Origin: Geodermatophilaceae bacterium NBWT11
GTDB taxonomy: Bacteria; Actinomycetota; Actinomycetes; Mycobacteriales; Geodermatophilaceae
Direction: 5' to 3'
NCBI GenBank assembly: GCA_014218215.1
Contig: CP043652.1
Location: 2,232,001-2,296,000 of the forward strand
Length of the DNA: 64,000 bases
In this document: positions 1-64,000 of the stretch, piece after piece
Numbering within the stretch: the stretch's first letter is position 1
How the letters are laid out: each line of letters begins with the position of its first letter
Made by a program: the position numbers and the translations under genes
Notes under the pieces: generated by a model
What the model was told of the DNA's origin: nothing
The model's database searches: none
What the model saw: the letters and a program-made list of their open reading frames with translations, nothing else

Positions 1-1
1 C

Positions 2-694
2 CGGGTGCAGCGGGTCGTCGTCGTCGGCACCGGGAACGTCGCGCTCGACGTGGCCCGGATGCTCGCCGGGGACGTCGGCCGGCTGGCCGGCACCGAGACC
101 TCCCCGGCCGCGCTCGAGGCGCTGCGCACCAGCGCGTTGCGCGAGGTGGTGGTGGTCGGCCGTCGCGGTGCCGAGGACGCCGCCTGCAGCCGGTCGGAGC
201 TCCGCGCGCTGACCCACCTGGCCGGCGTCCGCACCGTGCTCGCCGGGGAGGCCCCCGACGGCGCGGCCCCCGGCAGCCTGGGCGAGCTGTTCGCCGGGCT
301 CCACCGGTTCGACGACGACCTGTCGGCCGCCCCCGGGCCCGGCCGCCGGATCGTGTTCGCCTTCGACCGGGCCACCACCGAGCTGGTCGGGAGCGAGCGG
401 GTCGAGGGCATCACCCTGACCGGCAGCGAGGGGAGCACGACCGTCCCCACCGAGCTGGTGGTGCGGGCGATCGGCCACCGCGGCACGGAGCTGCCGGGAC
501 TGCCCTTCGACGAGGAGCTCGGCCGGGTGCCGCACAGGGCCGGTCGGGTGACCGGCGGACCCACCGGCACCTACGTCGTCGGCTGGGCCAAGCGCGGGCC
601 CTCGGGCGGCATCGGTGCCAACCGCGCCGACGCCGAGGAGACCGTGGACTCCCTGCTGGCCGACGCCGCCGCCGGCCTCATCGGCCGGCGGTAG
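2..694 (+). CDS. fprA: Ferredoxin-NADP(+) reductase, FprA type (5' end missing)
   Basis: The reading frame is open to the left edge, so only the C-terminal half (about 230 residues) is present. It begins in a Rossmann segment (VVVGTGNVALDVARM) followed by VVGRRG, and ends with a GWAKRGPSGGIGANRADA segment. These are features of the adrenodoxin-reductase-like, two-dinucleotide-fold FprA flavoproteins, which pass electrons from NADPH to ferredoxin in the cytoplasm. It runs toward the oppositely oriented SDR gene 21 bp away. It could supply electrons to a nearby oxidative pathway, but nothing in the sequence proves that. The family call is firm; the true start lies outside the window. Confidence 0.85.
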   Translation, partial: RVQRVVVVGTGNVALDVARMLAGDVGRLAGTETSPAALEALRTSALREVVVVGRRGAEDAACSRSELRALTHLAGVRTVLAGEAPDGAAPGSLGELFAGLHRFDDDLSAAPGPGRRIVFAFDRATTELVGSERVEGITLTGSEGSTTVPTELVVRAIGHRGTELPGLPFDEELGRVPHRAGRVTGGPTGTYVVGWAKRGPSGGIGANRADAEETVDSLLADAAAGLIGRR

Positions 695-715
695 CGCCGG
701 GGGCAGCGCCGGGAC

Positions 716-1537
716 TCAGCCCTGGGCCAGCTCGGCCACGTGCTGCCACTCCTGCCAGCCGGCCAGGCGCTTCTCGTAGTCGGCGGTGGCGATGCCCAGC
801 GGGGCCGAGCCGAAGAAGACCCGCAGCGGCGGGTTCTCGGCGTCCACGACCTGGAGCACCGCGGCGGCGGAGGCGGCCGGGTCGCCGGGGGAGGAGACCC
901 GGGCCTTGCGCTGCTCGGCGGCCTTCTCCCGGAACGTGTCGTAGGCCGGGTTCGGCGTGGCGTGCTTGGCCGAGGCGCCGCCCCAGTCGGTGTCGAACCC
1001 GCCGGGCTCGATGAGCGTCACGTGCACGCCGAAGTCGGCGACCTCGGCAGCCAGGGCCTGGGAGAAGCCCTCCAGGGCCCACTTGGAGGCGTTGTAGACC
1101 CCGATGTTCGGGAACGCGGAGATCCCGCCGATGCTCGAGACCTGCAGCACGTGGCCCGAGCCCTGTGCGCGCAGGAAGGGCAGCGCGGCCTGGGTGACCC
1201 AGAAGGCGCCGAACACGTTGGTCTCGAACTGGGCGCGGACCTCGGCCTCGGAGGCCTCCTCGATCATCCCGAACTGGCCGTAGCCGGCGTTGTTGACCAC
1301 GACGTCGAGCCGGCCGAAGTGCGCGTGGGCCTGCTCGACGGCCGCGAACACCGCGGTCCGGTCGTCCACGTCGAGCCGGATCGGGAGGAGCCGGTCGCCG
1401 AAGCGCGCGGCGAGGTCGTCCAGGGAGGCGGTGTCCCGCGCGGTGGCGGCGACTGCGTCCCCGCGCTCGAGGGCGGCGATGGACCACTCGCGACCGAAAC
1501 CGCGGGAGGCCCCGGTGATGAACCAGGTCTTGGGCAT
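716..1537 (-). CDS. SDR family oxidoreductase
   Basis: A 273-residue classical short-chain dehydrogenase/reductase. It has the cofactor motif TGASRGFG (residues 8-15), NNAG (82-85), a catalytic Ser near 135 and YNASK (Tyr148, Lys152). Acidic residues following beta-2 are absent, so NADP(H) is possible. Substrate is unknown. It is the last gene of a leftward unit (monooxygenase, two acyl-CoA ligases, this gene), 15 bp after the preceding stop. A role in oxidising or reducing a hydroxyl or keto intermediate of that catabolic unit is inferred from position only. Confidence 0.88.
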   Translation of the reverse strand: MPKTWFITGASRGFGREWSIAALERGDAVAATARDTASLDDLAARFGDRLLPIRLDVDDRTAVFAAVEQAHAHFGRLDVVVNNAGYGQFGMIEEASEAEVRAQFETNVFGAFWVTQAALPFLRAQGSGHVLQVSSIGGISAFPNIGVYNASKWALEGFSQALAAEVADFGVHVTLIEPGGFDTDWGGASAKHATPNPAYDTFREKAAEQRKARVSSPGDPAASAAAVLQVVDAENPPLRVFFGSAPLGIATADYEKRLAGWQEWQHVAELAQG

Positions 1538-1552
1538 GTCAGGCCCAGCGCA

Positions 1553-3130
1553 TCAACCGGCCGGACTGTTCCGTACCGACGCCCGCAGCACGTTCTTCTG
1601 GATCTTCCCGGTGGGGGTGCGAGGCAGCTCCTGGACCAGCACCAGCGACTCCGGGTACTTCTGCCGGGCGATGCCGAGCCCGTCGAGGAACGTGGTGAGC
1701 GACGCCAGGGTCACCGTCGCCCCGGCCCGGGGGACGACGACGGCGCAGCCCCGCTCGGTCAGCACCGGGTCCGGCACGGCCACCACCGCGACGTCGGCGA
1801 CGTCGGGGTGCCGGTACAGCAGGTCCTCGACCTCCTTGGCGCTGATGTTCTCCCCGCCGCGCAGGATCAGGTCCTTGCTGCGGCCGGTGACGGTGAGGAA
1901 CCCGGCCTCGTCGACCCGGCCCAGGTCCCCGGTGGCGAACCAGCCGTCGGCGTCCACCACCTGCCGGTCGAGGCCGTGGTAGCCCAGGAACATCTCCGGG
2001 GCCCGGGCCCGCAGGTGGCCGACCGTGCCGGCCGGCACCTCGCGCTCCTCGTCGTCCACCACCCGCAGCTCACCGAGGCCGACCACCCGGCCGTCGGTGT
2101 CCGCGCGCAGGTCGGCCGGGTCGTCGGCGTGCCCGGCGGTGACGGTGGGGATCTCGGTGGAGCCGTAGACCCGGACCACCGTGCAGTCCAGGTCGCGGGC
2201 GGCCTCCCGCACCAGCTCGGGCGGCACGTCGGCCCCGCCGCAGCCGAACACCCGCAGGGACGAGGACGCCGGCCGGGCCGGGGAGTGCGTCAGCCCGTGC
2301 AGGAACGGGGTGGCTGCGACCGTGACGCTGCAGCCCTCGGCCTCGATCAGCGCCCAGCCGCGCTCCGGGGACCAGACGTCGCAGAACACGACCGCGGTGC
2401 CCAGCAGCGACGCCAGGTGGAAGCCGTAGAGCACCCCGGTCACGTGCGCGACCGGCGAGGCCGCGAGCACGACGTCGTCCCCGGTGAGCTGCAGGTGGGC
2501 GACCATGCTGCGGTCCTCGTGGCCGAGGGTGTCGTGGCTGTGCACGGCGCCCTTGGGGTCGGACTCGGTGCCCGAGGTGTAGAGCAGGCACACCGGGTCG
2601 CCGCTGGTGCGCCCCGGCTCGGCGTGCCCGCCCTCGGTGGTCGAGAGCAGCTCGTCGAAGCCGGGCGCGCGGGCGGTCACCACGTGCTCGAGGGCCGGGC
2701 AGTCCGCCCGCAGCCGCTGCGCCATCGCGGTGTGGTCGCACCCGCGGAACACCCCGGGGACGACGAGCACCCGCGCCCCGCCCGAGCGCAGCGCGAACCG
2801 CATCTCGGAGTCCCGCAGGATCGGCATCAGCGGGTTGCTCACCGCGCCGAGCCGGATCGCGGCCAGGTGGACGACGAGCGCCTCCCACCAGTTGGGCAGC
2901 TGCTGGGCCACGACGTCCCCGGGCCCGACGCCGAGCCGGCGCAGCCCCGCGGTCGCCCGCACCACCCGGTCGTCGAGCTCGGCGTAGGTCAGCCGGACGT
3001 CGCCGTCGACCAGGGCGAGCCGGTCGGGGTCGGCACCGGAGACCCAGGCGTCGAGCAGCGTGCCGTCGTACGCGCCGGCGGCGGTCCACCGCTCCCGGAC
3101 GGCGTCCGACGCGCGCGGGAAGGTGCTCAC
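1553..3130 (-). CDS. AMP-dependent acyl-CoA synthetase (cyclohexanecarboxylate-CoA ligase-like)
   Basis: A 525-residue ANL-superfamily adenylate-forming enzyme. Visible are the P-loop-like LLYTSGTESDPKG motif, the YGSTEIP segment, the TGDLGRVDEAGFL hinge region, and a C-terminal PRTPTGKIQKNVLR carrying the catalytic lysine. It should activate a carboxylic acid with ATP and CoA; the substrate is unknown. The GTG start at 3130 overlaps the upstream ligase stop by 4 bp (GTGA). An in-frame open stretch continues far upstream, but it overlaps the preceding ligase gene and looks non-coding. Two adjacent ligases suggest that two different acids, or substrate and ring-cleavage product, are activated. 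Confidence 0.88.
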   Translation of the reverse strand: MSTFPRASDAVRERWTAAGAYDGTLLDAWVSGADPDRLALVDGDVRLTYAELDDRVVRATAGLRRLGVGPGDVVAQQLPNWWEALVVHLAAIRLGAVSNPLMPILRDSEMRFALRSGGARVLVVPGVFRGCDHTAMAQRLRADCPALEHVVTARAPGFDELLSTTEGGHAEPGRTSGDPVCLLYTSGTESDPKGAVHSHDTLGHEDRSMVAHLQLTGDDVVLAASPVAHVTGVLYGFHLASLLGTAVVFCDVWSPERGWALIEAEGCSVTVAATPFLHGLTHSPARPASSSLRVFGCGGADVPPELVREAARDLDCTVVRVYGSTEIPTVTAGHADDPADLRADTDGRVVGLGELRVVDDEEREVPAGTVGHLRARAPEMFLGYHGLDRQVVDADGWFATGDLGRVDEAGFLTVTGRSKDLILRGGENISAKEVEDLLYRHPDVADVAVVAVPDPVLTERGCAVVVPRAGATVTLASLTTFLDGLGIARQKYPESLVLVQELPRTPTGKIQKNVLRASVRNSPAG

Positions 3131-4824
3131 GCCAGGGTCTGCTTCGCCCGCTCGGCCAGCAGGAACTTGCGGGGCCGACCGGACGGCGTCAGCGGGATCT
3201 GGTCCGGTGCGATGGCCAGCACGTGCCGGGGCACCTTGTACCGGGCCAGCCGCTGCGCGGCGAAGGCCAGCACCTCGGCGGCGTCCAGCTCGGCGCCCGG
3301 GGCCAGCACCACCCAGGCGACGCCGACCTCGCCCATCCGCTCGTCGGGCAGCGGGACGACCAGCGCCGTGGTGATCCCGGGGTGCTCGGCCAGGACCACC
3401 TCGACGTCCCCGGGCACCACCTGCTCCCCGCCGCAGCGGTAGCAGTCCTTGACCCGGCCGGCCAGCCGCAGCCACCCGTCGGCGTCCACCGAGCCCAGGT
3501 CGCCGGTGCGCAGCCACCCGTCGGCGGTGAAGGTCGCGGCGTCGGCGGCCGGGTTCTCGAAGTAGCCGGTGATCACGCCGGGGCCGCGGGCCAGCAGCTC
3601 GCCGACCGCGCCGGGCTCCAGCGGCTCCCCGGTCACCGGGTCCGCGGTGCGGTAGACGACCAGCCGTCGGTCCAGCGCGGGGTCCCCGGCGACGCCGGCG
3701 TCCCGCACCCGGCCGTTCGTGGTGCGCCGCCGGTCCGGCGGGTCCTCCGGGCGGGTGCACGTGGTGGAGGCCGTCGTCTCGCTCTGCCCGTAGCCGGTGA
3801 CCACCTCGACGTCACCGAACACCTCGTCGATGGCGTCCCAGATGCCGGCGGGGGACACCCCGCCGGAGGAGAACAGGTGGGTCAGCGACGACACGTCGTG
3901 CACGTTCTCCCGCAGCTCGGCCAGCACCGCCAGCGTCATCGTGGGGATGAGCAGCGCGTCGTCACAGCGGTGCTCCTCGATCGCGGCCACGGTGCTCGCC
4001 GCGTCGAAGGACAGCTGCGCGACCAGCGAGCCGCCCACGAACGGCACCGTCAGCAGGCCCTCGACGAAGCCGTACACGTGGTACATCGGCAGCGAGAACG
4101 TCAGCCGGTGGCCGTCGGCGAAGGCCCGGCCGAACACCGAGGAGAACGCCGCCCGCAGCAGCATGTCGTGGGTGAGCGGCACGCCCTTGGGCTCGCCGGT
4201 CGTGCCCGAGGTGAACAGCAGCACCGCGGCGTCGTCCGGGTCCCCGGTGGACTCCTGCAGCGGCGCGGTCTCGGAGAGCGCGGCCAGCGTCGTCGTCCCC
4301 TTGCGGGGCAGCGCCTGCCCGGTCTCCACGACGACGACGTGCCGCAGCTCGGGCAGCGACTCCCCGCCCCCGGCGGTCTCCCAGCCCGGGGCCAGCTCGT
4401 CGAGCATCGCCAGGTGGTCGGTGCCCCGGAAGGAGTCCATGACCACCAGTGCGACGGCGTGCGAGCGGCGCAGCACGAAGCCGAGCTCCGCCGTCCGGTT
4501 CAGGAAGTTGATCGGGACGGCGGTGACCCCCAGCCGGCTCAGCGCGTGGGTGACCACCGGGAACTCCGCGTAGTTGGCCAGCACCACCCCCACGTGGTCC
4601 CCGGCCCGCACCCCCAGCCCGGCCAGTCCGGCGGCCAGCCGGCGGGAGCGCTCGGCGACCTCGGCGTACGTCCACCGCACCCGGTCGGTGATCACGAACG
4701 GCCGGTCGGCGAACTCGGTGCAGGCGTGGTCCAGCGCGCCGGACAGCGTCCGCGGCGTCCACGTCGGGAAGCGCTCCTCCAGCAGCTCGCGCCGCCGGGC
4801 GGGGGAGAGCGGGTGTGCGGTCAC
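3127..4824 (-). CDS. AMP-dependent acyl-CoA synthetase
   Basis: A 565-residue adenylate-forming ligase starting with GTG (MTAHPLSPARRRELLEERFP...). Hallmarks are LLFTSGTTGEPKGVPLTH (nucleotide binding), VVTGYGQSETT, LRTGDLGSVDADGWL, and a C-terminal LTPSGRPRKFLL with the expected lysine. It resembles fatty-acid or aromatic-acid CoA ligases; the substrate cannot be read from sequence. It overlaps the upstream monooxygenase stop by 4 bp and the downstream ligase start by 4 bp, so the three are almost certainly co-transcribed and translationally coupled. Confidence 0.9.
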   Translation of the reverse strand: MTAHPLSPARRRELLEERFPTWTPRTLSGALDHACTEFADRPFVITDRVRWTYAEVAERSRRLAAGLAGLGVRAGDHVGVVLANYAEFPVVTHALSRLGVTAVPINFLNRTAELGFVLRRSHAVALVVMDSFRGTDHLAMLDELAPGWETAGGGESLPELRHVVVVETGQALPRKGTTTLAALSETAPLQESTGDPDDAAVLLFTSGTTGEPKGVPLTHDMLLRAAFSSVFGRAFADGHRLTFSLPMYHVYGFVEGLLTVPFVGGSLVAQLSFDAASTVAAIEEHRCDDALLIPTMTLAVLAELRENVHDVSSLTHLFSSGGVSPAGIWDAIDEVFGDVEVVTGYGQSETTASTTCTRPEDPPDRRRTTNGRVRDAGVAGDPALDRRLVVYRTADPVTGEPLEPGAVGELLARGPGVITGYFENPAADAATFTADGWLRTGDLGSVDADGWLRLAGRVKDCYRCGGEQVVPGDVEVVLAEHPGITTALVVPLPDERMGEVGVAWVVLAPGAELDAAEVLAFAAQRLARYKVPRHVLAIAPDQIPLTPSGRPRKFLLAERAKQTLA

Positions 4825-6413
4825 CGGGCGGCCGCCGTGAGGTGGAACCCGTCGTAGCCGTCGGCCACGACCTTGTCCAGGACCCGGGTGTAGCCCCGCA
4901 CCCCGCCGACGTAGGGCGTGAACACCCGTGGCTTGCCGGGCACGTCGTCCCCCATGTAGTAGCTGCGGGCCTGCGGGTAGAGCGTGGCCTCGGCCCGTTC
5001 GTTGACGTGGTCGACCCACCGGTCCTGGGCGGCGGCATCGGCCTCGATCACGTCCGCGCCCCGTTCCCCGGCGGCCTGGAGCAGGTCGGCCACCCAGTCG
5101 ACGTGCTGCTCGATGCTCAGCAGGACGTTCGACAGCAGCGAGGGGCTGCCGGGGCCGGCGATGACGAACAGGTTGGGGAACCCGGCCACCTGGACGCCCA
5201 GGTAGGTGCGCGGCCCGCCCGACCACGCCTCGCGCAGCGTGAGCCCGTCCCGGCCGACGATCTCGGGCTTCAGCAGCGCCCCGGTCATCGCGTCGAACCC
5301 GGTGGCGAAGACGACGACGTCGAGCTCGACCTCCCGCTCGGTGGTCTGCAGCCCCCGCGGGGTGAAGCCGGTGACCGGGGTGTCCCGCACGTCGACCAGG
5401 TCGACGTCGTCCCGGTTGAAGGTCTCGAAGTACCCCGAGTCCACCGGCGGCCGCTTGGCCCCGAAGGGGTAGCCCTCGGGCAGCAGGTGCGGCAGCAGCT
5501 CGGGCTTGGTCACCTTCTCGGTGATCTTGGCCCGGACGAAGTCCGCGACGGTGGCGTTGGCCGCCTCGTCGAGCATCAGGTCGCGGTAGGCCAGCAGGAA
5601 CCCGAAGCCGGTGGTCGGCCACTGCTCCTCGTAGTGCCGGCGGCGCTCCTCGGGGTCCACCTCGAGGGCGGACTCCCGGCTGACCGGGAAGCTCAGCCCG
5701 GTCGGGGAGGTGCGCGCGGCCTCCCGTCGCTCCCGGTAGACGGCCTTGACCGCGGCGTCCTCGGCGTCGTCCACGGGTGCGTTGGTGGCCGGGATGGAGA
5801 AGTTCGGGGTGCGCTGGAAGACGGTGAGGTGCGCGGCCTGTTCGGCGACGACGGGGATGAGCTGGGTGCCCGACGACCCGGTCCCGATGACGCCGACCCG
5901 CTTCCCGGTGAGGTCGACGCCCTCCTTCGGCCACCGGGCGGTGTGCAGCACGGTGCCGGTGAAGTCGTCCTGCCCGGGCAGCTCGGGGTCCTTGGGCACG
6001 CTCAGCTGGCCGGTGGCCATGACCACGAAGCGGGCCCGCCAGGCGCCGGCCGTGGTCTCCACGTCCCACCCGCCGTCGCCGAACACCATCCGGGTCACCC
6101 GGGTGTGCAGGTGCACGTCGCGGGCCAGGTCGAAGCGCTCCACCACGTGGTCGACGTAGCGCAGGATCTCCGGCTGGGTCGCGTAGCGCTCGGTCCAGCG
6201 CCACTCCTGCTCCAGGTCGGGGTCGAAGCCGTAGGAGTAGTCGTGGCTGCGGACGTCGCAGCGCGCCCCGGGATAGCGGTTCCAGTGCCACACGCCACCG
6301 ATCCCGTCCCCGGCCTCCAGCACGGCCACGCTGTGCCCGCGCTCGCGCAGCGTGTGCAACGCGCGCAGACCGGCGAAGCCGGCTCCCACCACCACGACGT
6401 CGACGTCGGTCAT
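4821..6413 (-). CDS. Flavin-containing Baeyer-Villiger monooxygenase
   Basis: A 530-residue class B flavoprotein monooxygenase. It has two Rossmann motifs (GAGFAG, residues 10-15; GTGSSG, 177-182) flanking the Baeyer-Villiger fingerprint FTGTVLHTARWP (151-162), which matches FxGxxxHxxxWP. It should insert oxygen next to a ketone, making an ester or lactone with NADPH and O2. I chose the ATG at 6413, directly before the FAD motif; an upstream in-frame ATG would add 13 residues without homology. It is first in the leftward unit with two CoA ligases and an SDR, and faces a divergent enoyl-CoA hydratase. This arrangement fits degradation of a cyclic ketone or terpenoid/steroid-like ring. Confidence 0.9.
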   Translation of the reverse strand: MTDVDVVVVGAGFAGLRALHTLRERGHSVAVLEAGDGIGGVWHWNRYPGARCDVRSHDYSYGFDPDLEQEWRWTERYATQPEILRYVDHVVERFDLARDVHLHTRVTRMVFGDGGWDVETTAGAWRARFVVMATGQLSVPKDPELPGQDDFTGTVLHTARWPKEGVDLTGKRVGVIGTGSSGTQLIPVVAEQAAHLTVFQRTPNFSIPATNAPVDDAEDAAVKAVYRERREAARTSPTGLSFPVSRESALEVDPEERRRHYEEQWPTTGFGFLLAYRDLMLDEAANATVADFVRAKITEKVTKPELLPHLLPEGYPFGAKRPPVDSGYFETFNRDDVDLVDVRDTPVTGFTPRGLQTTEREVELDVVVFATGFDAMTGALLKPEIVGRDGLTLREAWSGGPRTYLGVQVAGFPNLFVIAGPGSPSLLSNVLLSIEQHVDWVADLLQAAGERGADVIEADAAAQDRWVDHVNERAEATLYPQARSYYMGDDVPGKPRVFTPYVGGVRGYTRVLDKVVADGYDGFHLTAAAR

Positions 6414-6440
6414 GGGGCGACTGTGGCCCTGGACACGTCG

Positions 6441-6475
6441 GGCTGTCAACACCTACGTTGGCGTTGACGACAGCC
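6441..6475. promoter_or_regulatory. Candidate TetR operator in divergent promoter
   Basis: Between the monooxygenase and enoyl-CoA hydratase genes, GGCTGTCAAC (6441-6450) is mirrored by GTTGAC (6463-6468) followed by GACAGCC. The arms are GTCAAC and GTTGAC with a 12-bp spacer, and they contain TTGAC -35-like elements on both strands. This is the expected position for binding by the TetR regulator encoded downstream. Inferred. Confidence 0.5.
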
Positions 6476-6498
6476 GGGACGACGACGGAGGAACCGAC

Positions 6499-7422
6499 AT
6501 GGGCCGCAGGGTGCCGACACCATCGATGCTCACCTACGAGAAGGAGGGCCGGATCGCCACCATGACGCTGAACCGGCCCGACCGGGGCAACGCGCTGTGC
6601 CGGCAGCTGCGCGACGAGATGGACGACGTCCTCGACGACCTGGACAGCGACGACGACACCCGGGTGCTCATCGTCGCCAGCAACGGAAGAAACTTCTGCA
6701 CCGGCTACGACCTGTCCGAGTGGGGCTACCTCTGGGGCACCGGTGAGCCCTCGCGGCCCGAGGACAGCCGCCCGCACCGCCGCGCCCCCATCTTCAGCCG
6801 CCGCGAGTTCCACGAGTCCCGCGAGCGCTGGATGCGGCTGTGGCGCATCCGGCAGGCCACCGTCGGCGTCGTCCGCGGAGCCTGCGTGGCCGGCGGGCTG
6901 GACCTGGCCGGCGTCCTCGACGTGGTGTTCGCCGCCGACGACGCGACCTTCGGCCAGCCCGAGGCCCGCACGATGGGCGAGATCCACACCTTTGGCATGT
7001 GGCCGGTGCACCTGGGCATGCGCAAGACCAAGGAGTGGCTGTTCACCGGCGACTCGATGACCGGCACCGAGGCCGAGCAGTACGGCCTGGTGAACAAGGC
7101 CGTCCCCGCCGACGAGGTGATGGCGGTGGCCCGCACCTACGCCGAGCGGATCAGCCACGTGCCGCTGGAGATGCTCTACAGCCACAAGGAGGCCACCAAC
7201 CGCTGGTGGGACGCGATGGGCATCGCCTCGGCGATCGCCGCGGCCAACGACGCCGACGCGATGGCGATCGCCGGGCCCGCGATGGCGGACTTCGAGCGCA
7301 TCCAGCGGGCCGACGGCGTCCGGGCCGCGGTCGAGGACCGGGACGAGCCGTTCAGCCACCACCGCACCTACTGGGAGGCCTACCAGGCCGGTCGCGCGGC
7401 GGAGCGCGCGTCCCGGGAGTGA
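6499..7422 (+). CDS. Enoyl-CoA hydratase/isomerase family protein
   Basis: A 307-residue crotonase-fold protein. The N-terminal TYEKEGRIATMTLNRPDRGNAL is typical. The first oxyanion-hole region is NGRNFCTGYDLSEW and the second VVRGACVAGGLDLAG; DDATFGQPEARTMGE follows. The start at ATG 6499 is set by GGAGGA at 6487-6492. Slightly longer than standard hydratases (about 260) because of an insertion near residues 75-110 rich in charged residues. The role would be hydration or isomerisation of an enoyl-CoA formed after the CoA ligases. It is followed 1 bp later by a TetR gene, so the two are likely co-transcribed, opposite to the monooxygenase operon. Confidence 0.9.
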   Translation: MGRRVPTPSMLTYEKEGRIATMTLNRPDRGNALCRQLRDEMDDVLDDLDSDDDTRVLIVASNGRNFCTGYDLSEWGYLWGTGEPSRPEDSRPHRRAPIFSRREFHESRERWMRLWRIRQATVGVVRGACVAGGLDLAGVLDVVFAADDATFGQPEARTMGEIHTFGMWPVHLGMRKTKEWLFTGDSMTGTEAEQYGLVNKAVPADEVMAVARTYAERISHVPLEMLYSHKEATNRWWDAMGIASAIAAANDADAMAIAGPAMADFERIQRADGVRAAVEDRDEPFSHHRTYWEAYQAGRAAERASRE

Positions 7423-7423
7423 G

Positions 7424-8083
7424 GTGAGCTCCCCCGAGCCCTCCAGCGACCTCGGTCGGCGCCGGGCCGCCCGGCGGGACTCCGGCAAGCCCGCGTTCGC
7501 CGAGCGCCGGGCCGAGATCGTCACGGCCGCGGCCCGGGTCTTCTCGGGCCGCGGCTACGCCCGGACGACGCTGGCCGACGTCGCCGCCGAGCTCGGCATG
7601 GACCGGGCCTCGCTCTACCACTACGTGGGCAGCAAGCAGGAGCTCTTCCAGGACGTCGTCGGCGAGACGGTGGAGCGCAACGCCGAGCGCGCCGAGGCGA
7701 TCGCGGCCGGCCCGGGGACGCCTGCGGACAAGCTGCGTGAGCTGGTCACCGAGATGATGGCCAGCTACGCCCGCAGCCACCCGTTCCTCTACGTCTACCT
7801 GCAGGAGGACCTGCGCGCCGTCACCCCGGACCGCTCGGAGTGGGCCCAGCACATGCGGCGGGTCAACAAGCGCTACGAGAACGCCGTGGTGGCCATCGTG
7901 GCGGCCGGGGCCGACGACGGGACCTTCGCCGTCCGTGGTGACCCGTACGTCGTCGCAGCCGGGGTGATCGGGATGGTGTCCTGGACCAACCGCTGGTTCG
8001 ACCCCGGGACGTCGGCGTTCACCGCCGCCGAGATCGCCCGGACCTACGCCGACACGCTCGTGCTGGGGCTGTCCGCGGGCTGA
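7424..8083 (+). CDS. TetR family transcriptional regulator
   Basis: A 219-residue regulator. After a basic leader, residues about 25-75 form the TetR helix-turn-helix (EIVTAAARVFSGRGYARTTL, then LGMDRASLYHYVGSKQELF). The C-terminal half is an all-helical ligand domain of the kind seen in fatty-acid/steroid catabolism regulators. The GTG start lies just after the hydratase stop. It probably represses the divergent monooxygenase and hydratase units through the inverted repeat at 6441-6475, with a CoA thioester as possible inducer; both points are inferred. A strong hairpin follows. Confidence 0.88.
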   Translation: MSSPEPSSDLGRRRAARRDSGKPAFAERRAEIVTAAARVFSGRGYARTTLADVAAELGMDRASLYHYVGSKQELFQDVVGETVERNAERAEAIAAGPGTPADKLRELVTEMMASYARSHPFLYVYLQEDLRAVTPDRSEWAQHMRRVNKRYENAVVAIVAAGADDGTFAVRGDPYVVAAGVIGMVSWTNRWFDPGTSAFTAAEIARTYADTLVLGLSAG

Positions 8084-8088
8084 ACGCA

Positions 8089-8126
8089 CGAGCGCCCCTC
8101 CCGACCGTGGTCGGGAGGGGCGCTCG
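8089..8126. terminator. Bidirectional terminator hairpin
   Basis: A perfect 18-bp stem (8089-8106 with 8109-8126; GAGCGCCCCTCCCGACC arm) with a 2-nt loop as written, lying between the convergent TetR and channel genes. There is no U-tract on either side, as is usual in high-GC actinobacteria. Confidence 0.8.
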
Positions 8127-8142
8127 CAGGGTGCGGGGTGGG

Positions 8143-9291
8143 TCAGCGCTGCTGGCCGCCCTGACCCTGGTCGCCCTCGAGCCGCTCGTAGCCGGTGGCC
8201 CGGGGGAGCTGCTGGGTGCCCGGGTCCTCCTGCTGGACCGGGGGCTGGGCGTAGGCCTGCGAGGGGTCCGGGACCGGGACGGCCTCGGTGGAGTACCCCT
8301 GCGGCTGGCCGTACTGCTGCTGCTGGCCCTCGGGCTGGCCGTAGCGCTGGCCCTCGGCGCCGTACTGCTCGGTCACGCCCTGGCCGTAGCGCTGGCCCTG
8401 GTCGCCGTAGGCCTGGCTGGGGTCGCCGCCCTGCTGCTGGTCGTAGGGCTGCTGGCCGTAGGCGCTGGCGCCGTACTGCTGGCCGGCCTGCGGCTGGCCG
8501 TACTGCTGCTGGCCGGCGTACTGCTGGGCCTGCTGGTCGCCGTACTGCGGCTGCCCCTGCTGGGGCTCGGGGCGGTACTGCTGGGCCTCCTGGCGCAGGG
8601 CCTCACGCGGGGAGCTGGCGTTGGCCGCCTCGCGCTTCATGTTCGGGGCCTCGGCCTCGACCTTGGACAGCGCGTTCTCCCAGCGCTGGCGCATCGGCAC
8701 GATGCCACCACCACCGACGGCCACGACGACGACGCCGACGAGCGCGGCGAGCGTGGCGTAGAGGACGGCGTTGACCACGTTCTGGGCGATCTCGAGCTGG
8801 TTCAGCGCGGCGATGACACCCAGGGCCAGGATCACCGTGGAGGCGACGTTGGCCAGGATCTTGCCGTAGGACAGCGAGCCCAGGGTGTTCTGCACCAGGA
8901 GCTTGACGCCGGCGGCGATCGCAGCGGCGATCACCAGGATCAGGATCGCGACGAAGACCTTGGGCAGGTAGCCGATGATCGCCGACAGGTAGTCGCTGAT
9001 CGGGTTCTGGCCGAAGACACCGAACGCCGTGGACAGCACGAAGAGCATGACCGCGTAGAAGACGATCTTCGCGAGGATCTGCGAGGCGTCGTACTGCGAG
9101 TTCTGCAGGGCCTTCTTGATGCCGCCGCGCTCGACCGCCCGGTCGAAGCCGACCTTCTCGAGCACCTTGACCAGCACCTTCTCCAGCGCCTTGGCGATGA
9201 AGTAGCCGATGGCCAGGATGATGATGAACAAGAGCAGTGCGGGGAGGAACGCCACGACGTTGTCGAGTGCGTTCCGGAAAGAGTCGCCCAT
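8143..9291 (-). CDS. Conserved-TM-helix (CmpX/MscS-like) membrane protein with Q/G/Y-rich tail
   Basis: A 382-residue protein. About five hydrophobic helices (near residues 12-34, 74-94, 103-130, 150-166, 175-195) carry the repeated conserved TM helix pattern of CmpX-type mechanosensitive-channel relatives (FLPALLLFIIILAIGYFIAK, LPKVFVAILILVIAAAIAAGVK). From about residue 237 the sequence becomes low-complexity, dominated by Gln, Gly, Tyr and Pro in QQYGQ-like units, ending QGGQQR. The N-terminus should be a multimeric membrane pore or stress sensor. The tail is probably disordered and cytoplasmic, perhaps self-associating. Monocistronic between two hairpins. Function of the tail is unknown. 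Confidence 0.8.
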   Translation of the reverse strand: MGDSFRNALDNVVAFLPALLLFIIILAIGYFIAKALEKVLVKVLEKVGFDRAVERGGIKKALQNSQYDASQILAKIVFYAVMLFVLSTAFGVFGQNPISDYLSAIIGYLPKVFVAILILVIAAAIAAGVKLLVQNTLGSLSYGKILANVASTVILALGVIAALNQLEIAQNVVNAVLYATLAALVGVVVVAVGGGGIVPMRQRWENALSKVEAEAPNMKREAANASSPREALRQEAQQYRPEPQQGQPQYGDQQAQQYAGQQQYGQPQAGQQYGASAYGQQPYDQQQGGDPSQAYGDQGQRYGQGVTEQYGAEGQRYGQPEGQQQQYGQPQGYSTEAVPVPDPSQAYAQPPVQQEDPGTQQLPRATGYERLEGDQGQGGQQR

Positions 9292-9413
9292 GGGCGCATG
9301 CCTCCGTCGGTGAGGTGCGCCGCGGGTGCGGCGTCGTCGGGGCTCACTGCCCCGTGATCGACTCCGGCAACCCCCCAGTGATCATCTGGTGCGGAACCGT
9401 TCCGTTGCCCCCG

Positions 9414-9435
9414 GACGAGAAAGGCGCTTCTCGTC
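9414..9435. terminator. Short hairpin, GACGAGAA...TTCTCGTC
   Basis: An 8-bp stem (9414-9421 with 9428-9435) with loop AGGCGC, just after the coxG stop (leftward). The same sequence family, GACGAG-A-AAGGCGC, recurs at 34662-34680 and 55014-55037. Likely the terminator of the cox operon. Confidence 0.55.
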
Positions 9436-9447
9436 AGCCCGGCCGGG

Positions 9448-10134
9448 TCAGGCCCGGCGGCCCAGCAGGTACCCCACGAGGACACCGAGCAGCGTGAGCA
9501 CCCCACCACCGGCGGCGGCCAGGGCCAGCTCGGCCGGGGCGGACCCGCCGGCGGCGGTGGCTGCGGGGGCGGCGAACCGGGTGGCCGGGGCAGGCGCAGC
9601 GGCAGGTGCGGCCGATCCGGTCTGTGCGGCGGTGTCGCTGACCGCGGCGGCGGAGGGCGTCACGTTCGCGTTCGCCGGGGCGGCCGGCGCCGGGGCGGTG
9701 CCGGTGAGCTCGGCGTCGATGGCGGAGAAGAACTGCCCGGCCAGCCGCTTGGCGACCCCGGTGATCATCCGCTGGCCCACCCCGGCCACGGCGCCACCGA
9801 CCACGGCGTCCGCGTCGTAGGTCAGCCTGGTGCCGCCCTCGACCTCCTCCAGGGTGATCGGCACGGTGGCCCGCACCGAGCCGGGCCCGCCGGAGCCCGA
9901 GGCGTGCATGACGTAGCGGGTGGGCTCGGTCTTGTCGGTCAGCTTGACCTCGCCGGCGTAGACGCCGCGGATCGCGCCGACGCCGACCGAGACGGTCATC
10001 GCGTACTCGTCCTCGCCGGTGCGCTCCAGGCCCTGGCAGCCGGGGATGGTGCGGGCCAACACCGCGGGGTCGGTGATCGCGGCCCACACGGCGGCGGGGG
10101 GAGCGGACAGGGTGGCGGTGCCGTCGAGCTTCAC
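9448..10134 (-). CDS. coxG: CoxG-like SRPBCC protein with C-terminal membrane anchor
   Basis: A 228-residue protein. The first about 150 residues are a START/SRPBCC domain of the carbon monoxide dehydrogenase subunit G type (LDGTATLSAPPAAVWAAITD, then IPGCQGLE, LTYDADAVVGGAVAGVGQRM). An Ala/Pro linker follows, then one membrane helix ending LLGRRA. CoxG proteins are known to help membrane attachment or assembly of molybdenum hydroxylases. The GTG start overlaps the large-subunit stop by 4 bp, so it belongs to the same operon and probably recruits the CoxLMS-type enzyme to the membrane. Confidence 0.85.
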   Translation of the reverse strand: MKLDGTATLSAPPAAVWAAITDPAVLARTIPGCQGLERTGEDEYAMTVSVGVGAIRGVYAGEVKLTDKTEPTRYVMHASGSGGPGSVRATVPITLEEVEGGTRLTYDADAVVGGAVAGVGQRMITGVAKRLAGQFFSAIDAELTGTAPAPAAPANANVTPSAAAVSDTAAQTGSAAPAAAPAPATRFAAPAATAAGGSAPAELALAAAGGGVLTLLGVLVGYLLGRRA

Positions 10135-12542
10135 GCGGGGACTCCAGGGATGGCGGCGGGGACGCGCTCGGCGTCGGGGGAGCGGACGAGGTCGTAGAGC
10201 TCGGTGGGGCTGATCGGCATCGCGGCGATCCGGAGACCGATCGCGTCCTCGATGGCCGAGGCGATGCAGGCGGTGCCCGGGATGACGCCGGCCTCACCGG
10301 CGCCCTTGAGGCCCAGCGGGTTCAGCGGGGACGGGGTCTCCTGGTGGTCGATGACCACGTCGGGGACCTCGCTGGCGTAGGGCATCAGGAAGTCCATGAA
10401 CGAGGCGTTCTGCAGCTGGCCGTCGCTGTCGTAGGCCATCCGCTCGTAGAGCGCCCCGCCCACGCCCTGGGCGACCCCGCCGTGCACCTGGCCCTCGACG
10501 ATCATCGGGTTCACGATGTTCCCGCAGTCGTGCACGACGGCGTAGTCGACGACGTCGATCTCCCAGGTGGTCGGGTCGATCTCCACCACCGCGGCGTGTG
10601 CGCCCGAGGCGAAGGTCGACCGGATCGGGGAGTAGTAGTCGACGTGCTCCAGGCCGGGGGCGTCGCCGACGGCGACCGGGGGCTTGCTGTCGTCGCCGGG
10701 GCCGGCGAACTGGGTGGCCTGCCGGGCGGCCTCGTCGAAGGCGTACCGCAGCGGGTTCGACAGCACGGCCACGGTGCGCAGCGGGATCGCCGTCCCGGGC
10801 GTGCCCTTGACCTGCACCACGCCCTCGTCGATCTCGAGGTCGTCGACGTCGGCCTCGAGGATCTCCGCGGCGATCCGCAGCGCCTTGGCGCGCACCCCGC
10901 GGGCGGCGAGGGCGATGGCGTTGCCGCTCATCACCGCCGCGCGGGAGGCGAAGGTGCCCACGGCGTAGCCGAAGCGCCGGGTGTCGCCGGTGGTGACCTC
11001 GACGTCCTCGATCGGGACGCCCAGCTCGTGCGCCACGATCTGCGCGAAGGCCGTCTCGTGACCCTGGCCCTGGCTGGTCAGCCCGGTGGAGACCAGCACC
11101 TTGCCCGAGCCCAGCACCTGCACGTGGCCGCCCTCGTAGGGGCCGGGGCCGGTGCCCTCGACGTACATGGCCATCCCGATGCCCAGCTGCTTGCCGCGGG
11201 AGGCGGCCTCGGCCCGGCGCTCCTCGGCGCGGTCCCAGCCGACCAGGGCGACCAGCTTGTCCAGCAGGCCCTCGTAGTCACCGGAGTCGTAGATGACCGG
11301 CCGGCCGTCCTGGAACGTCAGGTGGTGGTCGTAGGGGAACTGGTCCTTGCCGATCAGGTTGCGGCGGCGCACCTCGGCCCGGTCGAGCCCGAGGTGCTGG
11401 GCGATCCGGTCCATCGTGCGTTCCATCGCGTAGCAGCCCTGGGGGCGACCGGCGCCGCGGTAGGGCGTGACGATGACGGTGTTGGTGTAGACGCTGTCGA
11501 TCCGCACCCGGTAGACCGGGACGGCGTACGGGCCCACCAGCTGGGTGGCCGTCACGATCGGCACGATGATCCCGTAGGGCGTGTACGCGCCGTTGTCGTG
11601 CCAGGCGCGGACGTCCAGCGCGGTCACCCGGCCCTCGTCGTCGTAGCCGACGGTGATCTCCTGGCGCTGTTCGCGCTCGTGCGCGGAGGAGATGAAGTGC
11701 TCGCGACGGTCCTCGGCCCAGTGCACGGGCTGGCCGAGCGCGATGGCGGCCATCGGCACCAGCAGCTCCTCGGGCCACGGGTGCACGATCTTGACGCCGA
11801 ACCCGCCGCCGACGTCGGGCGCGACGACCTCGACCTTCTCCAGCGACAGCTGCAGCTTGGCGGCGATCGCGGCCCGCACCGAGGTGGAGGCCTGGGTGGA
11901 GGTGTGCACCCGCAGCGAGGAGTCGTCGTGGTTCCACACCGCGTGCACGCCCTTGCCCTCCATCGGCATGCAGGCGCTGCGCTCGATGTACTGGGTGAAG
12001 GACAGCGTGTGCGTCGAGGCGGCCAGCGCGGCCTCGACGTCGCCGGTCTCCTGGTGGTGCCGGGCGGCCACGTTGTCCGGGACGTCCTCGTGCACCGCGT
12101 GCACGGCGGCCCGGGAGGCGTCGACGCCCACGACGACCGGCAGCTCCTCGTAGGTGACGACGATCCGGTCGCAGACGTCCTCGGCGACGTAGCGGTCGGT
12201 GGCCACCACCATCACGACGGCCTCGCCCACGTGCTGGACGACATCGCGGGCCAGCGGGAAGCCGGTGCGCGGGGCGGTGAGCTGGGGGTGCGGGATGAGC
12301 ACGGGGAGCGGCTCGGCCATCGGGCCGAACAGGTCCTCGTAGGTGTAGACGGCGACGACGCCCTCGACGTCCAGCGCGCCGTCGACCTCGATGCCGGTGA
12401 TCCGGGCGTGCGCGTAGGGGCTGCGCACGAAGGCGGCGGCGAGCGCGCCGTGCCCGATGTCGTCGGTGTAGCGCCCGCGGCCAGTGATCAGCCGCAGGTC
12501 CTCTCGCCGGCGGACCGGCTCGCCCATCAGCTTCGTGGTCAC
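10131..12542 (-). CDS. Molybdenum hydroxylase large subunit (CoxL/XdhA family, form II)
   Basis: An 803-residue molybdopterin-binding catalytic subunit of the xanthine dehydrogenase/CO dehydrogenase family. It opens MGEPVRRREDLRLITGRGRYTDD. The active-site loop reads PYRGAGR (residues 360-366), the form II signature, not the AYXCSFR of true CO dehydrogenase. The C-terminal GLKGAGEAG carries the expected catalytic glutamate. It should hydroxylate an N-heterocycle or aldehyde. Start is GTG 12542, overlapping the small-subunit stop (GTGA); an upstream in-frame extension is the shadow of that gene. Linkage to a nucleobase permease and a barbiturase-family enzyme makes uracil/thymine a candidate substrate, as inference. 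Confidence 0.88.
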   Translation of the reverse strand: MTTKLMGEPVRRREDLRLITGRGRYTDDIGHGALAAAFVRSPYAHARITGIEVDGALDVEGVVAVYTYEDLFGPMAEPLPVLIPHPQLTAPRTGFPLARDVVQHVGEAVVMVVATDRYVAEDVCDRIVVTYEELPVVVGVDASRAAVHAVHEDVPDNVAARHHQETGDVEAALAASTHTLSFTQYIERSACMPMEGKGVHAVWNHDDSSLRVHTSTQASTSVRAAIAAKLQLSLEKVEVVAPDVGGGFGVKIVHPWPEELLVPMAAIALGQPVHWAEDRREHFISSAHEREQRQEITVGYDDEGRVTALDVRAWHDNGAYTPYGIIVPIVTATQLVGPYAVPVYRVRIDSVYTNTVIVTPYRGAGRPQGCYAMERTMDRIAQHLGLDRAEVRRRNLIGKDQFPYDHHLTFQDGRPVIYDSGDYEGLLDKLVALVGWDRAEERRAEAASRGKQLGIGMAMYVEGTGPGPYEGGHVQVLGSGKVLVSTGLTSQGQGHETAFAQIVAHELGVPIEDVEVTTGDTRRFGYAVGTFASRAAVMSGNAIALAARGVRAKALRIAAEILEADVDDLEIDEGVVQVKGTPGTAIPLRTVAVLSNPLRYAFDEAARQATQFAGPGDDSKPPVAVGDAPGLEHVDYYSPIRSTFASGAHAAVVEIDPTTWEIDVVDYAVVHDCGNIVNPMIVEGQVHGGVAQGVGGALYERMAYDSDGQLQNASFMDFLMPYASEVPDVVIDHQETPSPLNPLGLKGAGEAGVIPGTACIASAIEDAIGLRIAAMPISPTELYDLVRSPDAERVPAAIPGVPA

Positions 12543-13054
12543 TCCGCGGCCTCCTTCATGAGGCCCGCGGCGTGCCGGCAGGCCTTCTTGATGTTGGCGT
12601 AGCCGGTGCACCGGCAGAGGTTGCCGCCGACGATCTCGTCGACCTCGTCCTCGGTGATGTCGGTGCTCTGGTCGCGGGCCTCGAGCCCGGCGGCCATGGT
12701 CATCAGGAAGCCGGGGGTGCAGAACCCGCACTGCAGGGCGTGGCACTCGCGGAAGGCGGTCTGCACCGGGTGCAGCACCTCGCCGCCCCGGCCGTCGTCC
12801 CGGGCCAGGCCCTCGACGGTGGTGACGGCCTTGCCGTCCACCTGCACGGCGAGCACCAGGCAGGAGCGCATCGGCTGCCCGTCGACCAGCACCGTGCAGG
12901 CGCCGCAGACGCCGTGCTCGCAGCCCACGTGGGTACCGGTCAGCTCGAGGTCGTGGCGCAGCGCGTCGGACAGCAGCCGGCGGACCGGGACCGTCGTTTC
13001 ACGTGGCACACCGTTGACGGTGACGGAGATGGTGCGCTCGGTGGAGACGCTCAT
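12539..13054 (-). CDS. Molybdenum hydroxylase 2Fe-2S small subunit (CoxS family)
   Basis: A 171-residue iron-sulfur subunit. The plant-ferredoxin-type cluster has Cys45, Cys50, Cys53 and Cys65 (GCEHGVCGACTVLVDG...RSC). The second helical cluster domain has Cys109, Cys112, Cys147 and Cys149 (CGFC, CRC). It passes electrons from the molybdenum centre to FAD. It starts with ATG overlapping the medium-subunit stop by 4 bp, in the order M-S-L typical of CO dehydrogenase-like operons. All eight cluster ligands are present, so the enzyme is likely functional. Confidence 0.92.
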   Translation of the reverse strand: MSVSTERTISVTVNGVPRETTVPVRRLLSDALRHDLELTGTHVGCEHGVCGACTVLVDGQPMRSCLVLAVQVDGKAVTTVEGLARDDGRGGEVLHPVQTAFRECHALQCGFCTPGFLMTMAAGLEARDQSTDITEDEVDEIVGGNLCRCTGYANIKKACRHAAGLMKEAAE

Positions 13055-13920
13055 CGGTTCTGTGCCTCCTGGGCGGCGCGGGCGAGGGTGCGTTCGGTGA
13101 GGACGCCGACCAGCAGCCGGCGGTAGTCCGCGCTGGCGTGCAGGTCGCCGTCCGGGTCGACGAGGGTGCGGGCCAGGGCGCCGGCGGCGGCCCAGTCGGC
13201 GGTGTCGGCGGACTGGCCGGCGACGGCCTCGGTGAGGTCGTGCACCTCGGGCACCAGCCCGACGGAGATGTAGGACGCCCGGGCGGAGGTGACCCTCGAG
13301 TCGTGGTCGAGGGTGACCGTCACGCCGGCGCCGCAGACGGCGTAGTCGCCCTTGCGGCGGGAGATCTCCTCGAACGCGGTGCCGGTGCGGGCGGGCAGAG
13401 CGGGGAAGAAGGCGTCGGTGACGACGGCCGGGCCGTGCACCGAGGTCTCCAGCGGGCCGACGAAGAAGTCCGCCCAGTCCACGACGGAGGACCCGGCCGG
13501 CGTGGCGACGGTGACCGAGCCACCGGTCAGCGCCAGCACCGAGGTCATCTCCCCGGAGGGGTCGGCGTGCGCGATCGAGCCGACGGTGGTGCCGCGGTTG
13601 CGGATCGCCGGGTGGGCGACGTTCGCGGTGGCGCGGGCCAGCAGCGGCTGGACCGCGGCGGCACCGGCGTGGTGCAGCAGGTCCACGTGCCGCACCAGGG
13701 CCCCGACCCGGACACCGTCGTCGCTCACGACGACGGTGTCCAGGTCGGGCACCCGGTTGATGTCCACGAGCGTGGTCGGCGAGGCCAACCGCATGGACAA
13801 CAGGGGGAGCAGTGACTGCCCTCCGGCCATCACCTTGGCGCCCTCGCCCTCGCTCTGGAGGACGGACAGCGCCTCGCCGAGCGAGGTGGGGTCGGCGTAG
13901 CCGAAGGGTGCGGGCTTCAC
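13051..13920 (-). CDS. Molybdenum hydroxylase FAD-binding medium subunit (CoxM family)
   Basis: A 289-residue FAD subunit. It has the AGGQSLLPLLSMRL pyrophosphate-binding motif near residue 33 and a second motif, TTVGSIAHADPSGE, where many homologues have TxGGSxxxAxP. It accepts electrons from the 2Fe-2S subunit and reoxidises through NAD or another acceptor. GTG start at 13920 overlaps the permease stop (GTGA). It follows the permease and precedes CoxS in one leftward operon. Confidence 0.9.
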   Translation of the reverse strand: MKPAPFGYADPTSLGEALSVLQSEGEGAKVMAGGQSLLPLLSMRLASPTTLVDINRVPDLDTVVVSDDGVRVGALVRHVDLLHHAGAAAVQPLLARATANVAHPAIRNRGTTVGSIAHADPSGEMTSVLALTGGSVTVATPAGSSVVDWADFFVGPLETSVHGPAVVTDAFFPALPARTGTAFEEISRRKGDYAVCGAGVTVTLDHDSRVTSARASYISVGLVPEVHDLTEAVAGQSADTADWAAAGALARTLVDPDGDLHASADYRRLLVGVLTERTLARAAQEAQNR

Positions 13921-15377
13921 TGCGTGCGGGTCTCCTTCACGGTGCCTGTCTGTGCGTCCAGCGACGAGGGGTCGGCGGCGCCGTCGGTGGTGTGCGCACC
14001 GGTCGCGCCCAGGGCGGGGCCGGTGCCGTGCCGGAAGCCGTCCTCGGCGTCCAGCGAGTCCTTCATCTCCCGGGGCGCGAGGGCCCGGGCCAGGTGCCAG
14101 CCGCCGACGGCGACGATGGTGCCCAGCGAGATGCCCGACAGCGAGAAGTTGTCGGTGACCTGGAGGTTGACGTTGCCGATGCCGATGATGATCCCGGCCG
14201 CGAGCGGCACGAGGTTGATCGGGTTGGCGAAGTCGACCCGGTTCTCCTTCCAGATCTTGGCGCCCAGCAGACCGATCATCCCGTAGAGGACGACGGTGAT
14301 GCCGCCGAGGACGGCACCCGGGGTCGCGTTGACCACGGCGCCGAACTTGGGCACCAGGCCGAGCACGATGGCCACGATCGCGGCCACGTAGTAGGCGGCC
14401 GTGGAGTAGACCCGGGTGGCGGCCATGACGCCGATGTTCTCGGCGTAGGTGGTCGTGGGGGAGCCACCGACGGAGCTGGCGAGCACGGTGCCGACGCCGT
14501 CGGCGAAGACCGCGCGGCCCATGACCGGGTCGAGGTTGCGCTTGGTCATCTCACCGACGGCCTTGACGTGCCCGGCGTTCTCGGCGACGAGCGCGATGAC
14601 CGCGGGCAGCACCAGCAGGGAGAAGTTCACCGAGAAGCTGGGGGCGGTGAAGGTGGGCAGCCCGAACCAGTCGGCCTGGCCGATCCCGTCGAGGTTGACC
14701 CGGTCGTGCGCGCTGACCACGCCGGCGCCGTCGGGGGCGGTGATCTGGCCGATGCTCGCGTCGAGCACCAGGGAGAGCACGTAGCCGAAGACCAGGCCGA
14801 GCAGGATGGAGATGCGCGACCAGAAGCCGCGCAGCGCCAGGGACACCACGACGACGAAGGCCATGGTGGCGAAGGCGACCCACTGGTCCTGGGGCCAGTA
14901 CGTCTGGGCCGCGACCGGGGCCAGGTTGAAGCCGATCAGGAGCACCACGGCGCCGGTGACGGCGGGGGGGAGCACCTTGTTGACCACGACCGGACCGGCC
15001 TGCTGGATCACCAGGCCGACGATCATCAGGACGACGCCGGAGACCAGGATCGCGCCGACCACGTCGCCGCTGTCACCGCCGCCGGCCCGTACCGCGGCCA
15101 CGCCGCCGACGAACGCCGCCGAGGTGCCCAGGTACGAGGGCACCTTCCCCTGCACGATCAGCAGGAAGACGATCGTCGCGATCCCGCTCATCATGATCGC
15201 GAGGTTGGCGTCCAGGCCCATGATCAGCGGGAAGACGAAGGTCGCACCGAACATGGCGACGACGTGCTGCGCGCCGATCCCGACCGTCAGCGGCCACGAC
15301 AGCCGCTCGTCGGGGGCCACGGCCTGACCGGGCGGCGGGGTCTTCCCGTCGCCGTACAGCTTCCACCCGAACGCCAT
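13917..15377 (-). CDS. Uracil/xanthine permease, NCS2 family
   Basis: A 486-residue integral membrane protein with about 12-14 hydrophobic helices. The N-terminal region reads LSWPLTVGIGAQHVVAMFGATFVFPLI, the NCS2 signature with the QH pair, and NAGHVKAVGEMT and GGSPTTTYAENIGV correspond to the substrate-site helices. It should import uracil, xanthine or a related base by proton symport. ATG 15377 is preceded by AGGAGG (complement of 15382-15387), which rules out an upstream in-frame alternative. It is the first gene of the operon permease-coxM-coxS-coxL-coxG, so the transported base is probably the hydroxylase substrate. Confidence 0.9.
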   Translation of the reverse strand: MAFGWKLYGDGKTPPPGQAVAPDERLSWPLTVGIGAQHVVAMFGATFVFPLIMGLDANLAIMMSGIATIVFLLIVQGKVPSYLGTSAAFVGGVAAVRAGGGDSGDVVGAILVSGVVLMIVGLVIQQAGPVVVNKVLPPAVTGAVVLLIGFNLAPVAAQTYWPQDQWVAFATMAFVVVVSLALRGFWSRISILLGLVFGYVLSLVLDASIGQITAPDGAGVVSAHDRVNLDGIGQADWFGLPTFTAPSFSVNFSLLVLPAVIALVAENAGHVKAVGEMTKRNLDPVMGRAVFADGVGTVLASSVGGSPTTTYAENIGVMAATRVYSTAAYYVAAIVAIVLGLVPKFGAVVNATPGAVLGGITVVLYGMIGLLGAKIWKENRVDFANPINLVPLAAGIIIGIGNVNLQVTDNFSLSGISLGTIVAVGGWHLARALAPREMKDSLDAEDGFRHGTGPALGATGAHTTDGAADPSSLDAQTGTVKETRTQ

Positions 15378-15466
15378 GGTTCCTCCTGCTCGTGACGGCA
15401 ACTCGCCGCAGCCGGCGGGCTCGATCCCACCGGGAGCGGTCACTGTGACACCGACCACCGACAGTC

Positions 15467-15541
15467 CGGAAGTACCTCAGCGCTAAATCTTCGTGCCGGG
15501 ATCATTGCATCCGGATTTCCCTCACCGCTGAGACACTTCCG
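15467..15541. promoter_or_regulatory. Large inverted repeat in the divergent permease/fdrA promoter
   Basis: The left arm CGGAAGTACCTCAGCG (15467-15482) and right arm CGCTGAGACACTTCCG (15526-15541) match as reverse complements at 14 of 16 positions, about 59 bp centre to centre. The right arm overlaps the predicted -35 region of fdrA. AAATC/GATTT lie symmetrically further in. This looks like a pair of binding sites for one regulator controlling both directions. A related element, TTCACCGCTAAGAGA, sits in the carbamate kinase promoter. Confidence 0.65.
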
Positions 15542-15545
15542 CCTG

Positions 15546-15551
15546 TAGCGT
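15546..15551 (+). promoter_or_regulatory. fdrA -10 element (leaderless)
   Basis: TAGCGT ends 7 nt before the GTG at 15559, so transcription probably starts at or next to the start codon. No ribosome-binding site is visible, consistent with a leaderless message. Confidence 0.55.
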
Positions 15552-15558
15552 CCGGACG

Positions 15559-17052
15559 GTGAGTGCCCCCACAGCAGCGGCCGGCGACCTCCAGCAGGTG
15601 CCCCGGCACGTCTCCCTGCGCAGCGGCGTCTACGCCGACTCGGTCAAGTTGATGCAGGTCAGCAAGGCGATCGGCGCCCGCGAGGGCGTCACCGCCGTGC
15701 TGGTCGCGATGGCCACGCCGCTCAACCTCGAGCTGGCCGCCGGGATGGGCCTCTCGCCCGACCCCGGGGCCAAGCCCGACCAGCTCCTCATCGCGTTGAC
15801 CGCGACCGACGACGCCGAGCTCACCTCCGCGGTCGCCGCGGTCGAGGCCGCGCTGACCGCCCGCGAGGACCGCGGCTCGGCGCAGGCGATCCCCTCCCGC
15901 ACGGTCGGCGCGGCCCTGGACGAGGAGCCCGAGACCCCGCTGGCGATCGTCAGCGTGCCCGGTCCGTACGCCGTCGCCGAGGCGATGGACGCGATCGCCG
16001 CCGGCCGCAGCGTGCTGGTGTTCAGCGACGGCGTCCCGGTGGAGCACGAGATCGCCCTCAAGCAGGCCGCACACGACGCCGGCGTGCTGGTGATGGGCCC
16101 CGACTGCGGGACCGCGATCGTCGCCGGGGTCTTCCTGGGCTTCGCCAACGTCGTCCGGCCCGGGCCCGTCGGCCTGGTCGCCGCCTCCGGCACCGGCGCC
16201 CAGCAGGTCAGCTGCCTGCTCGACACCGCCGGCGTCGGCGTCAGCCACGTCCTGGGTGTCGGCGGCCGCGACCTCTCCGCCGCCGTCGGCGGCCTGGCCA
16301 CCCTCGACGCGCTCCGGATGCTCGAGGAGGACACCGCCACCGAGCGGGTGCTGCTGGTCTCCAAGCCCCCGGCCCCCCAGGTCGCCGAGCGCGTCGCCGC
16401 CGCGTCGGCGGAGCTGTCCACCCCGGTGTCCAGCGCCGCGCTCTCGGCCGACAGCCCCGACCTGACCGCCGCGGTCGAGGCGCTGCTGCGCGACATGGGC
16501 GTCGCCGTCCCCACCTGGCCGACCCGGCCCGGGGCCGACCGGGCCGTGCCCGCCGGTGCCGTGCTCAAGGGCTTCTACTCCGGCGGCACGCTCGCCGACG
16601 AGGCGATGCTGGTGGCCGCCCCGGCCCTCGGCGACGTCCGCTCGAACACCCCGCTGCGCCCCGAGCTCGACCTGGGCGCTGACTTCGCCGCCCGCGGGCA
16701 CGTGGTCGTCGACTTCGGGGACGACGCGCTCACGGTCGGCCGAGCGCACCCGATGATCGACCCCACGCTGCGGCTGGAGGCGATCGCGACGCTGGCCGCC
16801 AGCGGTGAGCCCGCCGTCCTGCTGCTGGACGTCGTCCTCGGCCACGGCGCCGACCCCGACCCGGCGGGTGCGCTCGCCCCGGCCCTGCGCGACCTGCAGG
16901 TCCCGGTCGTCGTCGCACTCGTCGGCACCGAGGGCGACCCGCAGGGCTGGTCGGCCCAGGCCGACGCCCTCGCCGCTGCCGGCGCCGCCGTCTTCGCCTC
17001 CAACTCCGCGGCCACCCGGCACGCACTCGACCTGATCGGGGCATCGAAGTGA
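15559..17052 (+). CDS. fdrA: FdrA family protein (acyl-CoA synthetase-like carbamoyltransferase subunit)
   Basis: A 497-residue FdrA (AllF) homologue. The N-terminal part is succinyl-CoA-synthetase-like with MGPDCGTAIV; a CoA-ligase-like domain follows (GLVAASGTGAQQVSCLLDTAGVG). The C-terminal domain resumes at ADRAVPAGAVLKGFYSGGTLADEAMLVA. In E. coli, FdrA with YlbE and YlbF has been reported to form oxamate carbamoyltransferase, which splits oxalurate with phosphate to carbamoyl phosphate. Here the next gene (4-bp overlap) is the YlbE-like DUF1116 partner, but no YlbF (DUF2877) gene is seen in the window. The acceptor or substrate here may therefore differ; ureidomalonate is a structural analogue of oxalurate (inference). 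Confidence 0.85.
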   Translation: MSAPTAAAGDLQQVPRHVSLRSGVYADSVKLMQVSKAIGAREGVTAVLVAMATPLNLELAAGMGLSPDPGAKPDQLLIALTATDDAELTSAVAAVEAALTAREDRGSAQAIPSRTVGAALDEEPETPLAIVSVPGPYAVAEAMDAIAAGRSVLVFSDGVPVEHEIALKQAAHDAGVLVMGPDCGTAIVAGVFLGFANVVRPGPVGLVAASGTGAQQVSCLLDTAGVGVSHVLGVGGRDLSAAVGGLATLDALRMLEEDTATERVLLVSKPPAPQVAERVAAASAELSTPVSSAALSADSPDLTAAVEALLRDMGVAVPTWPTRPGADRAVPAGAVLKGFYSGGTLADEAMLVAAPALGDVRSNTPLRPELDLGADFAARGHVVVDFGDDALTVGRAHPMIDPTLRLEAIATLAASGEPAVLLLDVVLGHGADPDPAGALAPALRDLQVPVVVALVGTEGDPQGWSAQADALAAAGAAVFASNSAATRHALDLIGASK

Positions 17053-18458
17053 CCAGCCTGCTCAGCGGCCCGCCCGCCGTCGTCGCCGCCGGGGTCGACG
17101 TCTTCTCCGACGCGCTGCGCGCCCAGGGCGCCGCGGTGACCGACGTCGAGTGGCGTCCGCCGACGATCGGCTCGGCCGAGGACCTCACCCAGCTCGCGCT
17201 GGACCCGCGCCGGGCCGCCGCCAACCGGGCCGCCGTCGAGCGTGTGCTGGCCGCGGGCTCGGTGCTCACCGACGTCCTGCCCGCCCGCGACGTGCTGGGT
17301 CTGCCCGACCGCACCCTCCTGCACAGCGGACCGCCGCTGACCTGGGAGACGGCGTCGGGCCCGATGCGCGGCGCGCTCATGGGCGCCTGCCTCTACGAGG
17401 GCTGGGCCGAGACCCCCGAGGACGCCGAGGCGCTGCTGGCCTCGGGCGGCATCGCGCTGGACCCCTGCCACCACCACCGCGCCGTCGGCCCGATGGCCGG
17501 GGTGACCAGCCCGTCGATGTGGATGTGGTGCCTCACCGACCCCACCGACGGGCGACAGGCGTTCTCCAACCTCAACGAGGGCCTGGGCAAGGTGCTCCGG
17601 ATGGGCGCCTACGGCCCCGAGGTCGTCGAGCGGCTGCACTGGATGACCCGCACGCTGGGCCCGGTGCTCCAGGCCGCCGTCCGCAGCCGGTCCGCGGACC
17701 CGCTGGACGTCAAGGCCGTGCTCGCCCAGATGCTGCAGATGGGCGACGAGGGGCACAACCGCAACCGGGCCGGCTCCCTGATGACCCTGCGCGACCTGTC
17801 CCCGGCGATCGTCGAGGTGGACGCCCCGTCCTCCGACATCGCCGCGGTCCTGACGTTCATCGGCGGCAACGAGCACTTCTTCCTCAACCTCGGCATGCCG
17901 ACGGCCAAGCTCGCGATGGACGCCGCCCGCGACGTCCCCGGCTCCACGCTGGTGACCGTGCTCGCCCGCAACGGCACCGAGTTCGGCGTCCAGACCGCCG
18001 GCACCGGCGACCGCTGGTTCACCGCGCCGGCCAACACCCCTGTCGGGCTGTTCCTCGGCGACTACGGCCCGGACGACGCCAACCCCGACATCGGCGACTC
18101 CGCGATCATGGAGACCTACGGCGTCGGCGGCTTCTGCATGGCCGCGGCCCCGGCGATCGTCCGTTTCGTCGGTGGCACGGTGCCCGACGCGTTGGCCACC
18201 ACCGAGCGGATGTACCAGATCACGATGACCGAGAACCCGGCGATGCAGGTGCCGGTGCTCGGCTTCCGCGGCGCCCCGACCGGCATCGACGTCGTCTCGG
18301 TCGCCCGCACGGGCTGGCTGCCGCAGATCAACACCGGGATGGCGGGCCGGGTCGCCGGCACCGGGCAGGTCGGCGCCGGCCTGGTCCAGCCCCCCGCCGC
18401 CTGCTTCGAGCAGGCCGTGGTGGCGCTGGCCGAGGAGTCCCGCACCGCCCTCGCCTGA
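17049..18458 (+). CDS. DUF1116 (YlbE/AllG-like) protein
   Basis: A 469-residue protein matching the DUF1116 family: an N-terminal FSDALRAQGAAVTDVEWRPP, then MRGALMGACLYEGWA, a LAQMLQMGDEGHNRNRAGS segment, and a conserved C-terminal VFRGAPTGIDV-like stretch (GFRGAPTGIDV). In E. coli its homologue is a subunit of oxamate carbamoyltransferase together with FdrA. GTG start overlaps the fdrA stop (GTGA), so the two are coupled. A 24-bp hairpin follows immediately, ending a two-gene operon. Together with the carbamate kinase at 23918 it suggests energy-conserving release of a carbamoyl group. Confidence 0.85.
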   Translation: MTSLLSGPPAVVAAGVDVFSDALRAQGAAVTDVEWRPPTIGSAEDLTQLALDPRRAAANRAAVERVLAAGSVLTDVLPARDVLGLPDRTLLHSGPPLTWETASGPMRGALMGACLYEGWAETPEDAEALLASGGIALDPCHHHRAVGPMAGVTSPSMWMWCLTDPTDGRQAFSNLNEGLGKVLRMGAYGPEVVERLHWMTRTLGPVLQAAVRSRSADPLDVKAVLAQMLQMGDEGHNRNRAGSLMTLRDLSPAIVEVDAPSSDIAAVLTFIGGNEHFFLNLGMPTAKLAMDAARDVPGSTLVTVLARNGTEFGVQTAGTGDRWFTAPANTPVGLFLGDYGPDDANPDIGDSAIMETYGVGGFCMAAAPAIVRFVGGTVPDALATTERMYQITMTENPAMQVPVLGFRGAPTGIDVVSVARTGWLPQINTGMAGRVAGTGQVGAGLVQPPAACFEQAVVALAEESRTALA

Positions 18459-18476
18459 CCCCCGCGCCCCACCCTC

Positions 18477-18537
18477 GGCAGGGGAAGCCCTGCACACACC
18501 CGGGAGCCCCGACGGTGTGTGCAGGGCTTCCCCTGCC
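18477..18537. terminator. Strong bidirectional terminator
   Basis: A perfect 24-bp stem (18477-18500 with 18514-18537) and a 13-nt loop, located between the convergent DUF1116 and SDR genes. Confidence 0.85.
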
Positions 18538-18548
18538 TGGGGCCGATG

Positions 18549-19367
18549 TCAGCGGATCAGCGTCCCCAGGTCCACCGGCAGCTGGATCCCGGTGACGTGT
18601 CGGGCCTCGTCGCTGGCCAGGAAGGCGACGGCGTTCGCGATGTCCTCGGGCTGGGAGAACTGGTCGGGCAGCGCCTGCATGAAGATCGGCGCCAGGGTCT
18701 GCGCGTTGGCGGCGATCAGCGGGCCCAGGTCGTCCACGGTCATCCCGGTCGCCACGCCGTGCGGGTGCACGGTGTTGACCCGGATCGAGTGCTGGGCCAG
18801 CTCGTTGGCCAGCGACTTCGCGTAGCCCACGACCCCGTGCTTGGTCGCCGCGTAGGCCGACAGGAACGGCAGCCCGCGCAGCCCGGCCACCGAGCTGGTG
18901 ATGACGATCGAGCCGCCGGTGCCCTGCTCGAGCAGCGTCGGGATGGTCGCCTTGGCGGTGTGGAAGACCCCGGTGAGGTTGACCGCCACGGTCTCGTCCC
19001 ACTGCTCGAGGGTGATCTCCCAGCTGTTGCCCGCCGAGCAGATCCCGGCGTTGGCGACGACGACGTCCAGGCGCCCGAGCTCGGCGACGCCCTCGGTCAC
19101 CGCGGCCTGCACGGCGGCAAAGTCCCGGACGTCGGCCTGCCGGGCCACGATGCGGCGGTCCAGCGCCTCGACCTGGCGGACGGTCTCGGCGAGGTCCTCC
19201 GGGGTGGCGCCGGCGTAGTGCGTGGTGGCGGGTTGGGTGCAGACGTCGATGGCGATGACGTCGGCGCCCTCGCTGGCCAGCCGGACGGCGTGCGCCCGGC
19301 CCTGGCCGCGGGCGGCACCGGTGACGAAGGCGACCTTGCCCTCGAAGCGGCGGGGGTTGGTGGACAT
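18549..19367 (-). CDS. Mycofactocin-coupled type SDR oxidoreductase
   Basis: A 272-residue SDR with TGAARGQGRAHAVRLASEGADVIAIDVC, ADVRD, ANAGIC and a YAATK catalytic pair (Tyr172, Lys176). The GQGR...AIDVC pattern and the insertion around residues 43-75 are typical of the mycofactocin-associated (carveol dehydrogenase-like) subfamily, which holds NAD tightly and needs mycofactocin for re-oxidation. CGAGGAGATC before ATG 19367 is a good ribosome-binding site. It lies 15 bp after a paralogous SDR gene. The alcohol substrate is unknown; no mycofactocin biosynthesis genes are in the window. Confidence 0.83.
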   Translation of the reverse strand: MSTNPRRFEGKVAFVTGAARGQGRAHAVRLASEGADVIAIDVCTQPATTHYAGATPEDLAETVRQVEALDRRIVARQADVRDFAAVQAAVTEGVAELGRLDVVVANAGICSAGNSWEITLEQWDETVAVNLTGVFHTAKATIPTLLEQGTGGSIVITSSVAGLRGLPFLSAYAATKHGVVGYAKSLANELAQHSIRVNTVHPHGVATGMTVDDLGPLIAANAQTLAPIFMQALPDQFSQPEDIANAVAFLASDEARHVTGIQLPVDLGTLIR

Positions 19368-19382
19368 GGGGATCTCCTCGGG

Positions 19383-20249
19383 TCAGGCGGGGGCGCCGGA
19401 GGTCGTGGTCGCCAGCAGGGCGCCGGCGTCCACCTTGAGCTGCAGGCCGGTGACGTACCGGGCCTCGTCGGAGGCCAGGAACAGCACGGCGTTGCTGATG
19501 TCGACGGGGTCGACGAAGGGGATGGGCATCGGCTGCATGGCCGGGAAGGCGAGCATGGCGTCCTCCCGGGTCGGGTTCTCCAGGTCGGGCCGGAAGACCT
19601 TGTACATGGGCTCGCTCTGCAACATCGGGGTGTCGACGTTGGTCGGGTGCACCGCGTTGACCCGGATCGACTGCGGGGCGAGCTGCTTGGCCAGCTCGTG
19701 CACGAAGCGGGCGACGTTCTGCTTGGCGAAGCTGTAACCGGATCCGCCGGGGCCGTTCTGCGGGTTGTCCGTGCCGCCGGACAGCAGCCCGGCGACCGAG
19801 CCGGTGCAGACGATCGAGGCACCGGCGCCCAGGTGCGGCAGGGCGACCTCGACGGCGTTCAGCACGCCGGTCAGGTTCACCGCGACGACGTCGAACCAGC
19901 CCTGGACCGGGACGTCGGCGCCCAGCGGGCAGATGCCGGCGTTGGCCACGACGACGTCCAGGCGCCCGAGCTCGGCGATGCCGGCCTCGACGGCCGCGGC
20001 CAGCTGGGCGCGGTCGCGCACGTCGGCGACCCTCGTGACCACCCGGCGGTCCAGCGCCTCGATCTGCCGGGCGGTCTCGGCCAGGTCGGCCTCGGTCGCC
20101 AGCGGGTAGTGGTTGGTCGCGATGTCCGCGCAGACGTCGACGGCGATCACGTCGGCGCCCTCCTGGGCCAGCCGCAGGGCGTGGCTGCGGCCCTGACCGC
20201 GGGCGGCCCCCGTCACGAACGCGACCTTGCCCGTCATCCGACCTGCCAC
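19383..20249 (-). CDS. Mycofactocin-coupled type SDR oxidoreductase
   Basis: A 288-residue paralogue of the neighbouring SDR: TGAARGQGRSHALRLAQEGADVIAVDVC, ADVRD, ANAGIC and YSFAK as the catalytic Tyr-Lys pair. An extra loop (residues about 165-180, rich in Gly/Asn) precedes the active site. GTG 20249 is preceded by GGAGGT at 5-nt spacing; ATG 20237 is an alternative start. First gene of a two-SDR leftward operon, divergent from a TetR gene across two palindromes. Presumed alcohol dehydrogenase; substrate unknown. Confidence 0.82.
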   Translation of the reverse strand: MAGRMTGKVAFVTGAARGQGRSHALRLAQEGADVIAVDVCADIATNHYPLATEADLAETARQIEALDRRVVTRVADVRDRAQLAAAVEAGIAELGRLDVVVANAGICPLGADVPVQGWFDVVAVNLTGVLNAVEVALPHLGAGASIVCTGSVAGLLSGGTDNPQNGPGGSGYSFAKQNVARFVHELAKQLAPQSIRVNAVHPTNVDTPMLQSEPMYKVFRPDLENPTREDAMLAFPAMQPMPIPFVDPVDISNAVLFLASDEARYVTGLQLKVDAGALLATTTSGAPA

Positions 20250-20258
20250 AGCTGACCT

Positions 20259-20287
20259 CCAGACAGTCTGGTTGCACTCAGTGCAAC
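20259..20287. promoter_or_regulatory. Two overlapping palindromes, probable TetR operator
   Basis: CCAGACAGTCTGG (20259-20271) abuts GTTGCACTCAGTGCAAC (20271-20287), both perfect palindromes around a single central base. They lie between the mycofactocin-type SDR operon and the divergent TetR gene, 10 bp from the SDR start, and are the obvious operator for that regulator. Confidence 0.7.
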
Positions 20288-20317
20288 GTGAGCGCGGTCA
20301 CCGTAGCGCGCCCGGGC

Positions 20318-20323
20318 TAGCGT
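20318..20323 (+). promoter_or_regulatory. TetR gene -10 element (leaderless)
   Basis: TAGCGT ends 7 nt before GTG 20331, favouring that codon over the in-frame GTG at 20322, which would lie inside the promoter. Confidence 0.5.
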
Positions 20324-20330
20324 GGGAACC

Positions 20331-20900
20331 GTGTCCCTCCCGGTGCGCGAGCAGCAGCGGCGGGACAGCTGGTCGGCCCTGCAGGCCGCGGCCCTGGACC
20401 TGGTGGCCCGGCAGGGTTTCACCGCCGTCACGGTGGACGACGTCGCCACGGCCGCCGGGGTCTCCCGCCGGACCTTCTTCAACCACTTCCCGACCAAGGC
20501 CGCCGCGCTCTTCGACCCGCACCCCGACGACGCCGACCGTCTGGCCCGCCTCCTCGCCGACGTCGACACCACCGGAGGGCTGTGGGCCGCGCTGCGTTCG
20601 GTCCTCGTGGAGTTCGTCGGTGGCTTCGCGGCCGTGCTGCCGGTCCGCCGCCGGTTGGTGGCCGAGGACGCCGAGCTGGACGTCTACCACCGCACCGCCC
20701 ACCGGCACGTCGGTCACGCCGTCGAGACGTGGACGCGGGACCGGCTGCCCGACGACCCGCACCGGGCCGCCCTGGTCGCCGAGGCCGTCGCCGCCGTGCT
20801 CATCACCGCGTTCACCACCTGGGACCCCGACGACGACCCGGCCGTCTTCGTCGAGCTGGTCGCCCGCGGCTTCGACGTCCTCGGCGCCGGCCTGTCCTGA
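20331..20900 (+). CDS. TetR family regulator
   Basis: A 189-residue regulator. The helix-turn-helix spans about residues 12-58 (SWSALQAAALDLVARQGFTA, DVATAAGVSRRTFFNHFPTK). The C-terminal acyl-CoA/ligand-binding-like domain resembles regulators found with mycofactocin genes, but I cannot assign it to MftR with confidence. It diverges from two mycofactocin-type SDR genes and probably represses them and itself through the palindromes at 20259-20287. Confidence 0.83.
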   Translation: MSLPVREQQRRDSWSALQAAALDLVARQGFTAVTVDDVATAAGVSRRTFFNHFPTKAAALFDPHPDDADRLARLLADVDTTGGLWAALRSVLVEFVGGFAAVLPVRRRLVAEDAELDVYHRTAHRHVGHAVETWTRDRLPDDPHRAALVAEAVAAVLITAFTTWDPDDDPAVFVELVARGFDVLGAGLS

Positions 20901-20956
20901 CCCGCAGGCGACACCGCCGTGACACCGGCGCAACAAGGCTGAGCCAGCCTGGGCCG

Positions 20957-21991
20957 GTGAGCTTCGAGGTCCCCGTCGTCGACATCTCCCCCTACGTCAC
21001 CGGGGTCGGTGACCGGGCTGCGACCGCTGCGGCCATGGACGCCGCCTGCCGTGCCGTCGGGTTCGTCCAGGTGGTCGGGCACGGTGTCCCGTCGGCCGCG
21101 GCCGACGGGCTCGCCGCCGCGATGGACGCCTTCTTCGGGCAGCCGGCCGAGGCGAAGCTCGCCGTCAGGACCCCACCGGAGGTCAACCGCGGCTACAGCC
21201 CGCCGAGGAGCGAGTCGCTGTCGCTGTCGCTGGGCGTGGAGTCCGCGGCCCGGATGAACGACTTCTTCGAGGCCTTCAACGTCGGCGCCTCCCAGGACAC
21301 CTACCCGGCGGTGCCCGACCTGCCGGTGCCGGACTACGCGCCCAACACCTGGCCGGACGTCGCGGGCTTCCAGGCCGCGGTGGACGTCTGGTTCCCCGAG
21401 GCGGCCCGGGTCGCCCGCACCCTCACCCGGGTCTTCGCCGACGCCCTCGACCTGCCCGCGGACTTCTTCGACGGCATCACCGGGCACTCCCTGGACGTGC
21501 TGCGGATGAACAACTACGCGCTGCCCCCGGGCACCGTGGACCTCGACGGCGAGCTGACCGGCATGGGCGAGCACACCGACTACGGGATCGTCACCGTGCT
21601 GTGGGCCGACCAGGTGCCGGGCCTGCAGGTGCTCGCCGCCGACGGCAGCTGGCACGACGTCTCCCCGGTCGACGGCGCGCTGCTGGTCAACCTGGGGGAC
21701 GTGACCGCGCGGCTGACCAACGAGCGCTGGTCCTCGACCCTGCACCGGGTCAAGCCGCCGATCGTGGACGGCGCCATCCGCCGGCGCCGGTCGGCCGCGT
21801 TCTTCCACGACGGGGACGTCGACGCCGTCATCGCCACCCTGCCCAGCTGCCTGGACCCGGGGGAGGTGCCGCGCTACCTGCCGGTGACGGTCGGGGAGCA
21901 CGTCGCGGCCAAGCTCCGCGGCTCGCGGGCGGGCGTGGTCAACACCGCCGCCGAGCGGGAGGCCGCCCGGGTGCTCGCCGCCCGCAGCTGA
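20957..21991 (+). CDS. Isopenicillin N synthase-like 2-oxoglutarate/Fe(II) oxygenase
   Basis: A 344-residue double-stranded beta-helix dioxygenase. The iron triad is His206, Asp208 (GEHTDYG) and His263 (STLHRVKPP), and Arg278-Ser279 (RRRSAAFF) is the 2-oxoglutarate clamp. An N-terminal DIOX_N-type region (VPVVDISPYV...GFVQVVGHGVP) places it with the IPNS/plant-type family, which also contains thymine 7-hydroxylase. GTG 20957 is the best start; the open frame upstream overlaps the TetR gene. Substrate unknown. Its position inside a putative pyrimidine-catabolic region makes a modified nucleobase a candidate (speculative). Confidence 0.85.
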   Translation: MSFEVPVVDISPYVTGVGDRAATAAAMDAACRAVGFVQVVGHGVPSAAADGLAAAMDAFFGQPAEAKLAVRTPPEVNRGYSPPRSESLSLSLGVESAARMNDFFEAFNVGASQDTYPAVPDLPVPDYAPNTWPDVAGFQAAVDVWFPEAARVARTLTRVFADALDLPADFFDGITGHSLDVLRMNNYALPPGTVDLDGELTGMGEHTDYGIVTVLWADQVPGLQVLAADGSWHDVSPVDGALLVNLGDVTARLTNERWSSTLHRVKPPIVDGAIRRRRSAAFFHDGDVDAVIATLPSCLDPGEVPRYLPVTVGEHVAAKLRGSRAGVVNTAAEREAARVLAARS

Positions 21992-22055
21992 GGGAATCCC
22001 CGGGCGGCACCGTGTCTTGGCCCAGGTGACCACCCCGACCACCTGGAGGACCACC

Positions 22056-22481
22056 GTGCCCGTCGTCTACACCGCCATCGCCACCGCGACCGGGGAGGGT
22101 CGCAACGGCCACGCCCGGTCCTCCGACGGCCTCATCGACGTCGACCTCGCGACGCCGGCCGAGATGGGCGGCGCCGGCGGGGCGACCAACCCCGAGCAGC
22201 TGTTCGCCGCCGGCTACGCGGCCTGCTTCCACTCCGCGCTCAAGGTCGTCGCCAAGCGCGAGGGCACCACGCTGGCCGACTCCGCGGTCACCGCCGAGGT
22301 CGGCATCGGCCCGAACGACGCCGGCGGCTTCGGCCTGGAGGTCGTGTTGCACGTGGAACTGGGCGGCGGGCTGGACCAGGCCGCCGCCGAGGCGCTCGTC
22401 GAGGCCGCGCACCAGGTGTGCCCGTACTCCAACGCGACCCGCGGCAACGTCCCGGTCACCCTCGAGACCACGGTCGCGTGA
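22056..22481 (+). CDS. ohr: Organic hydroperoxide resistance protein (Ohr/OsmC family)
   Basis: A 141-residue thiol peroxidase. The peroxidatic and resolving cysteines lie in AAGYAACFHSAL (Cys near residue 60) and HQVCPYSNATRGN (Cys near 125). NPEQLFAAGYAACFHSAL is the Ohr hallmark. It reduces organic peroxides in the cytoplasm. GTG 22056 is preceded by GGAGGA at 5-nt spacing; a longer frame upstream lacks support. The next gene overlaps by 4 bp. Confidence 0.92.
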   Translation: MPVVYTAIATATGEGRNGHARSSDGLIDVDLATPAEMGGAGGATNPEQLFAAGYAACFHSALKVVAKREGTTLADSAVTAEVGIGPNDAGGFGLEVVLHVELGGGLDQAAAEALVEAAHQVCPYSNATRGNVPVTLETTVA

Positions 22482-22765
22482 TCCGCAACGTCGTCGTCGG
22501 ACGGCTGCTGCCCGGCGCCGACCCGGCCGCCGTCCAGACCGCGCTCGACGCGATCGTCGCGTTGCCCGTGCAGGGCTGTCTGGACGTCCGGGTGGGGCGC
22601 GACGCCGGGCTCCGGGACGGCGCCTGGGGCTTCGCGATCACCAGCGACTGGGTGGACGCCGAGGCCTACCGGGTCTACGACCTGGACGCCGAGCACAACC
22701 GGATCCGGGCGGAGCTGTTCGGGCCGTTGTGCGCCGAGATCGCCCGCGTCCAGTTCGAGGCCTGA
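22478..22765 (+). CDS. Dabb family (stress-responsive A/B barrel) protein
   Basis: A 95-residue protein that appears to be a dimeric alpha-beta barrel: IRNVVVGRLLPGADPAAVQTALDAIVALP, then WGFAITSDWVDAEAYRVYDLDAEHNRI, with the conserved pattern of an early beta strand and a DxxAYxxYxxxxxH-like helix. Family members are stress proteins or small enzymes; the role here is unknown. GTG start overlaps the ohr stop (GTGA). Confidence 0.7.
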   Translation: MIRNVVVGRLLPGADPAAVQTALDAIVALPVQGCLDVRVGRDAGLRDGAWGFAITSDWVDAEAYRVYDLDAEHNRIRAELFGPLCAEIARVQFEA

Positions 22766-22770
22766 ACGCA

Positions 22771-22806
22771 CGAGCGGCCCGCACCCCGGTGGGTGCGGGC
22801 CGCTCG
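22771..22806. terminator. Bidirectional terminator hairpin
   Basis: A 16-bp perfect stem (22771-22786 with 22791-22806), loop CGGT, between the convergent Dabb and barbiturase-type genes. It begins with the same GAACGCACGAGCG lead-in as the hairpin at 8089. Confidence 0.8.
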
Positions 22807-22814
22807 CGTCGTCG

Positions 22815-23918
22815 TCAGGCCTTGACGATGGCGGCGACGGGGCCGCCGCCCGAGGGGCCCTGGTGCACGGCGGCGACGGAGACGAAGACCGCCGGGTCGC
22901 CGGTCACCGAGGCGGCGACGCCGCCCACGGTGGCCTTGATCTGGCGGTGCCAGAACACGTCGGAGTCGTCGAGCATCGCGTTGCGACGGCCACGGACGTA
23001 GCCGGTCGGGTCGGCCTCGCACTTGAGGAAGACGTTGACCAGGTCGTCGCCCAGGTCGGAGGTGCGGGGGCGCTCGGGCAGCTCGAGACCGGCCTCGCGG
23101 ATGGCGTCCCAGATGCCGTCGGTGTCCAGGGCGTCCTTCATGACCGAGTGGCCGATGCGGTAGGCCCCGCCGTGCCCGCGGGCGTTGCCGACGACGACGA
23201 TCTGCGCCTGGTCGAGCTCCACGCCCGAGGAGCAGGACGCGACGGCCGAGAACAGCGAGAAGTCCCGCATGACCTGCTTCTGCTCGGGCAGCTCGATCTC
23301 GCCGAGGGCCAGCGCGATGCCCAGCGCCGTGGTGCCGTTGGAGAGGTCCATCGAGCCGTGCGGCTCGTCGTAGTAGGTCTCCTGGCCGCGCGACTTGGCC
23401 TCGCGGATCGTCTCGATCGTCAGCAGCGGGGTCTTGGTCTGCACGTAGTGCACGTCGGCGGGGTCGGTGATCCCGGCCTCGGCCATCGCCCGGCGGACGC
23501 CCTCGGCGACCTTCTCGACCATGGTGATCCGGCCGATGTCCTCGGGCAGCAGCACCTCGCTCATCGCGAAGCCGACGGTCAGCCGGGGCTCGTCGGTCTT
23601 CTCGACCGAGTCCTCGGGCAGCGTGGCGAAGATCGTGGCGTGCGGGCTGATGACGCCGTCGGTGCCACCGGACCACACGATCGGGATCTGCTTGACCTCG
23701 GCCTCGCTGCGGGTGCCCTTGGCCATCAGCACCTCGCGGAAGGCCCGGTCGGCGATGATCCGGGTGTAGTCGTTGACCCCGCCGTTGCCCTCGGTCTTGC
23801 CGATGACGGCGACGACGCGGTCGGCGTCCATGACGCCCTCGTCGATGAGCTTGGCGAGCTCCGAGGCGTCACTCACGTTGTGCAGCGGGACCTTGCGGAC
23901 CTCGATCGGTGCGGGCAT
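22815..23918 (-). CDS. Ring-opening amidohydrolase, barbiturase/cyanuric acid hydrolase family
   Basis: A 367-residue member of the AtzD/barbiturase family, which has a three-repeat fold with Ser-Lys dyads. Recognisable are [67 protein letters not shown] and [21 protein letters not shown]. The family opens barbiturate (to ureidomalonate) or cyanuric acid. The N-terminal [18 protein letters not shown] and the association with a uracil-type permease and Mo hydroxylase favour barbiturase, but I cannot separate the two by sequence alone. The start ATG shares one base with the carbamate kinase stop (TGATG), so translation is coupled. Confidence 0.85.
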
Positions 23919-24883
23919 CAGGACTCCTCCTGGTTGATGACGGTGCCGACGGCGTCGTCGGCGACGGCTTCTGCGATGTGTTCGAGAGAGGTGATGACGG
24001 CGCGACGGCCGGTCCCGCCGGCGACGAACCGCAGCGCGGCGTCGACCTTCGGGCCCATGCTGCCGCGCGCGAACTGGCCGGCCGCGGCGTGCTCGCGCAG
24101 CTCGGCGACGGTGACCCGACCCAGCGGCCGGGCGTCCGGGGTGCCGAAGTCGACCATGACGTTGTCGACGTCGGTGGCGATGACCAGGGTGTCGGCGCCG
24201 AGCTCGGCGGCCATCAACGCCGCGGTCAGGTCCTTGTCGATGACGGCCTCGACCCCGCGCAGCGCGGCGCCGTCCCGGCCGTCGTCGACGACCGGGATCC
24301 CGCCGCCGCCGGCGCAGACGACGACGTACCCGGCACCGGCCAGGGTGCGGACGGCGGGGGAGTCGAGCACCGACAGCGGAGCCGGCGAGGCGACGACGCG
24401 GCGCCAGCCCTTGGCCCCGCGGTCCTCCCAGGTCTGGCCCAGGTCGATGAACCGCTGCGCCTGGTCGCGGGGCAGGAAGCGGCCGACGGGCTTGGTGGGC
24501 TCGGTGAACCCGGGGTCCCCGGCGTCCACGAGCGTGCGGGTGACCAGGGCGGCGGTGCGCTGGGTCAGTCCCCGGGCGGCGAGGGCGGCGTCCAGCTCGT
24601 CGACGACGGTGAAGCCGATCGTGGCCTGGGTCTGGGCGACGTTCCAGTCCAGCGGGACCGGGGGGACCTCGTGCGCGGCCAACTCGTTCTTGACCAGCAA
24701 GTTCCCCACCTGGGGGCCGTTGCCGTGGGTCAGCACGACCTGGACCCCGGTGGCGACGACGTCGGCCACGTGTCCGGAGGCGACGGCGATGGCCGCGCGC
24801 TGGGCGCCGGGTGTCGCCGACCCGTCCGCCCCGGTCATCGCGTTGCCGCCCAGGGCGATCACGACGGTGCGGGGTGAGGTCAT
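23918..24883 (-). CDS. arcC: Carbamate kinase
   Basis: A 321-residue amino-acid-kinase fold protein: IALGGNAM at the N-terminus, [63 protein letters not shown] and [17 protein letters not shown]. It makes ATP from carbamoyl phosphate and ADP, releasing carbamate. No arginine deiminase or ornithine carbamoyltransferase is adjacent. It is the first gene of a two-gene operon with the barbiturase-type hydrolase, so its carbamoyl phosphate probably comes from a ureido compound, perhaps through FdrA/DUF1116 (inference). A leaderless promoter lies directly upstream. Confidence 0.93.
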
Positions 24884-24889
24884 GGACGG

Positions 24890-24928
24890 ACCCTAGCGGG
24901 ATTTCTCTTAGCGGTGAAGTAGTTCACC
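24890..24928 (-). promoter_or_regulatory. Carbamate kinase promoter with palindrome at -35
   Basis: Reading leftward, TAGGGT (24895-24890) ends 6 nt before ATG 24883. A 17-bp spacer separates it from TTCACC (24918-24913). That hexamer is half of the inverted repeat GGTGAA-4-TTCACC (24913-24928). The stretch TTCACCGCTAAGAGA resembles CTCACCGCTGAGACA at the fdrA -35 (12 of 15 identical). Confidence 0.6.
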
Positions 24929-24947
24929 CTCGGGGGTTCGGGCGGGG

Positions 24948-25769
24948 TCAGCGCCGCCAGAAGTCGAACCGGTCGCGACCGGGGGAGAACCCGGCCGCCT
25001 CGACCACGTCGACGGCGAGGTCGAACCGCTGGCCGACGGCGGTGGGGGTGTGCGCGTCGCTGCCGAAGCTGACCGCCTCGCCGCCCTCGTCCCGGAACCA
25101 GCGCACCAGCTCCACCGAGGCGAGCGGGCTGGTCGTGTTGACCTCCAGCGCCCGCCCGGTCTCGGCCAGCGCCCGGAACACCTCGCGGTACTCGGCCTCG
25201 AAGGGGAGCTCGGCGTACCGGTCGCGGCCGCCGGGCCAGTAGCGGCGCGGGTAGTCCACGTGGGCGAGCACCTGGAACACGTCGCTGGCCCGCACCATCG
25301 CGGCCATCTCGGTGAGGTATCGGCGCATCGTGGCATCGGCGCCGGAGCGGGTGAGCATCCGGTTGACCCCGATCAGCCGTTCGCCCTGGGTGAGGGAGTG
25401 CAGGGAGCCCAGGACCCGGTCCACCGGCGCCGCGGCCAGGTGCTTCGCGACGCTGGCCGCGAACAGGTGCGGCTCGCCTGCCTCGACCCCGGAGACCACC
25501 CGCAGCTCGGGGAACCGGTCCCGGCACTCGGCGATGGACGCGGCGTAGGCCTCGACGTCGATGGGGCGCTGGTTGGCCGGGTGCCGGTCCACCAGGCCGT
25601 CCCGGGCGGCCCGGTCCTCGGCGGCCCAGACGGTGAAGTCCAGGTGCTCGGTGAACGCGACCGCGGGCAGTCCGATCCGGACGGCCTGCTCGCAGGTCTC
25701 CACCATCGAGGCCCAGGGCCCGGTGTCCCACGAGAACTCGGTGTGCACGTGGTTGTCGGGAGGAAGCAT
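24948..25769 (-). CDS. PHP domain phosphoesterase (histidinol-phosphatase-like)
   Basis: A 273-residue PHP-fold hydrolase: HVHTEFSWD at the N-terminus, FTEHLDF, SGVEAGEPH, GSLHSL, AHVDYPRRYW and FGSDAHTP supply the metal-binding His/Asp/Glu set of HisK-type histidinol phosphatases. Actual substrate may be histidinol phosphate or another phosphomonoester. ATG 25769 directly precedes the domain; the open frame runs 57 bp further upstream without homology. Monocistronic, divergent from recQ. Confidence 0.78.
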   Translation of the reverse strand: MLPPDNHVHTEFSWDTGPWASMVETCEQAVRIGLPAVAFTEHLDFTVWAAEDRAARDGLVDRHPANQRPIDVEAYAASIAECRDRFPELRVVSGVEAGEPHLFAASVAKHLAAAPVDRVLGSLHSLTQGERLIGVNRMLTRSGADATMRRYLTEMAAMVRASDVFQVLAHVDYPRRYWPGGRDRYAELPFEAEYREVFRALAETGRALEVNTTSPLASVELVRWFRDEGGEAVSFGSDAHTPTAVGQRFDLAVDVVEAAGFSPGRDRFDFWRR

Positions 25770-25836
25770 CGAGGTGCATCCTCCCCCGTCGTCCACAGGT
25801 CCGCCTCGTCGGGCGGGGACTGTCACACCGGGTGCC

Positions 25837-25842
25837 TAGTGT
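25837..25842 (+). promoter_or_regulatory. recQ -10 element (leaderless)
   Basis: TAGTGT ends 7 nt before ATG 25850, supporting that start over the in-frame GTG at 25832. Confidence 0.5.
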
Positions 25843-25849
25843 CGGACCC

Positions 25850-28090
25850 ATGAGCACCGCCGTGGCACCCACCGAGATCGCCGACGAGGCCCTCGCGGTC
25901 CTCCGTGAGCTCACCGGGCGGGCCGACGCGGTCTTCCGCGAGGGCCAGGACGCCGCGGTCTCCGCCCTGGTGGAGCGGCACCAGCGCGCCCTGGTCGTGC
26001 AGCGCACGGGCTGGGGCAAGTCGGCGGTCTACTTCGTGTCCACCGCGCTGCTCCGCCGTCGCGGCGCCGGCCCCACGCTGCTGGTGTCGCCCCTGCTGGC
26101 CCTGATGCGCGACCAGGTGGCCGCCGCCGCGCGGGCCGGGATCAAGGCGGTGGAGATCTCCAGCGCCAACGCCACCGAGTGGGACGACGTCGCCGCGCGG
26201 CTGGCCGCCGACGACGTCGACGTCCTGCTGGTCTCCCCGGAGCGGTTGACCAACCCGCGGTTCCGGGACGAACAGCTGCCCGACCTGGTCGACCGGTGCG
26301 GCCTGCTGGTGGTGGACGAGGCGCACTGCGTGTCCGACTGGGGCCACGACTTCCGGCCGGACTACCGGCGCATCCGCGAGCTGCTGGGCCGGCTGCCCGC
26401 CGGCACCCCGGTGCTGGCCACGACGGCGACGGCCAACGAGCGCGTGGTCGCCGACGTCGCCGAGCAGCTGGGTTCCGGGGGCGTCGACGTGACCACCGTC
26501 CGGGGGCCCCTGGCCCGGGACTCCCTGCGGCTGGGCGTGCTCCGGCTGGACACCGACCGGGCCCGGCTGGCCTGGCTGTCCGCCCACCTGGAGGACCTCC
26601 CGGGCAGCGGCATCGTCTACACCCTCACCGTGGCCGCGGCCGAGGAGACCGCCGCGCTGCTCCGCGACGCCGGTCACGAGGTGCGCTCCTACACCGGGCG
26701 GCTCGACGACGCCGACCGCAAGGACGCCGAGGAGGCCCTGCGGGAGAACCGGGTGAAGGCGCTGGTGGCCACCTCCGCGCTGGGCATGGGCTTCGACAAG
26801 CCGGACCTGGGCTTCGTGGTCCACCTGGGGGCGCCGTCGTCCCCGGTCAGCTACTACCAGCAGGTCGGTCGTGCCGGCCGTGCCGTGGAGCACGCCGACG
26901 TGCTGCTGCTCCCCGGGCCCGAGGACATCGCGATCTGGCAGTGGTTCGCCACGTCCTCCATGCCCCGGGAGGACCACGCCGCCTCCGTGCTCTCGGCCAT
27001 GGCCGACGGGAAGGCCTGGTCGGTGGCCCGTCTGGAGACCGTCGCCGACGTCCGCCGGTCCCGGCTGGAACTGCTCCTGAAGGTGCTCTCCGTCGACGGG
27101 GCCGTGGAGCGGGTCCAGGGCGGCTGGCGCTCGACCGGGGTCCCGTGGGTCTACGACGCCGACCGGTACGCCCGGGTCACCCGCACCCGGGAGGCCGAGC
27201 AGCGGTCGATGATCGCCTACGCCCGACCGGTCGGGGAGGCGGAGTGCCGGATGGCGTTCCTGCAGACCGCCCTGGACGACCCGACGGCCGCCCCCTGTGG
27301 ACGGTGCGACGTCTGCGCCGGCCCCTGGTACGCCACCGACATCCCGGCCGGGGCGTCCGAGGCGGCCACCGCGCGGCTCGACCGGCCCGGTGTCGAACTG
27401 CCGCCACGGGCCCAGTGGCCGACCGGTGCCGACCGGCTCGGCGTCGAGGTCAAGGGCAAGATCGCGCCCGGCGACCAGGTGCTGCCCGGCCGCGCCGTCG
27501 CCCGGCTCACCGACCTGGGCTGGGGTCAGCGGCTGCGCACCCTCTTGGGGGACGACGGCGTGGGCGGGGTCGCCACCCTGGCCGAGGACCTCGAGGCGCC
27601 TCCCCTGGAGGAGGACCCGGATGCCGCCCTCGACGTCGCGCACCGGGTGATCCGACCCGGGGTCGCCTCCGACGCGCCGCCCACCGAGGAGCTGATGAGC
27701 GCCTGCGCCCGGGTCCTCGGCGCCTGGGACTGGGCTGACCGGCCGGTCGCGGTCGTCTCGATCCCGTCCCGGCGGCGCCCGGCTCTGGTGTCCGGGGTGG
27801 CCCTGGGGCTGTCCCGGCTGGGACGGCTCCCCTACCTGGGGGAGCTCGAGCTCGCCCACGGCGGGCCGACCGGCGGACCCGGGGGCAACTCCGCCTTCCG
27901 GCTGGCCGGGGTGTGGCAGCGGATCGTGGTCGGTGACGAGCTCCGCGGCCGCCTCGCCGAGCTGTCCGGACCCGTGCTGCTGGTCGACGACCTCGCCGAC
28001 TCGCGCTGGACTACGACCGTCGCCGGCCGCGAGCTGCGCCGGGCCGGGGCCAGTGGGGTGCTCCCGTTCGTGCTCGCCCTCTCGGCCTGA
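25850..28090 (+). CDS. recQ: RecQ-family DNA helicase with C-terminal phosphoribosyltransferase-like domain
   Basis: A 746-residue ATP-dependent helicase. Walker A is RTGWGKS (near residue 48), the DEAH box VVDEAHCVSDWGHDFRPDYR includes the RecQ aromatic-rich loop, and motif VI reads YYQQVGRAGRA. A zinc-binding cluster, CGRCDVC, follows near residue 485. The last about 200 residues, including VLLVDDLADSRWTTTVAGREL, resemble the PRPP-binding loop of type I phosphoribosyltransferases. It unwinds DNA in recombination or repair; the tail's role is unknown. AlkB follows 55 bp downstream behind its own promoter. Confidence 0.88.
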   Translation: MSTAVAPTEIADEALAVLRELTGRADAVFREGQDAAVSALVERHQRALVVQRTGWGKSAVYFVSTALLRRRGAGPTLLVSPLLALMRDQVAAAARAGIKAVEISSANATEWDDVAARLAADDVDVLLVSPERLTNPRFRDEQLPDLVDRCGLLVVDEAHCVSDWGHDFRPDYRRIRELLGRLPAGTPVLATTATANERVVADVAEQLGSGGVDVTTVRGPLARDSLRLGVLRLDTDRARLAWLSAHLEDLPGSGIVYTLTVAAAEETAALLRDAGHEVRSYTGRLDDADRKDAEEALRENRVKALVATSALGMGFDKPDLGFVVHLGAPSSPVSYYQQVGRAGRAVEHADVLLLPGPEDIAIWQWFATSSMPREDHAASVLSAMADGKAWSVARLETVADVRRSRLELLLKVLSVDGAVERVQGGWRSTGVPWVYDADRYARVTRTREAEQRSMIAYARPVGEAECRMAFLQTALDDPTAAPCGRCDVCAGPWYATDIPAGASEAATARLDRPGVELPPRAQWPTGADRLGVEVKGKIAPGDQVLPGRAVARLTDLGWGQRLRTLLGDDGVGGVATLAEDLEAPPLEEDPDAALDVAHRVIRPGVASDAPPTEELMSACARVLGAWDWADRPVAVVSIPSRRRPALVSGVALGLSRLGRLPYLGELELAHGGPTGGPGGNSAFRLAGVWQRIVVGDELRGRLAELSGPVLLVDDLADSRWTTTVAGRELRRAGASGVLPFVLALSA

Positions 28091-28109
28091 CCCCTCCGTC
28101 CACAGGGTT

Positions 28110-28125
28110 TCGCACACCTGTTCGA
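28110..28125 (+). promoter_or_regulatory. LexA (SOS) box
   Basis: TCGCACACCTGTTCGA differs at one position from the actinobacterial consensus TCGAAC-N4-GTTCGA. It sits 20 bp before the AlkB start, just upstream of its -10 (TAGCCT, 28134-28139), a position suited to repression. Confidence 0.7.
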
Positions 28126-28133
28126 AACTCCGT

Positions 28134-28139
28134 TAGCCT
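28134..28139 (+). promoter_or_regulatory. AlkB gene -10 element (leaderless)
   Basis: TAGCCT ends 6 nt before ATG 28146; no ribosome-binding site is seen. Confidence 0.5.
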
Positions 28140-28145
28140 GTGGAC

Positions 28146-28775
28146 ATGCCTGTGGCTCACCAGCTGTCCATGTGGGACGTCGCCGAGTCCGCCTCGCTGG
28201 GCCCGCTGGGGGACCGGGTCACCCGGCACCACCTGAGCCGTGGGGCGTGGCTCGACCACCTGCCCGCTTGGGTGCTCGGTTCCGACGAGGTGCTCGAGGT
28301 CCTGCTCGGGGACATCGGCTGGCGTTCCGACCGGCGGCAGATGTACGACCGCGAGGTGGCCGTGCCCCGGCTCCTCCGCTGGTACGCCGGCGGTGAGGAG
28401 CTGCCACACCCGCTCCTCGACGATGCCCGAGGCGCACTCGACCAGCACTACGCGGCCGAACTCGGCGAGCCCTTCGTCTCTGCCGGCTTGTGTCTGTACC
28501 GGGACGGTCGGGACTCCGTCGCCTGGCACGGCGACACGATCGGCCGGGGTCGCTCGACCGACACGATGGTCGCGATCGTGTCCTTCGGGTCGCCTCGCGT
28601 CCTGGCGCTGCGCCCCGTCGGCGGCGGGGAGTCGCTGCGCTTCCCCCTCGGTCACGGGGACCTGGTGGTGATGGGTGGTTCCTGCCAACGCACCTGGGAG
28701 CACGCGGTTCCCAAGACCGCGGCACCCGTCGGACCGCGGGTGAGCGTCCAGTTCCGCCCCCGCGGTGTCGCCTGA
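28146..28775 (+). CDS. alkB: AlkB-like 2-oxoglutarate/Fe(II) DNA repair dioxygenase
   Basis: A 209-residue AlkB-family protein. The iron ligands are His128 and Asp130 (AWHGD) and His186 (WEHAVPK). GPRVSVQFRPR at the C-terminus supplies the 2-oxoglutarate-binding arginine and the family's RxxxxxR element. It removes alkyl groups from DNA or RNA bases oxidatively. The upstream LexA-like box suggests DNA-damage induction. It follows recQ, making a small repair locus next to the rRNA operon. Confidence 0.87.
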   Translation: MPVAHQLSMWDVAESASLGPLGDRVTRHHLSRGAWLDHLPAWVLGSDEVLEVLLGDIGWRSDRRQMYDREVAVPRLLRWYAGGEELPHPLLDDARGALDQHYAAELGEPFVSAGLCLYRDGRDSVAWHGDTIGRGRSTDTMVAIVSFGSPRVLALRPVGGGESLRFPLGHGDLVVMGGSCQRTWEHAVPKTAAPVGPRVSVQFRPRGVA

Positions 28776-29171
28776 CACGGGCCGTTCTGCCTGCTCAGGG
28801 CCGATGTGAGGGGTGGTGTCGGTGGGCCCTGGACCCCCCTCTGGGGACCCCCCTGCGAGGGCCCTCAGAAGGCGTGTATGGTTCTCCTTGCACCGCGAAA
28901 CACCGGGGCGGGACGAGAGTCCAGCCCCCGAGCCAGCCCCCCGGGGTTGACGAGCTCGGAGCGTGGAGTAGCGTGTAGCAGCCACCAGGAAGACGAAGCC
29001 TGCAAGGGCTGGCGTTCCTGAGTGTCCGCTCCTTGAGAACTCAACAGCGTGCTGAAAGTCAGTGCCATATGTTTTACCCCAGTCCTGGGGTGCCTTCGGG
29101 TTTGCCAGGATGGGTTCCTTTGGTTGATTGACATCGAGAGTGCCAACTCTTGGTTCTCAGCCGTGATCAAA
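28776..29171 (+). promoter_or_regulatory. rrn promoter and leader region (no protein gene)
   Basis: No coding signal here. A probable promoter is TTGACG (28947-28952) with TAGCGT (28969-28974) at 16-bp spacing. Another weak -10, TATGGT, lies at 28877. A 7-bp inverted repeat (GGGCCCT at 28824, AGGGCCC at 28858) may end the alkB transcript. TTGAGAACTCAACAGCGTGC, just after 29030, resembles the actinobacterial leader element preceding 16S rRNA (antitermination/processing). Confidence 0.6.
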
Positions 29172-34300
<5,129 letters not shown>

Positions 34301-34420
34301 ACACCTTGCATTGAATATCTACTGTCTCGCGTCCACTGTGCGGTTCTGAAAGTGCGGAACCCATCGTTCCACCACCCCCCTGTCTTGACCGGATGGGTGT
34401 GGGTGGAGACTTTCACAGCG

Positions 34421-34537
34421 TTACGGCGGTCATGGCGAGAGGGAAACGCCCGGTCTCATTCCGAACCCGGAAGCTAAGCCTCTCAGCGCCGATGGTACTG
34501 CCCGGGGGACTGGGTGGGAGAGTAGGACGCCGCCGGA
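34421..34537 (+). rRNA. rrf: 5S ribosomal RNA
   Basis: About 117 nt. TTACGGCGGTCATGGCG at the 5' end pairs with GGACGCCGCCGGA at the 3' end, and the internal CCCGGTCTCATTCCGAACCC and GCCGATGGTACTG stretches are 5S-specific. Confidence 0.94.
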
Positions 34538-34545
34538 CATCATTC

Positions 34546-34585
34546 CCGAAACGGGGTCACAGCTACGGCTGTGGCCCCGTTTCGG
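34546..34585 (+). terminator. rrn operon terminator
   Basis: An 18-bp stem (34546-34563 with 34568-34585, one G-U) closed by a TACG tetraloop, a very stable loop type, 8 nt after 5S rRNA. Confidence 0.88.
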
Positions 34586-34639
34586 CGTTCCCGGCACATC
34601 CACGGAAACCGCGGTTTCTGGGGTGTCCCGATGCCAAGA

Positions 34640-34680
34640 AGCGCCTTTCTCGTCAGGACTCCTGACGAGAAAGGCGCTTG
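34640..34680. terminator. Second hairpin between rrn and urease
   Basis: A 19-bp perfect stem (34640-34658 with 34662-34680), loop ACT; its right arm ends GACGAGAAAGGCGCTT, shared with hairpins at 9414 and 55014. It probably insulates urease from rrn read-through. A GAAACCGCGGTTTC palindrome lies just upstream near 34606. Confidence 0.75.
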
Positions 34681-34699
34681 TCGTCGTGCGGGGGCTTGT

Positions 34700-34754
34700 G
34701 GTGTGACGGTTTCGGTGGCTGGTCCCGGGGTCTGCGCAACAGGACCGTCACACC
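34700..34754. promoter_or_regulatory. Inverted repeat upstream of urease genes
   Basis: GGTGTGACGGT (34700-34710) and ACCGTCACACC (34744-34754) are perfect 11-bp inverted repeats 33 bp apart, placed 42-96 bp before ureA. TAGCGT-like sequence (34762-34767) follows. A likely operator or activator site for the urease-allantoin operon; the regulator is not identified. Confidence 0.55.
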
Positions 34755-34795
34755 CCCGGGTTAGCGTCCACCGAACCCGACGAGGAGGTCGACCG

Positions 34796-35098
34796 GTGCA
34801 CCTGTCCCCGCACGAGCAGGAACGGCTGCTGCTCAGCTACGCCGCCGAGCTGGCCCGCCGCCGGCAGGCCCGTGGCCTGAAGCTGAACCTCCCCGAGGCC
34901 ACGGCCCTGGTCAGCGACCACGTGCTCGAGGGAGCCCGCGACGGCGTCCTGGTCACGGAGTTGATGCAGACCGGCCGCACCGTGCTCACCCGGGACGACG
35001 TCATGGACGGCGTTCCCGAGATGCTGGAGGAGGTGCAGGTGGAGGCGACCTTCCCGGACGGGACGAAGCTGGTGACCGTCCACCACCCCATCCCGTGA
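34796..35098 (+). CDS. ureA: Urease subunit gamma
   Basis: A 100-residue protein, full length for Ure[30 protein letters not shown], then [18 protein letters not shown] and [21 protein letters not shown]. It is a structural subunit of the nickel urease that hydrolyses urea to ammonia and CO2. GTG 34796 is preceded by GAGGAGG. First of the run ureA-B-C-F-G-D-allB. Confidence 0.97.
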
Positions 35099-35396
35099 TC
35101 CCGGGCGAGGTCATCCCGGCCGAGGGGTCCATCGAGACGCTCCCGGGGGTGCCGCGGGTGGAGCTCGAGGTGCACAACAGCGGCGATCGACCCGTCCAGG
35201 TGGGGTCGCACTTCCACTTCACCCAGGCCAATGCCGCGCTGGTCTTCGACCGCGGTGCTGCGCACGGGCACCGGCTCGACATCGCCGCGGGCACCGCCGT
35301 CCGCTTCGAGCCGGGCATCGAGAAGACCGTCGTCCTCGTCCCCCTGGCCGGCGCTCGCGTCGTGCCGGGGCTCTCCGCAGAAGGGGGTCTGGGCTG

Positions 35397-35397
<1 letters not shown>
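35095..35397 (+). CDS. ureB: Urease subunit beta
   Basis: A 100-residue Ure[34 protein letters not shown]-like core ([20 protein letters not shown]), [14 protein letters not shown] start overlaps the ureA stop by 4 bp, and the stop overlaps the ureC ATG (TGATG). Confidence 0.97.
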
Positions 35398-37118
<1,721 letters not shown>

Positions 37119-37119
37119 C

Positions 37120-37770
37120 GTGACCGCTGCCCTGCTCGCGCTCGCCGACTCCCGCCTCCCGGCCGGCGGCCACACGCATTCCGGTGGGGTGGAACAGGCG
37201 ATCACCGCCGGGGTGGTGCACGACCCGCGCACGCTCGAGACGTTCCTGCGACGACGGCTCTCCACCGCGGGTCGGGTGGCCGCCGGTCTCGCGGCAGCGT
37301 CCTGCCGCGCGGTGCTGACCGGGGAGGAGTCGACCCTGACGACGTGGGACGCCGAAGCGGAGGCGCGTACACCGTCCCCGGCGCTGCAGCAGGCCTCCCG
37401 CCAGCAGGGCCGCGGGCTGGTGCGGGTCGGGCGTCGCGCCTGGCCGCACCCGGCGTGGGACGCGCTCCCCGACCGGCCGCACCACCCCGTGGCGCTCGGG
37501 GTCGCGGCCGCCGCCGGCGGCCTCACCGCACGGGATGCAGCGGCAGCTGCCGCCTACCTGTCCATCACCGGTCCGGCCACCGCCGCCCAGCGACTGCTGG
37601 CCATGGACCCGATCACCGTCGCCACGGTCACGGCCCGGCTGAGCCCCGACGTGGACGTGGTGGCCAGCACGGCCCAGCCGGACCCGTGGCTGCCCGCCGA
37701 CACCGATCCCCTCCTCGACCTGCTGGCCGAGGTGCACGCCTCCCGGAAGGACCGGTTCTTTGCCTCCTGA
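37120..37770 (+). CDS. ureF: Urease accessory protein UreF
   Basis: A 216-residue all-helical chaperone: [24 protein letters not shown] at the N-terminus is typical. UreF joins UreD and UreG to activate the apo-urease. GTG start 1 bp after the ureC stop. Its C-terminal residues overlap the start of ureG by 11 bp. Less conserved than the structural subunits but confidently placed by context. Confidence 0.92.
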
Positions 37771-38446
37771 CCACAACCTCGACGACTACGTGGACCCCTA
37801 CGCCGATCCCGCGAACCGGGGCCACCGGCACGGCCCGCTCCGGGTGGGCCTGGGCGGTCCGGTCGGATCGGGCAAGACGGCGCTGGCGGCTGCGCTGTGC
37901 CGCACGCTCGGCGCCGAGTACGACCTGGCCGTCGTCACCAACGACATCTACACGACCGAGGACGCCGACTTCCTGCGCCGCAACGCCGTGCTGCCCGACG
38001 ACCGGATCGAGGCGGTGCAGACCGGCTGCTGCCCGCACACCGCGATCCGCGACGACATCACCGCCAACCTGGACGCCGTCGAACTGCTGGAGTCCCGGCA
38101 CCCGGGGTTGGAGCTGGTGTTCGTGGAGTCCGGTGGGGACAACCTGACCGCCTCGTTCAGCTACGGCCTGGTCGACGTGCAGGTCTTCGTCGTCGACGTG
38201 GCGGGCGGGGACAAGGTGCCGCGCAAGGGCGGGCCAGGGGTGACCAGCGCCGACCTGCTGGTGGTCAACAAGACCGACCTCGCGCCGATGGTGGGTGCCG
38301 ACCTCGGTGTGATGCGCCGGGACTCCGACGCCGTGCGCGACGGCAAGCCCACCTTCCTCATCTCGCTGCGCGAGGACCCGGCGGCCACCCAGGTCGCCGA
38401 GTGGGTGCTCGAGCAGGTGCGCGCCCGCGCCGTGCAGCACGCCTGA
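37760..38446 (+). CDS. ureG: Urease accessory GTPase UreG
   Basis: A 228-residue SIMIBI-class GTPase: P-loop [23 protein letters not shown], the nickel-binding region [20 protein letters not shown], and VVNKTDLAP for guanine recognition. It supplies GTP energy for nickel insertion. The most likely start is TTG 37760 (GGAAGGA 9 nt upstream), overlapping ureF; GTG 37790 would remove ten residues. The N-terminal extension has only one His-rich hint ([11 protein letters not shown]). Confidence 0.95.
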
Positions 38447-38453
38447 GGCACCG

Positions 38454-39179
38454 GTGAGGACGGTGGTGGAGGTGGTCGCCCGGGCGGGTCCGGGCGGGCG
38501 CACCGTGCTGCCCGTGGTGCGGGCCAGCGGCCAGTTCGCCGTCCGACGCACCGGCCCGACGACGGTGCACCTGGTGGCCACCGCCTTCGGCCCGCTGGGC
38601 GGGGACGACGCGCAGATCAGGCTGGTCGTCGAAGCCGGCGCGCGCCTCTCGGTCTGCACGGTGGCCGCCGCGGTGGTGCTGCCGGCGCGGTCCAGCGACG
38701 GATCGGGGTCCCCGCCCTCGGTCCAGCGGGTGCTGGCCGAGGTCGCCGGGGAGCTGGACCTGCAGCCCGAACCCACCGTGGTGACCGCCCGGGCCCACCA
38801 CCACGCGCTGCTGCACGCCGTGCTGGACGACGGGGCCCGGCTGACCGCCACCGAACAGGTCCAGCTGGGCCGCACCGGCGAGGAGCCCGGGCACTGGACG
38901 GGCACCACCCGTGTCGAGCGGTCGGGTGTGCCGGTGCTGCACACCACCGTCGGCCTCGGCCCGGGCGCAGCGGCGTGGCTGCCCCCGGTCGCCCCCCGGG
39001 CGTACGCGAGCACCACTCACCTGGGCACGCAGGGCGGCCGTGCCGTGGGCGACGACGCGGTGCGGCTGCCGTTGCCCGGCGGGTGGGTGGCCACGGCCTG
39101 GGGTGACCGGCTGACCCCCACCCTGGCCCGGCTGGGCGCGCTGGAGGACACCCCCCTGACGAGGAGAGAGGCCCGATGA
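38454..39179 (+). CDS. ureD: Urease accessory protein UreD
   Basis: A 241-residue UreD/UreH family chaperone, the binding platform for UreF/UreG on urease. The family is divergent; support comes from the position after ureG, the central [22 protein letters not shown] region and length. GTG start 7 bp after ureG. Its stop overlaps the allantoinase ATG (ATGA), tying urease assembly to allantoin breakdown. Confidence 0.85.
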
Positions 39180-40507
39180 CCGAGGACCTGCCGGCGGACC
39201 TGGTGGTCCGGGCCCGTCGGGTCGTGCTGCCCGACGGCGAGCGTCCTGCGGCCGTGCACGTGCGTGACGGTCGCATCGCGGCCGTCACGGCGTTCGAGGA
39301 CGCCCCCGCTGGTGCCACGACGCTGGCGGAGGACGAGGTGCTGATCCCCGGATTGGTGGACAGCCACGTGCACGTCAACGAACCCGGCCGCACGGCCTGG
39401 GAGGGGTTTGCCAGCGCAACCCGGGCCGCGGCAGCCGGTGGGGTCACGACGGTGGTGGACATGCCGCTGAACTCGATCCCGCCCACGACCTCGGTGGGTG
39501 CGCTGGAGGTCAAGCGGGCGGTGGCTGCGGGCCAGGTCAGCGTGGACGTGGCGTTCTGGGGCGGCGCCGTGCCGGACAACGCCGGTGAGTTCGCCCCGAT
39601 GCTGGCCGAGGGGGTGGTGGGCTTCAAGTGCTTCCTGCTCGACAGCGGCGTCCCCGAGTTCCCGCCGCTCTCCACCGACGGCCTGCGGGCCGCGCTCACC
39701 GAACTCGCGGCCGTCGACGGTCTGCTCATCGCGCACTGCGAGGACGGCCCGACCATCGACGCCGCCCCCGACCCCGACGGCACCAGCTACGCCGCGTTCC
39801 TCGCCTCCCGGCCCGGGGCTGCCGAGGAGACCGCGATCGGCACCCTGTTGGCCGTGGCCGCCGAGACGGGGGCCCGGGTGCACGTGGTGCACCTGGCCGA
39901 CGCGCACGCCCTGCCGCTGCTGCGACGGGCCCGGGCGGACGGCGTCCGGGTGACGGTGGAGACCTGCCCGCACTACCTCACCTTCGCCGCGGACGAGGTG
40001 CCCGACGGGGACACCGCCTTCAAGTGCTGCCCGCCGATCCGGGAGGCCTCCCACCGGGAGGCGCTGTGGCAGGCACTGGTCGACGGCGAGATCGACCTGG
40101 TGGTCAGTGACCACTCCCCGTGCACCCCGGAGCTCAAGCGGCTCGACGTGGGCGACTTCGGGCTGGCCTGGGGTGGCATCGCGGGCCTGCAGGTGGCGCT
40201 GCCCGCGGTGTGGACCGGCGCCCGGGCGAGAGGAGTGCCCCTGGCCCGGGTGGTGGAGCTGATGTCGGCGGCCCCGGCGGCGCTGGCCGGGCTGCCCCGC
40301 AAGGGCGGCATCGAGGTCGGGAAGGACGCCGACCTGGTCGCCTTCGCCCCCGACGCCACCGCGGTGGTGGGCCGCCTCGAGCACAAGAACCCGGTGACCC
40401 CCTACGCGGGGCGGGAGCTGACCGGAGTCGTGCGGGCGGTGTGGCTGCGCGGGGAGCGCACCGGCGGGGCCCCCGCGGGCAGGTTGCTGCGCCGCGGGGA
40501 CCGGTGA
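39176..40507 (+). CDS. allB: Allantoinase
   Basis: A 443-residue cyclic amidohydrolase. Metal ligands are HVHVNEPGR (HxH), the carbamylated lysine in [30 protein letters not shown] and the Asp in [16 protein letters not shown] and SGVPEFP favour allantoinase over dihydropyrimidinase. It opens allantoin to allantoate. It is translationally coupled to ureD (4-bp overlap), so urea-generating and urea-splitting enzymes are made together. Confidence 0.92.
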
Positions 40508-40514
40508 ACAGGGG

Positions 40515-40673
40515 CTACTGCTGGGGCTTGGCAGCAGCCGCCTCGTCGATCGGCTTCGGGTCGGTGGCCACGCCACCGGCGGGGTCGGCGTTGCCCAGCG
40601 CGGTCTCGGCGGGCAGCTCCTGCATCGCCTTCTTCGCGCGTTCTGCCAGGTCCTTGGGGGTCGGGGTGCTCAT
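40515..40673 (-). CDS. Small conserved-type hypothetical protein (52 aa)
   Basis: Encodes MSTPTPKDLAERAKKAMQEL... ending AAAAKPQQ. It is charged at the start and Ala/Pro-rich at the end, without membrane segment or known motif. ATG 40673 has a good AGGAGG (complement of 40681-40686). It lies antisense between allantoinase and allantoicase. Function not recognised. Confidence 0.65.
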   Translation of the reverse strand: MSTPTPKDLAERAKKAMQELPAETALGNADPAGGVATDPKPIDEAAAAKPQQ

Positions 40674-40775
40674 GGGTGCTCCTCCTGTTGGTGGGACCGG
40701 AACCACCCACTGTGCACCCTCCGGCGCTGATCGGTGGCCTGAGAGGGTGGGACGTCACCCCGAGTCAGGAGAACG

Positions 40776-41774
40776 ATGACCGACGTCCGCGCCCCCTGGA
40801 CCCAGCTGCCCGACCTCGCCGGCCGCACCCTGGGCGGTGCCGTGGTCGCGGCCAACGACGAGTTCTTCGCCGCCCGGGAGAACCTGGTGCTGCCCTGGCC
40901 GGCCGTGCGGCGGGACGACTTCGGTCACAAGGGCAAGGAGTACGACGGCTGGGAGACCCGCCGCCGCCGCACCCCGGGCGAGGACTGGGCCGTCGTCCGG
41001 CTCGGGGCGCCCGGCGTGGTGTCCGGGGTCGTCGTCGACACCGCGTTCTTCACCGGCAACTACCCGCCGCAGGCCTCCGTCGACGGGGTCGCGGTCGAGG
41101 GCCACCCCTCGGTCGAGGAGCTGGCCGGCGCCGACTGGCAGCCGCTGCTGGGCCGGGTGGACCTGGCCGGGGACACCGCCAACGCGTTCGCCGTGGTCAG
41201 CGACCGGCGGGTGACCCACGTGCGGCTGACCATCCACCCCGACGGCGGGGTGGCCCGCTTCCGGGTGCACGGCACCGTCGTCCCCGACCCGCGGTTCCTG
41301 GACGCCGGCCCGTGCGACCTGGCCGCGCTGGAGAACGGCGGGCGGGTGACCGCGGTCAGCAACGACTTCTACGGCAGCCCGCACCAGGTGCTCGGCCGGG
41401 GCGACGCCCGCTCGATGGGCGAGGGCTGGGAGAACGCCCGCCGCCGGGACGACGGCAACGACTGGCTGGCCGTCCGGCTGGCCTGCGAGGGCACGGTCAC
41501 CCTGGCCGAGCTGGACACGTCGTACTTCCTGGGCAACGCCCCCGGTGCGGCCTCCCTCACCGGCATCACCGCCGACGGCACCGAGGTCGAGCTGCTGGCC
41601 CGCACCCCGTTGCAGCCGGACACCCGGCACCGGTTCCTGCTGACCGACGCGCCCGGGGTCACCGACGTCCGGCTGGACGTCTTCCCCGACGGCGGGATGG
41701 CCCGGTTGCGGCTCTGGGGGCGGCCGACCGAGGGTGGCCGGGCCGAGCTGGACCGCCGGTTCGGGGCGGGCTGA
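40776..41774 (+). CDS. alc: Allantoicase
   Basis: A 332-residue protein with the two-repeat allantoicase architecture: repeat 1 has ANDEFFAARENLVLP and GKEYDGWETRRRR...DWAVVRLG; repeat 2 has SNDFYGSPHQVLGRGDAR and MGEGWENARRRDDGNDWLAVRLA. It hydrolyses allantoate to ureidoglycolate and urea. ATG 40776 is preceded by CAGGAGA. Separated from allB by the antisense small gene, so probably transcribed from its own promoter. No ureidoglycolate lyase is seen in the window. Confidence 0.94.
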   Translation: MTDVRAPWTQLPDLAGRTLGGAVVAANDEFFAARENLVLPWPAVRRDDFGHKGKEYDGWETRRRRTPGEDWAVVRLGAPGVVSGVVVDTAFFTGNYPPQASVDGVAVEGHPSVEELAGADWQPLLGRVDLAGDTANAFAVVSDRRVTHVRLTIHPDGGVARFRVHGTVVPDPRFLDAGPCDLAALENGGRVTAVSNDFYGSPHQVLGRGDARSMGEGWENARRRDDGNDWLAVRLACEGTVTLAELDTSYFLGNAPGAASLTGITADGTEVELLARTPLQPDTRHRFLLTDAPGVTDVRLDVFPDGGMARLRLWGRPTEGGRAELDRRFGAG

Positions 41775-41993
41775 CCGGGCCGTACAGCGGGCGGAGCTCC
41801 CCGGCCGACGGGTCGCCCGGCTGCACCGGCTCCGACGTGCGGACCCACACCGACGGCGAGGTCGTGGGCGCCGACACCCCGCGCCGACCGCCACCCGCGT
41901 GGGTGACGCTCACCGAGCCGACACCCGCCAGGGTCGCTACCTTGCCGGGGAACGCACAGGGAACACCCAGGTGCGCCGACCGAGGAGACAGCC

Positions 41994-42314
41994 ATCACCC
42001 GCTCAGCCTTCCGCCGCGCCGCCCTGGGTGTCGCCGCCGCCCCCGTCCTCGCCCTGTCGCTGAGCGCCTGCGGCGCCGGCTCGGTCGACTCCGACAGCGT
42101 CGAGTCGCAGGTCGAGGACCAGCTCGAGCAGCAGGTCGGCGTCCGCCCGGACGTCGAGTGCGAGGAGGACCTCCCCGCCGAGGTCGACGCGACGATCACC
42201 TGCGCCCTGGAGGTCGACGGCGAGGACGGCGTCTACGACGTCACCGTCACCACGACCTCGGTCGACGGCGACACCGCGATGTTCGACGCCCAGGTGGCCG
42301 ACACCCCGCGCTGA
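41994..42314 (+). CDS. DUF4333-like lipoprotein with apparent ATC start
   Basis: A frame of 106 residues: a basic/hydrophobic leader (RSAFRRAALGVAAAPVLALSL) ending in the lipobox LSAC, then a short acidic domain with two further cysteines (VECEEDL, TITCALEV), matching the DUF4333 pattern. The first plausible codon, ATC at 41994, sits 5 nt after a good GGAGA. No ATG, GTG or TTG exists in frame back to a stop near 41904. So it either uses a rare start codon or carries a start-codon mutation. Predicted secreted lipoprotein of unknown role. Confidence 0.7.
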   Translation: MTRSAFRRAALGVAAAPVLALSLSACGAGSVDSDSVESQVEDQLEQQVGVRPDVECEEDLPAEVDATITCALEVDGEDGVYDVTVTTTSVDGDTAMFDAQVADTPR

Positions 42315-42323
42315 GGCACGTCG

Positions 42324-42360
42324 GCGACCGGGCCGGAAGCAGGGTCCCCGGTCCGGTCGC
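42324..42360. terminator. Terminator between convergent lipoprotein and egtE
   Basis: GCGACCGGGCC (42324-42334) pairs with GGTCCGGTCGC (42350-42360), 11 bp with one G-T. Confidence 0.6.
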
Positions 42361-42472
42361 CCGTGTTCCACGTGGATCACGGGGGCGTCCTGTGCGAGGG
42401 GTCGGGCGCCTCCGGGAGCCGGTTCGCCGGCGCGCTGAGCGAGTGGGTCGAGGGGCAGCTGCGGCCCGACCC

Positions 42473-43582
42473 TCAGAGCACCGATGCCAGCTGGTCCAGC
42501 TCCGCCTCGGTGACGTCCAGGTGCGGGGACACCCGCAGCACCGGGGCGGCCAGCTCACCCGGCGCCCGGGAGGGCAGGCACAGCGTGGTGACGATGCCGT
42601 GCTCGACCCGCAGCCGGGTGTGGGTCTCGGTGACGTCCACCCCGTCCGGAGCCGCGATCGTGGTCGCCGGCGTCGGCTCGTCGACCGGCTCGACGACCCG
42701 CCAGCCGGCCACGCCGTCCAGCCGTTCACGGGTCGCCCGGCCGATCCCGGCCAGCCGCTGTCGGACGGCGACGGGGCCGGCGGCGAGGTGCTCGCCGATC
42801 GCCAGGGTCAGGCCCACCCGGCCGGCCACGTGCGCGTCGTGGGTCTCGAAGGACGTGGCCTCGGCCGGGTCGCCCTGCACCGGGGTGAGCCGGGCCCGGA
42901 ACGAGGGCCGCAGCACCAGGAAGCCGACCCCGCGCGGACCGGCCAGCCACTTGCGCGAGGTGCCGTAGACGGCGTCGGCGGGGACGTCGCAGTCCACCTG
43001 GCCCAGCGCCTGGGCGACGTCGACGACCAGCGGCACCCCGGTCGCCCGGCAGATCCGGGACACCTCGACCAACGGCTGGACGACGGCCCGGTGGCTGGCC
43101 ACCACGGTCAGGTGCACCGCGGCCGGGGGGTCGGCGCGCAGCGACCGGGCCAGCGCCTCCAGGTCCACCCGGCCCAGGTCGTCGGCCGCGAGCACCTGCG
43201 GCTGCAGGCCGGCGTACCGGATCGCGGCGAGGTTGCCGTGGTACTCCCCGGGCAGTACGGCCACCCGGGAGCCCGCGGGCAGCTGCCAGGACGAGAAGAG
43301 GATGCGCACCGCCGAGGACGCGCTCTCGCAGAACGCGACGTCGGCAGCCGCCAGCCCGACCAGCCCGGCGAGCACCGACCGGCCCTGCTGCAACAGCGGG
43401 GCCGCGGACTCCTCGGCCTGGTAGCCACCGACCTCGGCCTCGTGCCGGGCGTGGTGGGCGACCGCGTCGAGCACCTTCACCGACTGCCGGCTGCAGGCCG
43501 CGGAGTCCAGGTGCACCGCGGCCGGACGTGGGCGGGCGGCGCGCCAGGAGGCGCCGAGCTCGGGGTGGGGCAGGGCGCTCAC
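42473..43582 (-). CDS. egtE: Ergothioneine biosynthesis PLP-dependent lyase EgtE
   Basis: A 369-residue class V aminotransferase-fold protein. It opens with AAVHLDSAACSRQSVKVLDA, has HLTVVASHRAVVQPLVEV, VVDVAQALGQVD and the PLP-lysine segment YGTSRKWLAGPRG. EgtE cleaves hercynylcysteine sulfoxide to ergothioneine. GTG 43582 follows egtD by 10 bp. Last gene of a complete egtA-B-C-D-E operon. Confidence 0.9.
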   Translation of the reverse strand: MSALPHPELGASWRAARPRPAAVHLDSAACSRQSVKVLDAVAHHARHEAEVGGYQAEESAAPLLQQGRSVLAGLVGLAAADVAFCESASSAVRILFSSWQLPAGSRVAVLPGEYHGNLAAIRYAGLQPQVLAADDLGRVDLEALARSLRADPPAAVHLTVVASHRAVVQPLVEVSRICRATGVPLVVDVAQALGQVDCDVPADAVYGTSRKWLAGPRGVGFLVLRPSFRARLTPVQGDPAEATSFETHDAHVAGRVGLTLAIGEHLAAGPVAVRQRLAGIGRATRERLDGVAGWRVVEPVDEPTPATTIAAPDGVDVTETHTRLRVEHGIVTTLCLPSRAPGELAAPVLRVSPHLDVTEAELDQLASVL

Positions 43583-43592
43583 CGGGCCGAGG

Positions 43593-44561
43593 CTAGACGG
43601 GGGTGGCCAGGGTGAGCGCGAAGTCCCCGTCGTCGTCGGTCCAGCACTCGGCGACCCGCAGCCCGGCGGCGGCCAGCTCCTCGGCGACGGCCTCGACGGT
43701 GAACTTGGTGGACACCTCGGTCCGCAGGTCCTCCCCGACCGCGAAGGGCACCTCCAGGTCCAGGCCGTCGATCCGCACGACCTGGTCACGGGTCGAGCGC
43801 AGCACCATCTCGATCCGGGAGTCCGGGGCGTTCCAGCGGGCCACGTGGTCGAAGGCGTCGAGGTCGAAGTCGGCCTTGAGCTCCCGGTCGACCACGGCCA
43901 GCACGTTCTTGTTGAACGCCGCGGTCACTCCGGCGGCGTCGTCGTAGGCGGCGACCAGCCGGCCGGTGTCCTTCACCAGGTCGGTGCCCAGCAGGAACCA
44001 GTCGTCCGGGTCGAGCATCGCGCCGACGGCGGCCAGGAACGCTGCGCGCGGGCCGGGCTCCAGGTTGCCGATGGTCGAGCCCAGGAAGGCGACCAGCCGG
44101 CGTCCCTCGCGGGGGAGCTCGCCCAGGTGCGCGGTGAAGTCGCCGACCGCGGCGTCCACGGCGAGGTCGGGGAACTCCTCGGCCAGCTGGGCGCCGGCCA
44201 GCCGCAGCACCGACGGGTCGACGTCGAAGGGCACGAACCGGGTCAGCGTGCCGGCGGTCTGCAGGGCGGTGAGCAGCAGGCGGGTCTTCTCCGACGTCCC
44301 GCTGCCCAGCTCCACCAGGGTGTCGGCGCCGGAGAGGACGGCGATCTCGTCGGCGTGCTCGACCAGGATCGACCGCTCGGCGCGGAACGGGTAGTACTCC
44401 GGCAGCCGGGTGATCTGGTCGAACAGGTCGCTGCCCCGCTCGTCGTAGAACCAGGTCGGCGGCAGCGTCTTCGGGGCCGCGGTGAGACCGGCGGCGACGT
44501 CGGCGCGCAGCGCGGCGCCGGCGTCGACCGGGCCGAGGTGGTCGGTGAGGGTGAACGTCAC
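43593..44561 (-). CDS. egtD: L-histidine N(alpha)-methyltransferase EgtD
   Basis: A 322-residue SAM-dependent methyltransferase: [25 protein letters not shown], then [16 protein letters not shown] (SAM site), [12 protein letters not shown] and [22 protein letters not shown]. It trimethylates histidine to hercynine. GTG start overlaps the egtC stop by 4 bp. The family-defining residues are present and the length is standard. Confidence 0.96.
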
Positions 44562-45247
44562 TGCAGGTCCTCCAGGGAGATGCCGTCGGGGGTGACCGAC
44601 ACCAGGTGCCGGTCGGGGACGTCGACCCAGCGCGGGTCGTCGTCGAAGGGCTCGCTCGCCAGCACCGTGCCGGCGTCGGTGGTGAGCACCGAGAGCGTGT
44701 CGCCCCAGGTGGTGGCCAGCAGCCGGGTGCCGTCGGCGGCCAGCAGGTTCAGCCGGGCGGCGGGGTCCGCGGCCCCCACCTCCCGGACGACGTCGCCGAG
44801 GTGGTCGACGCCGCGGTGGAACACCAGCGCGGCCAGCTGTGCGCTGTCACAGACCGACTCGGCGCCCGGGGACGCCGGCAGCACCGCGCGGTCGACCCGG
44901 CCGTTGTGCGACAGCAACCACCGGCCGTCGGTGAACGGGGCGGCCGCGGACTCGTCGATCGGCATGCCGACGGTGGCCGAGCGCACCGCGGCGACCACGC
45001 AGGAGGCGGCCACCGCGGGGGCGACCGAGGCGAAGGACGCCGAGCCCCACAGCGGGGTCGCCGCCCGCCACCGGGCGGGTTCGGCGCGTCCCTCGGCCCA
45101 CCAGCCCACGCCCCAGCCGTCGGCGTTCACCGTGCCGTGCGCCTGCCGACGGGGTGCGTAGGACTGCACGACGAGCGCCGACGGCGGGTCGAGCACCAGT
45201 GAGGCGAGCGTGCGGGGCCGCCCCAGCCACGCGAGGTGCCTACACAT
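44558..45247 (-). CDS. egtC: Gamma-glutamyl hercynylcysteine sulfoxide hydrolase EgtC
   Basis: A 229-residue class II glutamine-amidotransferase-like (Ntn) enzyme. It starts MCRHLAWLG, so Met removal exposes the nucleophile Cys2. [10 protein letters not shown] and LLSHNGRVD are the glutamine-site motifs. It removes glutamate from the sulfoxide made by EgtB. ATG 45247 is the only start leaving Cys at position 2; it overlaps the egtB end by 8 bp. Confidence 0.94.
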
Positions 45248-46544
45248 CCCAGGCCAGCCGGATCCCGCTGAACACCTGGCGGCGCTGCGGGTGGTCCCAG
45301 TTGCGGAAGCTGGGCCGCAGCGTGGAGGCACCGACCGCCCAGGAGCCCCCGCGGAGCACCCGGTAGTCGCCGCCGAAGAAGGGCTCGGAGTACTGGGCGT
45401 AGAGCATCGGGGTGAACCCGGGCCAGGCGGTGAACGCCGAGCTGGTCCACTCCCACACGTCGCCGAGCAGCTGTTCCACGCCGTACGCCGAGGCCCCGGC
45501 CGGGTAGGCGCCGACCGGGGCGGGCCGCAGGGCGACGCCGTCCAGGTTGGCCAGCTGCGCGCTCGGCTCGGACGCCCCCCACGGGAAGCGGCGCCGCGTG
45601 CCGGTGGCTGGGTCCCAGCTCGCCGCCTTCTCCCACTCGACCTCGGTGGGCAGCCGGGCCCCGGCCCAGGCCGCGTAGGCCTCGGCCTCGAAGAAGGTGA
45701 CGTGCTGGACCGGTTCGTCACCGGGCACCTCCTCGACGGTCCCGAAGCGGGTCCGGGTGCCGTCGGCGTGCCAGGTCATCGGCCGCTCCAGCCCGGCCTC
45801 GGCCACGTGCGCCCAGCCGCGCTCGGACCACCACCGCGGGGTGCGGTAGCCCTCGTCGGCGACGAACCGGGCGTACTCGGCGTTGGTGACCGGCACCAGG
45901 CCGATCCGGAAGGCCGGGACGTCCACGGTGTGTGCTGGGCGCTCGTTGTCCAGGCTGAAGGGCTCCTCGACGCCGTCCACCCCGAGCTGGCACGGGCCCG
46001 CGGGCACCAGCACCGAGGTGCCGGCCACCCCGGGCCGCCCGGGGGGCAGCGGTGTGCCGGCACCGAGCACCGCGGGGCCCGAGCGCAGCTGCAGGGTCTG
46101 CAGCATGGTCTCCCCGTGCTGCTGCTCGTGGCTGACCACCATCGCGGCCGGGAACAGCGCGGTGCCCGGGTCGTCGGACCGGCCGGCGGCCTCGATGCCG
46201 TCCAGCACCCGCGCCCGGACGTCGGCGACGAAGCCGCGGGCCTCCACCGGCGGCAGCAACGGCAGCCCGGCGCGCACGGCGCGGGGGTGGGTGAAGGCGT
46301 CGTAGAGCGCCTCGACGTCCACCGGCAGCACCCCGGGGCGTCCGGCCTCGCCGCCGCGCAGCAGCCAGAGGTCCTCCTGCTGCCCGATGTGCGCGAGGTC
46401 CCAGACCATCGGGCTCATCAGCGGGTCGTGCTGGCGGAGCAGCTCGGGCTCGTCGAGGTCGGTCAGGTGCAGGGTGCGGTCCCGGGCCGCGGTGAGGTCC
46501 CGGACGACGGTCTCGGCGGTCGGCTGCTGGGGGGCGGTGGTCAC
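45240..46544 (-). CDS. egtB: Hercynine oxygenase EgtB
   Basis: A 434-residue non-haem iron sulfoxide synthase. An N-terminal DinB-like domain has the ligand set in [13 protein letters not shown] and [14 protein letters not shown]. The C-terminal formylglycine-generating-enzyme-like fold ends with [19 protein letters not shown] and [10 protein letters not shown]. It joins hercynine with gamma-glutamylcysteine using O2. GTG start overlaps egtA by 4 bp; the frame further upstream overlaps egtA and looks non-coding. Confidence 0.95.
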
Positions 46545-47836
46545 GAGGTCTCCTCCATCGGGGTCGGGTCGGCACAGGCGGCGAGCAGGGCGGCGGCAGG
46601 ACCCGAGCGGCGGGCGGTGTCCAGCACGTCGTCGGCCGGGCTCCGACCGGCGTCGACGAGCGCGGCGAGGGCCTCGACCTCGGCCCGCAGCCCGGTCGGC
46701 GACCGGTCGAGTGCCGCGGCCAGGCAGCCCCGGGCGGCGGCGTGCAGCGCGGGATCGGCCAGCCCGAGCCGGGCGGCATCGGACCACCGGCCGGCGACCG
46801 GCTCGCAGGCGGCTGCCGCGGCATCGGCGGCCACCGGGTCGTCGAGCAGCGTGGTGGTGACCGCGGCCAGGGCCGGCCACCAGGGGTCGGGGGCGGCGTC
46901 GAGGTAGCGGACCTCGAGGAACCCGCGCAGCCGGACCGGGGGGAACAGCGTGGTCAGGTGGTAGTCGAGGTCGGCCGGCGTGGGTCGTCGTCCGCCCAGC
47001 AGGGTCTCCCCGGACGCCCAGTCGGCGAACGGGACCCGGCCGGTGACCGGCTCGGCGCCGCCGGCGTCGGTCAGCCGCACCAGCATCACCGGCGCGGCCA
47101 ACGCGTAGTCGGCCCACTCGTCGGCCGGGTCGCCCCGCCCGAGCAGCGGCCCGCAGCGGGCCTGGTCCAGATCACCCCACACCTGCTGCCGGGTCGACAC
47201 CCAGCCGGTCTCCTGCCCCACCAGCAGCGGGGACGACGCCGAGACGGCCACCAGCACCGGGCCCAGCGCGTGGGCCAGCGCGACCCGCTCGCGCCACCGT
47301 CCCGGCGCCCCGGCCTCCAGGTTGACCTGCAGGGACGCCGTCGACGTCATCATCGCCGCGCCGGCCCGGGTGCAGTCCACGGCGGCGAAGTGGTCCTCCA
47401 TCGCCCGGTACCGGGGCCCGGGGCTCACCCGGGCCGCCGGGCGGAGCGGGTCGGCGCCCAGCGGGGCCAGCCCCAGTCCGTCCCGGGCCAGGGCGCTGCG
47501 GAGCACGGCCGCGTCGGACCGGAGGGCTGCCACGGCGGCGGTCACGTCGGGGTGCGGCGGGCCGGACAGCTCGACCTGGCCACCGGGCTCCAGGGTGACC
47601 GCGTTGCGTCCGGGCAGCGGACCCAGCCGGTCGACCAGCCCGGTGATCCGGGCCCAGGGCACCCGGACCGCGGGATCGCGCAGGTCGACCAGGTGCGCCT
47701 CGAGCTCGAGCCCCACCGGGCCGGGCGCGCCCGGGTGCAGCGCCGCGGCCACGACGTGCTCGTGGGCACTCGGCACGCCGTCCAACGGACGGGCGTCGGT
47801 GATCGTGCTGTCTGTGCTGGGAAACGCCGTGGCCAC
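46541..47836 (-). CDS. egtA: Glutamate-cysteine ligase EgtA
   Basis: A 431-residue member of the actinobacterial GshA-like family: [62 protein letters not shown] and [17 protein letters not shown]. It makes gamma-glutamylcysteine for EgtB. I chose GTG 47836, which has GGAGG at 8-nt spacing; GTG 47842 is too close to that site. First gene of the egt operon. Confidence 0.92.
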
Positions 47837-48055
47837 AGCCACCCCCTCCAGGTCCGGACCGGTCACGTACGACCGCGGGTCGGTGCGGGGGCGGCCTGCC
47901 GTGGCGGGCCGTCCTCGTCCACCAGGGTGCCACGCCGCTGCCACTGCCTCGACCGGGGAGAATCGGGCAGGTCCGGACGCCTAGCCTCGTCCCCACCCGG
48001 GTAGTCCGCGGGTGAGCGCCGTCCGGCGTCGACGAACGAGGGGCGGTGGGACGAC

Positions 48056-49009
48056 GTGGGTGCCGACCGGGACTGCGCGCGACACAGCGCGTTGCTGGTC
48101 TCCGCCGACGCCGACCTCACGGCCGCCGGGGCGAGCTGGGTGCGGGCCGGCCACGAGCTCGGCCAGCCCGTCGTCGCCGTGCTCACCCCGGACGTCGCCG
48201 CCGCGCTCGCGCCGGGCACCACCGACGGCACCGTGGTCTGGGCCGACTGGTCCGAGGTGTTCGCCGGGGGCGCTCCGGCCGCGGTGACCGCGCTGCGCCG
48301 GCTCGCCGCCCGGCACCGCGTGGGGGAGGACGGCGTCGTCCGGCTGCTCATCGAGCCCTGGGCCGGCACCGACCCCGACGCGTGGCGGGAGTGGCAGCGC
48401 TTCGAGGCCGTGCTCGACCACGTCGCCGGCAGCGAGCCGCTGTGCGTGGCCTGCGTGCACGACACCCGTCGGCAGCCCGCCCAGCTGGTCGACACCGCCC
48501 GGGCCACCCACCCGGTGCTGCTGCAGGCCGAGGGCGAGGTCGCCAACGCCGACCACCAGGACCCGGCTGCCTTCCTCACCGCCCTCCCGGTGCCCGCCGA
48601 GCCGCTGGAGGGCGAGGCGCCGCTGGTCTCCGCGGACTCGGTGCGCGACCTGCGCGGGCTGCGTCACGACCTGTCGGTGCGTACCTCGGAGAACGGGCTG
48701 CTGGCGGGCCACGAGACCACCGTCGAGGACTTCCTGCTGGCCGTGGACGAGATGACCACCAACGCGCTGCGGCACGGCCGGCCACCGGTCGACCTGCGGC
48801 TGTGGGCGACCGCCGACCGGCTGGTCTGCCGGGTCACCGACCACGGCAGCGGCCTGGACGACCCGTTCATCGGCTACGGGCCCGCGCACGGCGAGGACCT
48901 CTCCCGCGGCGGGATGGGGCTGTGGCTGGCCCGCCAGCTCTGCGACCACGTGGACATCACCCCCGAGGGCGACGGCGTCTCCATCCGGCTGACCACCAGC
49001 CTGGACTGA
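48056..49009 (+). CDS. MEDS-domain sensor with HATPase (anti-sigma-type) kinase domain
   Basis: A 317-residue two-domain protein. The N-terminal half (HSALLVSADADLTAAGASWVRAGHELGQPVVAVL...) resembles the MEDS/DcmR sensory domain. The C-terminal half has the GHKL ATPase N-box (DEMTTNALRHG) and G-boxes (VTDHGSGLDDP, RGGMGLWLARQL), as in RsbW-like anti-sigma kinases. Likely a cytoplasmic stress or redox switch acting on an anti-anti-sigma partner not in the window. It diverges from egtA. Confidence 0.8.
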   Translation: MGADRDCARHSALLVSADADLTAAGASWVRAGHELGQPVVAVLTPDVAAALAPGTTDGTVVWADWSEVFAGGAPAAVTALRRLAARHRVGEDGVVRLLIEPWAGTDPDAWREWQRFEAVLDHVAGSEPLCVACVHDTRRQPAQLVDTARATHPVLLQAEGEVANADHQDPAAFLTALPVPAEPLEGEAPLVSADSVRDLRGLRHDLSVRTSENGLLAGHETTVEDFLLAVDEMTTNALRHGRPPVDLRLWATADRLVCRVTDHGSGLDDPFIGYGPAHGEDLSRGGMGLWLARQLCDHVDITPEGDGVSIRLTTSLD

Positions 49010-49011
49010 CG

Positions 49012-49539
49012 GTGGCCCGGGACCGGGACGCCGAGGGACGGGCCCGCAACGCCCGACCCCGGGACGGCCTGGGGCGGCCGCTGCCGCACGGGTCGCCGGG
49101 GGTGGAGCGGGCCCCGGAGGGCGTCGTCCGCACCGCCGGGGACACGCTCGTCGAGGCCCAGCGCCTGCTCGACGCAGGCCGGCCCTTCCACGCCCACGAG
49201 GTGCTCGAGGACGCGTGGAAGACCGGTCCGGACGACGAACGCGAGCTCTGGCGCGGGCTGGCCCAGCTGGCGGTCGGGCTCACCCACGCCGCCCGCGGCA
49301 ACACCACCGGCGCGCGCACCCTGCTCGACCGGGGTGCCGGGCACGTGCAGGCGGCTGCCGGCACCGCGGCCCGGCTGGGGGTGGACGGCGTGGAGCTCGC
49401 CCGCTGGGCCCGGTCCGCCGACGTGACCGGTCCGGTCGAGCCCCCCGTGCTGACGGTCAGGCGGGGACCGGCACCGCAGCGTGCTCCCGACGGCGCCGCA
49501 GCACCCGGCGGGCCACCAGGACCGCGACCAGGACCGTGA
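49012..49539 (+). CDS. DUF309 domain protein
   Basis: A 175-residue protein. The conserved HAHEVLEDAWK...RELWRGLAQLAVGLTHAARGN (residues about 60-100) is the DUF309 signature HxxxExxW. The N-terminal 40 residues are Arg/Gly-rich and the C-terminal about 27 are Pro/Gly-rich, read from DNA that also encodes the convergent DedA gene (83-bp overlap). GTG start 2 bp after the sensor stop; probably co-transcribed with it. Function unknown. Confidence 0.75.
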   Translation: MARDRDAEGRARNARPRDGLGRPLPHGSPGVERAPEGVVRTAGDTLVEAQRLLDAGRPFHAHEVLEDAWKTGPDDERELWRGLAQLAVGLTHAARGNTTGARTLLDRGAGHVQAAAGTAARLGVDGVELARWARSADVTGPVEPPVLTVRRGPAPQRAPDGAAAPGGPPGPRPGP

Positions 49540-50071
49540 CCGCCAGCGGCACGAGCACGTAGACGTCCGCGTCCAGCGGCGGCATCAGGTTCGCCGCCGT
49601 CGTCCCGCTGACCACCAGGGTGGTCGCCCAGGCCAGGGCGCCGACGAACTGGGCCACGGTGAAGCGGCGGTAGGAGACCCCGGCTGCCGCTGCGGCCCGC
49701 GGGGTGAGCGTGCGGGTGCCGGCGACGCACTGGGCGACGGCGACGACGACGAGCGGGTGCCGCCGCAGCCCGGCGAAGACCCTGCTCACCAGCGCTCGGG
49801 CGCGGCCGGGGGCCTTCGCGACGAGGTCGCCGTCCCGACCCCGCCACCACGACAGGTGGGCACCCAGCACGGTCGCGGCGGTCACGACGCCGATGACCAC
49901 CGGGAGCGGCAACCCGCGGTTCACGGCCAGCCAGCCGGCGGCGAGCACGGCGGTGCTCCCGGGCAGCAGCATCCCGGCGAGGAACCCGGACTCGGCGACG
50001 AGGACGACGGCGATCAGGGCCAGCCCGACCCCGCGGGGGGTCGCTGCGAGAGCTCCGAGCACGTCGTCCAC
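49457..50071 (-). CDS. DedA family membrane protein
   Basis: About 204 residues with four or five hydrophobic helices: LALIAVVLVAESGFLAGMLLPGST is the DedA N-terminal signature, and VAQCVAGTRTLTPRAAAAAGVSYRRF corresponds to the conserved R...G...M/Y motif. DedA proteins are half-transporters for membrane lipid homeostasis. The start at GTG 50071 is uncertain. Downstream of a MarR gene in the same direction (41 bp). Confidence 0.78.
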   Translation of the reverse strand: MDDVLGALAATPRGVGLALIAVVLVAESGFLAGMLLPGSTAVLAAGWLAVNRGLPLPVVIGVVTAATVLGAHLSWWRGRDGDLVAKAPGRARALVSRVFAGLRRHPLVVVAVAQCVAGTRTLTPRAAAAAGVSYRRFTVAQFVGALAWATTLVVSGTTAANLMPPLDADVYVLVPLAVTVLVAVLVARRVLRRRREHAAVPVPA

Positions 50072-50112
50072 GAGGTCCGGATGCCCCCGGGGCGAGATCG
50101 TGTAACGCGCAA

Positions 50113-50562
50113 CTACTCCTGTGACGCGTCTCGCAGGGCGTCCACGGCGGCGGTGAGGAAACGGGCGACCACCGCGACGTCGTCCGCGCTCATCCCGTCG
50201 AGCACCGCGCCCACCCCGGCGGCCATCGGGGTGAAGAACTCCCGGGCCAGGTCGCGGGCCCGGTCCTGCACCCGGAGCACGACCTTGCGCCGGTCGGTGG
50301 TGCTCCGCTCGCGCACGAGGTGACCCGACCGGGCGAGCCGGTCGACCAGGGCCGTCGTGGCCGGGGAGGACAGGCGCAGCTCGGTCGCCAGCAGACCGGG
50401 GGTCATCTCCCGCCCGGCCATCGAGGCGCCCACGACGACGGCGAGGGCGTCGAGGTCGGTGCGGTGCAGGTCGTGGGTCTCGCCGAAGACCGCGGCGGTG
50501 CGGTTGCTCTCCACCGACACCGAGCGGAGCAGCAGGACCACCTCGCGCCGGCGTGCGTCCAT
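50113..50562 (-). CDS. MarR family transcriptional regulator
   Basis: A 149-residue winged-helix regulator: TDLDALAVVVGASMAGREMTPG, LSSPATTALVDRLARSGHLVRE and the wing STTDRRKVVLRVQDRA are standard MarR features. ATG 50562 is best. It is divergent from a TspO-like membrane gene 77 bp away; GAGACATCTC (50600-50609), an imperfect palindrome, is a possible operator. Confidence 0.87.
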   Translation of the reverse strand: MDARRREVVLLLRSVSVESNRTAAVFGETHDLHRTDLDALAVVVGASMAGREMTPGLLATELRLSSPATTALVDRLARSGHLVRERSTTDRRKVVLRVQDRARDLAREFFTPMAAGVGAVLDGMSADDVAVVARFLTAAVDALRDASQE

Positions 50563-50639
50563 CGTCACCCCTCGGTTTGGGTCGGGTACTTCCACGGTAG
50601 AGACATCTCGTCGTCGAAGGAACGTCCGAGGAGCACAGC

Positions 50640-51422
50640 ATGAAGGACAGCACCAGGGTCGTCGCGGTGGTCGTGGCCGCCGTGGCCCAGATCGTCGGGA
50701 GCCCGCTGGGGACGCTGGTCTCCGGCCGCAGCGTCGGGGACGTCAGCGACGGGGCCCGCTCGCTGGTCACCCCGGCCGGCTGGGCGTTCTCGATCTGGGG
50801 GCTGGTCTTCCTGGGCTCGCTGGCCTGGGCGGTGTACCAGGCCCTGCCCGCCCAGCGCACCCGGTCGGTCCACCGCCGCACCGGGTGGCCGCTGACTGCG
50901 GCGTTCGCCGGCAACGCGGTCTGGGAGACCGTCTACCCGCTCGGCGGGGCGTGGCAGTACGTCGCCCAGGTGCTGATCTTCGGGATCACCGCCGCGGCCG
51001 CCGTCGGGTTCGCCCGGCTCCAGGACCTGGACGCCCGCGGCGAGGTCGCCGGCCTGGCCCGGGTGCTGCCCGCGGCGACGGCCGGCCTCCTCCTGGGCTG
51101 GGTGACCGTCGCCCCGGTCGCCAACGTGGGCAACACCGGCGTCGCGCTGGGCATCGACCCCGACACCACGTCGTCCCAGGTGTGGGCCGTGGTCGCGATG
51201 GTCGCCGTCGCCGCCATCGGGGCCTTCGTCGTGCTGGCCTCCCGGGTCGCCGCCGGCCCGTTCGCCGCCGCCGTGGTCTGGGGCACCGTGGCGATCGCCG
51301 CCGCCGGGGGGCCGCTGCCGGTCACCGTCGCCGCGCTCGGTGCCGCCGCCGTGGTGCTGGTGTCCCTCGGCGTCCGCGCCGCCGCCCCGCAGGTCAGCGC
51401 CCGCACCCTGCTCGTCGGCTGA
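50640..51422 (+). CDS. TspO/MBR-like membrane protein
   Basis: A 260-residue protein with seven or so hydrophobic segments. LVTPAGWAFSIWGLVFLGSLAWAVYQALPAQR is the tryptophan-containing first-helix region of TspO/MBR relatives, though longer than the classic about 160-residue form. ATG 50640 has GAGGAG upstream. Divergent from a MarR regulator that likely controls it. Possible transporter or tetrapyrrole/redox sensor; assignment is tentative. Confidence 0.6.
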   Translation: MKDSTRVVAVVVAAVAQIVGSPLGTLVSGRSVGDVSDGARSLVTPAGWAFSIWGLVFLGSLAWAVYQALPAQRTRSVHRRTGWPLTAAFAGNAVWETVYPLGGAWQYVAQVLIFGITAAAAVGFARLQDLDARGEVAGLARVLPAATAGLLLGWVTVAPVANVGNTGVALGIDPDTTSSQVWAVVAMVAVAAIGAFVVLASRVAAGPFAAAVVWGTVAIAAAGGPLPVTVAALGAAAVVLVSLGVRAAAPQVSARTLLVG

Positions 51423-51461
51423 CCCACCCCGCCCGCGGCGTCGATCAGCTCCGACGAGGGA

Positions 51462-51503
51462 CGTGCGTCCTCCTCCACCGGCGTCGGTGGAGGAGGACGC
51501 ACG
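51462..51503. terminator. Bidirectional terminator hairpin
   Basis: An 18-bp perfect stem (51462-51479 with 51486-51503), loop GGCGTC, between convergent genes. Confidence 0.82.
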
Positions 51504-51555
51504 GTGGTCGTCCCACCTGATCGAAGAGCGGGGCCAGGAAGCAGGGGGCGGGGGG

Positions 51556-52068
51556 TCAGGTGGCGAGCTCGATGGCCACCCAGCCGATCAGCACGATGAG
51601 GAGCGGGATCGCGTAGAAGACCAGGGTGGCCCAGCGGGGGGTCCGCACCAGGGGTCGGCCGGTGCGCGGGTCGCGCACCTCGCGGGCCCGGCGGCTGACC
51701 ATGTACGCCGGCGGGATGCCGACGACCAGGCCGGTCGCCAGCCACAGCCAGCCCGAACGGCCCAGGTACGGCTCGTCGAGCAGGACGGCGAAGGCCCCCT
51801 GGCCGATCAGCCAGCCGGCCGCGGCGGCCAGCACCAGGGTGGTCGTCGTCCACCACCACGGCGGCTTGCGGTGCTCGTCGGTGAGGCTGGCCGCGTACTC
51901 CCGCGGCGTGCCGAAGGCCTCGACGGGGTCCTCGCCGGTGTCGGCGACGTGGCTCTCGACCTCGGCGACGATCTCCCCGATCCGGTCCGGCGGGACCTCC
52001 TGCAGGCGCAGGTGCAGCACCAGGGACTGGCCGTAGTCGGTGACGGTGGGCGTGGGGTCGTTGCTCAT
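51556..52068 (-). CDS. Membrane protein downstream of PadR (DUF1700-like N-terminus)
   Basis: A 170-residue protein. The N-terminal soluble part (YGQSLVLHLRLQEVPPDRIGEIVAEVESHVADTGEDPVEAFG) resembles the HAAS/DUF1700 signalling module that often follows PadR regulators. Three membrane helices follow, with a basic loop (SRRAREVRDPRTGRP). ATG start overlaps the padR stop (ATGA). Role unknown; probably a PadR-controlled membrane-stress module. Confidence 0.72.
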   Translation of the reverse strand: MSNDPTPTVTDYGQSLVLHLRLQEVPPDRIGEIVAEVESHVADTGEDPVEAFGTPREYAASLTDEHRKPPWWWTTTTLVLAAAAGWLIGQGAFAVLLDEPYLGRSGWLWLATGLVVGIPPAYMVSRRAREVRDPRTGRPLVRTPRWATLVFYAIPLLIVLIGWVAIELAT

Positions 52069-52409
52069 CGGGTGCTCCTCGGGCTCGGGAACAGGCCGGC
52101 GGCCCGCTCGGTGAACGTGTGCCAGGCGGCTGCCCGGCGCTGCAGGTGGTCGCGGCCGGCGTCGGTGGCGGCGAAGAACTTGCGGCCGGGGCCGCCGACC
52201 CCCTCGCGCCAGGACGACGTCAGCAGTCCGTCGGCCTCCAGCCGGTTGAGCACCGGGTAGAGGGTGCCGCCCTTGACCGCCCCCAGACCCGCGGTCTGCA
52301 GGCGCTGGGCGACCGCGTACCCGTACGTCTCCTCCTCGGCGACGGCGGAGAGCACCGCCAGGGGCAGCACCGCCCGCAGCCACTCGGTGGGCAGTTCGTC
52401 GTCGGCCAT
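52065..52409 (-). CDS. PadR family transcriptional regulator
   Basis: A 114-residue winged-helix protein: LPLAVLSAVAEEETYGYAVAQRL, GTLYPVLNRLEADGLL and GRKFFAATDAGRDHL match PadR N-terminal domains closely. Its own promoter region holds a cluster of CTAG repeats, a probable autoregulatory site. Coupled to the following membrane gene. Confidence 0.9.
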   Translation of the reverse strand: MADDELPTEWLRAVLPLAVLSAVAEEETYGYAVAQRLQTAGLGAVKGGTLYPVLNRLEADGLLTSSWREGVGGPGRKFFAATDAGRDHLQRRAAAWHTFTERAAGLFPSPRSTR

Positions 52410-52451
52410 GACTAGAAGCTAGCGGCCACTAGTCAGGGACACAAGCTAGTC
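52410..52451. promoter_or_regulatory. CTAG cluster, probable PadR operator
   Basis: CTAG occurs four times in about 40 bp (52412, 52419, 52429, 52446), including GACTAG (52410) facing CTAGTC (52429) and a further CTAGTC (52446). CTAG is normally scarce in high-GC genomes, so the cluster is unlikely to be chance. Confidence 0.6.
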
Positions 52452-52536
52452 GCGCCGATGGAACCCGGTTGCGGTCACAACGGTCGCCGTCCCGTCGTTG
52501 GGAGACGTGGGTCACCGGTGGGAGGCTCGGCGGGCC

Positions 52537-54021
<1,485 letters not shown>

Positions 54022-54022
54022 G

Positions 54023-54041
54023 TAAGGTGAGCCTCACCTAA
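54023..54041 (+). promoter_or_regulatory. Iron box (IdeR/DtxR site)
   Basis: TAAGGTGAGCCTCACCTAA is a near-perfect 19-bp palindrome matching the DtxR/IdeR pattern TTAGGTTAGGCTAACCTAA. It starts 1 bp after the malic enzyme stop and ends 18 bp before the lipoprotein start, so it should repress that gene when iron is plentiful. Confidence 0.85.
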
Positions 54042-54059
54042 ACCAGCGGGAGGCTCGAC

Positions 54060-55016
54060 GTGGCACGCAGGAACGGACTCGGCACGGTGGCGCTGGCGGC
54101 GGTGGGGGGTCTCGTCCTGGCCGCCTGTTCGGCGGATCCCGGCCCGGCGGGGGCGCCGGTGGCGGCCACGGACGAGGTGCGGTCGGTGACCCACGCGCTG
54201 GGCACCACCGAGGTGGTCGGCACCCCCGACCGCGTCGTCGTCCTGGACAGCGGCGAGCTCGACGCCGTCACCTCCCTCGGCATCGTCCCGGTGGGCACGG
54301 TGGAGACCGAGGGGCTGCTCGACGAGCTGGCCGGCACCCACGGGTTCGAGGCCGACGACGTCGAGGTCGTCGGCTCGATCTCCGAGCCCGACCTGGAGGC
54401 GGTCGCCGCGCTGCAGCCGGACCTGATCCTGACCAACGCGATCCGGCACGAGGCGATCTACGACCAGCTGTCCGCGCTGGCCCCGACGGTGGTGTCGGCC
54501 GAGCTCGGGGCCGTGTGGCAGGAGAACTTCCTGCTCTGCGCCGAGGCGCTGGGCATGACCGAGCAGGCCGAGGAGATGCTCACCGGCTACGAGACCCGGA
54601 TCGGGGAGATCGCGGCTGCCTGGGGCGACCCGGGCGTCACCGAGGTCGCCGTCCTGCGGTTCATGGGGGGCGGTGAGGTGCGGGCCTACGCCCGCGGCTC
54701 GTTCATCGGCAGCGTGCTCGAGGACGTCGGGTTCACCTGGCCGGCCGCGCTGGACACCACGGAGAACCGGGTGGAGCTGACCCCGGAGTCGCTGGACACG
54801 GTCACCTCCGACGTCGTCTTCTGGTCCCCGGGCTTCTCCGACGCCGGCGCCGCCGAGTCGGCCTCGATCACCTCGGGCGGGCTGTGGACGTCGCTGCCCC
54901 CGGTGCAGGCCGGCGGCGACCACGAGATCGACGACAGCCGCTGGTTCCTGGGCCTGGGCCCGTCGGGCGCCGACCTGGTCCTCGACGACCTCGCGGAGAT
55001 CGCGGCCGCCCGCTGA
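54060..55016 (+). CDS. Iron-siderophore ABC transporter substrate-binding lipoprotein
   Basis: A 318-residue protein with signal peptide and lipobox (GGLVLAACS), then a periplasmic-binding-protein type III (FecB/BtuF-like) fold: PDRVVVLDSGELDAVTSLGIVPVG, EPDLEAVAALQPDLILTN, APTVVSAELG. It captures ferric siderophore outside the membrane. No permease or ATPase is adjacent, so it must work with components encoded elsewhere. GTG 54060 has GGGAGG upstream and an iron box. Confidence 0.88.
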   Translation: MARRNGLGTVALAAVGGLVLAACSADPGPAGAPVAATDEVRSVTHALGTTEVVGTPDRVVVLDSGELDAVTSLGIVPVGTVETEGLLDELAGTHGFEADDVEVVGSISEPDLEAVAALQPDLILTNAIRHEAIYDQLSALAPTVVSAELGAVWQENFLLCAEALGMTEQAEEMLTGYETRIGEIAAAWGDPGVTEVAVLRFMGGGEVRAYARGSFIGSVLEDVGFTWPAALDTTENRVELTPESLDTVTSDVVFWSPGFSDAGAAESASITSGGLWTSLPPVQAGGDHEIDDSRWFLGLGPSGADLVLDDLAEIAAAR

Positions 55017-55037
55017 CGAGAGGCGCCCTCCTCGTCA
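55014..55037. terminator. Hairpin TGACGAG...CTCGTCA after binding-protein gene
   Basis: A 7-bp stem (55014-55020 with 55031-55037) that includes the TGA stop; loop AGGCGCCCTC. Third member of the GACGAG/AGGCGC hairpin family. Confidence 0.45.
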
Positions 55038-55094
55038 CCCGGGCGGGGGGTCGTGCGGTGGACGGGGTGTCGTCGGTGGGACGACGATGGACCC

Positions 55095-55952
55095 GTGCCC
55101 GAGTTGCCCGAGGTGGAGGCGCTGGCCGCGTTCCTGCGGGAGAACGCCGTCGGCAGGGTCGTCACGCGGGTGGACCTCGCGGGGATCCAGACGCTGAAGA
55201 CGTTCGACCCGCCGCTGGTCGCGCTCGCCGGGCTGGAGGTCACGGGCGCGTCCCGGTCGGGCAAGTTCCTCGACCTGGACGTCTCGGGCATCCACCTGGT
55301 GGTGCACCTGGCCCGCGCCGGCTGGCTGCACTGGCGGGCCCAGCTGCCCGAGGCCCCGCCCAAGCCGGGCAAGGGACCGCTGGCGCTGCGCCTGCACCTG
55401 GACGACGGGGCCGGCTTCGACCTCACCGAGCAGGGCACCCGCAAGGGGCTGGCGGTCTACGTCGTCCGGTCGCCGACGGCCGAGGTGCCCGGCATCGCCC
55501 GGCTGGGGCCCGACGCGCTCGCGGTCGACGCCGAGGCGTTCGCGGCCCTGATGGCCGGCCGCAAGGGCCAGCTCAAGGGCGCCCTGACCGACCAGACCCT
55601 GATCTCGGGCATCGGCAACGCCTACTCCGACGAGATCCTGCACATCGCGAAGCTGTCGCCGTTCAAGGGCGCGGACAAGCTGAACGACGACGAGGTGCTC
55701 CGGCTCTACGACGCGATGCGCACCACGCTGGCCGATGCCCTCGAGCGGCAGGTCGGTCAGAAGGCCGCGACGCTCAAGGGCGAGAAGCGGGCGACCATGC
55801 AGGTGCACGCCCGCACCGGGCTCCCCTGCCCGGTCTGCGGGGACACCGTGCGCGAGGTGTCCTTCGCCGACACCTCGCTGCAGTACTGCCCGACGTGCCA
55901 GACCGGCGGCAAGCCGCTGGCCGACCGGCGGATGTCCAAGCTCCTGCGGTGA
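55095..55952 (+). CDS. Fpg/Nei family DNA glycosylase
   Basis: A 285-residue base-excision repair enzyme. GTG 55095 gives the required N-terminus PELPEVE after Met removal, with Pro2 as the nucleophile and Glu3 as acid. The helix-two-turn-helix region has LISGIGNAYSDEILHIAKLSPF. The C-terminal zinc finger is CPVCGD...YCPTC. It excises oxidised bases and nicks the abasic site. The GKGPLALRLHL region and residue pattern fit the actinobacterial Nei-like subgroup, but Fpg versus Nei is uncertain. Confidence 0.92.
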   Translation: MPELPEVEALAAFLRENAVGRVVTRVDLAGIQTLKTFDPPLVALAGLEVTGASRSGKFLDLDVSGIHLVVHLARAGWLHWRAQLPEAPPKPGKGPLALRLHLDDGAGFDLTEQGTRKGLAVYVVRSPTAEVPGIARLGPDALAVDAEAFAALMAGRKGQLKGALTDQTLISGIGNAYSDEILHIAKLSPFKGADKLNDDEVLRLYDAMRTTLADALERQVGQKAATLKGEKRATMQVHARTGLPCPVCGDTVREVSFADTSLQYCPTCQTGGKPLADRRMSKLLR

Positions 55953-55955
55953 AGG

Positions 55956-56011
55956 ACCCCGCTGCCCCCCACGACACGCTCCGCGCGCCGTGGGGCCCTG
56001 CAGCGGGGCCG
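55956..56011. terminator. GC-rich terminator
   Basis: CCCCGCTGC (near 55957) pairs with GCAGCGGGG (near 56001), and an inner CCCCAC with GTGGGG, between convergent genes. Confidence 0.6.
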
Positions 56012-56030
56012 TTCCATCAGGTCAGCTGCA

Positions 56031-56750
56031 TCAGGCGTTCTCGAACGCGACCCTGTCCACCCGGCGGTGGTAGGCCGAACCGATGCGGCCGCCGAGCAGC
56101 GCGCCGATCAGGGTCACCACGAGCACCGCGCCGAGGGCGATGAGCCCCGCGGTGGTGGCGGTGCCGGACTCCACCGGCAGCGCCGGCAGGTTGAGCTGGT
56201 CGAACACGTTGTACTGCGAGCCCAGGACCAGCCCGGCGACGGCGACCAGCACCGTGATGATGACGCCCCACAGCCAGACGCCCAGGCCCTGCTTGGCCCC
56301 GTTGAAGCGGGCCATCCGGCCGGCGACGTACCCACCGGCCAGGTAGGCGAGGAACAGCACGACCAGCAGCGCGATCGCCGCACCCAGGCCGATGCCGGTG
56401 GCCGCCTGGTCGGTGGCGCTCTGGGCGTCGTCGATGGTGGCGTTCAGGCCGAAGGCCAGGCCGGCCGCGGACAGGACCGCCAGCAGGATCACGGCGACGC
56501 CGATCGCCGACAGCCAGCCGAAGAACGCCGTCCCCATGTGCAGGCCGCCGTAGCGGGCCCGCTGCACGGCGGCCATCTCCTTGGCCGTGGTCGGGACGGC
56601 GGCCCCGGTGCGGTCGTCGCGACCGTCGCCGTCCCGGTCGACGGGGTGCTCGGCGTCGGCGACGGGCCGCGCGCCGTGCCGGCCGGAGCCGTCGGCGAGC
56701 TGGTCGGTGGTGGGGTCGTACGGGGTGGCGCCCCGGCTGTCGTCGGCCAT
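56031..56750 (-). CDS. Integral membrane protein, unknown function
   Basis: A 239-residue protein. About 65 hydrophilic residues (Asp/Arg-rich: VDRDGDGRDDRTG) precede four membrane helices: TAFFGWLSAIGVAVILLAVL, IGLGAAIALLVVLFLAYLAG, GVWLWGVIITVLVAVAGLVL and AGLIALGAVLVVTLIGALLG. GGYVAGRMARFNGAKQGLGVWLW lies between helices 2 and 3. Resembles conserved actinobacterial membrane proteins of unknown role. ATG 56750 is the likely start; the frame extends a further 84 bp. Confidence 0.72.
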   Translation of the reverse strand: MADDSRGATPYDPTTDQLADGSGRHGARPVADAEHPVDRDGDGRDDRTGAAVPTTAKEMAAVQRARYGGLHMGTAFFGWLSAIGVAVILLAVLSAAGLAFGLNATIDDAQSATDQAATGIGLGAAIALLVVLFLAYLAGGYVAGRMARFNGAKQGLGVWLWGVIITVLVAVAGLVLGSQYNVFDQLNLPALPVESGTATTAGLIALGAVLVVTLIGALLGGRIGSAYHRRVDRVAFENA

Positions 56751-56845
56751 GGTGGGACTCGTCTCGGTGGGTGCACCGGCGCCTCGGGCGGCTCCGGTCG
56801 TCGGGGATGGGTGCCCGGCCCTCCGCGCGTGCAACCCTGCGTGCC

Positions 56846-57526
56846 GTGTTCGTGACCTTCGACCTGTTCAGCGCCCTCGTCGACAGCCGCACCGGGGCGG
56901 CCGCCGCGCTGGCCGAGATCACCGCCGGCGCGGGGCACCCGGCCGACGGCGGTGAGGTGTACGACGACTGGGACGCCCGCAACAAGGCCTCCCAGCGCGA
57001 CGTCGTCGAGTGGGTGCCCTTCGCCGAGCACTGCCGCCGTTCGCTGGCCGCCACCTGGGCCGCCCGGGGGTGGTCCGACGACCCGACCGCGGCCACCGAC
57101 GCGCTGCTGGCCGGCCTGCCGGACTGGCCGCTGTGGCCCGACGTCGCCGAGGTGCTGGCGGTGCTGGCCCGGGAGCACCGGGTCGGTGTGCTGAGCAACG
57201 TCGACGACGCGCTGTTCGCCCGCACCCGGGTGGCCGGGCTGGTCGACCCGGCGGACCTGGTGAGCAGTGAGCGGGTGCGCGCCTACAAGCCGCACCCGCA
57301 GCTCTACCGGGGTGCGGTGGCCGCCGGGGTGGACGTGCACGTCCCGGCGTCCGCGCGGGACACCCGGGGAGCGCTGGAGGCCGGGCTGGCCGTGGTGCGG
57401 GTGGCCCGCCCCGGGCACCGGGTCGACCCGGCCGGCCCGCAGCCGGAGCGGACCGTGTCCGACCTGCGGGCCCTGCCGGGGGTGCTCGCCGGCCTCAGCG
57501 GACCGCCGTCCACCAGTCGGGGGTGA
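56846..57526 (+). CDS. HAD-superfamily hydrolase (haloacid dehalogenase-like)
   Basis: A 226-residue HAD-type protein, but motif I reads VTFDLFSALVD, with one Asp where classic HAD phosphatases have DxDxT. This resembles the L-2-haloacid dehalogenase subgroup. Motif II is VLSNVDD, and motif III is KPHPQLYRGA. The GTG 56846 start lies just before the first strand. The last 32 bp overlap the convergent MBL-fold gene. Substrate unknown. Confidence 0.75.
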   Translation: MFVTFDLFSALVDSRTGAAAALAEITAGAGHPADGGEVYDDWDARNKASQRDVVEWVPFAEHCRRSLAATWAARGWSDDPTAATDALLAGLPDWPLWPDVAEVLAVLAREHRVGVLSNVDDALFARTRVAGLVDPADLVSSERVRAYKPHPQLYRGAVAAGVDVHVPASARDTRGALEAGLAVVRVARPGHRVDPAGPQPERTVSDLRALPGVLAGLSGPPSTSRG

Positions 57527-58643
57527 CGGGGGTCGAGTCGGTGAGGTCCAGCCGCTCCCCGGGCCGGGGGACGACGACCGGGACGTCGGACCGCGCCGCC
57601 GCCTCGAGCAGCCGGTCGACCGGCTCGGCCCAGCCGTGGAAGGCCAGGTTGAACGTGGCCCAGTGGATCGGCAGGAAGACCCGCCCGCCCAGGTCGCCGT
57701 GCGCGCGGACCGCTTCCTCGGGGTCCATGTGGATGGCGGCCCACGCGGGGCTGTAGGCCCCGATCGGCAGCAGGGTCAGGTCGAAGGGGCCGTGCTGGGC
57801 GCCGATCGCGGCGAACGCCGGGTGGTACCCGGTGTCCCCGCCGAAGAAGACCCGGTGCCGGGGGCCGCGGACCACCCAGGACGACCACAGCGTGTCGTCC
57901 CGGGACAGGCCGCGTCCGGAGAAGTGCCGGGCCTCCACGCAGGTGAGGGTCAGCGGACCGACGGTGTGCGAGCCGGCCCAGTCGAGCTCGACCACGCGGT
58001 CGGCGGGGACGCCCCAGCCCCGCAGGTGCTCCCCGATGCCCAGCGGGACGACGAACGGGGCGGACTGCTCCGTCACGAGCCGGCGGACGGTGGGCAGGTC
58101 GAGGTGGTCGTAGTGGTCGTGGCTGATCAGCACCGCGTCGACCTGGGGGATCTCCTCCAGCGGCCCGGGGACCGGGTGCAGCCGGCGCGGCCCGAGGGTC
58201 GCCGAGGGGGAGACCCGCTCGCCCCACACCGGGTCGACGAGCACCCGGTGGCCGTCGACCTCGAGCAGGGCGCTGGCGTGGCCGTACCAGGTGACGGCGA
58301 GGTCGGCGGCCTGTGCGGGCACCTCAGGGCGCACCAGCGGCACGGACCCGCTGGGGACGCCGGCCCCCCGGCCCTCGCGCAGCTGCTTGAGCAGGGCTCC
58401 GCGGGAACCCGGCTCCATCGTCGGGGTGGGCACCGTGTTGCGGAACTTGCCCTCGGAGAACTGGGGGGACCCGGTGACCAGGGGGCGCAGCCTGCGACGG
58501 CGCGCACCGATCTGGGTCGGGACGCCCCAGGCGGCCCGGCCCAGCAGTGCGGCGGGGACGGCGGCGGCCGCGGTCAGGGCGGCGGCGGCGAGGGCCGAGG
58601 TGAGGGAGCTGCGGCGGGGGTCAGGTGACACGCCCTCCAGCAT
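57495..58643 (-). CDS. MBL-fold metallo-hydrolase (NAPE-PLD-like)
   Basis: A 382-residue protein with an N-terminal hydrophobic segment (residues about 14-36), so membrane-anchored or exported. The metallo-beta-lactamase motif is SHDHYDHLD (HxHxDH), with FFGGDTGYHPAF and LPIHWATFNLAFH supplying further metal ligands. The TWYGHASALLEVDG and EARHFSGRGL stretches resemble NAPE-hydrolysing phospholipase D and related proteins. Actual substrate unknown. Confidence 0.85.
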   Translation of the reverse strand: MLEGVSPDPRRSSLTSALAAAALTAAAAVPAALLGRAAWGVPTQIGARRRRLRPLVTGSPQFSEGKFRNTVPTPTMEPGSRGALLKQLREGRGAGVPSGSVPLVRPEVPAQAADLAVTWYGHASALLEVDGHRVLVDPVWGERVSPSATLGPRRLHPVPGPLEEIPQVDAVLISHDHYDHLDLPTVRRLVTEQSAPFVVPLGIGEHLRGWGVPADRVVELDWAGSHTVGPLTLTCVEARHFSGRGLSRDDTLWSSWVVRGPRHRVFFGGDTGYHPAFAAIGAQHGPFDLTLLPIGAYSPAWAAIHMDPEEAVRAHGDLGGRVFLPIHWATFNLAFHGWAEPVDRLLEAAARSDVPVVVPRPGERLDLTDSTPVTPDWWTAVR

Positions 58644-58664
58644 CCCCGCCGGGAGCGCTCCGCG

Positions 58665-59591
58665 TCAGCTGGGGGTGGGCGTCGCCAGCGGGGAGGGGCT
58701 GGTCTCCGTGGGCTCGGTCGTGGGCTCCGGGGTCGGCTCGGGGGTCGGCTCGGTCGTGGGCGCCGGGACCGACTCGGAGGTGGTCGTCGGCGGGGTGGTC
58801 GACGGCGGTGCCGTCGTCGTCGGCGCCGTGGTCGTCGGCTCGGTCGACGTCGGCGTCGGCTCGCTGGTCGTCGGTTCCGTGGTGGTGGGCTCGGTGGTGG
58901 TCGGTGCCGTGGTGGTCGGTGCCGTGGTCGTCGGCCCGGTCGTCGTGGGGACCGGCTCGGTCGTCGTCGGCGTGGCGGTGGTCTCCCGGGCCGACGCGGT
59001 GGTCGGCGCGGTGGTCGGCTCGGGCACCGGCTCGGGGGCCGGCACCGCGACGGTGGGCTCCTCGACCTCGGCCTCCTGGGGCACCTCGACGGGGGCCTCC
59101 ACCGGCGCCTCGGCCCGGTCCTCCACCGACGGCTCGGGCGCCGACGTCGGCACGGTCGTGGTGGCGCCGGTGTCGACGTCCCCGGGCTCGACGGGCGCGG
59201 ACGGGACCACGGACGCCGGCGGGGTGAGGGCACCGGTGGCCACCGGGGCGTCCACCGTGGTCTCCGCGGCACTGGTCGCCACGGCACTGGTCTCCTCGCC
59301 CGGGCCGGCGAGGAACTCGGCCTGCCCGGCCTGGCTGGGGTCGGTGGGGGTGGAGTCGGAGGGGGAGGCGACGGCGAGCACCGTCAGGCCCCCTGCTGCG
59401 ACGACCCCGACGCCCAGGGCGACGGCGGCCGGGGCGACCCGCCGGGCCACGGTCGGCCGCCGGGGGCCGACGGTCAGGGGCTCGGCGTCGGGCACCAGGT
59501 CGGCGACGATCACGACCGGGGTGTCCCCGGTGTCGGCGTGCCGGCCGTAGACCTCGGCGTCGGGGTCGAACCCGTCCTCGGTGGCTGCCAT
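58665..59591 (-). CDS. Membrane-anchored Thr/Pro/Glu-rich surface protein
   Basis: A 308-residue protein. The cytoplasmic N-terminus (MAATEDGFDPDAEVYGRHAD...) has a membrane helix near residues 48-70 (VAPAAVALGVGVVAAGG). The outer part is low complexity; from about residue 195, TTTAPTTTEPTT-type units repeat and end PLATPTPS. No enzyme domain. A stalk or mucin-like surface protein, a possible target for O-glycosylation (inference). Alone between an MBL-fold gene and an ABC exporter. Confidence 0.75.
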   Translation of the reverse strand: MAATEDGFDPDAEVYGRHADTGDTPVVIVADLVPDAEPLTVGPRRPTVARRVAPAAVALGVGVVAAGGLTVLAVASPSDSTPTDPSQAGQAEFLAGPGEETSAVATSAAETTVDAPVATGALTPPASVVPSAPVEPGDVDTGATTTVPTSAPEPSVEDRAEAPVEAPVEVPQEAEVEEPTVAVPAPEPVPEPTTAPTTASARETTATPTTTEPVPTTTGPTTTAPTTTAPTTTEPTTTEPTTSEPTPTSTEPTTTAPTTTAPPSTTPPTTTSESVPAPTTEPTPEPTPEPTTEPTETSPSPLATPTPS

Positions 59592-59728
59592 GACCTGCCC
59601 CTCCCGTCGTCCGGACCCGGTGGTCCGCCCCCGACTGCACCACGGATCAGCGCCCCGTGCCGGACGGCCGGGGCGCTGACCTGCGTATTCGTCGCTGTGC
59701 GTCAGGTGACGCGCACTGCCTGTGCCTG

Positions 59729-62182
59729 TCAGCCGGCGATGGCGGCCACCGGTGAGGTGCGGGCCGCCCGTCGGGCGGGCAGCACCGAGGCGAGCAGCCC
59801 GGCGAGGGTGGCGACCAGGACGATCGCCAGGACCTGGAGCCACGGGATGCTGACGACGGTGCCGTCGGCGGACAGCGAGCCGAGCACCGACGCGGCCCCG
59901 ACCACGCCGTAGCCGCCGCCCAGGAGCACCCCGAGCGCGGCGGCCACCCCGGCGACCAGCACGGCCTCCCACGCCAGCAGGCCACGCAGCTGACCCCGGG
60001 TCAGGCCCAGCGCCCGCAGCAGCCCGCTCTCCTGCCGCCGTTCCACCACCGACAGCGCCAGGGTGTTGCCGACCCCGATCAGGGCGATCAGCACGGCCAC
60101 CCCCAGCAGCCCGGTGACGACCAGCAGCAGGGTGTCGAGCACGTCGTCGATCGCGGCGCGCTCGCTGGCGATGCCGCTGACCGCGGCGGTGGGGACGGCG
60201 GTCCCGGCCAGCTCGGTGACGTCCTCGACCACGGTGGCGGTGTCGGCGCCGTCAGCCAGCCGCAGCCAGACCTGGCCGGTGCCGGCGTCGGGCACCAGGG
60301 CGGCCAGCTCCGGTCCGGTCAGCCGCGGCTCGTAGACGTCGTCGCTGCCCAGCACCGTGGTCATGGTCAGCGACCGGTCGCCTGCGGTGAAGGTGACCGG
60401 GTCGCCGGCGGCCACCCCGAACTGCTGGGCCAGGTAGGGCGGCAGCACGGCCTCCCCGACCGCGGGGAGCTGCTGGTCGGTGGTCGACCGCAGCACCGGC
60501 AGCGTGGCGGCGGTGTCGAAGCCCTCGGCGTCCCAGACCTCGCCGTCGGGTCCGGTGACCTGGCCGGTGGTGACCGCGACGCCGGCACGCACGCCGGACA
60601 CGGCCGTCAGCTGGCCCAGCAGCGAGGCGGGCAGGTCGCCCGAGTAGTCCTGGACGACGACGTCGGTGGGGTAGGCCGCGTCCAGGCCGGCCGAGGCGGT
60701 CGCGCGGGCCGAGGAGGCGCCGACCACCATCGCGGTCGTCAGGGTCACCCCGATGACCAGGGCGGTGGCCGTGGCCGCCGTCCGGCGGGGGTTGCGGGTG
60801 GCGTTGCCGGCCGCCAGGCGGCCGGGCACGCCCCCGGTGCGGCCGAGCAGCCGGCCGGCCAGTGCCACCACGGGCGGGACGGCGCGCTGGGCCAGCAGGA
60901 GGGCGCCCAGGAAGCTGAGCACCCCGCCGGGCAGGGCGACGAGCACCTCGCCGGACGCGGCGCCGTAGAGCAGCAGCGCGACGCCGGGCAGCAGCATGAG
61001 CAGGCCCAGGGCCAAGCGCAGCACACCGCTGCGGGAGCGCAGCGGGGCGGCGTCGGTGGGCCGCAGCGCGGCGAGCGGAGCCACCCGGGTCGCGGCGCGG
61101 GCGGGGGCCAGCGCGGCCACGACCGTCGTCACGAGGCCGACGACGACGCCGGCGGCCACGGCGGTCCACGGCACCGTCACCCCGGACAGCGGGATGGGCG
61201 AGTCCAGGCTCCCGGCCAGCGCGGAGACCCCGGCGGCCAGTCCGATCCCGGCGAGCACACCCAGCACGGAGGCGGCCAGGCCGGTGACCGCGGCCTCGCC
61301 GAGCACGCTGCGGCGGACCTGCCGGGACGTCGCCCCGATGCAGCGCAGCAGCGCCAGCTCGCGGGTGCGCTGGGCCAGCAGGACGGCGAACGTGTTGGCG
61401 ATGACCAGCCCCGCGACGAGGACAGCCACGGTGGCGAAGACCAGCAGGACGACGGCGAGGGCGTCCGAGCCGCCGGTGATGGCGGCAGCCGCGGTGTTCG
61501 CGGCCTCCTCACCGGTCTGCAGGGTGACCGCACGGGTGGCGATGGCGGCCTGCAGTGCGGTGGTGTCGGGGTCGCCGGCGATCCGCAGCTCCGACGCGGT
61601 GGCACCCCAGGCCTGCGCCTGCGCGGGGGTGACGAAGCCCTGCGCGTAGAGCCCGCCGGTGAGCGAGCCCGAGAGGTCGACCAGGCCGGTCACGGTGACG
61701 TCACCGGTGGTCTCGGTCCCGTCGGCGGCGAAGGTGGTGACCGGCAGGACGTCGCCGACCGCGACGTCGGTGGACGCCGACAGGGCGATCTGGCCCGGCC
61801 CGGTGGGGAAGGAGCCCGCGGTGAGCTCCTGCCAGCGCAGCTGCTCGGCGTCGGCGACGGGCGTGATCGCGACGTACCGGGCGCCGGTGGTGCCCGGGAG
61901 GACGGTCTGGAGGGAGGTCGTCCACTCGGGGGCGACGGCGGTGACCCCGGGGACGGCGGCGACGGCCGCGGCGTCGTCACCGAGGGAGGCGCCCTCGGTG
62001 GAGGACAGCACGTGGTCGCTGCCGACGTACTGGGCGCCGACGGAGTCGAGCACCGTGGACTTCGCGGTCTGGTTGAGGACCAGGGTGGCGACGACGAAGG
62101 CGACGGCGATGACGATCGCGGTCATCGAGGCGATCAACCGGCCGGCGTTGGCCTTGACCTGGGCGAGGAGCACGCGGTCCAC
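59729..62182 (-). CDS. ABC transporter permease, FtsX/MacB-like (two FtsX domains)
   Basis: An 817-residue permease of the MacB/LolC type. The N-terminal helix VKANAGRLIASMTAIVIAVAFVVATLVL is followed by a large extracytoplasmic domain. Two FtsX domains lie at about residues 230-370 (ELALLRCIGATSRQVRRSVL) and 690-817 (ESGLLRALGLTRGQLRGLLAWE). It works with the ATPase encoded just upstream to move lipids, peptides or other envelope substrates. GTG 62182 lies 4 nt after the ATPase stop. Confidence 0.88.
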   Translation of the reverse strand: MDRVLLAQVKANAGRLIASMTAIVIAVAFVVATLVLNQTAKSTVLDSVGAQYVGSDHVLSSTEGASLGDDAAAVAAVPGVTAVAPEWTTSLQTVLPGTTGARYVAITPVADAEQLRWQELTAGSFPTGPGQIALSASTDVAVGDVLPVTTFAADGTETTGDVTVTGLVDLSGSLTGGLYAQGFVTPAQAQAWGATASELRIAGDPDTTALQAAIATRAVTLQTGEEAANTAAAAITGGSDALAVVLLVFATVAVLVAGLVIANTFAVLLAQRTRELALLRCIGATSRQVRRSVLGEAAVTGLAASVLGVLAGIGLAAGVSALAGSLDSPIPLSGVTVPWTAVAAGVVVGLVTTVVAALAPARAATRVAPLAALRPTDAAPLRSRSGVLRLALGLLMLLPGVALLLYGAASGEVLVALPGGVLSFLGALLLAQRAVPPVVALAGRLLGRTGGVPGRLAAGNATRNPRRTAATATALVIGVTLTTAMVVGASSARATASAGLDAAYPTDVVVQDYSGDLPASLLGQLTAVSGVRAGVAVTTGQVTGPDGEVWDAEGFDTAATLPVLRSTTDQQLPAVGEAVLPPYLAQQFGVAAGDPVTFTAGDRSLTMTTVLGSDDVYEPRLTGPELAALVPDAGTGQVWLRLADGADTATVVEDVTELAGTAVPTAAVSGIASERAAIDDVLDTLLLVVTGLLGVAVLIALIGVGNTLALSVVERRQESGLLRALGLTRGQLRGLLAWEAVLVAGVAAALGVLLGGGYGVVGAASVLGSLSADGTVVSIPWLQVLAIVLVATLAGLLASVLPARRAARTSPVAAIAG

Positions 62183-62186
62183 CCGG

Positions 62187-62963
62187 TCAGCCCCCCAGCC
62201 CGCGGAGCGCGTCGATGACGGCGTCGACGGTGGGCTGGTGGACCTCACCGGCGAGCCGGCCGTCGGCCAGCAGGACCACCCGGTCGGCGTAGGCGGCGGC
62301 CACCGGGTCGTGGGTGACCATCACGACGGTCTGCCCGGTCTCCCGGACGCTGGAGCGCAGCAGGCCGAGCACCTCGGCGCCGGCCCGGGAGTCCAGGTTC
62401 CCGGTGGGCTCGTCGGCGAAGACCACGTCGGGGCGGGGCAGCAGCGCCCGGGCGACGGCGACCCGCTGCTGCTGGCCGCCGGAGAGCTCGTGCGGGCGGT
62501 GGGCGAGCCGGTCGCGCAGGCCCAGCCGGGCCACCACGTCGTCCATCCAGGCCCGGTCGGGGCGCCGACCGGCCAGCTGCATCGGCAGCACCATGTTCTC
62601 CCGGGCGTCGAGCACCGGCAGCAGGTTGAACGACTGGAAGACGAAGCCGATCCGGTCCCGTCGGAGCCGGGTGAGCTGGTCGTCACGCAGCGAGGTGAGC
62701 TCGGTGTCGCCGAGCCAGACCTGCCCGGCGGTGGCGGCGTCCAGGCCGGCCAGGCAGTGCATGAGGGTGGACTTGCCCGAGCCCGAGGGGCCCATGATCG
62801 CGGTGAACCGGCCGCGGTCGAAGGCGACGTCCACCCCGTCGAGGGCGTGCACGGCGGTCTCTCCCCGACCGTGGGTCTTGGTCAGCCCGACCGCGCGGAC
62901 GGCGGCGGCGCTGGGCGGGGCCTCGCCCGGGACGGTCATGACGGGGACGGCGGAGTCGAGCAC
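62187..62963 (-). CDS. ABC transporter ATP-binding protein (MacB/LolD-like)
   Basis: A 258-residue ATPase: Walker A GPSGSGKST, Q-loop FVFQSFNLLP, signature LSGGQQQRVAVARAL, Walker B VVFADEPTGNLDS and the H-loop VMVTHD. GNLDSR is typical of the LolD/MacB class. GTG 62963 has AGGAGG upstream. Forms a two-gene operon with the permease; the substrate is unknown. Confidence 0.95.
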   Translation of the reverse strand: MLDSAVPVMTVPGEAPPSAAAVRAVGLTKTHGRGETAVHALDGVDVAFDRGRFTAIMGPSGSGKSTLMHCLAGLDAATAGQVWLGDTELTSLRDDQLTRLRRDRIGFVFQSFNLLPVLDARENMVLPMQLAGRRPDRAWMDDVVARLGLRDRLAHRPHELSGGQQQRVAVARALLPRPDVVFADEPTGNLDSRAGAEVLGLLRSSVRETGQTVVMVTHDPVAAAYADRVVLLADGRLAGEVHQPTVDAVIDALRGLGG

Positions 62964-63101
62964 GGGTGCCTCCTGGTGGGCGGTGGTCAGGACCCGTCCA
63001 ACCTCCCGCCGGGAGGCCCTCCACCGCGTCGGAGCTGGGGCGGGACCCTGCCCCGGCCGTGCTGCACCCGTGGGGGGAGGACCGTCATCCCCCGGGGGGA
63101 C

Positions 63102-63998
63102 TCACTCGTCGAACAGGTCGTCCGGGCCGGCTGCGGTGACCGCCTGCCGGGTGCCGTCGGGCAGCACGAGGGCCGTGGTCGCGCGGTCGTCGTCGACCAG
63201 CGCGAGGCCGTCGGTGAGTGCCAGCGGGGTGGTCGTCGTGCCGTCGACGAGGGCCAGGCCCGCGGTGCCGGCCGGGGCGGTGACCAGCAGCGTGCTGAGC
63301 ACCCGGGTGGTCTCCCGGTCGGCGACGTTGCACCGGGCGGCGACCACCAGGGCGGCGACGTCGGTGCCGGCCGGGGAGGTCTGCAGGCCGCAGCCGTTCT
63401 GCTGCAGGGTCCCGTCGTCGAGCCGGTCGGCCCAGGCGGTGCTGAGGACGACGGCCCCGCTGGGCACCGGCACGGCGAGCACCGCGGCGTCCACGGTGCC
63501 CCCGAGCGGGTCGGGCAGCGCGCCCGCCCAGAGCAGGGTGGGCCGCAGGGTCGCGGGGTCCAGCCCGGTGGGGACGGCGACCGCGGACAGCGCGGCCCCG
63601 ACCGCGGCGACCGAGGGCGGGGAGCTCGACCGCAGCGCCGACAGCTCGGGGACCGGCGCGGCCGGCCCGACGGGCAGGTCGGCCACGGTCACCGGCACCG
63701 GGGCCAGTGTCAGGTTCGAGAACTCCCCGGCCCGGGCCACCTGGACGCGGACCGCGACGCCGCCGGCGTCGGGTGCGGCCAGCCGCAGCGTGCCGACCCC
63801 GGCGTCCACCGGCAGGGCGGTGAACACCCGCTGCACCGTGCCCGCCGGCCCGACGACCTGCCCGGTCGAGACCCGCACGCCCTCGTCGGGGGCGGCGACC
63901 ACCAGCAGCGCGGTGCCGGCGAGCAGGGCCGCGGGCTGGTCGGGCCGCAGGGTGACCGGCCGGTTCGCCGGCACCATCTCCTCGGCGGCCGCGCCGGG
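63102..63998 (-). CDS. Hypothetical protein, 5' end outside window
   Basis: The leftward frame is open to the right edge. There is an ATG at 63977, but the codons before it (…PGAAAEEM) are also open and protein-like, so the gene may start beyond the window. Visible are about 290 residues of mostly short beta-strand-like, Ala/Val/Pro-rich sequence with two cysteines (GCGL, ARCNV) that could form a disulfide, ending GPDDLFDE. No family recognised; an extracytoplasmic beta-rich protein is a guess. Confidence 0.55.
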   Translation of the reverse strand, partial: PGAAAEEMVPANRPVTLRPDQPAALLAGTALLVVAAPDEGVRVSTGQVVGPAGTVQRVFTALPVDAGVGTLRLAAPDAGGVAVRVQVARAGEFSNLTLAPVPVTVADLPVGPAAPVPELSALRSSSPPSVAAVGAALSAVAVPTGLDPATLRPTLLWAGALPDPLGGTVDAAVLAVPVPSGAVVLSTAWADRLDDGTLQQNGCGLQTSPAGTDVAALVVAARCNVADRETTRVLSTLLVTAPAGTAGLALVDGTTTTPLALTDGLALVDDDRATTALVLPDGTRQAVTAAGPDDLFDE

Positions 63999-64000
63999 CG

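Follow-up and report, generated by a model that had tools for sequence, protein, structure and literature searches.

A barbiturase gene region of a Geodermatophilaceae bacterium probably encodes an oxidative pyrimidine pathway that recovers the carbamoyl group as carbamoyl phosphate

The window analysed here is a 64,000-nucleotide stretch of contig CP043652.1 from Geodermatophilaceae bacterium NBWT11. The first-pass annotation had described an NCS2 permease with Mo-hydroxylase M/S/L subunits and CoxG, a divergent FdrA-DUF1116 pair, and a carbamate kinase-barbiturase operon within 15.5 kb, and each of these genes was found where it had been placed (Table 1). Neighbouring genes overlap by 4 bp at every joint of the CoxG-L-S-M-NCS2 series and at the AllF-AllG joint, and the carbamate kinase stop and the barbiturase start share the sequence TGATG. 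The permease scores 379 bits against TIGR03616 (RutG), under the model cut-off of 759. The carbamate kinase scores 289 bits against PRK12352 (cut-off 266), which places it in the catabolic carbamate kinase family, and just misses TIGR00746 (336.6 bits, cut-off 358.25). Additionally, urease genes lie in the window at ~34.8 kb (UreC by Pfam, its neighbours by eye), HyuA and HyuB are encoded just left of the window, ~11 kb from CoxG with an unrelated insert between, and AllH is encoded in the same genome at C1:3997046, 1.75 Mb from AllF-AllG.

Table 1. Genes of the 15.5-kb region, with positions in the window.
Feature	Position	Strand	Supporting matches
CoxG-like protein, last gene of Mo-hydroxylase operon	9448..10134	-	PF06240, 94.7 bits
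Mo-hydroxylase large subunit (L)	10131..12542 (longest ORF to 12746)	-	NF040766 'CODH_aero_grp5', 1438 bits (cut-off 950)
Mo-hydroxylase small 2Fe-2S subunit (S)	12539..13054	-	PF01799, PF00111
Mo-hydroxylase FAD subunit (M)	13051..13920	-	PF00941, PF03450
NCS2 permease	13917..15377 (longest ORF to 15458)	-	PF00860; best equivalog model RutG
AllF (FdrA)	15559..17052 (start possibly 15598)	+	NF004760, 389 bits (cut-off 433); solved relative 3dmy FdrA
AllG (DUF1116)	17049..18458	+	PF06545, 311 bits; solved relative 3clq
Barbiturase (Group VI by signature)	22815..23918	-	5hwe, 621 bits
Carbamate kinase, upstream of and overlapping barbiturase	23918..24883	-	PF00696; PRK12352; TIGR00746

The ring-opening enzyme had initially been described as a barbiturase/cyanurate hydrolase; its sequence points to a barbiturase and away from a cyanurate hydrolase. 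Its best solved match is 5hwe ('Barbiturase'), at 621 bits, versus 323 bits for the best cyanuric acid hydrolase. The Group VI barbiturase signature (Asn195, His321, Lys325, Val345 and Ser/Ala346 in AtzD numbering; PMC3758960) is present in the window protein as N194, H324, K328, V348 and A349. The Ser-Lys dyads and the Glu230 equivalent, given as conserved in the family in PMC4051656, are likewise all present. In the alignment, 132 of 133 rows keep the nucleophilic Ser, its Lys and the Glu; the exception is a truncated row. At the Arg188 position, PMC4051656 gives Gln for the barbiturase subgroup, whereas the solved barbiturase and the window protein both have Asn; since this agrees with PMC3758960, we used the latter for the signature.

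We consider it likely that these genes specify an oxidative route of pyrimidine breakdown that retains the carbamoyl group in the form of carbamoyl phosphate. The NCS2 permease would import uracil or thymine, with cytosine entering via a deaminase, and the CoxMSL-like Mo-hydroxylase would hydroxylate C6 to give barbiturate, whose ring would be opened by barbiturase to give ureidomalonate (3-oxo-3-ureidopropanoate). AllF-AllG-AllH, with ureidomalonate as the presumed substrate, would then use phosphate to yield malonamate and carbamoyl phosphate. Carbamate kinase would convert the latter to ATP, CO2 and ammonia, and malonamate would be converted to malonate by an amidase or the HyuAB pair.

Such a branch predicts that AllFGH, carbamate kinase and barbiturase travel together, and the fact that they do supports it. 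A survey for co-occurrence of barbiturase and DUF1116 (AllG), as the first-pass annotation had suggested, bore this out. Among 394 genomes of the source genome's class, the AtzD-family model PF09663 was matched in 82, AllG in 88 and AllH in 80; barbiturase and AllG occurred together in 75, and both with AllH in 73. AllG was present in 75 of the 77 class genomes with a barbiturase-type enzyme versus 13/317 others (by genus, 35/37 versus 8/101), an association far beyond chance by Fisher tests, which ignore shared ancestry. Five class genomes had only other AtzD-family members (35-40% identical, with other signatures), and none of the five had AllG. Barbiturase and AllG share a contig in 48 of the 75 genomes and lie at most 50 kb apart in 40 of these 48, while the Mo-hydroxylase large subunit gene is within 15 kb of AllG in 48/59 cases and AllH within 5 kb in 67/72. 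For other classes, AllG was found in 11/12 genomes with barbiturase-level scores versus 6/66 drawn without a PF09663 match. Several genomes outside the class have a single cluster in which barbiturase and the permease are joined by carbamate kinase, AllH-F-G and the Mo-hydroxylase. One such locus, L258, reads barbiturase-NCS2-carbamate kinase-AllH-AllF-AllG-NmrA-M-S-L-CoxG on one strand, with overlaps from carbamate kinase to M. A conserved gene set for what is probably an ATP-yielding barbiturate route is found in many soil actinobacteria.

In E. coli, AllFGH is the oxamic transcarbamylase, known at the gene level only since 2024; it cleaves oxalurate, needs AllH as a third subunit, and makes carbamoyl phosphate on which AllK then acts (PMC11326118). 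The same four protein families are found here, and in E. coli they likewise take an N-acylurea to carbamoyl phosphate and then ATP. The E. coli substrate, however, is oxalurate derived from allantoin, whereas the neighbours in the studied region are barbiturase genes and AllG is of another subfamily. All three subunits are encoded in the source genome, AllF and AllG in the window and AllH elsewhere, and with AllH found the idea that AllF-AllG act without it lost ground; the window enzyme should need AllH as its third subunit. There is no E. coli-style single operon of AllF, AllG, AllH and carbamate kinase, as AllH is 1.75 Mb and carbamate kinase ~5.5 kb from AllF-AllG, but such an operon does occur in some other-class relatives (e.g., L257 and L258).

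A tree of 61 AllG rows separated 45 barbiturase-type sequences from 16 others, including the annotated E. coli gene, with support of 100/98. The tree does not include G020, L001, L201, L206 or L211, nor 8 second copies whose genomes were already represented; for loci L034-L090, it keeps only 6 of the AllG copies. By sequence, barbiturase-linked AllG is a separate subfamily, and because the window AllG is divided from that of E. coli by this same branch, we filed the window AllFGH as related to, and not as, oxamic transcarbamylase. AllG also occurs without barbiturase (in 13 class genomes, 6/66 of the phylum sample, and G682 and G717 of the family of genome G031), so AllFGH has other uses. G717 carries a low-scoring AtzD relative.

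In the family of G031, which belongs to the same order and has a Rhodococcus-like enzyme, 10 genomes reach barbiturase-level scores and just 1 of them has AllG; this rules out barbiturase always being accompanied by AllG and means that barbiturase can work without it. In the nine AllG-less genomes of this family, where genes of the Rhodococcus-like loci were found by tblastn and ORF lists, carbamate kinase is not beside barbiturase and an amidase is there in 8/9. AllG is also missing from the barbiturase genomes G206 and G014 (72% complete), both of the class, and from G569, which belongs to a different class. At the Modestobacter loci L042 and L052, barbiturase is accompanied by the Mo-hydroxylase and HyuAB, but the stretch shows neither AllF nor AllG and no carbamate kinase close by. 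Carbamate kinase lies within 2 kb of barbiturase in 0/11 AllG-less genomes, 23/28 short AllG-positive loci and 14/21 wider AllG-positive regions, versus 8/11, 0/28 and 0/21, respectively, for an amidase. G028, G030, G119 and G180 are counted in both AllG-positive sets, and L233 (Nonomuraea), whose region shows neither AllG nor carbamate kinase, is excluded from the 21. The pattern suggests that one pathway exists in two alternative forms, a hydrolytic one releasing urea and a phosphorolytic one yielding carbamoyl phosphate and ATP.

The oxidative pyrimidine pathway of Rhodococcus erythropolis uses barbiturase and ureidomalonase (Soong 2001/2002, as cited in PMC3758960), and, like the pathway predicted here, it takes uracil/thymine to barbiturate and has a Group VI barbiturase. 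In genome G734, the barbiturase gene, whose product is identical to the solved chain at 367/369 positions, is likewise flanked there by Mo-hydroxylase, NCS2, PucR, CaiB and carboxyltransferase genes of the same kinds. AllG is absent from G734, neither carbamate kinase nor HyuA is encoded near barbiturase, and an amidase gene adjoins it. In contrast, the window has AllF, AllG and carbamate kinase. An amidase gene beside barbiturase is a feature that we propose as a mark of the ureidomalonase route, and the window has none within 2 kb. The described route gives the carbamoyl group up as urea, whereas the route here probably makes ATP from it.

The alternative that survives best, though we regard it as unlikely, is that the classical route operates: an unrecognised ureidomalonase would give malonate and urea, urease would finish the breakdown, and AllFGH and carbamate kinase would serve a different ureide, for example oxalurate arising in purine breakdown under shared regulation. 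The urease genes in the window and the PucR regulators in the clusters, named for purine catabolism, would suit this, but in several other-class genomes AllFGH and carbamate kinase lie inside the barbiturase/Mo-hydroxylase cluster itself. Oxalurate is the substrate of E. coli AllFGH (PMC11326118), yet barbiturase-type AllG falls in its own subfamily, and E. coli-type AllD, the ureidoglycolate dehydrogenase that makes oxalurate, was over its cut-off in none of 80 genomes, with weaker matches in 19; this cut-off is stringent, and oxalurate may come from elsewhere. Barbiturase does occur without AllG in Rhodococcus-like genomes, but where AllG is absent carbamate kinase is also absent from beside barbiturase, with an amidase there in 8/11. 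The initial proposal that AllF/AllG act after barbiturase, with carbamate kinase recovering ATP, thus gained from the co-occurrence, the shared clusters, the AllG subfamily and the replacement pattern, and had to be amended in that AllH should also be needed and some barbiturase genomes do without the branch.

The distribution and active-site motif of the 'aerobic CO dehydrogenase group 5' large subunit suggest that it probably belongs to a uracil/thymine hydroxylase. NF040766 was over cut-off in 60/60 barbiturase genomes and 0/20 others among the 80 examined. The window subunit carries PYRGAGR and not AYXCSFR, the form I aerobic CO dehydrogenase motif (PMC4053681), and PYRGAGR was found in 34/35 large-subunit matches examined, the remaining one being distant with an unreadable motif. 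That this Mo-hydroxylase is a real CO dehydrogenase with no tie to pyrimidines is very improbable: the NCBIfam name of NF040766, CoxG in the window, and, in relatives, genes resembling CoxD, CoxE and XdhC close to the cluster point that way, but the form I motif is replaced, the model's matches follow barbiturase, and type II CO dehydrogenase lacks the copper-binding cysteine, with no functional type II enzyme shown by 2014 according to PMC4053681. The PYRGAGR coxL of soil surveys, which has the same active-site motif, is grouped there with hypothetical type II CO dehydrogenase, whereas here it is tied to barbiturase.

We give almost no credence to the ring opener being a cyanuric acid hydrolase, with AllFGH-carbamate kinase acting on biuret to yield urea for urease. 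In favour of it are an above-cut-off NCBIfam name of cyanuric acid amidohydrolase (NF052395, 474 bits, cut-off 360) and nitrifier allFGHK adjoining biuret hydrolase genes (PMC12625717). We rejected this reading on the active-site signature, and it is further opposed by the 5hwe match and by the lack of AllG in the five class genomes whose AtzD-family members all carry cyanurate-type or other signatures. Pyrimidines are also indicated by the NCS2 permease and by UPRT and cytosine-deaminase-like genes that are neighbours in relatives or lie at other places in the window genome.

HyuAB and amidases are part of many barbiturase clusters. HyuA was found within 12 kb of barbiturase in 0/11 AllG-less regions, 8/21 wider AllG-positive regions and 9/80 named loci, a contrast that is suggestive only, as several stretches end sooner than 12 kb. 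HyuAB scores 492 and 199 bits against caprolactamase models (ATP-dependent lactamases; cut-offs 1000), and if such a lactamase-like HyuAB spends ATP, it could cancel the ATP gained, so that the route may bring no net gain.

More broadly, and with less assurance than for the pathway itself, we think it reasonably probable that AllFGH is a general N-acylurea phosphorylase module with a ureidomalonate-specific form in actinobacteria, that the pathway runs either hydrolytically (an amidase as ureidomalonase, releasing urea) or phosphorolytically (AllFGH and carbamate kinase yielding ATP, and malonamate being removed by HyuAB or an amidase), and that group 5 CO dehydrogenase and PYRGAGR coxL are the missing uracil/thymine hydroxylase. 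The nitrifier allFGHK is the same module, proposed for ureide use and linked to biuH/trtA, unlike the barbiturase-linked module here, and that paper (PMC12625717) contains no mention of 'barbitur'. Among the matches listed in a literature search that took in few subscription papers, no link between AllFGH and barbiturase or between coxL and uracil was found.

If this reading is true, two automatic names (cyanuric acid amidohydrolase and aerobic CO dehydrogenase) would be corrected. Candidate genes would also be at hand for ureidomalonase and for the Mo-enzyme that oxidises uracil/thymine, for neither of which do we know of a sequence. Counts of CO oxidisers in soil based on coxL may include pyrimidine oxidisers within the PYRGAGR group, which made up 0.7% of the clones in PMC4053681. 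Finally, the AllFGH transcarbamylase would have a second substrate, and pyrimidine catabolism would have an energy-conserving branch.

Gene calls and Pfam/NCBIfam scans bore out the gene set named in the first-pass annotation: an NCS2 permease with Mo-hydroxylase large, small and FAD subunits (L, S and M) and CoxG, a divergent FdrA (AllF)-DUF1116 (AllG) pair, and a carbamate kinase-barbiturase pair. Within operons the genes are joined by 4-bp overlaps, and carbamate kinase and barbiturase share a common TGATG. The genome is a single contig (C1) of 4.59 Mb, of which the window takes up positions 2232001-2296000, and window GC is 73%. Of two SDR oxidoreductases lying between AllG and the barbiturase, the first is above the TIGR03971 cut-off and the second was assigned from resemblance of sequence. 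The rRNA genes lie between the barbiturase cluster and urease genes (at about 34.8 kb). Many named barbiturase loci run into a contig end some 5-7 kb away from the barbiturase, as would fit an assembly interrupted by the rRNA operon.

Features of the cluster and of related genes elsewhere in the genome (window positions unless prefixed by C1, the contig, or L210, a fetched stretch of the same genome)
Feature	Position	Strand	Remarks
CoxG, Mo-hydroxylase L/S/M, NCS2 permease		-	gene calls, Pfam/NCBIfam scans
AllF, AllG		+	divergent from Mo-hydroxylase/NCS2 genes; gene calls, Pfam/NCBIfam scans
Carbamate kinase-barbiturase pair		-	gene calls, Pfam/NCBIfam scans
Barbiturase	22815-23918	-	
Two adjacent mycofactocin-type SDR oxidoreductases	18549-20249	-	
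TetR regulator, isopenicillin-N-synthase-like 2OG dioxygenase, OsmC-like protein, small unassigned ORF	20322-22765	+	inserted ahead of barbiturase
16S, 23S, 5S rRNA genes	29175-34538	+	
Apparent catabolic island	716-8083		between HyuAB and Mo-hydroxylase operon
HyuA	L210:7606-9669	as CoxG	outside window; sole Hydant_A_N match of the genome
HyuB	L210:5759-7606	as CoxG	outside window
AllH	C1:3997046-3997357		

The window's PF09663 protein scored 621 bits against the solved "Barbiturase" 5hwe and at most 323 bits against cyanuric acid hydrolases, and the closest named barbiturases, from Modestobacter sp. Leaf380 and Klenkia, are 98-99% identical to it, which would place the organism in the Geodermatophilaceae. 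Its residues N194, H324, K328, V348 and A349 match the Group VI signature, Asn/His/Lys/Val/Ser-or-Ala in PMC3758960. This signature was present in 124 of 133 aligned family rows (rows of at least 300 residues, from loci fetched up to then, some genomes entering twice); of the other nine, two differ at a single residue, one is truncated, and six are distant members, 35-40% identical to the window protein, which read RTRGG (cyanurate) in two cases and NHKGG or NPKGG in four. In one Modestobacter barbiturase (L053:5278-6375), Ile replaces the signature Asn. The NCBIfam model NF052395 scores the window protein over its cut-off and would label it a cyanuric acid amidohydrolase; the bit scores and the Group VI signature speak against that identity, and the ring-opening enzyme is, as judged by these comparisons, very probably a barbiturase and not a cyanurate hydrolase.

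One set of 394 class genomes was searched for PF09663, AllG and AllH (the third subunit), which matched in 82, 88 and 80 genomes, respectively. PF09663 coincided with AllG in 75 (Fisher p = 3e-58, a test taking no account of shared ancestry) and with AllH in 73, and all three were found in 73. Seven genomes have PF09663 without AllG, five of which (G031, G093, G100, G122 and G347) hold distant AtzD-family members only. With those five not counted as barbiturase genomes, the co-occurrence that the first-pass annotation had proposed to survey holds in the class: AllG is present in 75 of 77 barbiturase-type genomes vs 13 of 317 others or, by genus, in 35 of 37 vs 8 of 101, shared ancestry not being corrected for. 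Barbiturase type was called by identity where a sequence had been fetched and otherwise by a model score of at least 459 bits, and both G209 (gene split in two) and G023 (a 25-residue fragment) were counted; the two barbiturase-type genomes without AllG are G014 (72% complete) and G206. Among 296 genomes of the phylum sample, PF09663 occurred in 18, of which 14 lie outside the class. Of these 14, 11 have AllG, vs 6 of 66 genomes picked from those that PF09663 did not match. The three without AllG are G560 (373 bits) and G570 (309 bits), both in the non-barbiturase score range, and G569 (515 bits). The co-occurrence broke down in the family of G031, where 18 of 201 genomes have PF09663, 10 at barbiturase level (483-492 bits) and 8 lower (370-403 bits): AllG turned up once among the 10, once among the 8 and once among 52 further genomes examined, which counts against a universal barbiturase-AllG link.

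Barbiturase and AllG share a contig in 48 of the 75 class genomes having both, within 50 kb in 40 and within 150 kb in 47, and carbamate kinase lies within 2 kb of the barbiturase in 77 of 80 named loci. In barbiturase genomes only (G051 excluded, its sole AllG being of the other type), 48 of 59 have the NF040766 large subunit no more than 15 kb from AllG, and 67 of 72 have AllH within 5 kb of it. For AllH the window genome is among the exceptions; its AllH adjoins an MFS gene and faces the genes of a PucR regulator and of a cytosine-deaminase-like amidohydrolase. A common order in the class loci read, with gaps and rearrangements, has AllG-AllF-(AllH) divergent from PucR-NCS2-M-S-L-CoxG-(amidase or nitrilase-type hydrolase)-HyuA-HyuB-(CaiB-carboxyltransferase)-carbamate kinase-barbiturase, as in Embleya sp. 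NBC_00888 (L232). In two Modestobacter stretches (L042, L052) the barbiturase directly heads NCS2-M-S-L-CoxG-HyuA-HyuB, and AllF, AllG and a nearby carbamate kinase were not found within them. In G221, AllF and AllG are fused into one protein of 994 residues.

Outside the class, one strand of L258 (genome G415) reads barbiturase-NCS2-carbamate kinase-AllH-AllF-AllG-NmrA-M-S-L-CoxG, with overlapping genes from carbamate kinase through M; L257 resembles it, plus two additional genes. L266 (G472) groups carbamate kinase-AllF-AllG-M-S-L, with a 4-bp AllG/M overlap, the barbiturase on a separate contig and no AllH seen in the stretch. NCS2 proteins of these loci are just 28-31% identical to that of the window. 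In L260 and L267, ABC-transporter genes (NMT1/THI5-like by eye) adjoin the barbiturase, neither stretch showing an NCS2 permease. L269, from G423, which has no PF09663 match, groups AllG-AllF-HyuB-HyuA-MoL, so a ring opener other than the PF09663 type may exist.

All 60 barbiturase genomes examined, 59 of them AllG-positive and the other G206, have a match above the cut-off of NF040766, a model named for aerobic CO dehydrogenase. None of 20 others does; 12 of these carry AllG alone, 5 carry no more than other AtzD members, and 3 carry neither. The active-site motif reads PYRGAGR in 34 of 35 large-subunit matches examined, the exception (in L217) being 28% identical with no legible motif. This enzyme is best read as a probable uracil/thymine hydroxylase.

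A tree of 61 AllG rows splits 45 from 16 with support of 100/98; long branches in several of the 16 drew a warning from the program. The larger side holds 44 rows from barbiturase genomes and G108 (80% complete, its near kin having barbiturase); the smaller holds 13 rows from barbiturase-less genomes, the G051 AllG, a second copy from G068, and E. coli. Nine alignment columns distinguish the sides, e.g., Trp163 vs Pro and Pro453 vs Ala. Three stretches from genomes without barbiturase (L202, L203 and L204) carry AllF-AllG-carbamate kinase near a gene judged by eye to be isochorismatase-like, an arrangement like that of nitrifiers in PMC12625717, and possibly a biuret-type use of these genes.

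Among the 11 barbiturase genomes that lack AllG (nine from the G031 family, G206, and G014 with a 5.4-kb contig only), none has carbamate kinase within 2 kb of the barbiturase, and eight have a PF01425-like amidase there. For AllG-positive genomes, the figures are 23 of 28 loci (1.5-kb flanks) and 14 of 21 wider regions for carbamate kinase, and 0 of 28 and 0 of 21 for the amidase; amidases do occur elsewhere inside their clusters. Of the seven wider regions lacking a near carbamate kinase, five (L258, L259, L261, L262, L267) have one further on in the same stretch and L198 has one in the adjoining stretch L197; none was seen in the L260 stretch. G677, the sole AllG-positive barbiturase genome in the family of G031, reads barbiturase-carbamate kinase-carboxyltransferase-CaiB-HyuB-HyuA. 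The G734 locus reads L-S-M-NCS2-aminotransferase-amidase-barbiturase, then UPRT, PucR, CaiB and carboxyltransferase, with no carbamate kinase, AllFGH or HyuAB match in the stretch. Its barbiturase is identical at 367 of 369 residues to 5hwe, which we take to be a Rhodococcus enzyme. PMC3758960 places R. erythropolis in Group VI and describes ureidomalonase as acting next. The simplest reading is that AllFGH with carbamate kinase would replace ureidomalonase.

Ureidomalonate is the one-carbon-longer homologue of oxalurate, so the same AllFGH chemistry would turn ureidomalonate and phosphate into malonamate and carbamoyl phosphate. The E. coli complex reversibly converts oxalurate and phosphate into oxamate and carbamoyl phosphate (PMC11326118). 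AllD, which makes oxalurate, scored above cut-off in none of the 80 genomes examined (69 carrying both barbiturase and AllG, the remaining 11 AllG only) and gave below-cut-off matches in 19, and an E. coli-type oxalurate supply was thus not seen. Malonamate would then be processed by an amidase, for which the clusters offer AS-family amidases, a nitrilase-type hydrolase and an asparaginase-like protein (the last by eye) as candidates, while CaiB and the carboxyltransferase may activate and decarboxylate malonate. HyuAB, about 11 kb left of CoxG and nearest to caprolactamase models, far under their cut-offs, might alternatively process malonamate by spending ATP, which, if true, would offset the ATP gained. 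The apparent catabolic island between HyuAB and the Mo-hydroxylase operon encodes, mostly by eye, an SDR, two acyl-CoA ligases, a BVMO-like flavoprotein, an enoyl-CoA hydratase-like protein and TetR.

Co-occurrence, linkage, the AllG subfamily and the replacement pattern, all gene-based, support the phosphorolytic ureidomalonate branch put forward in the first-pass annotation, and with it what would be a variant of a known pathway, using a known transcarbamylase family in a separate subfamily.
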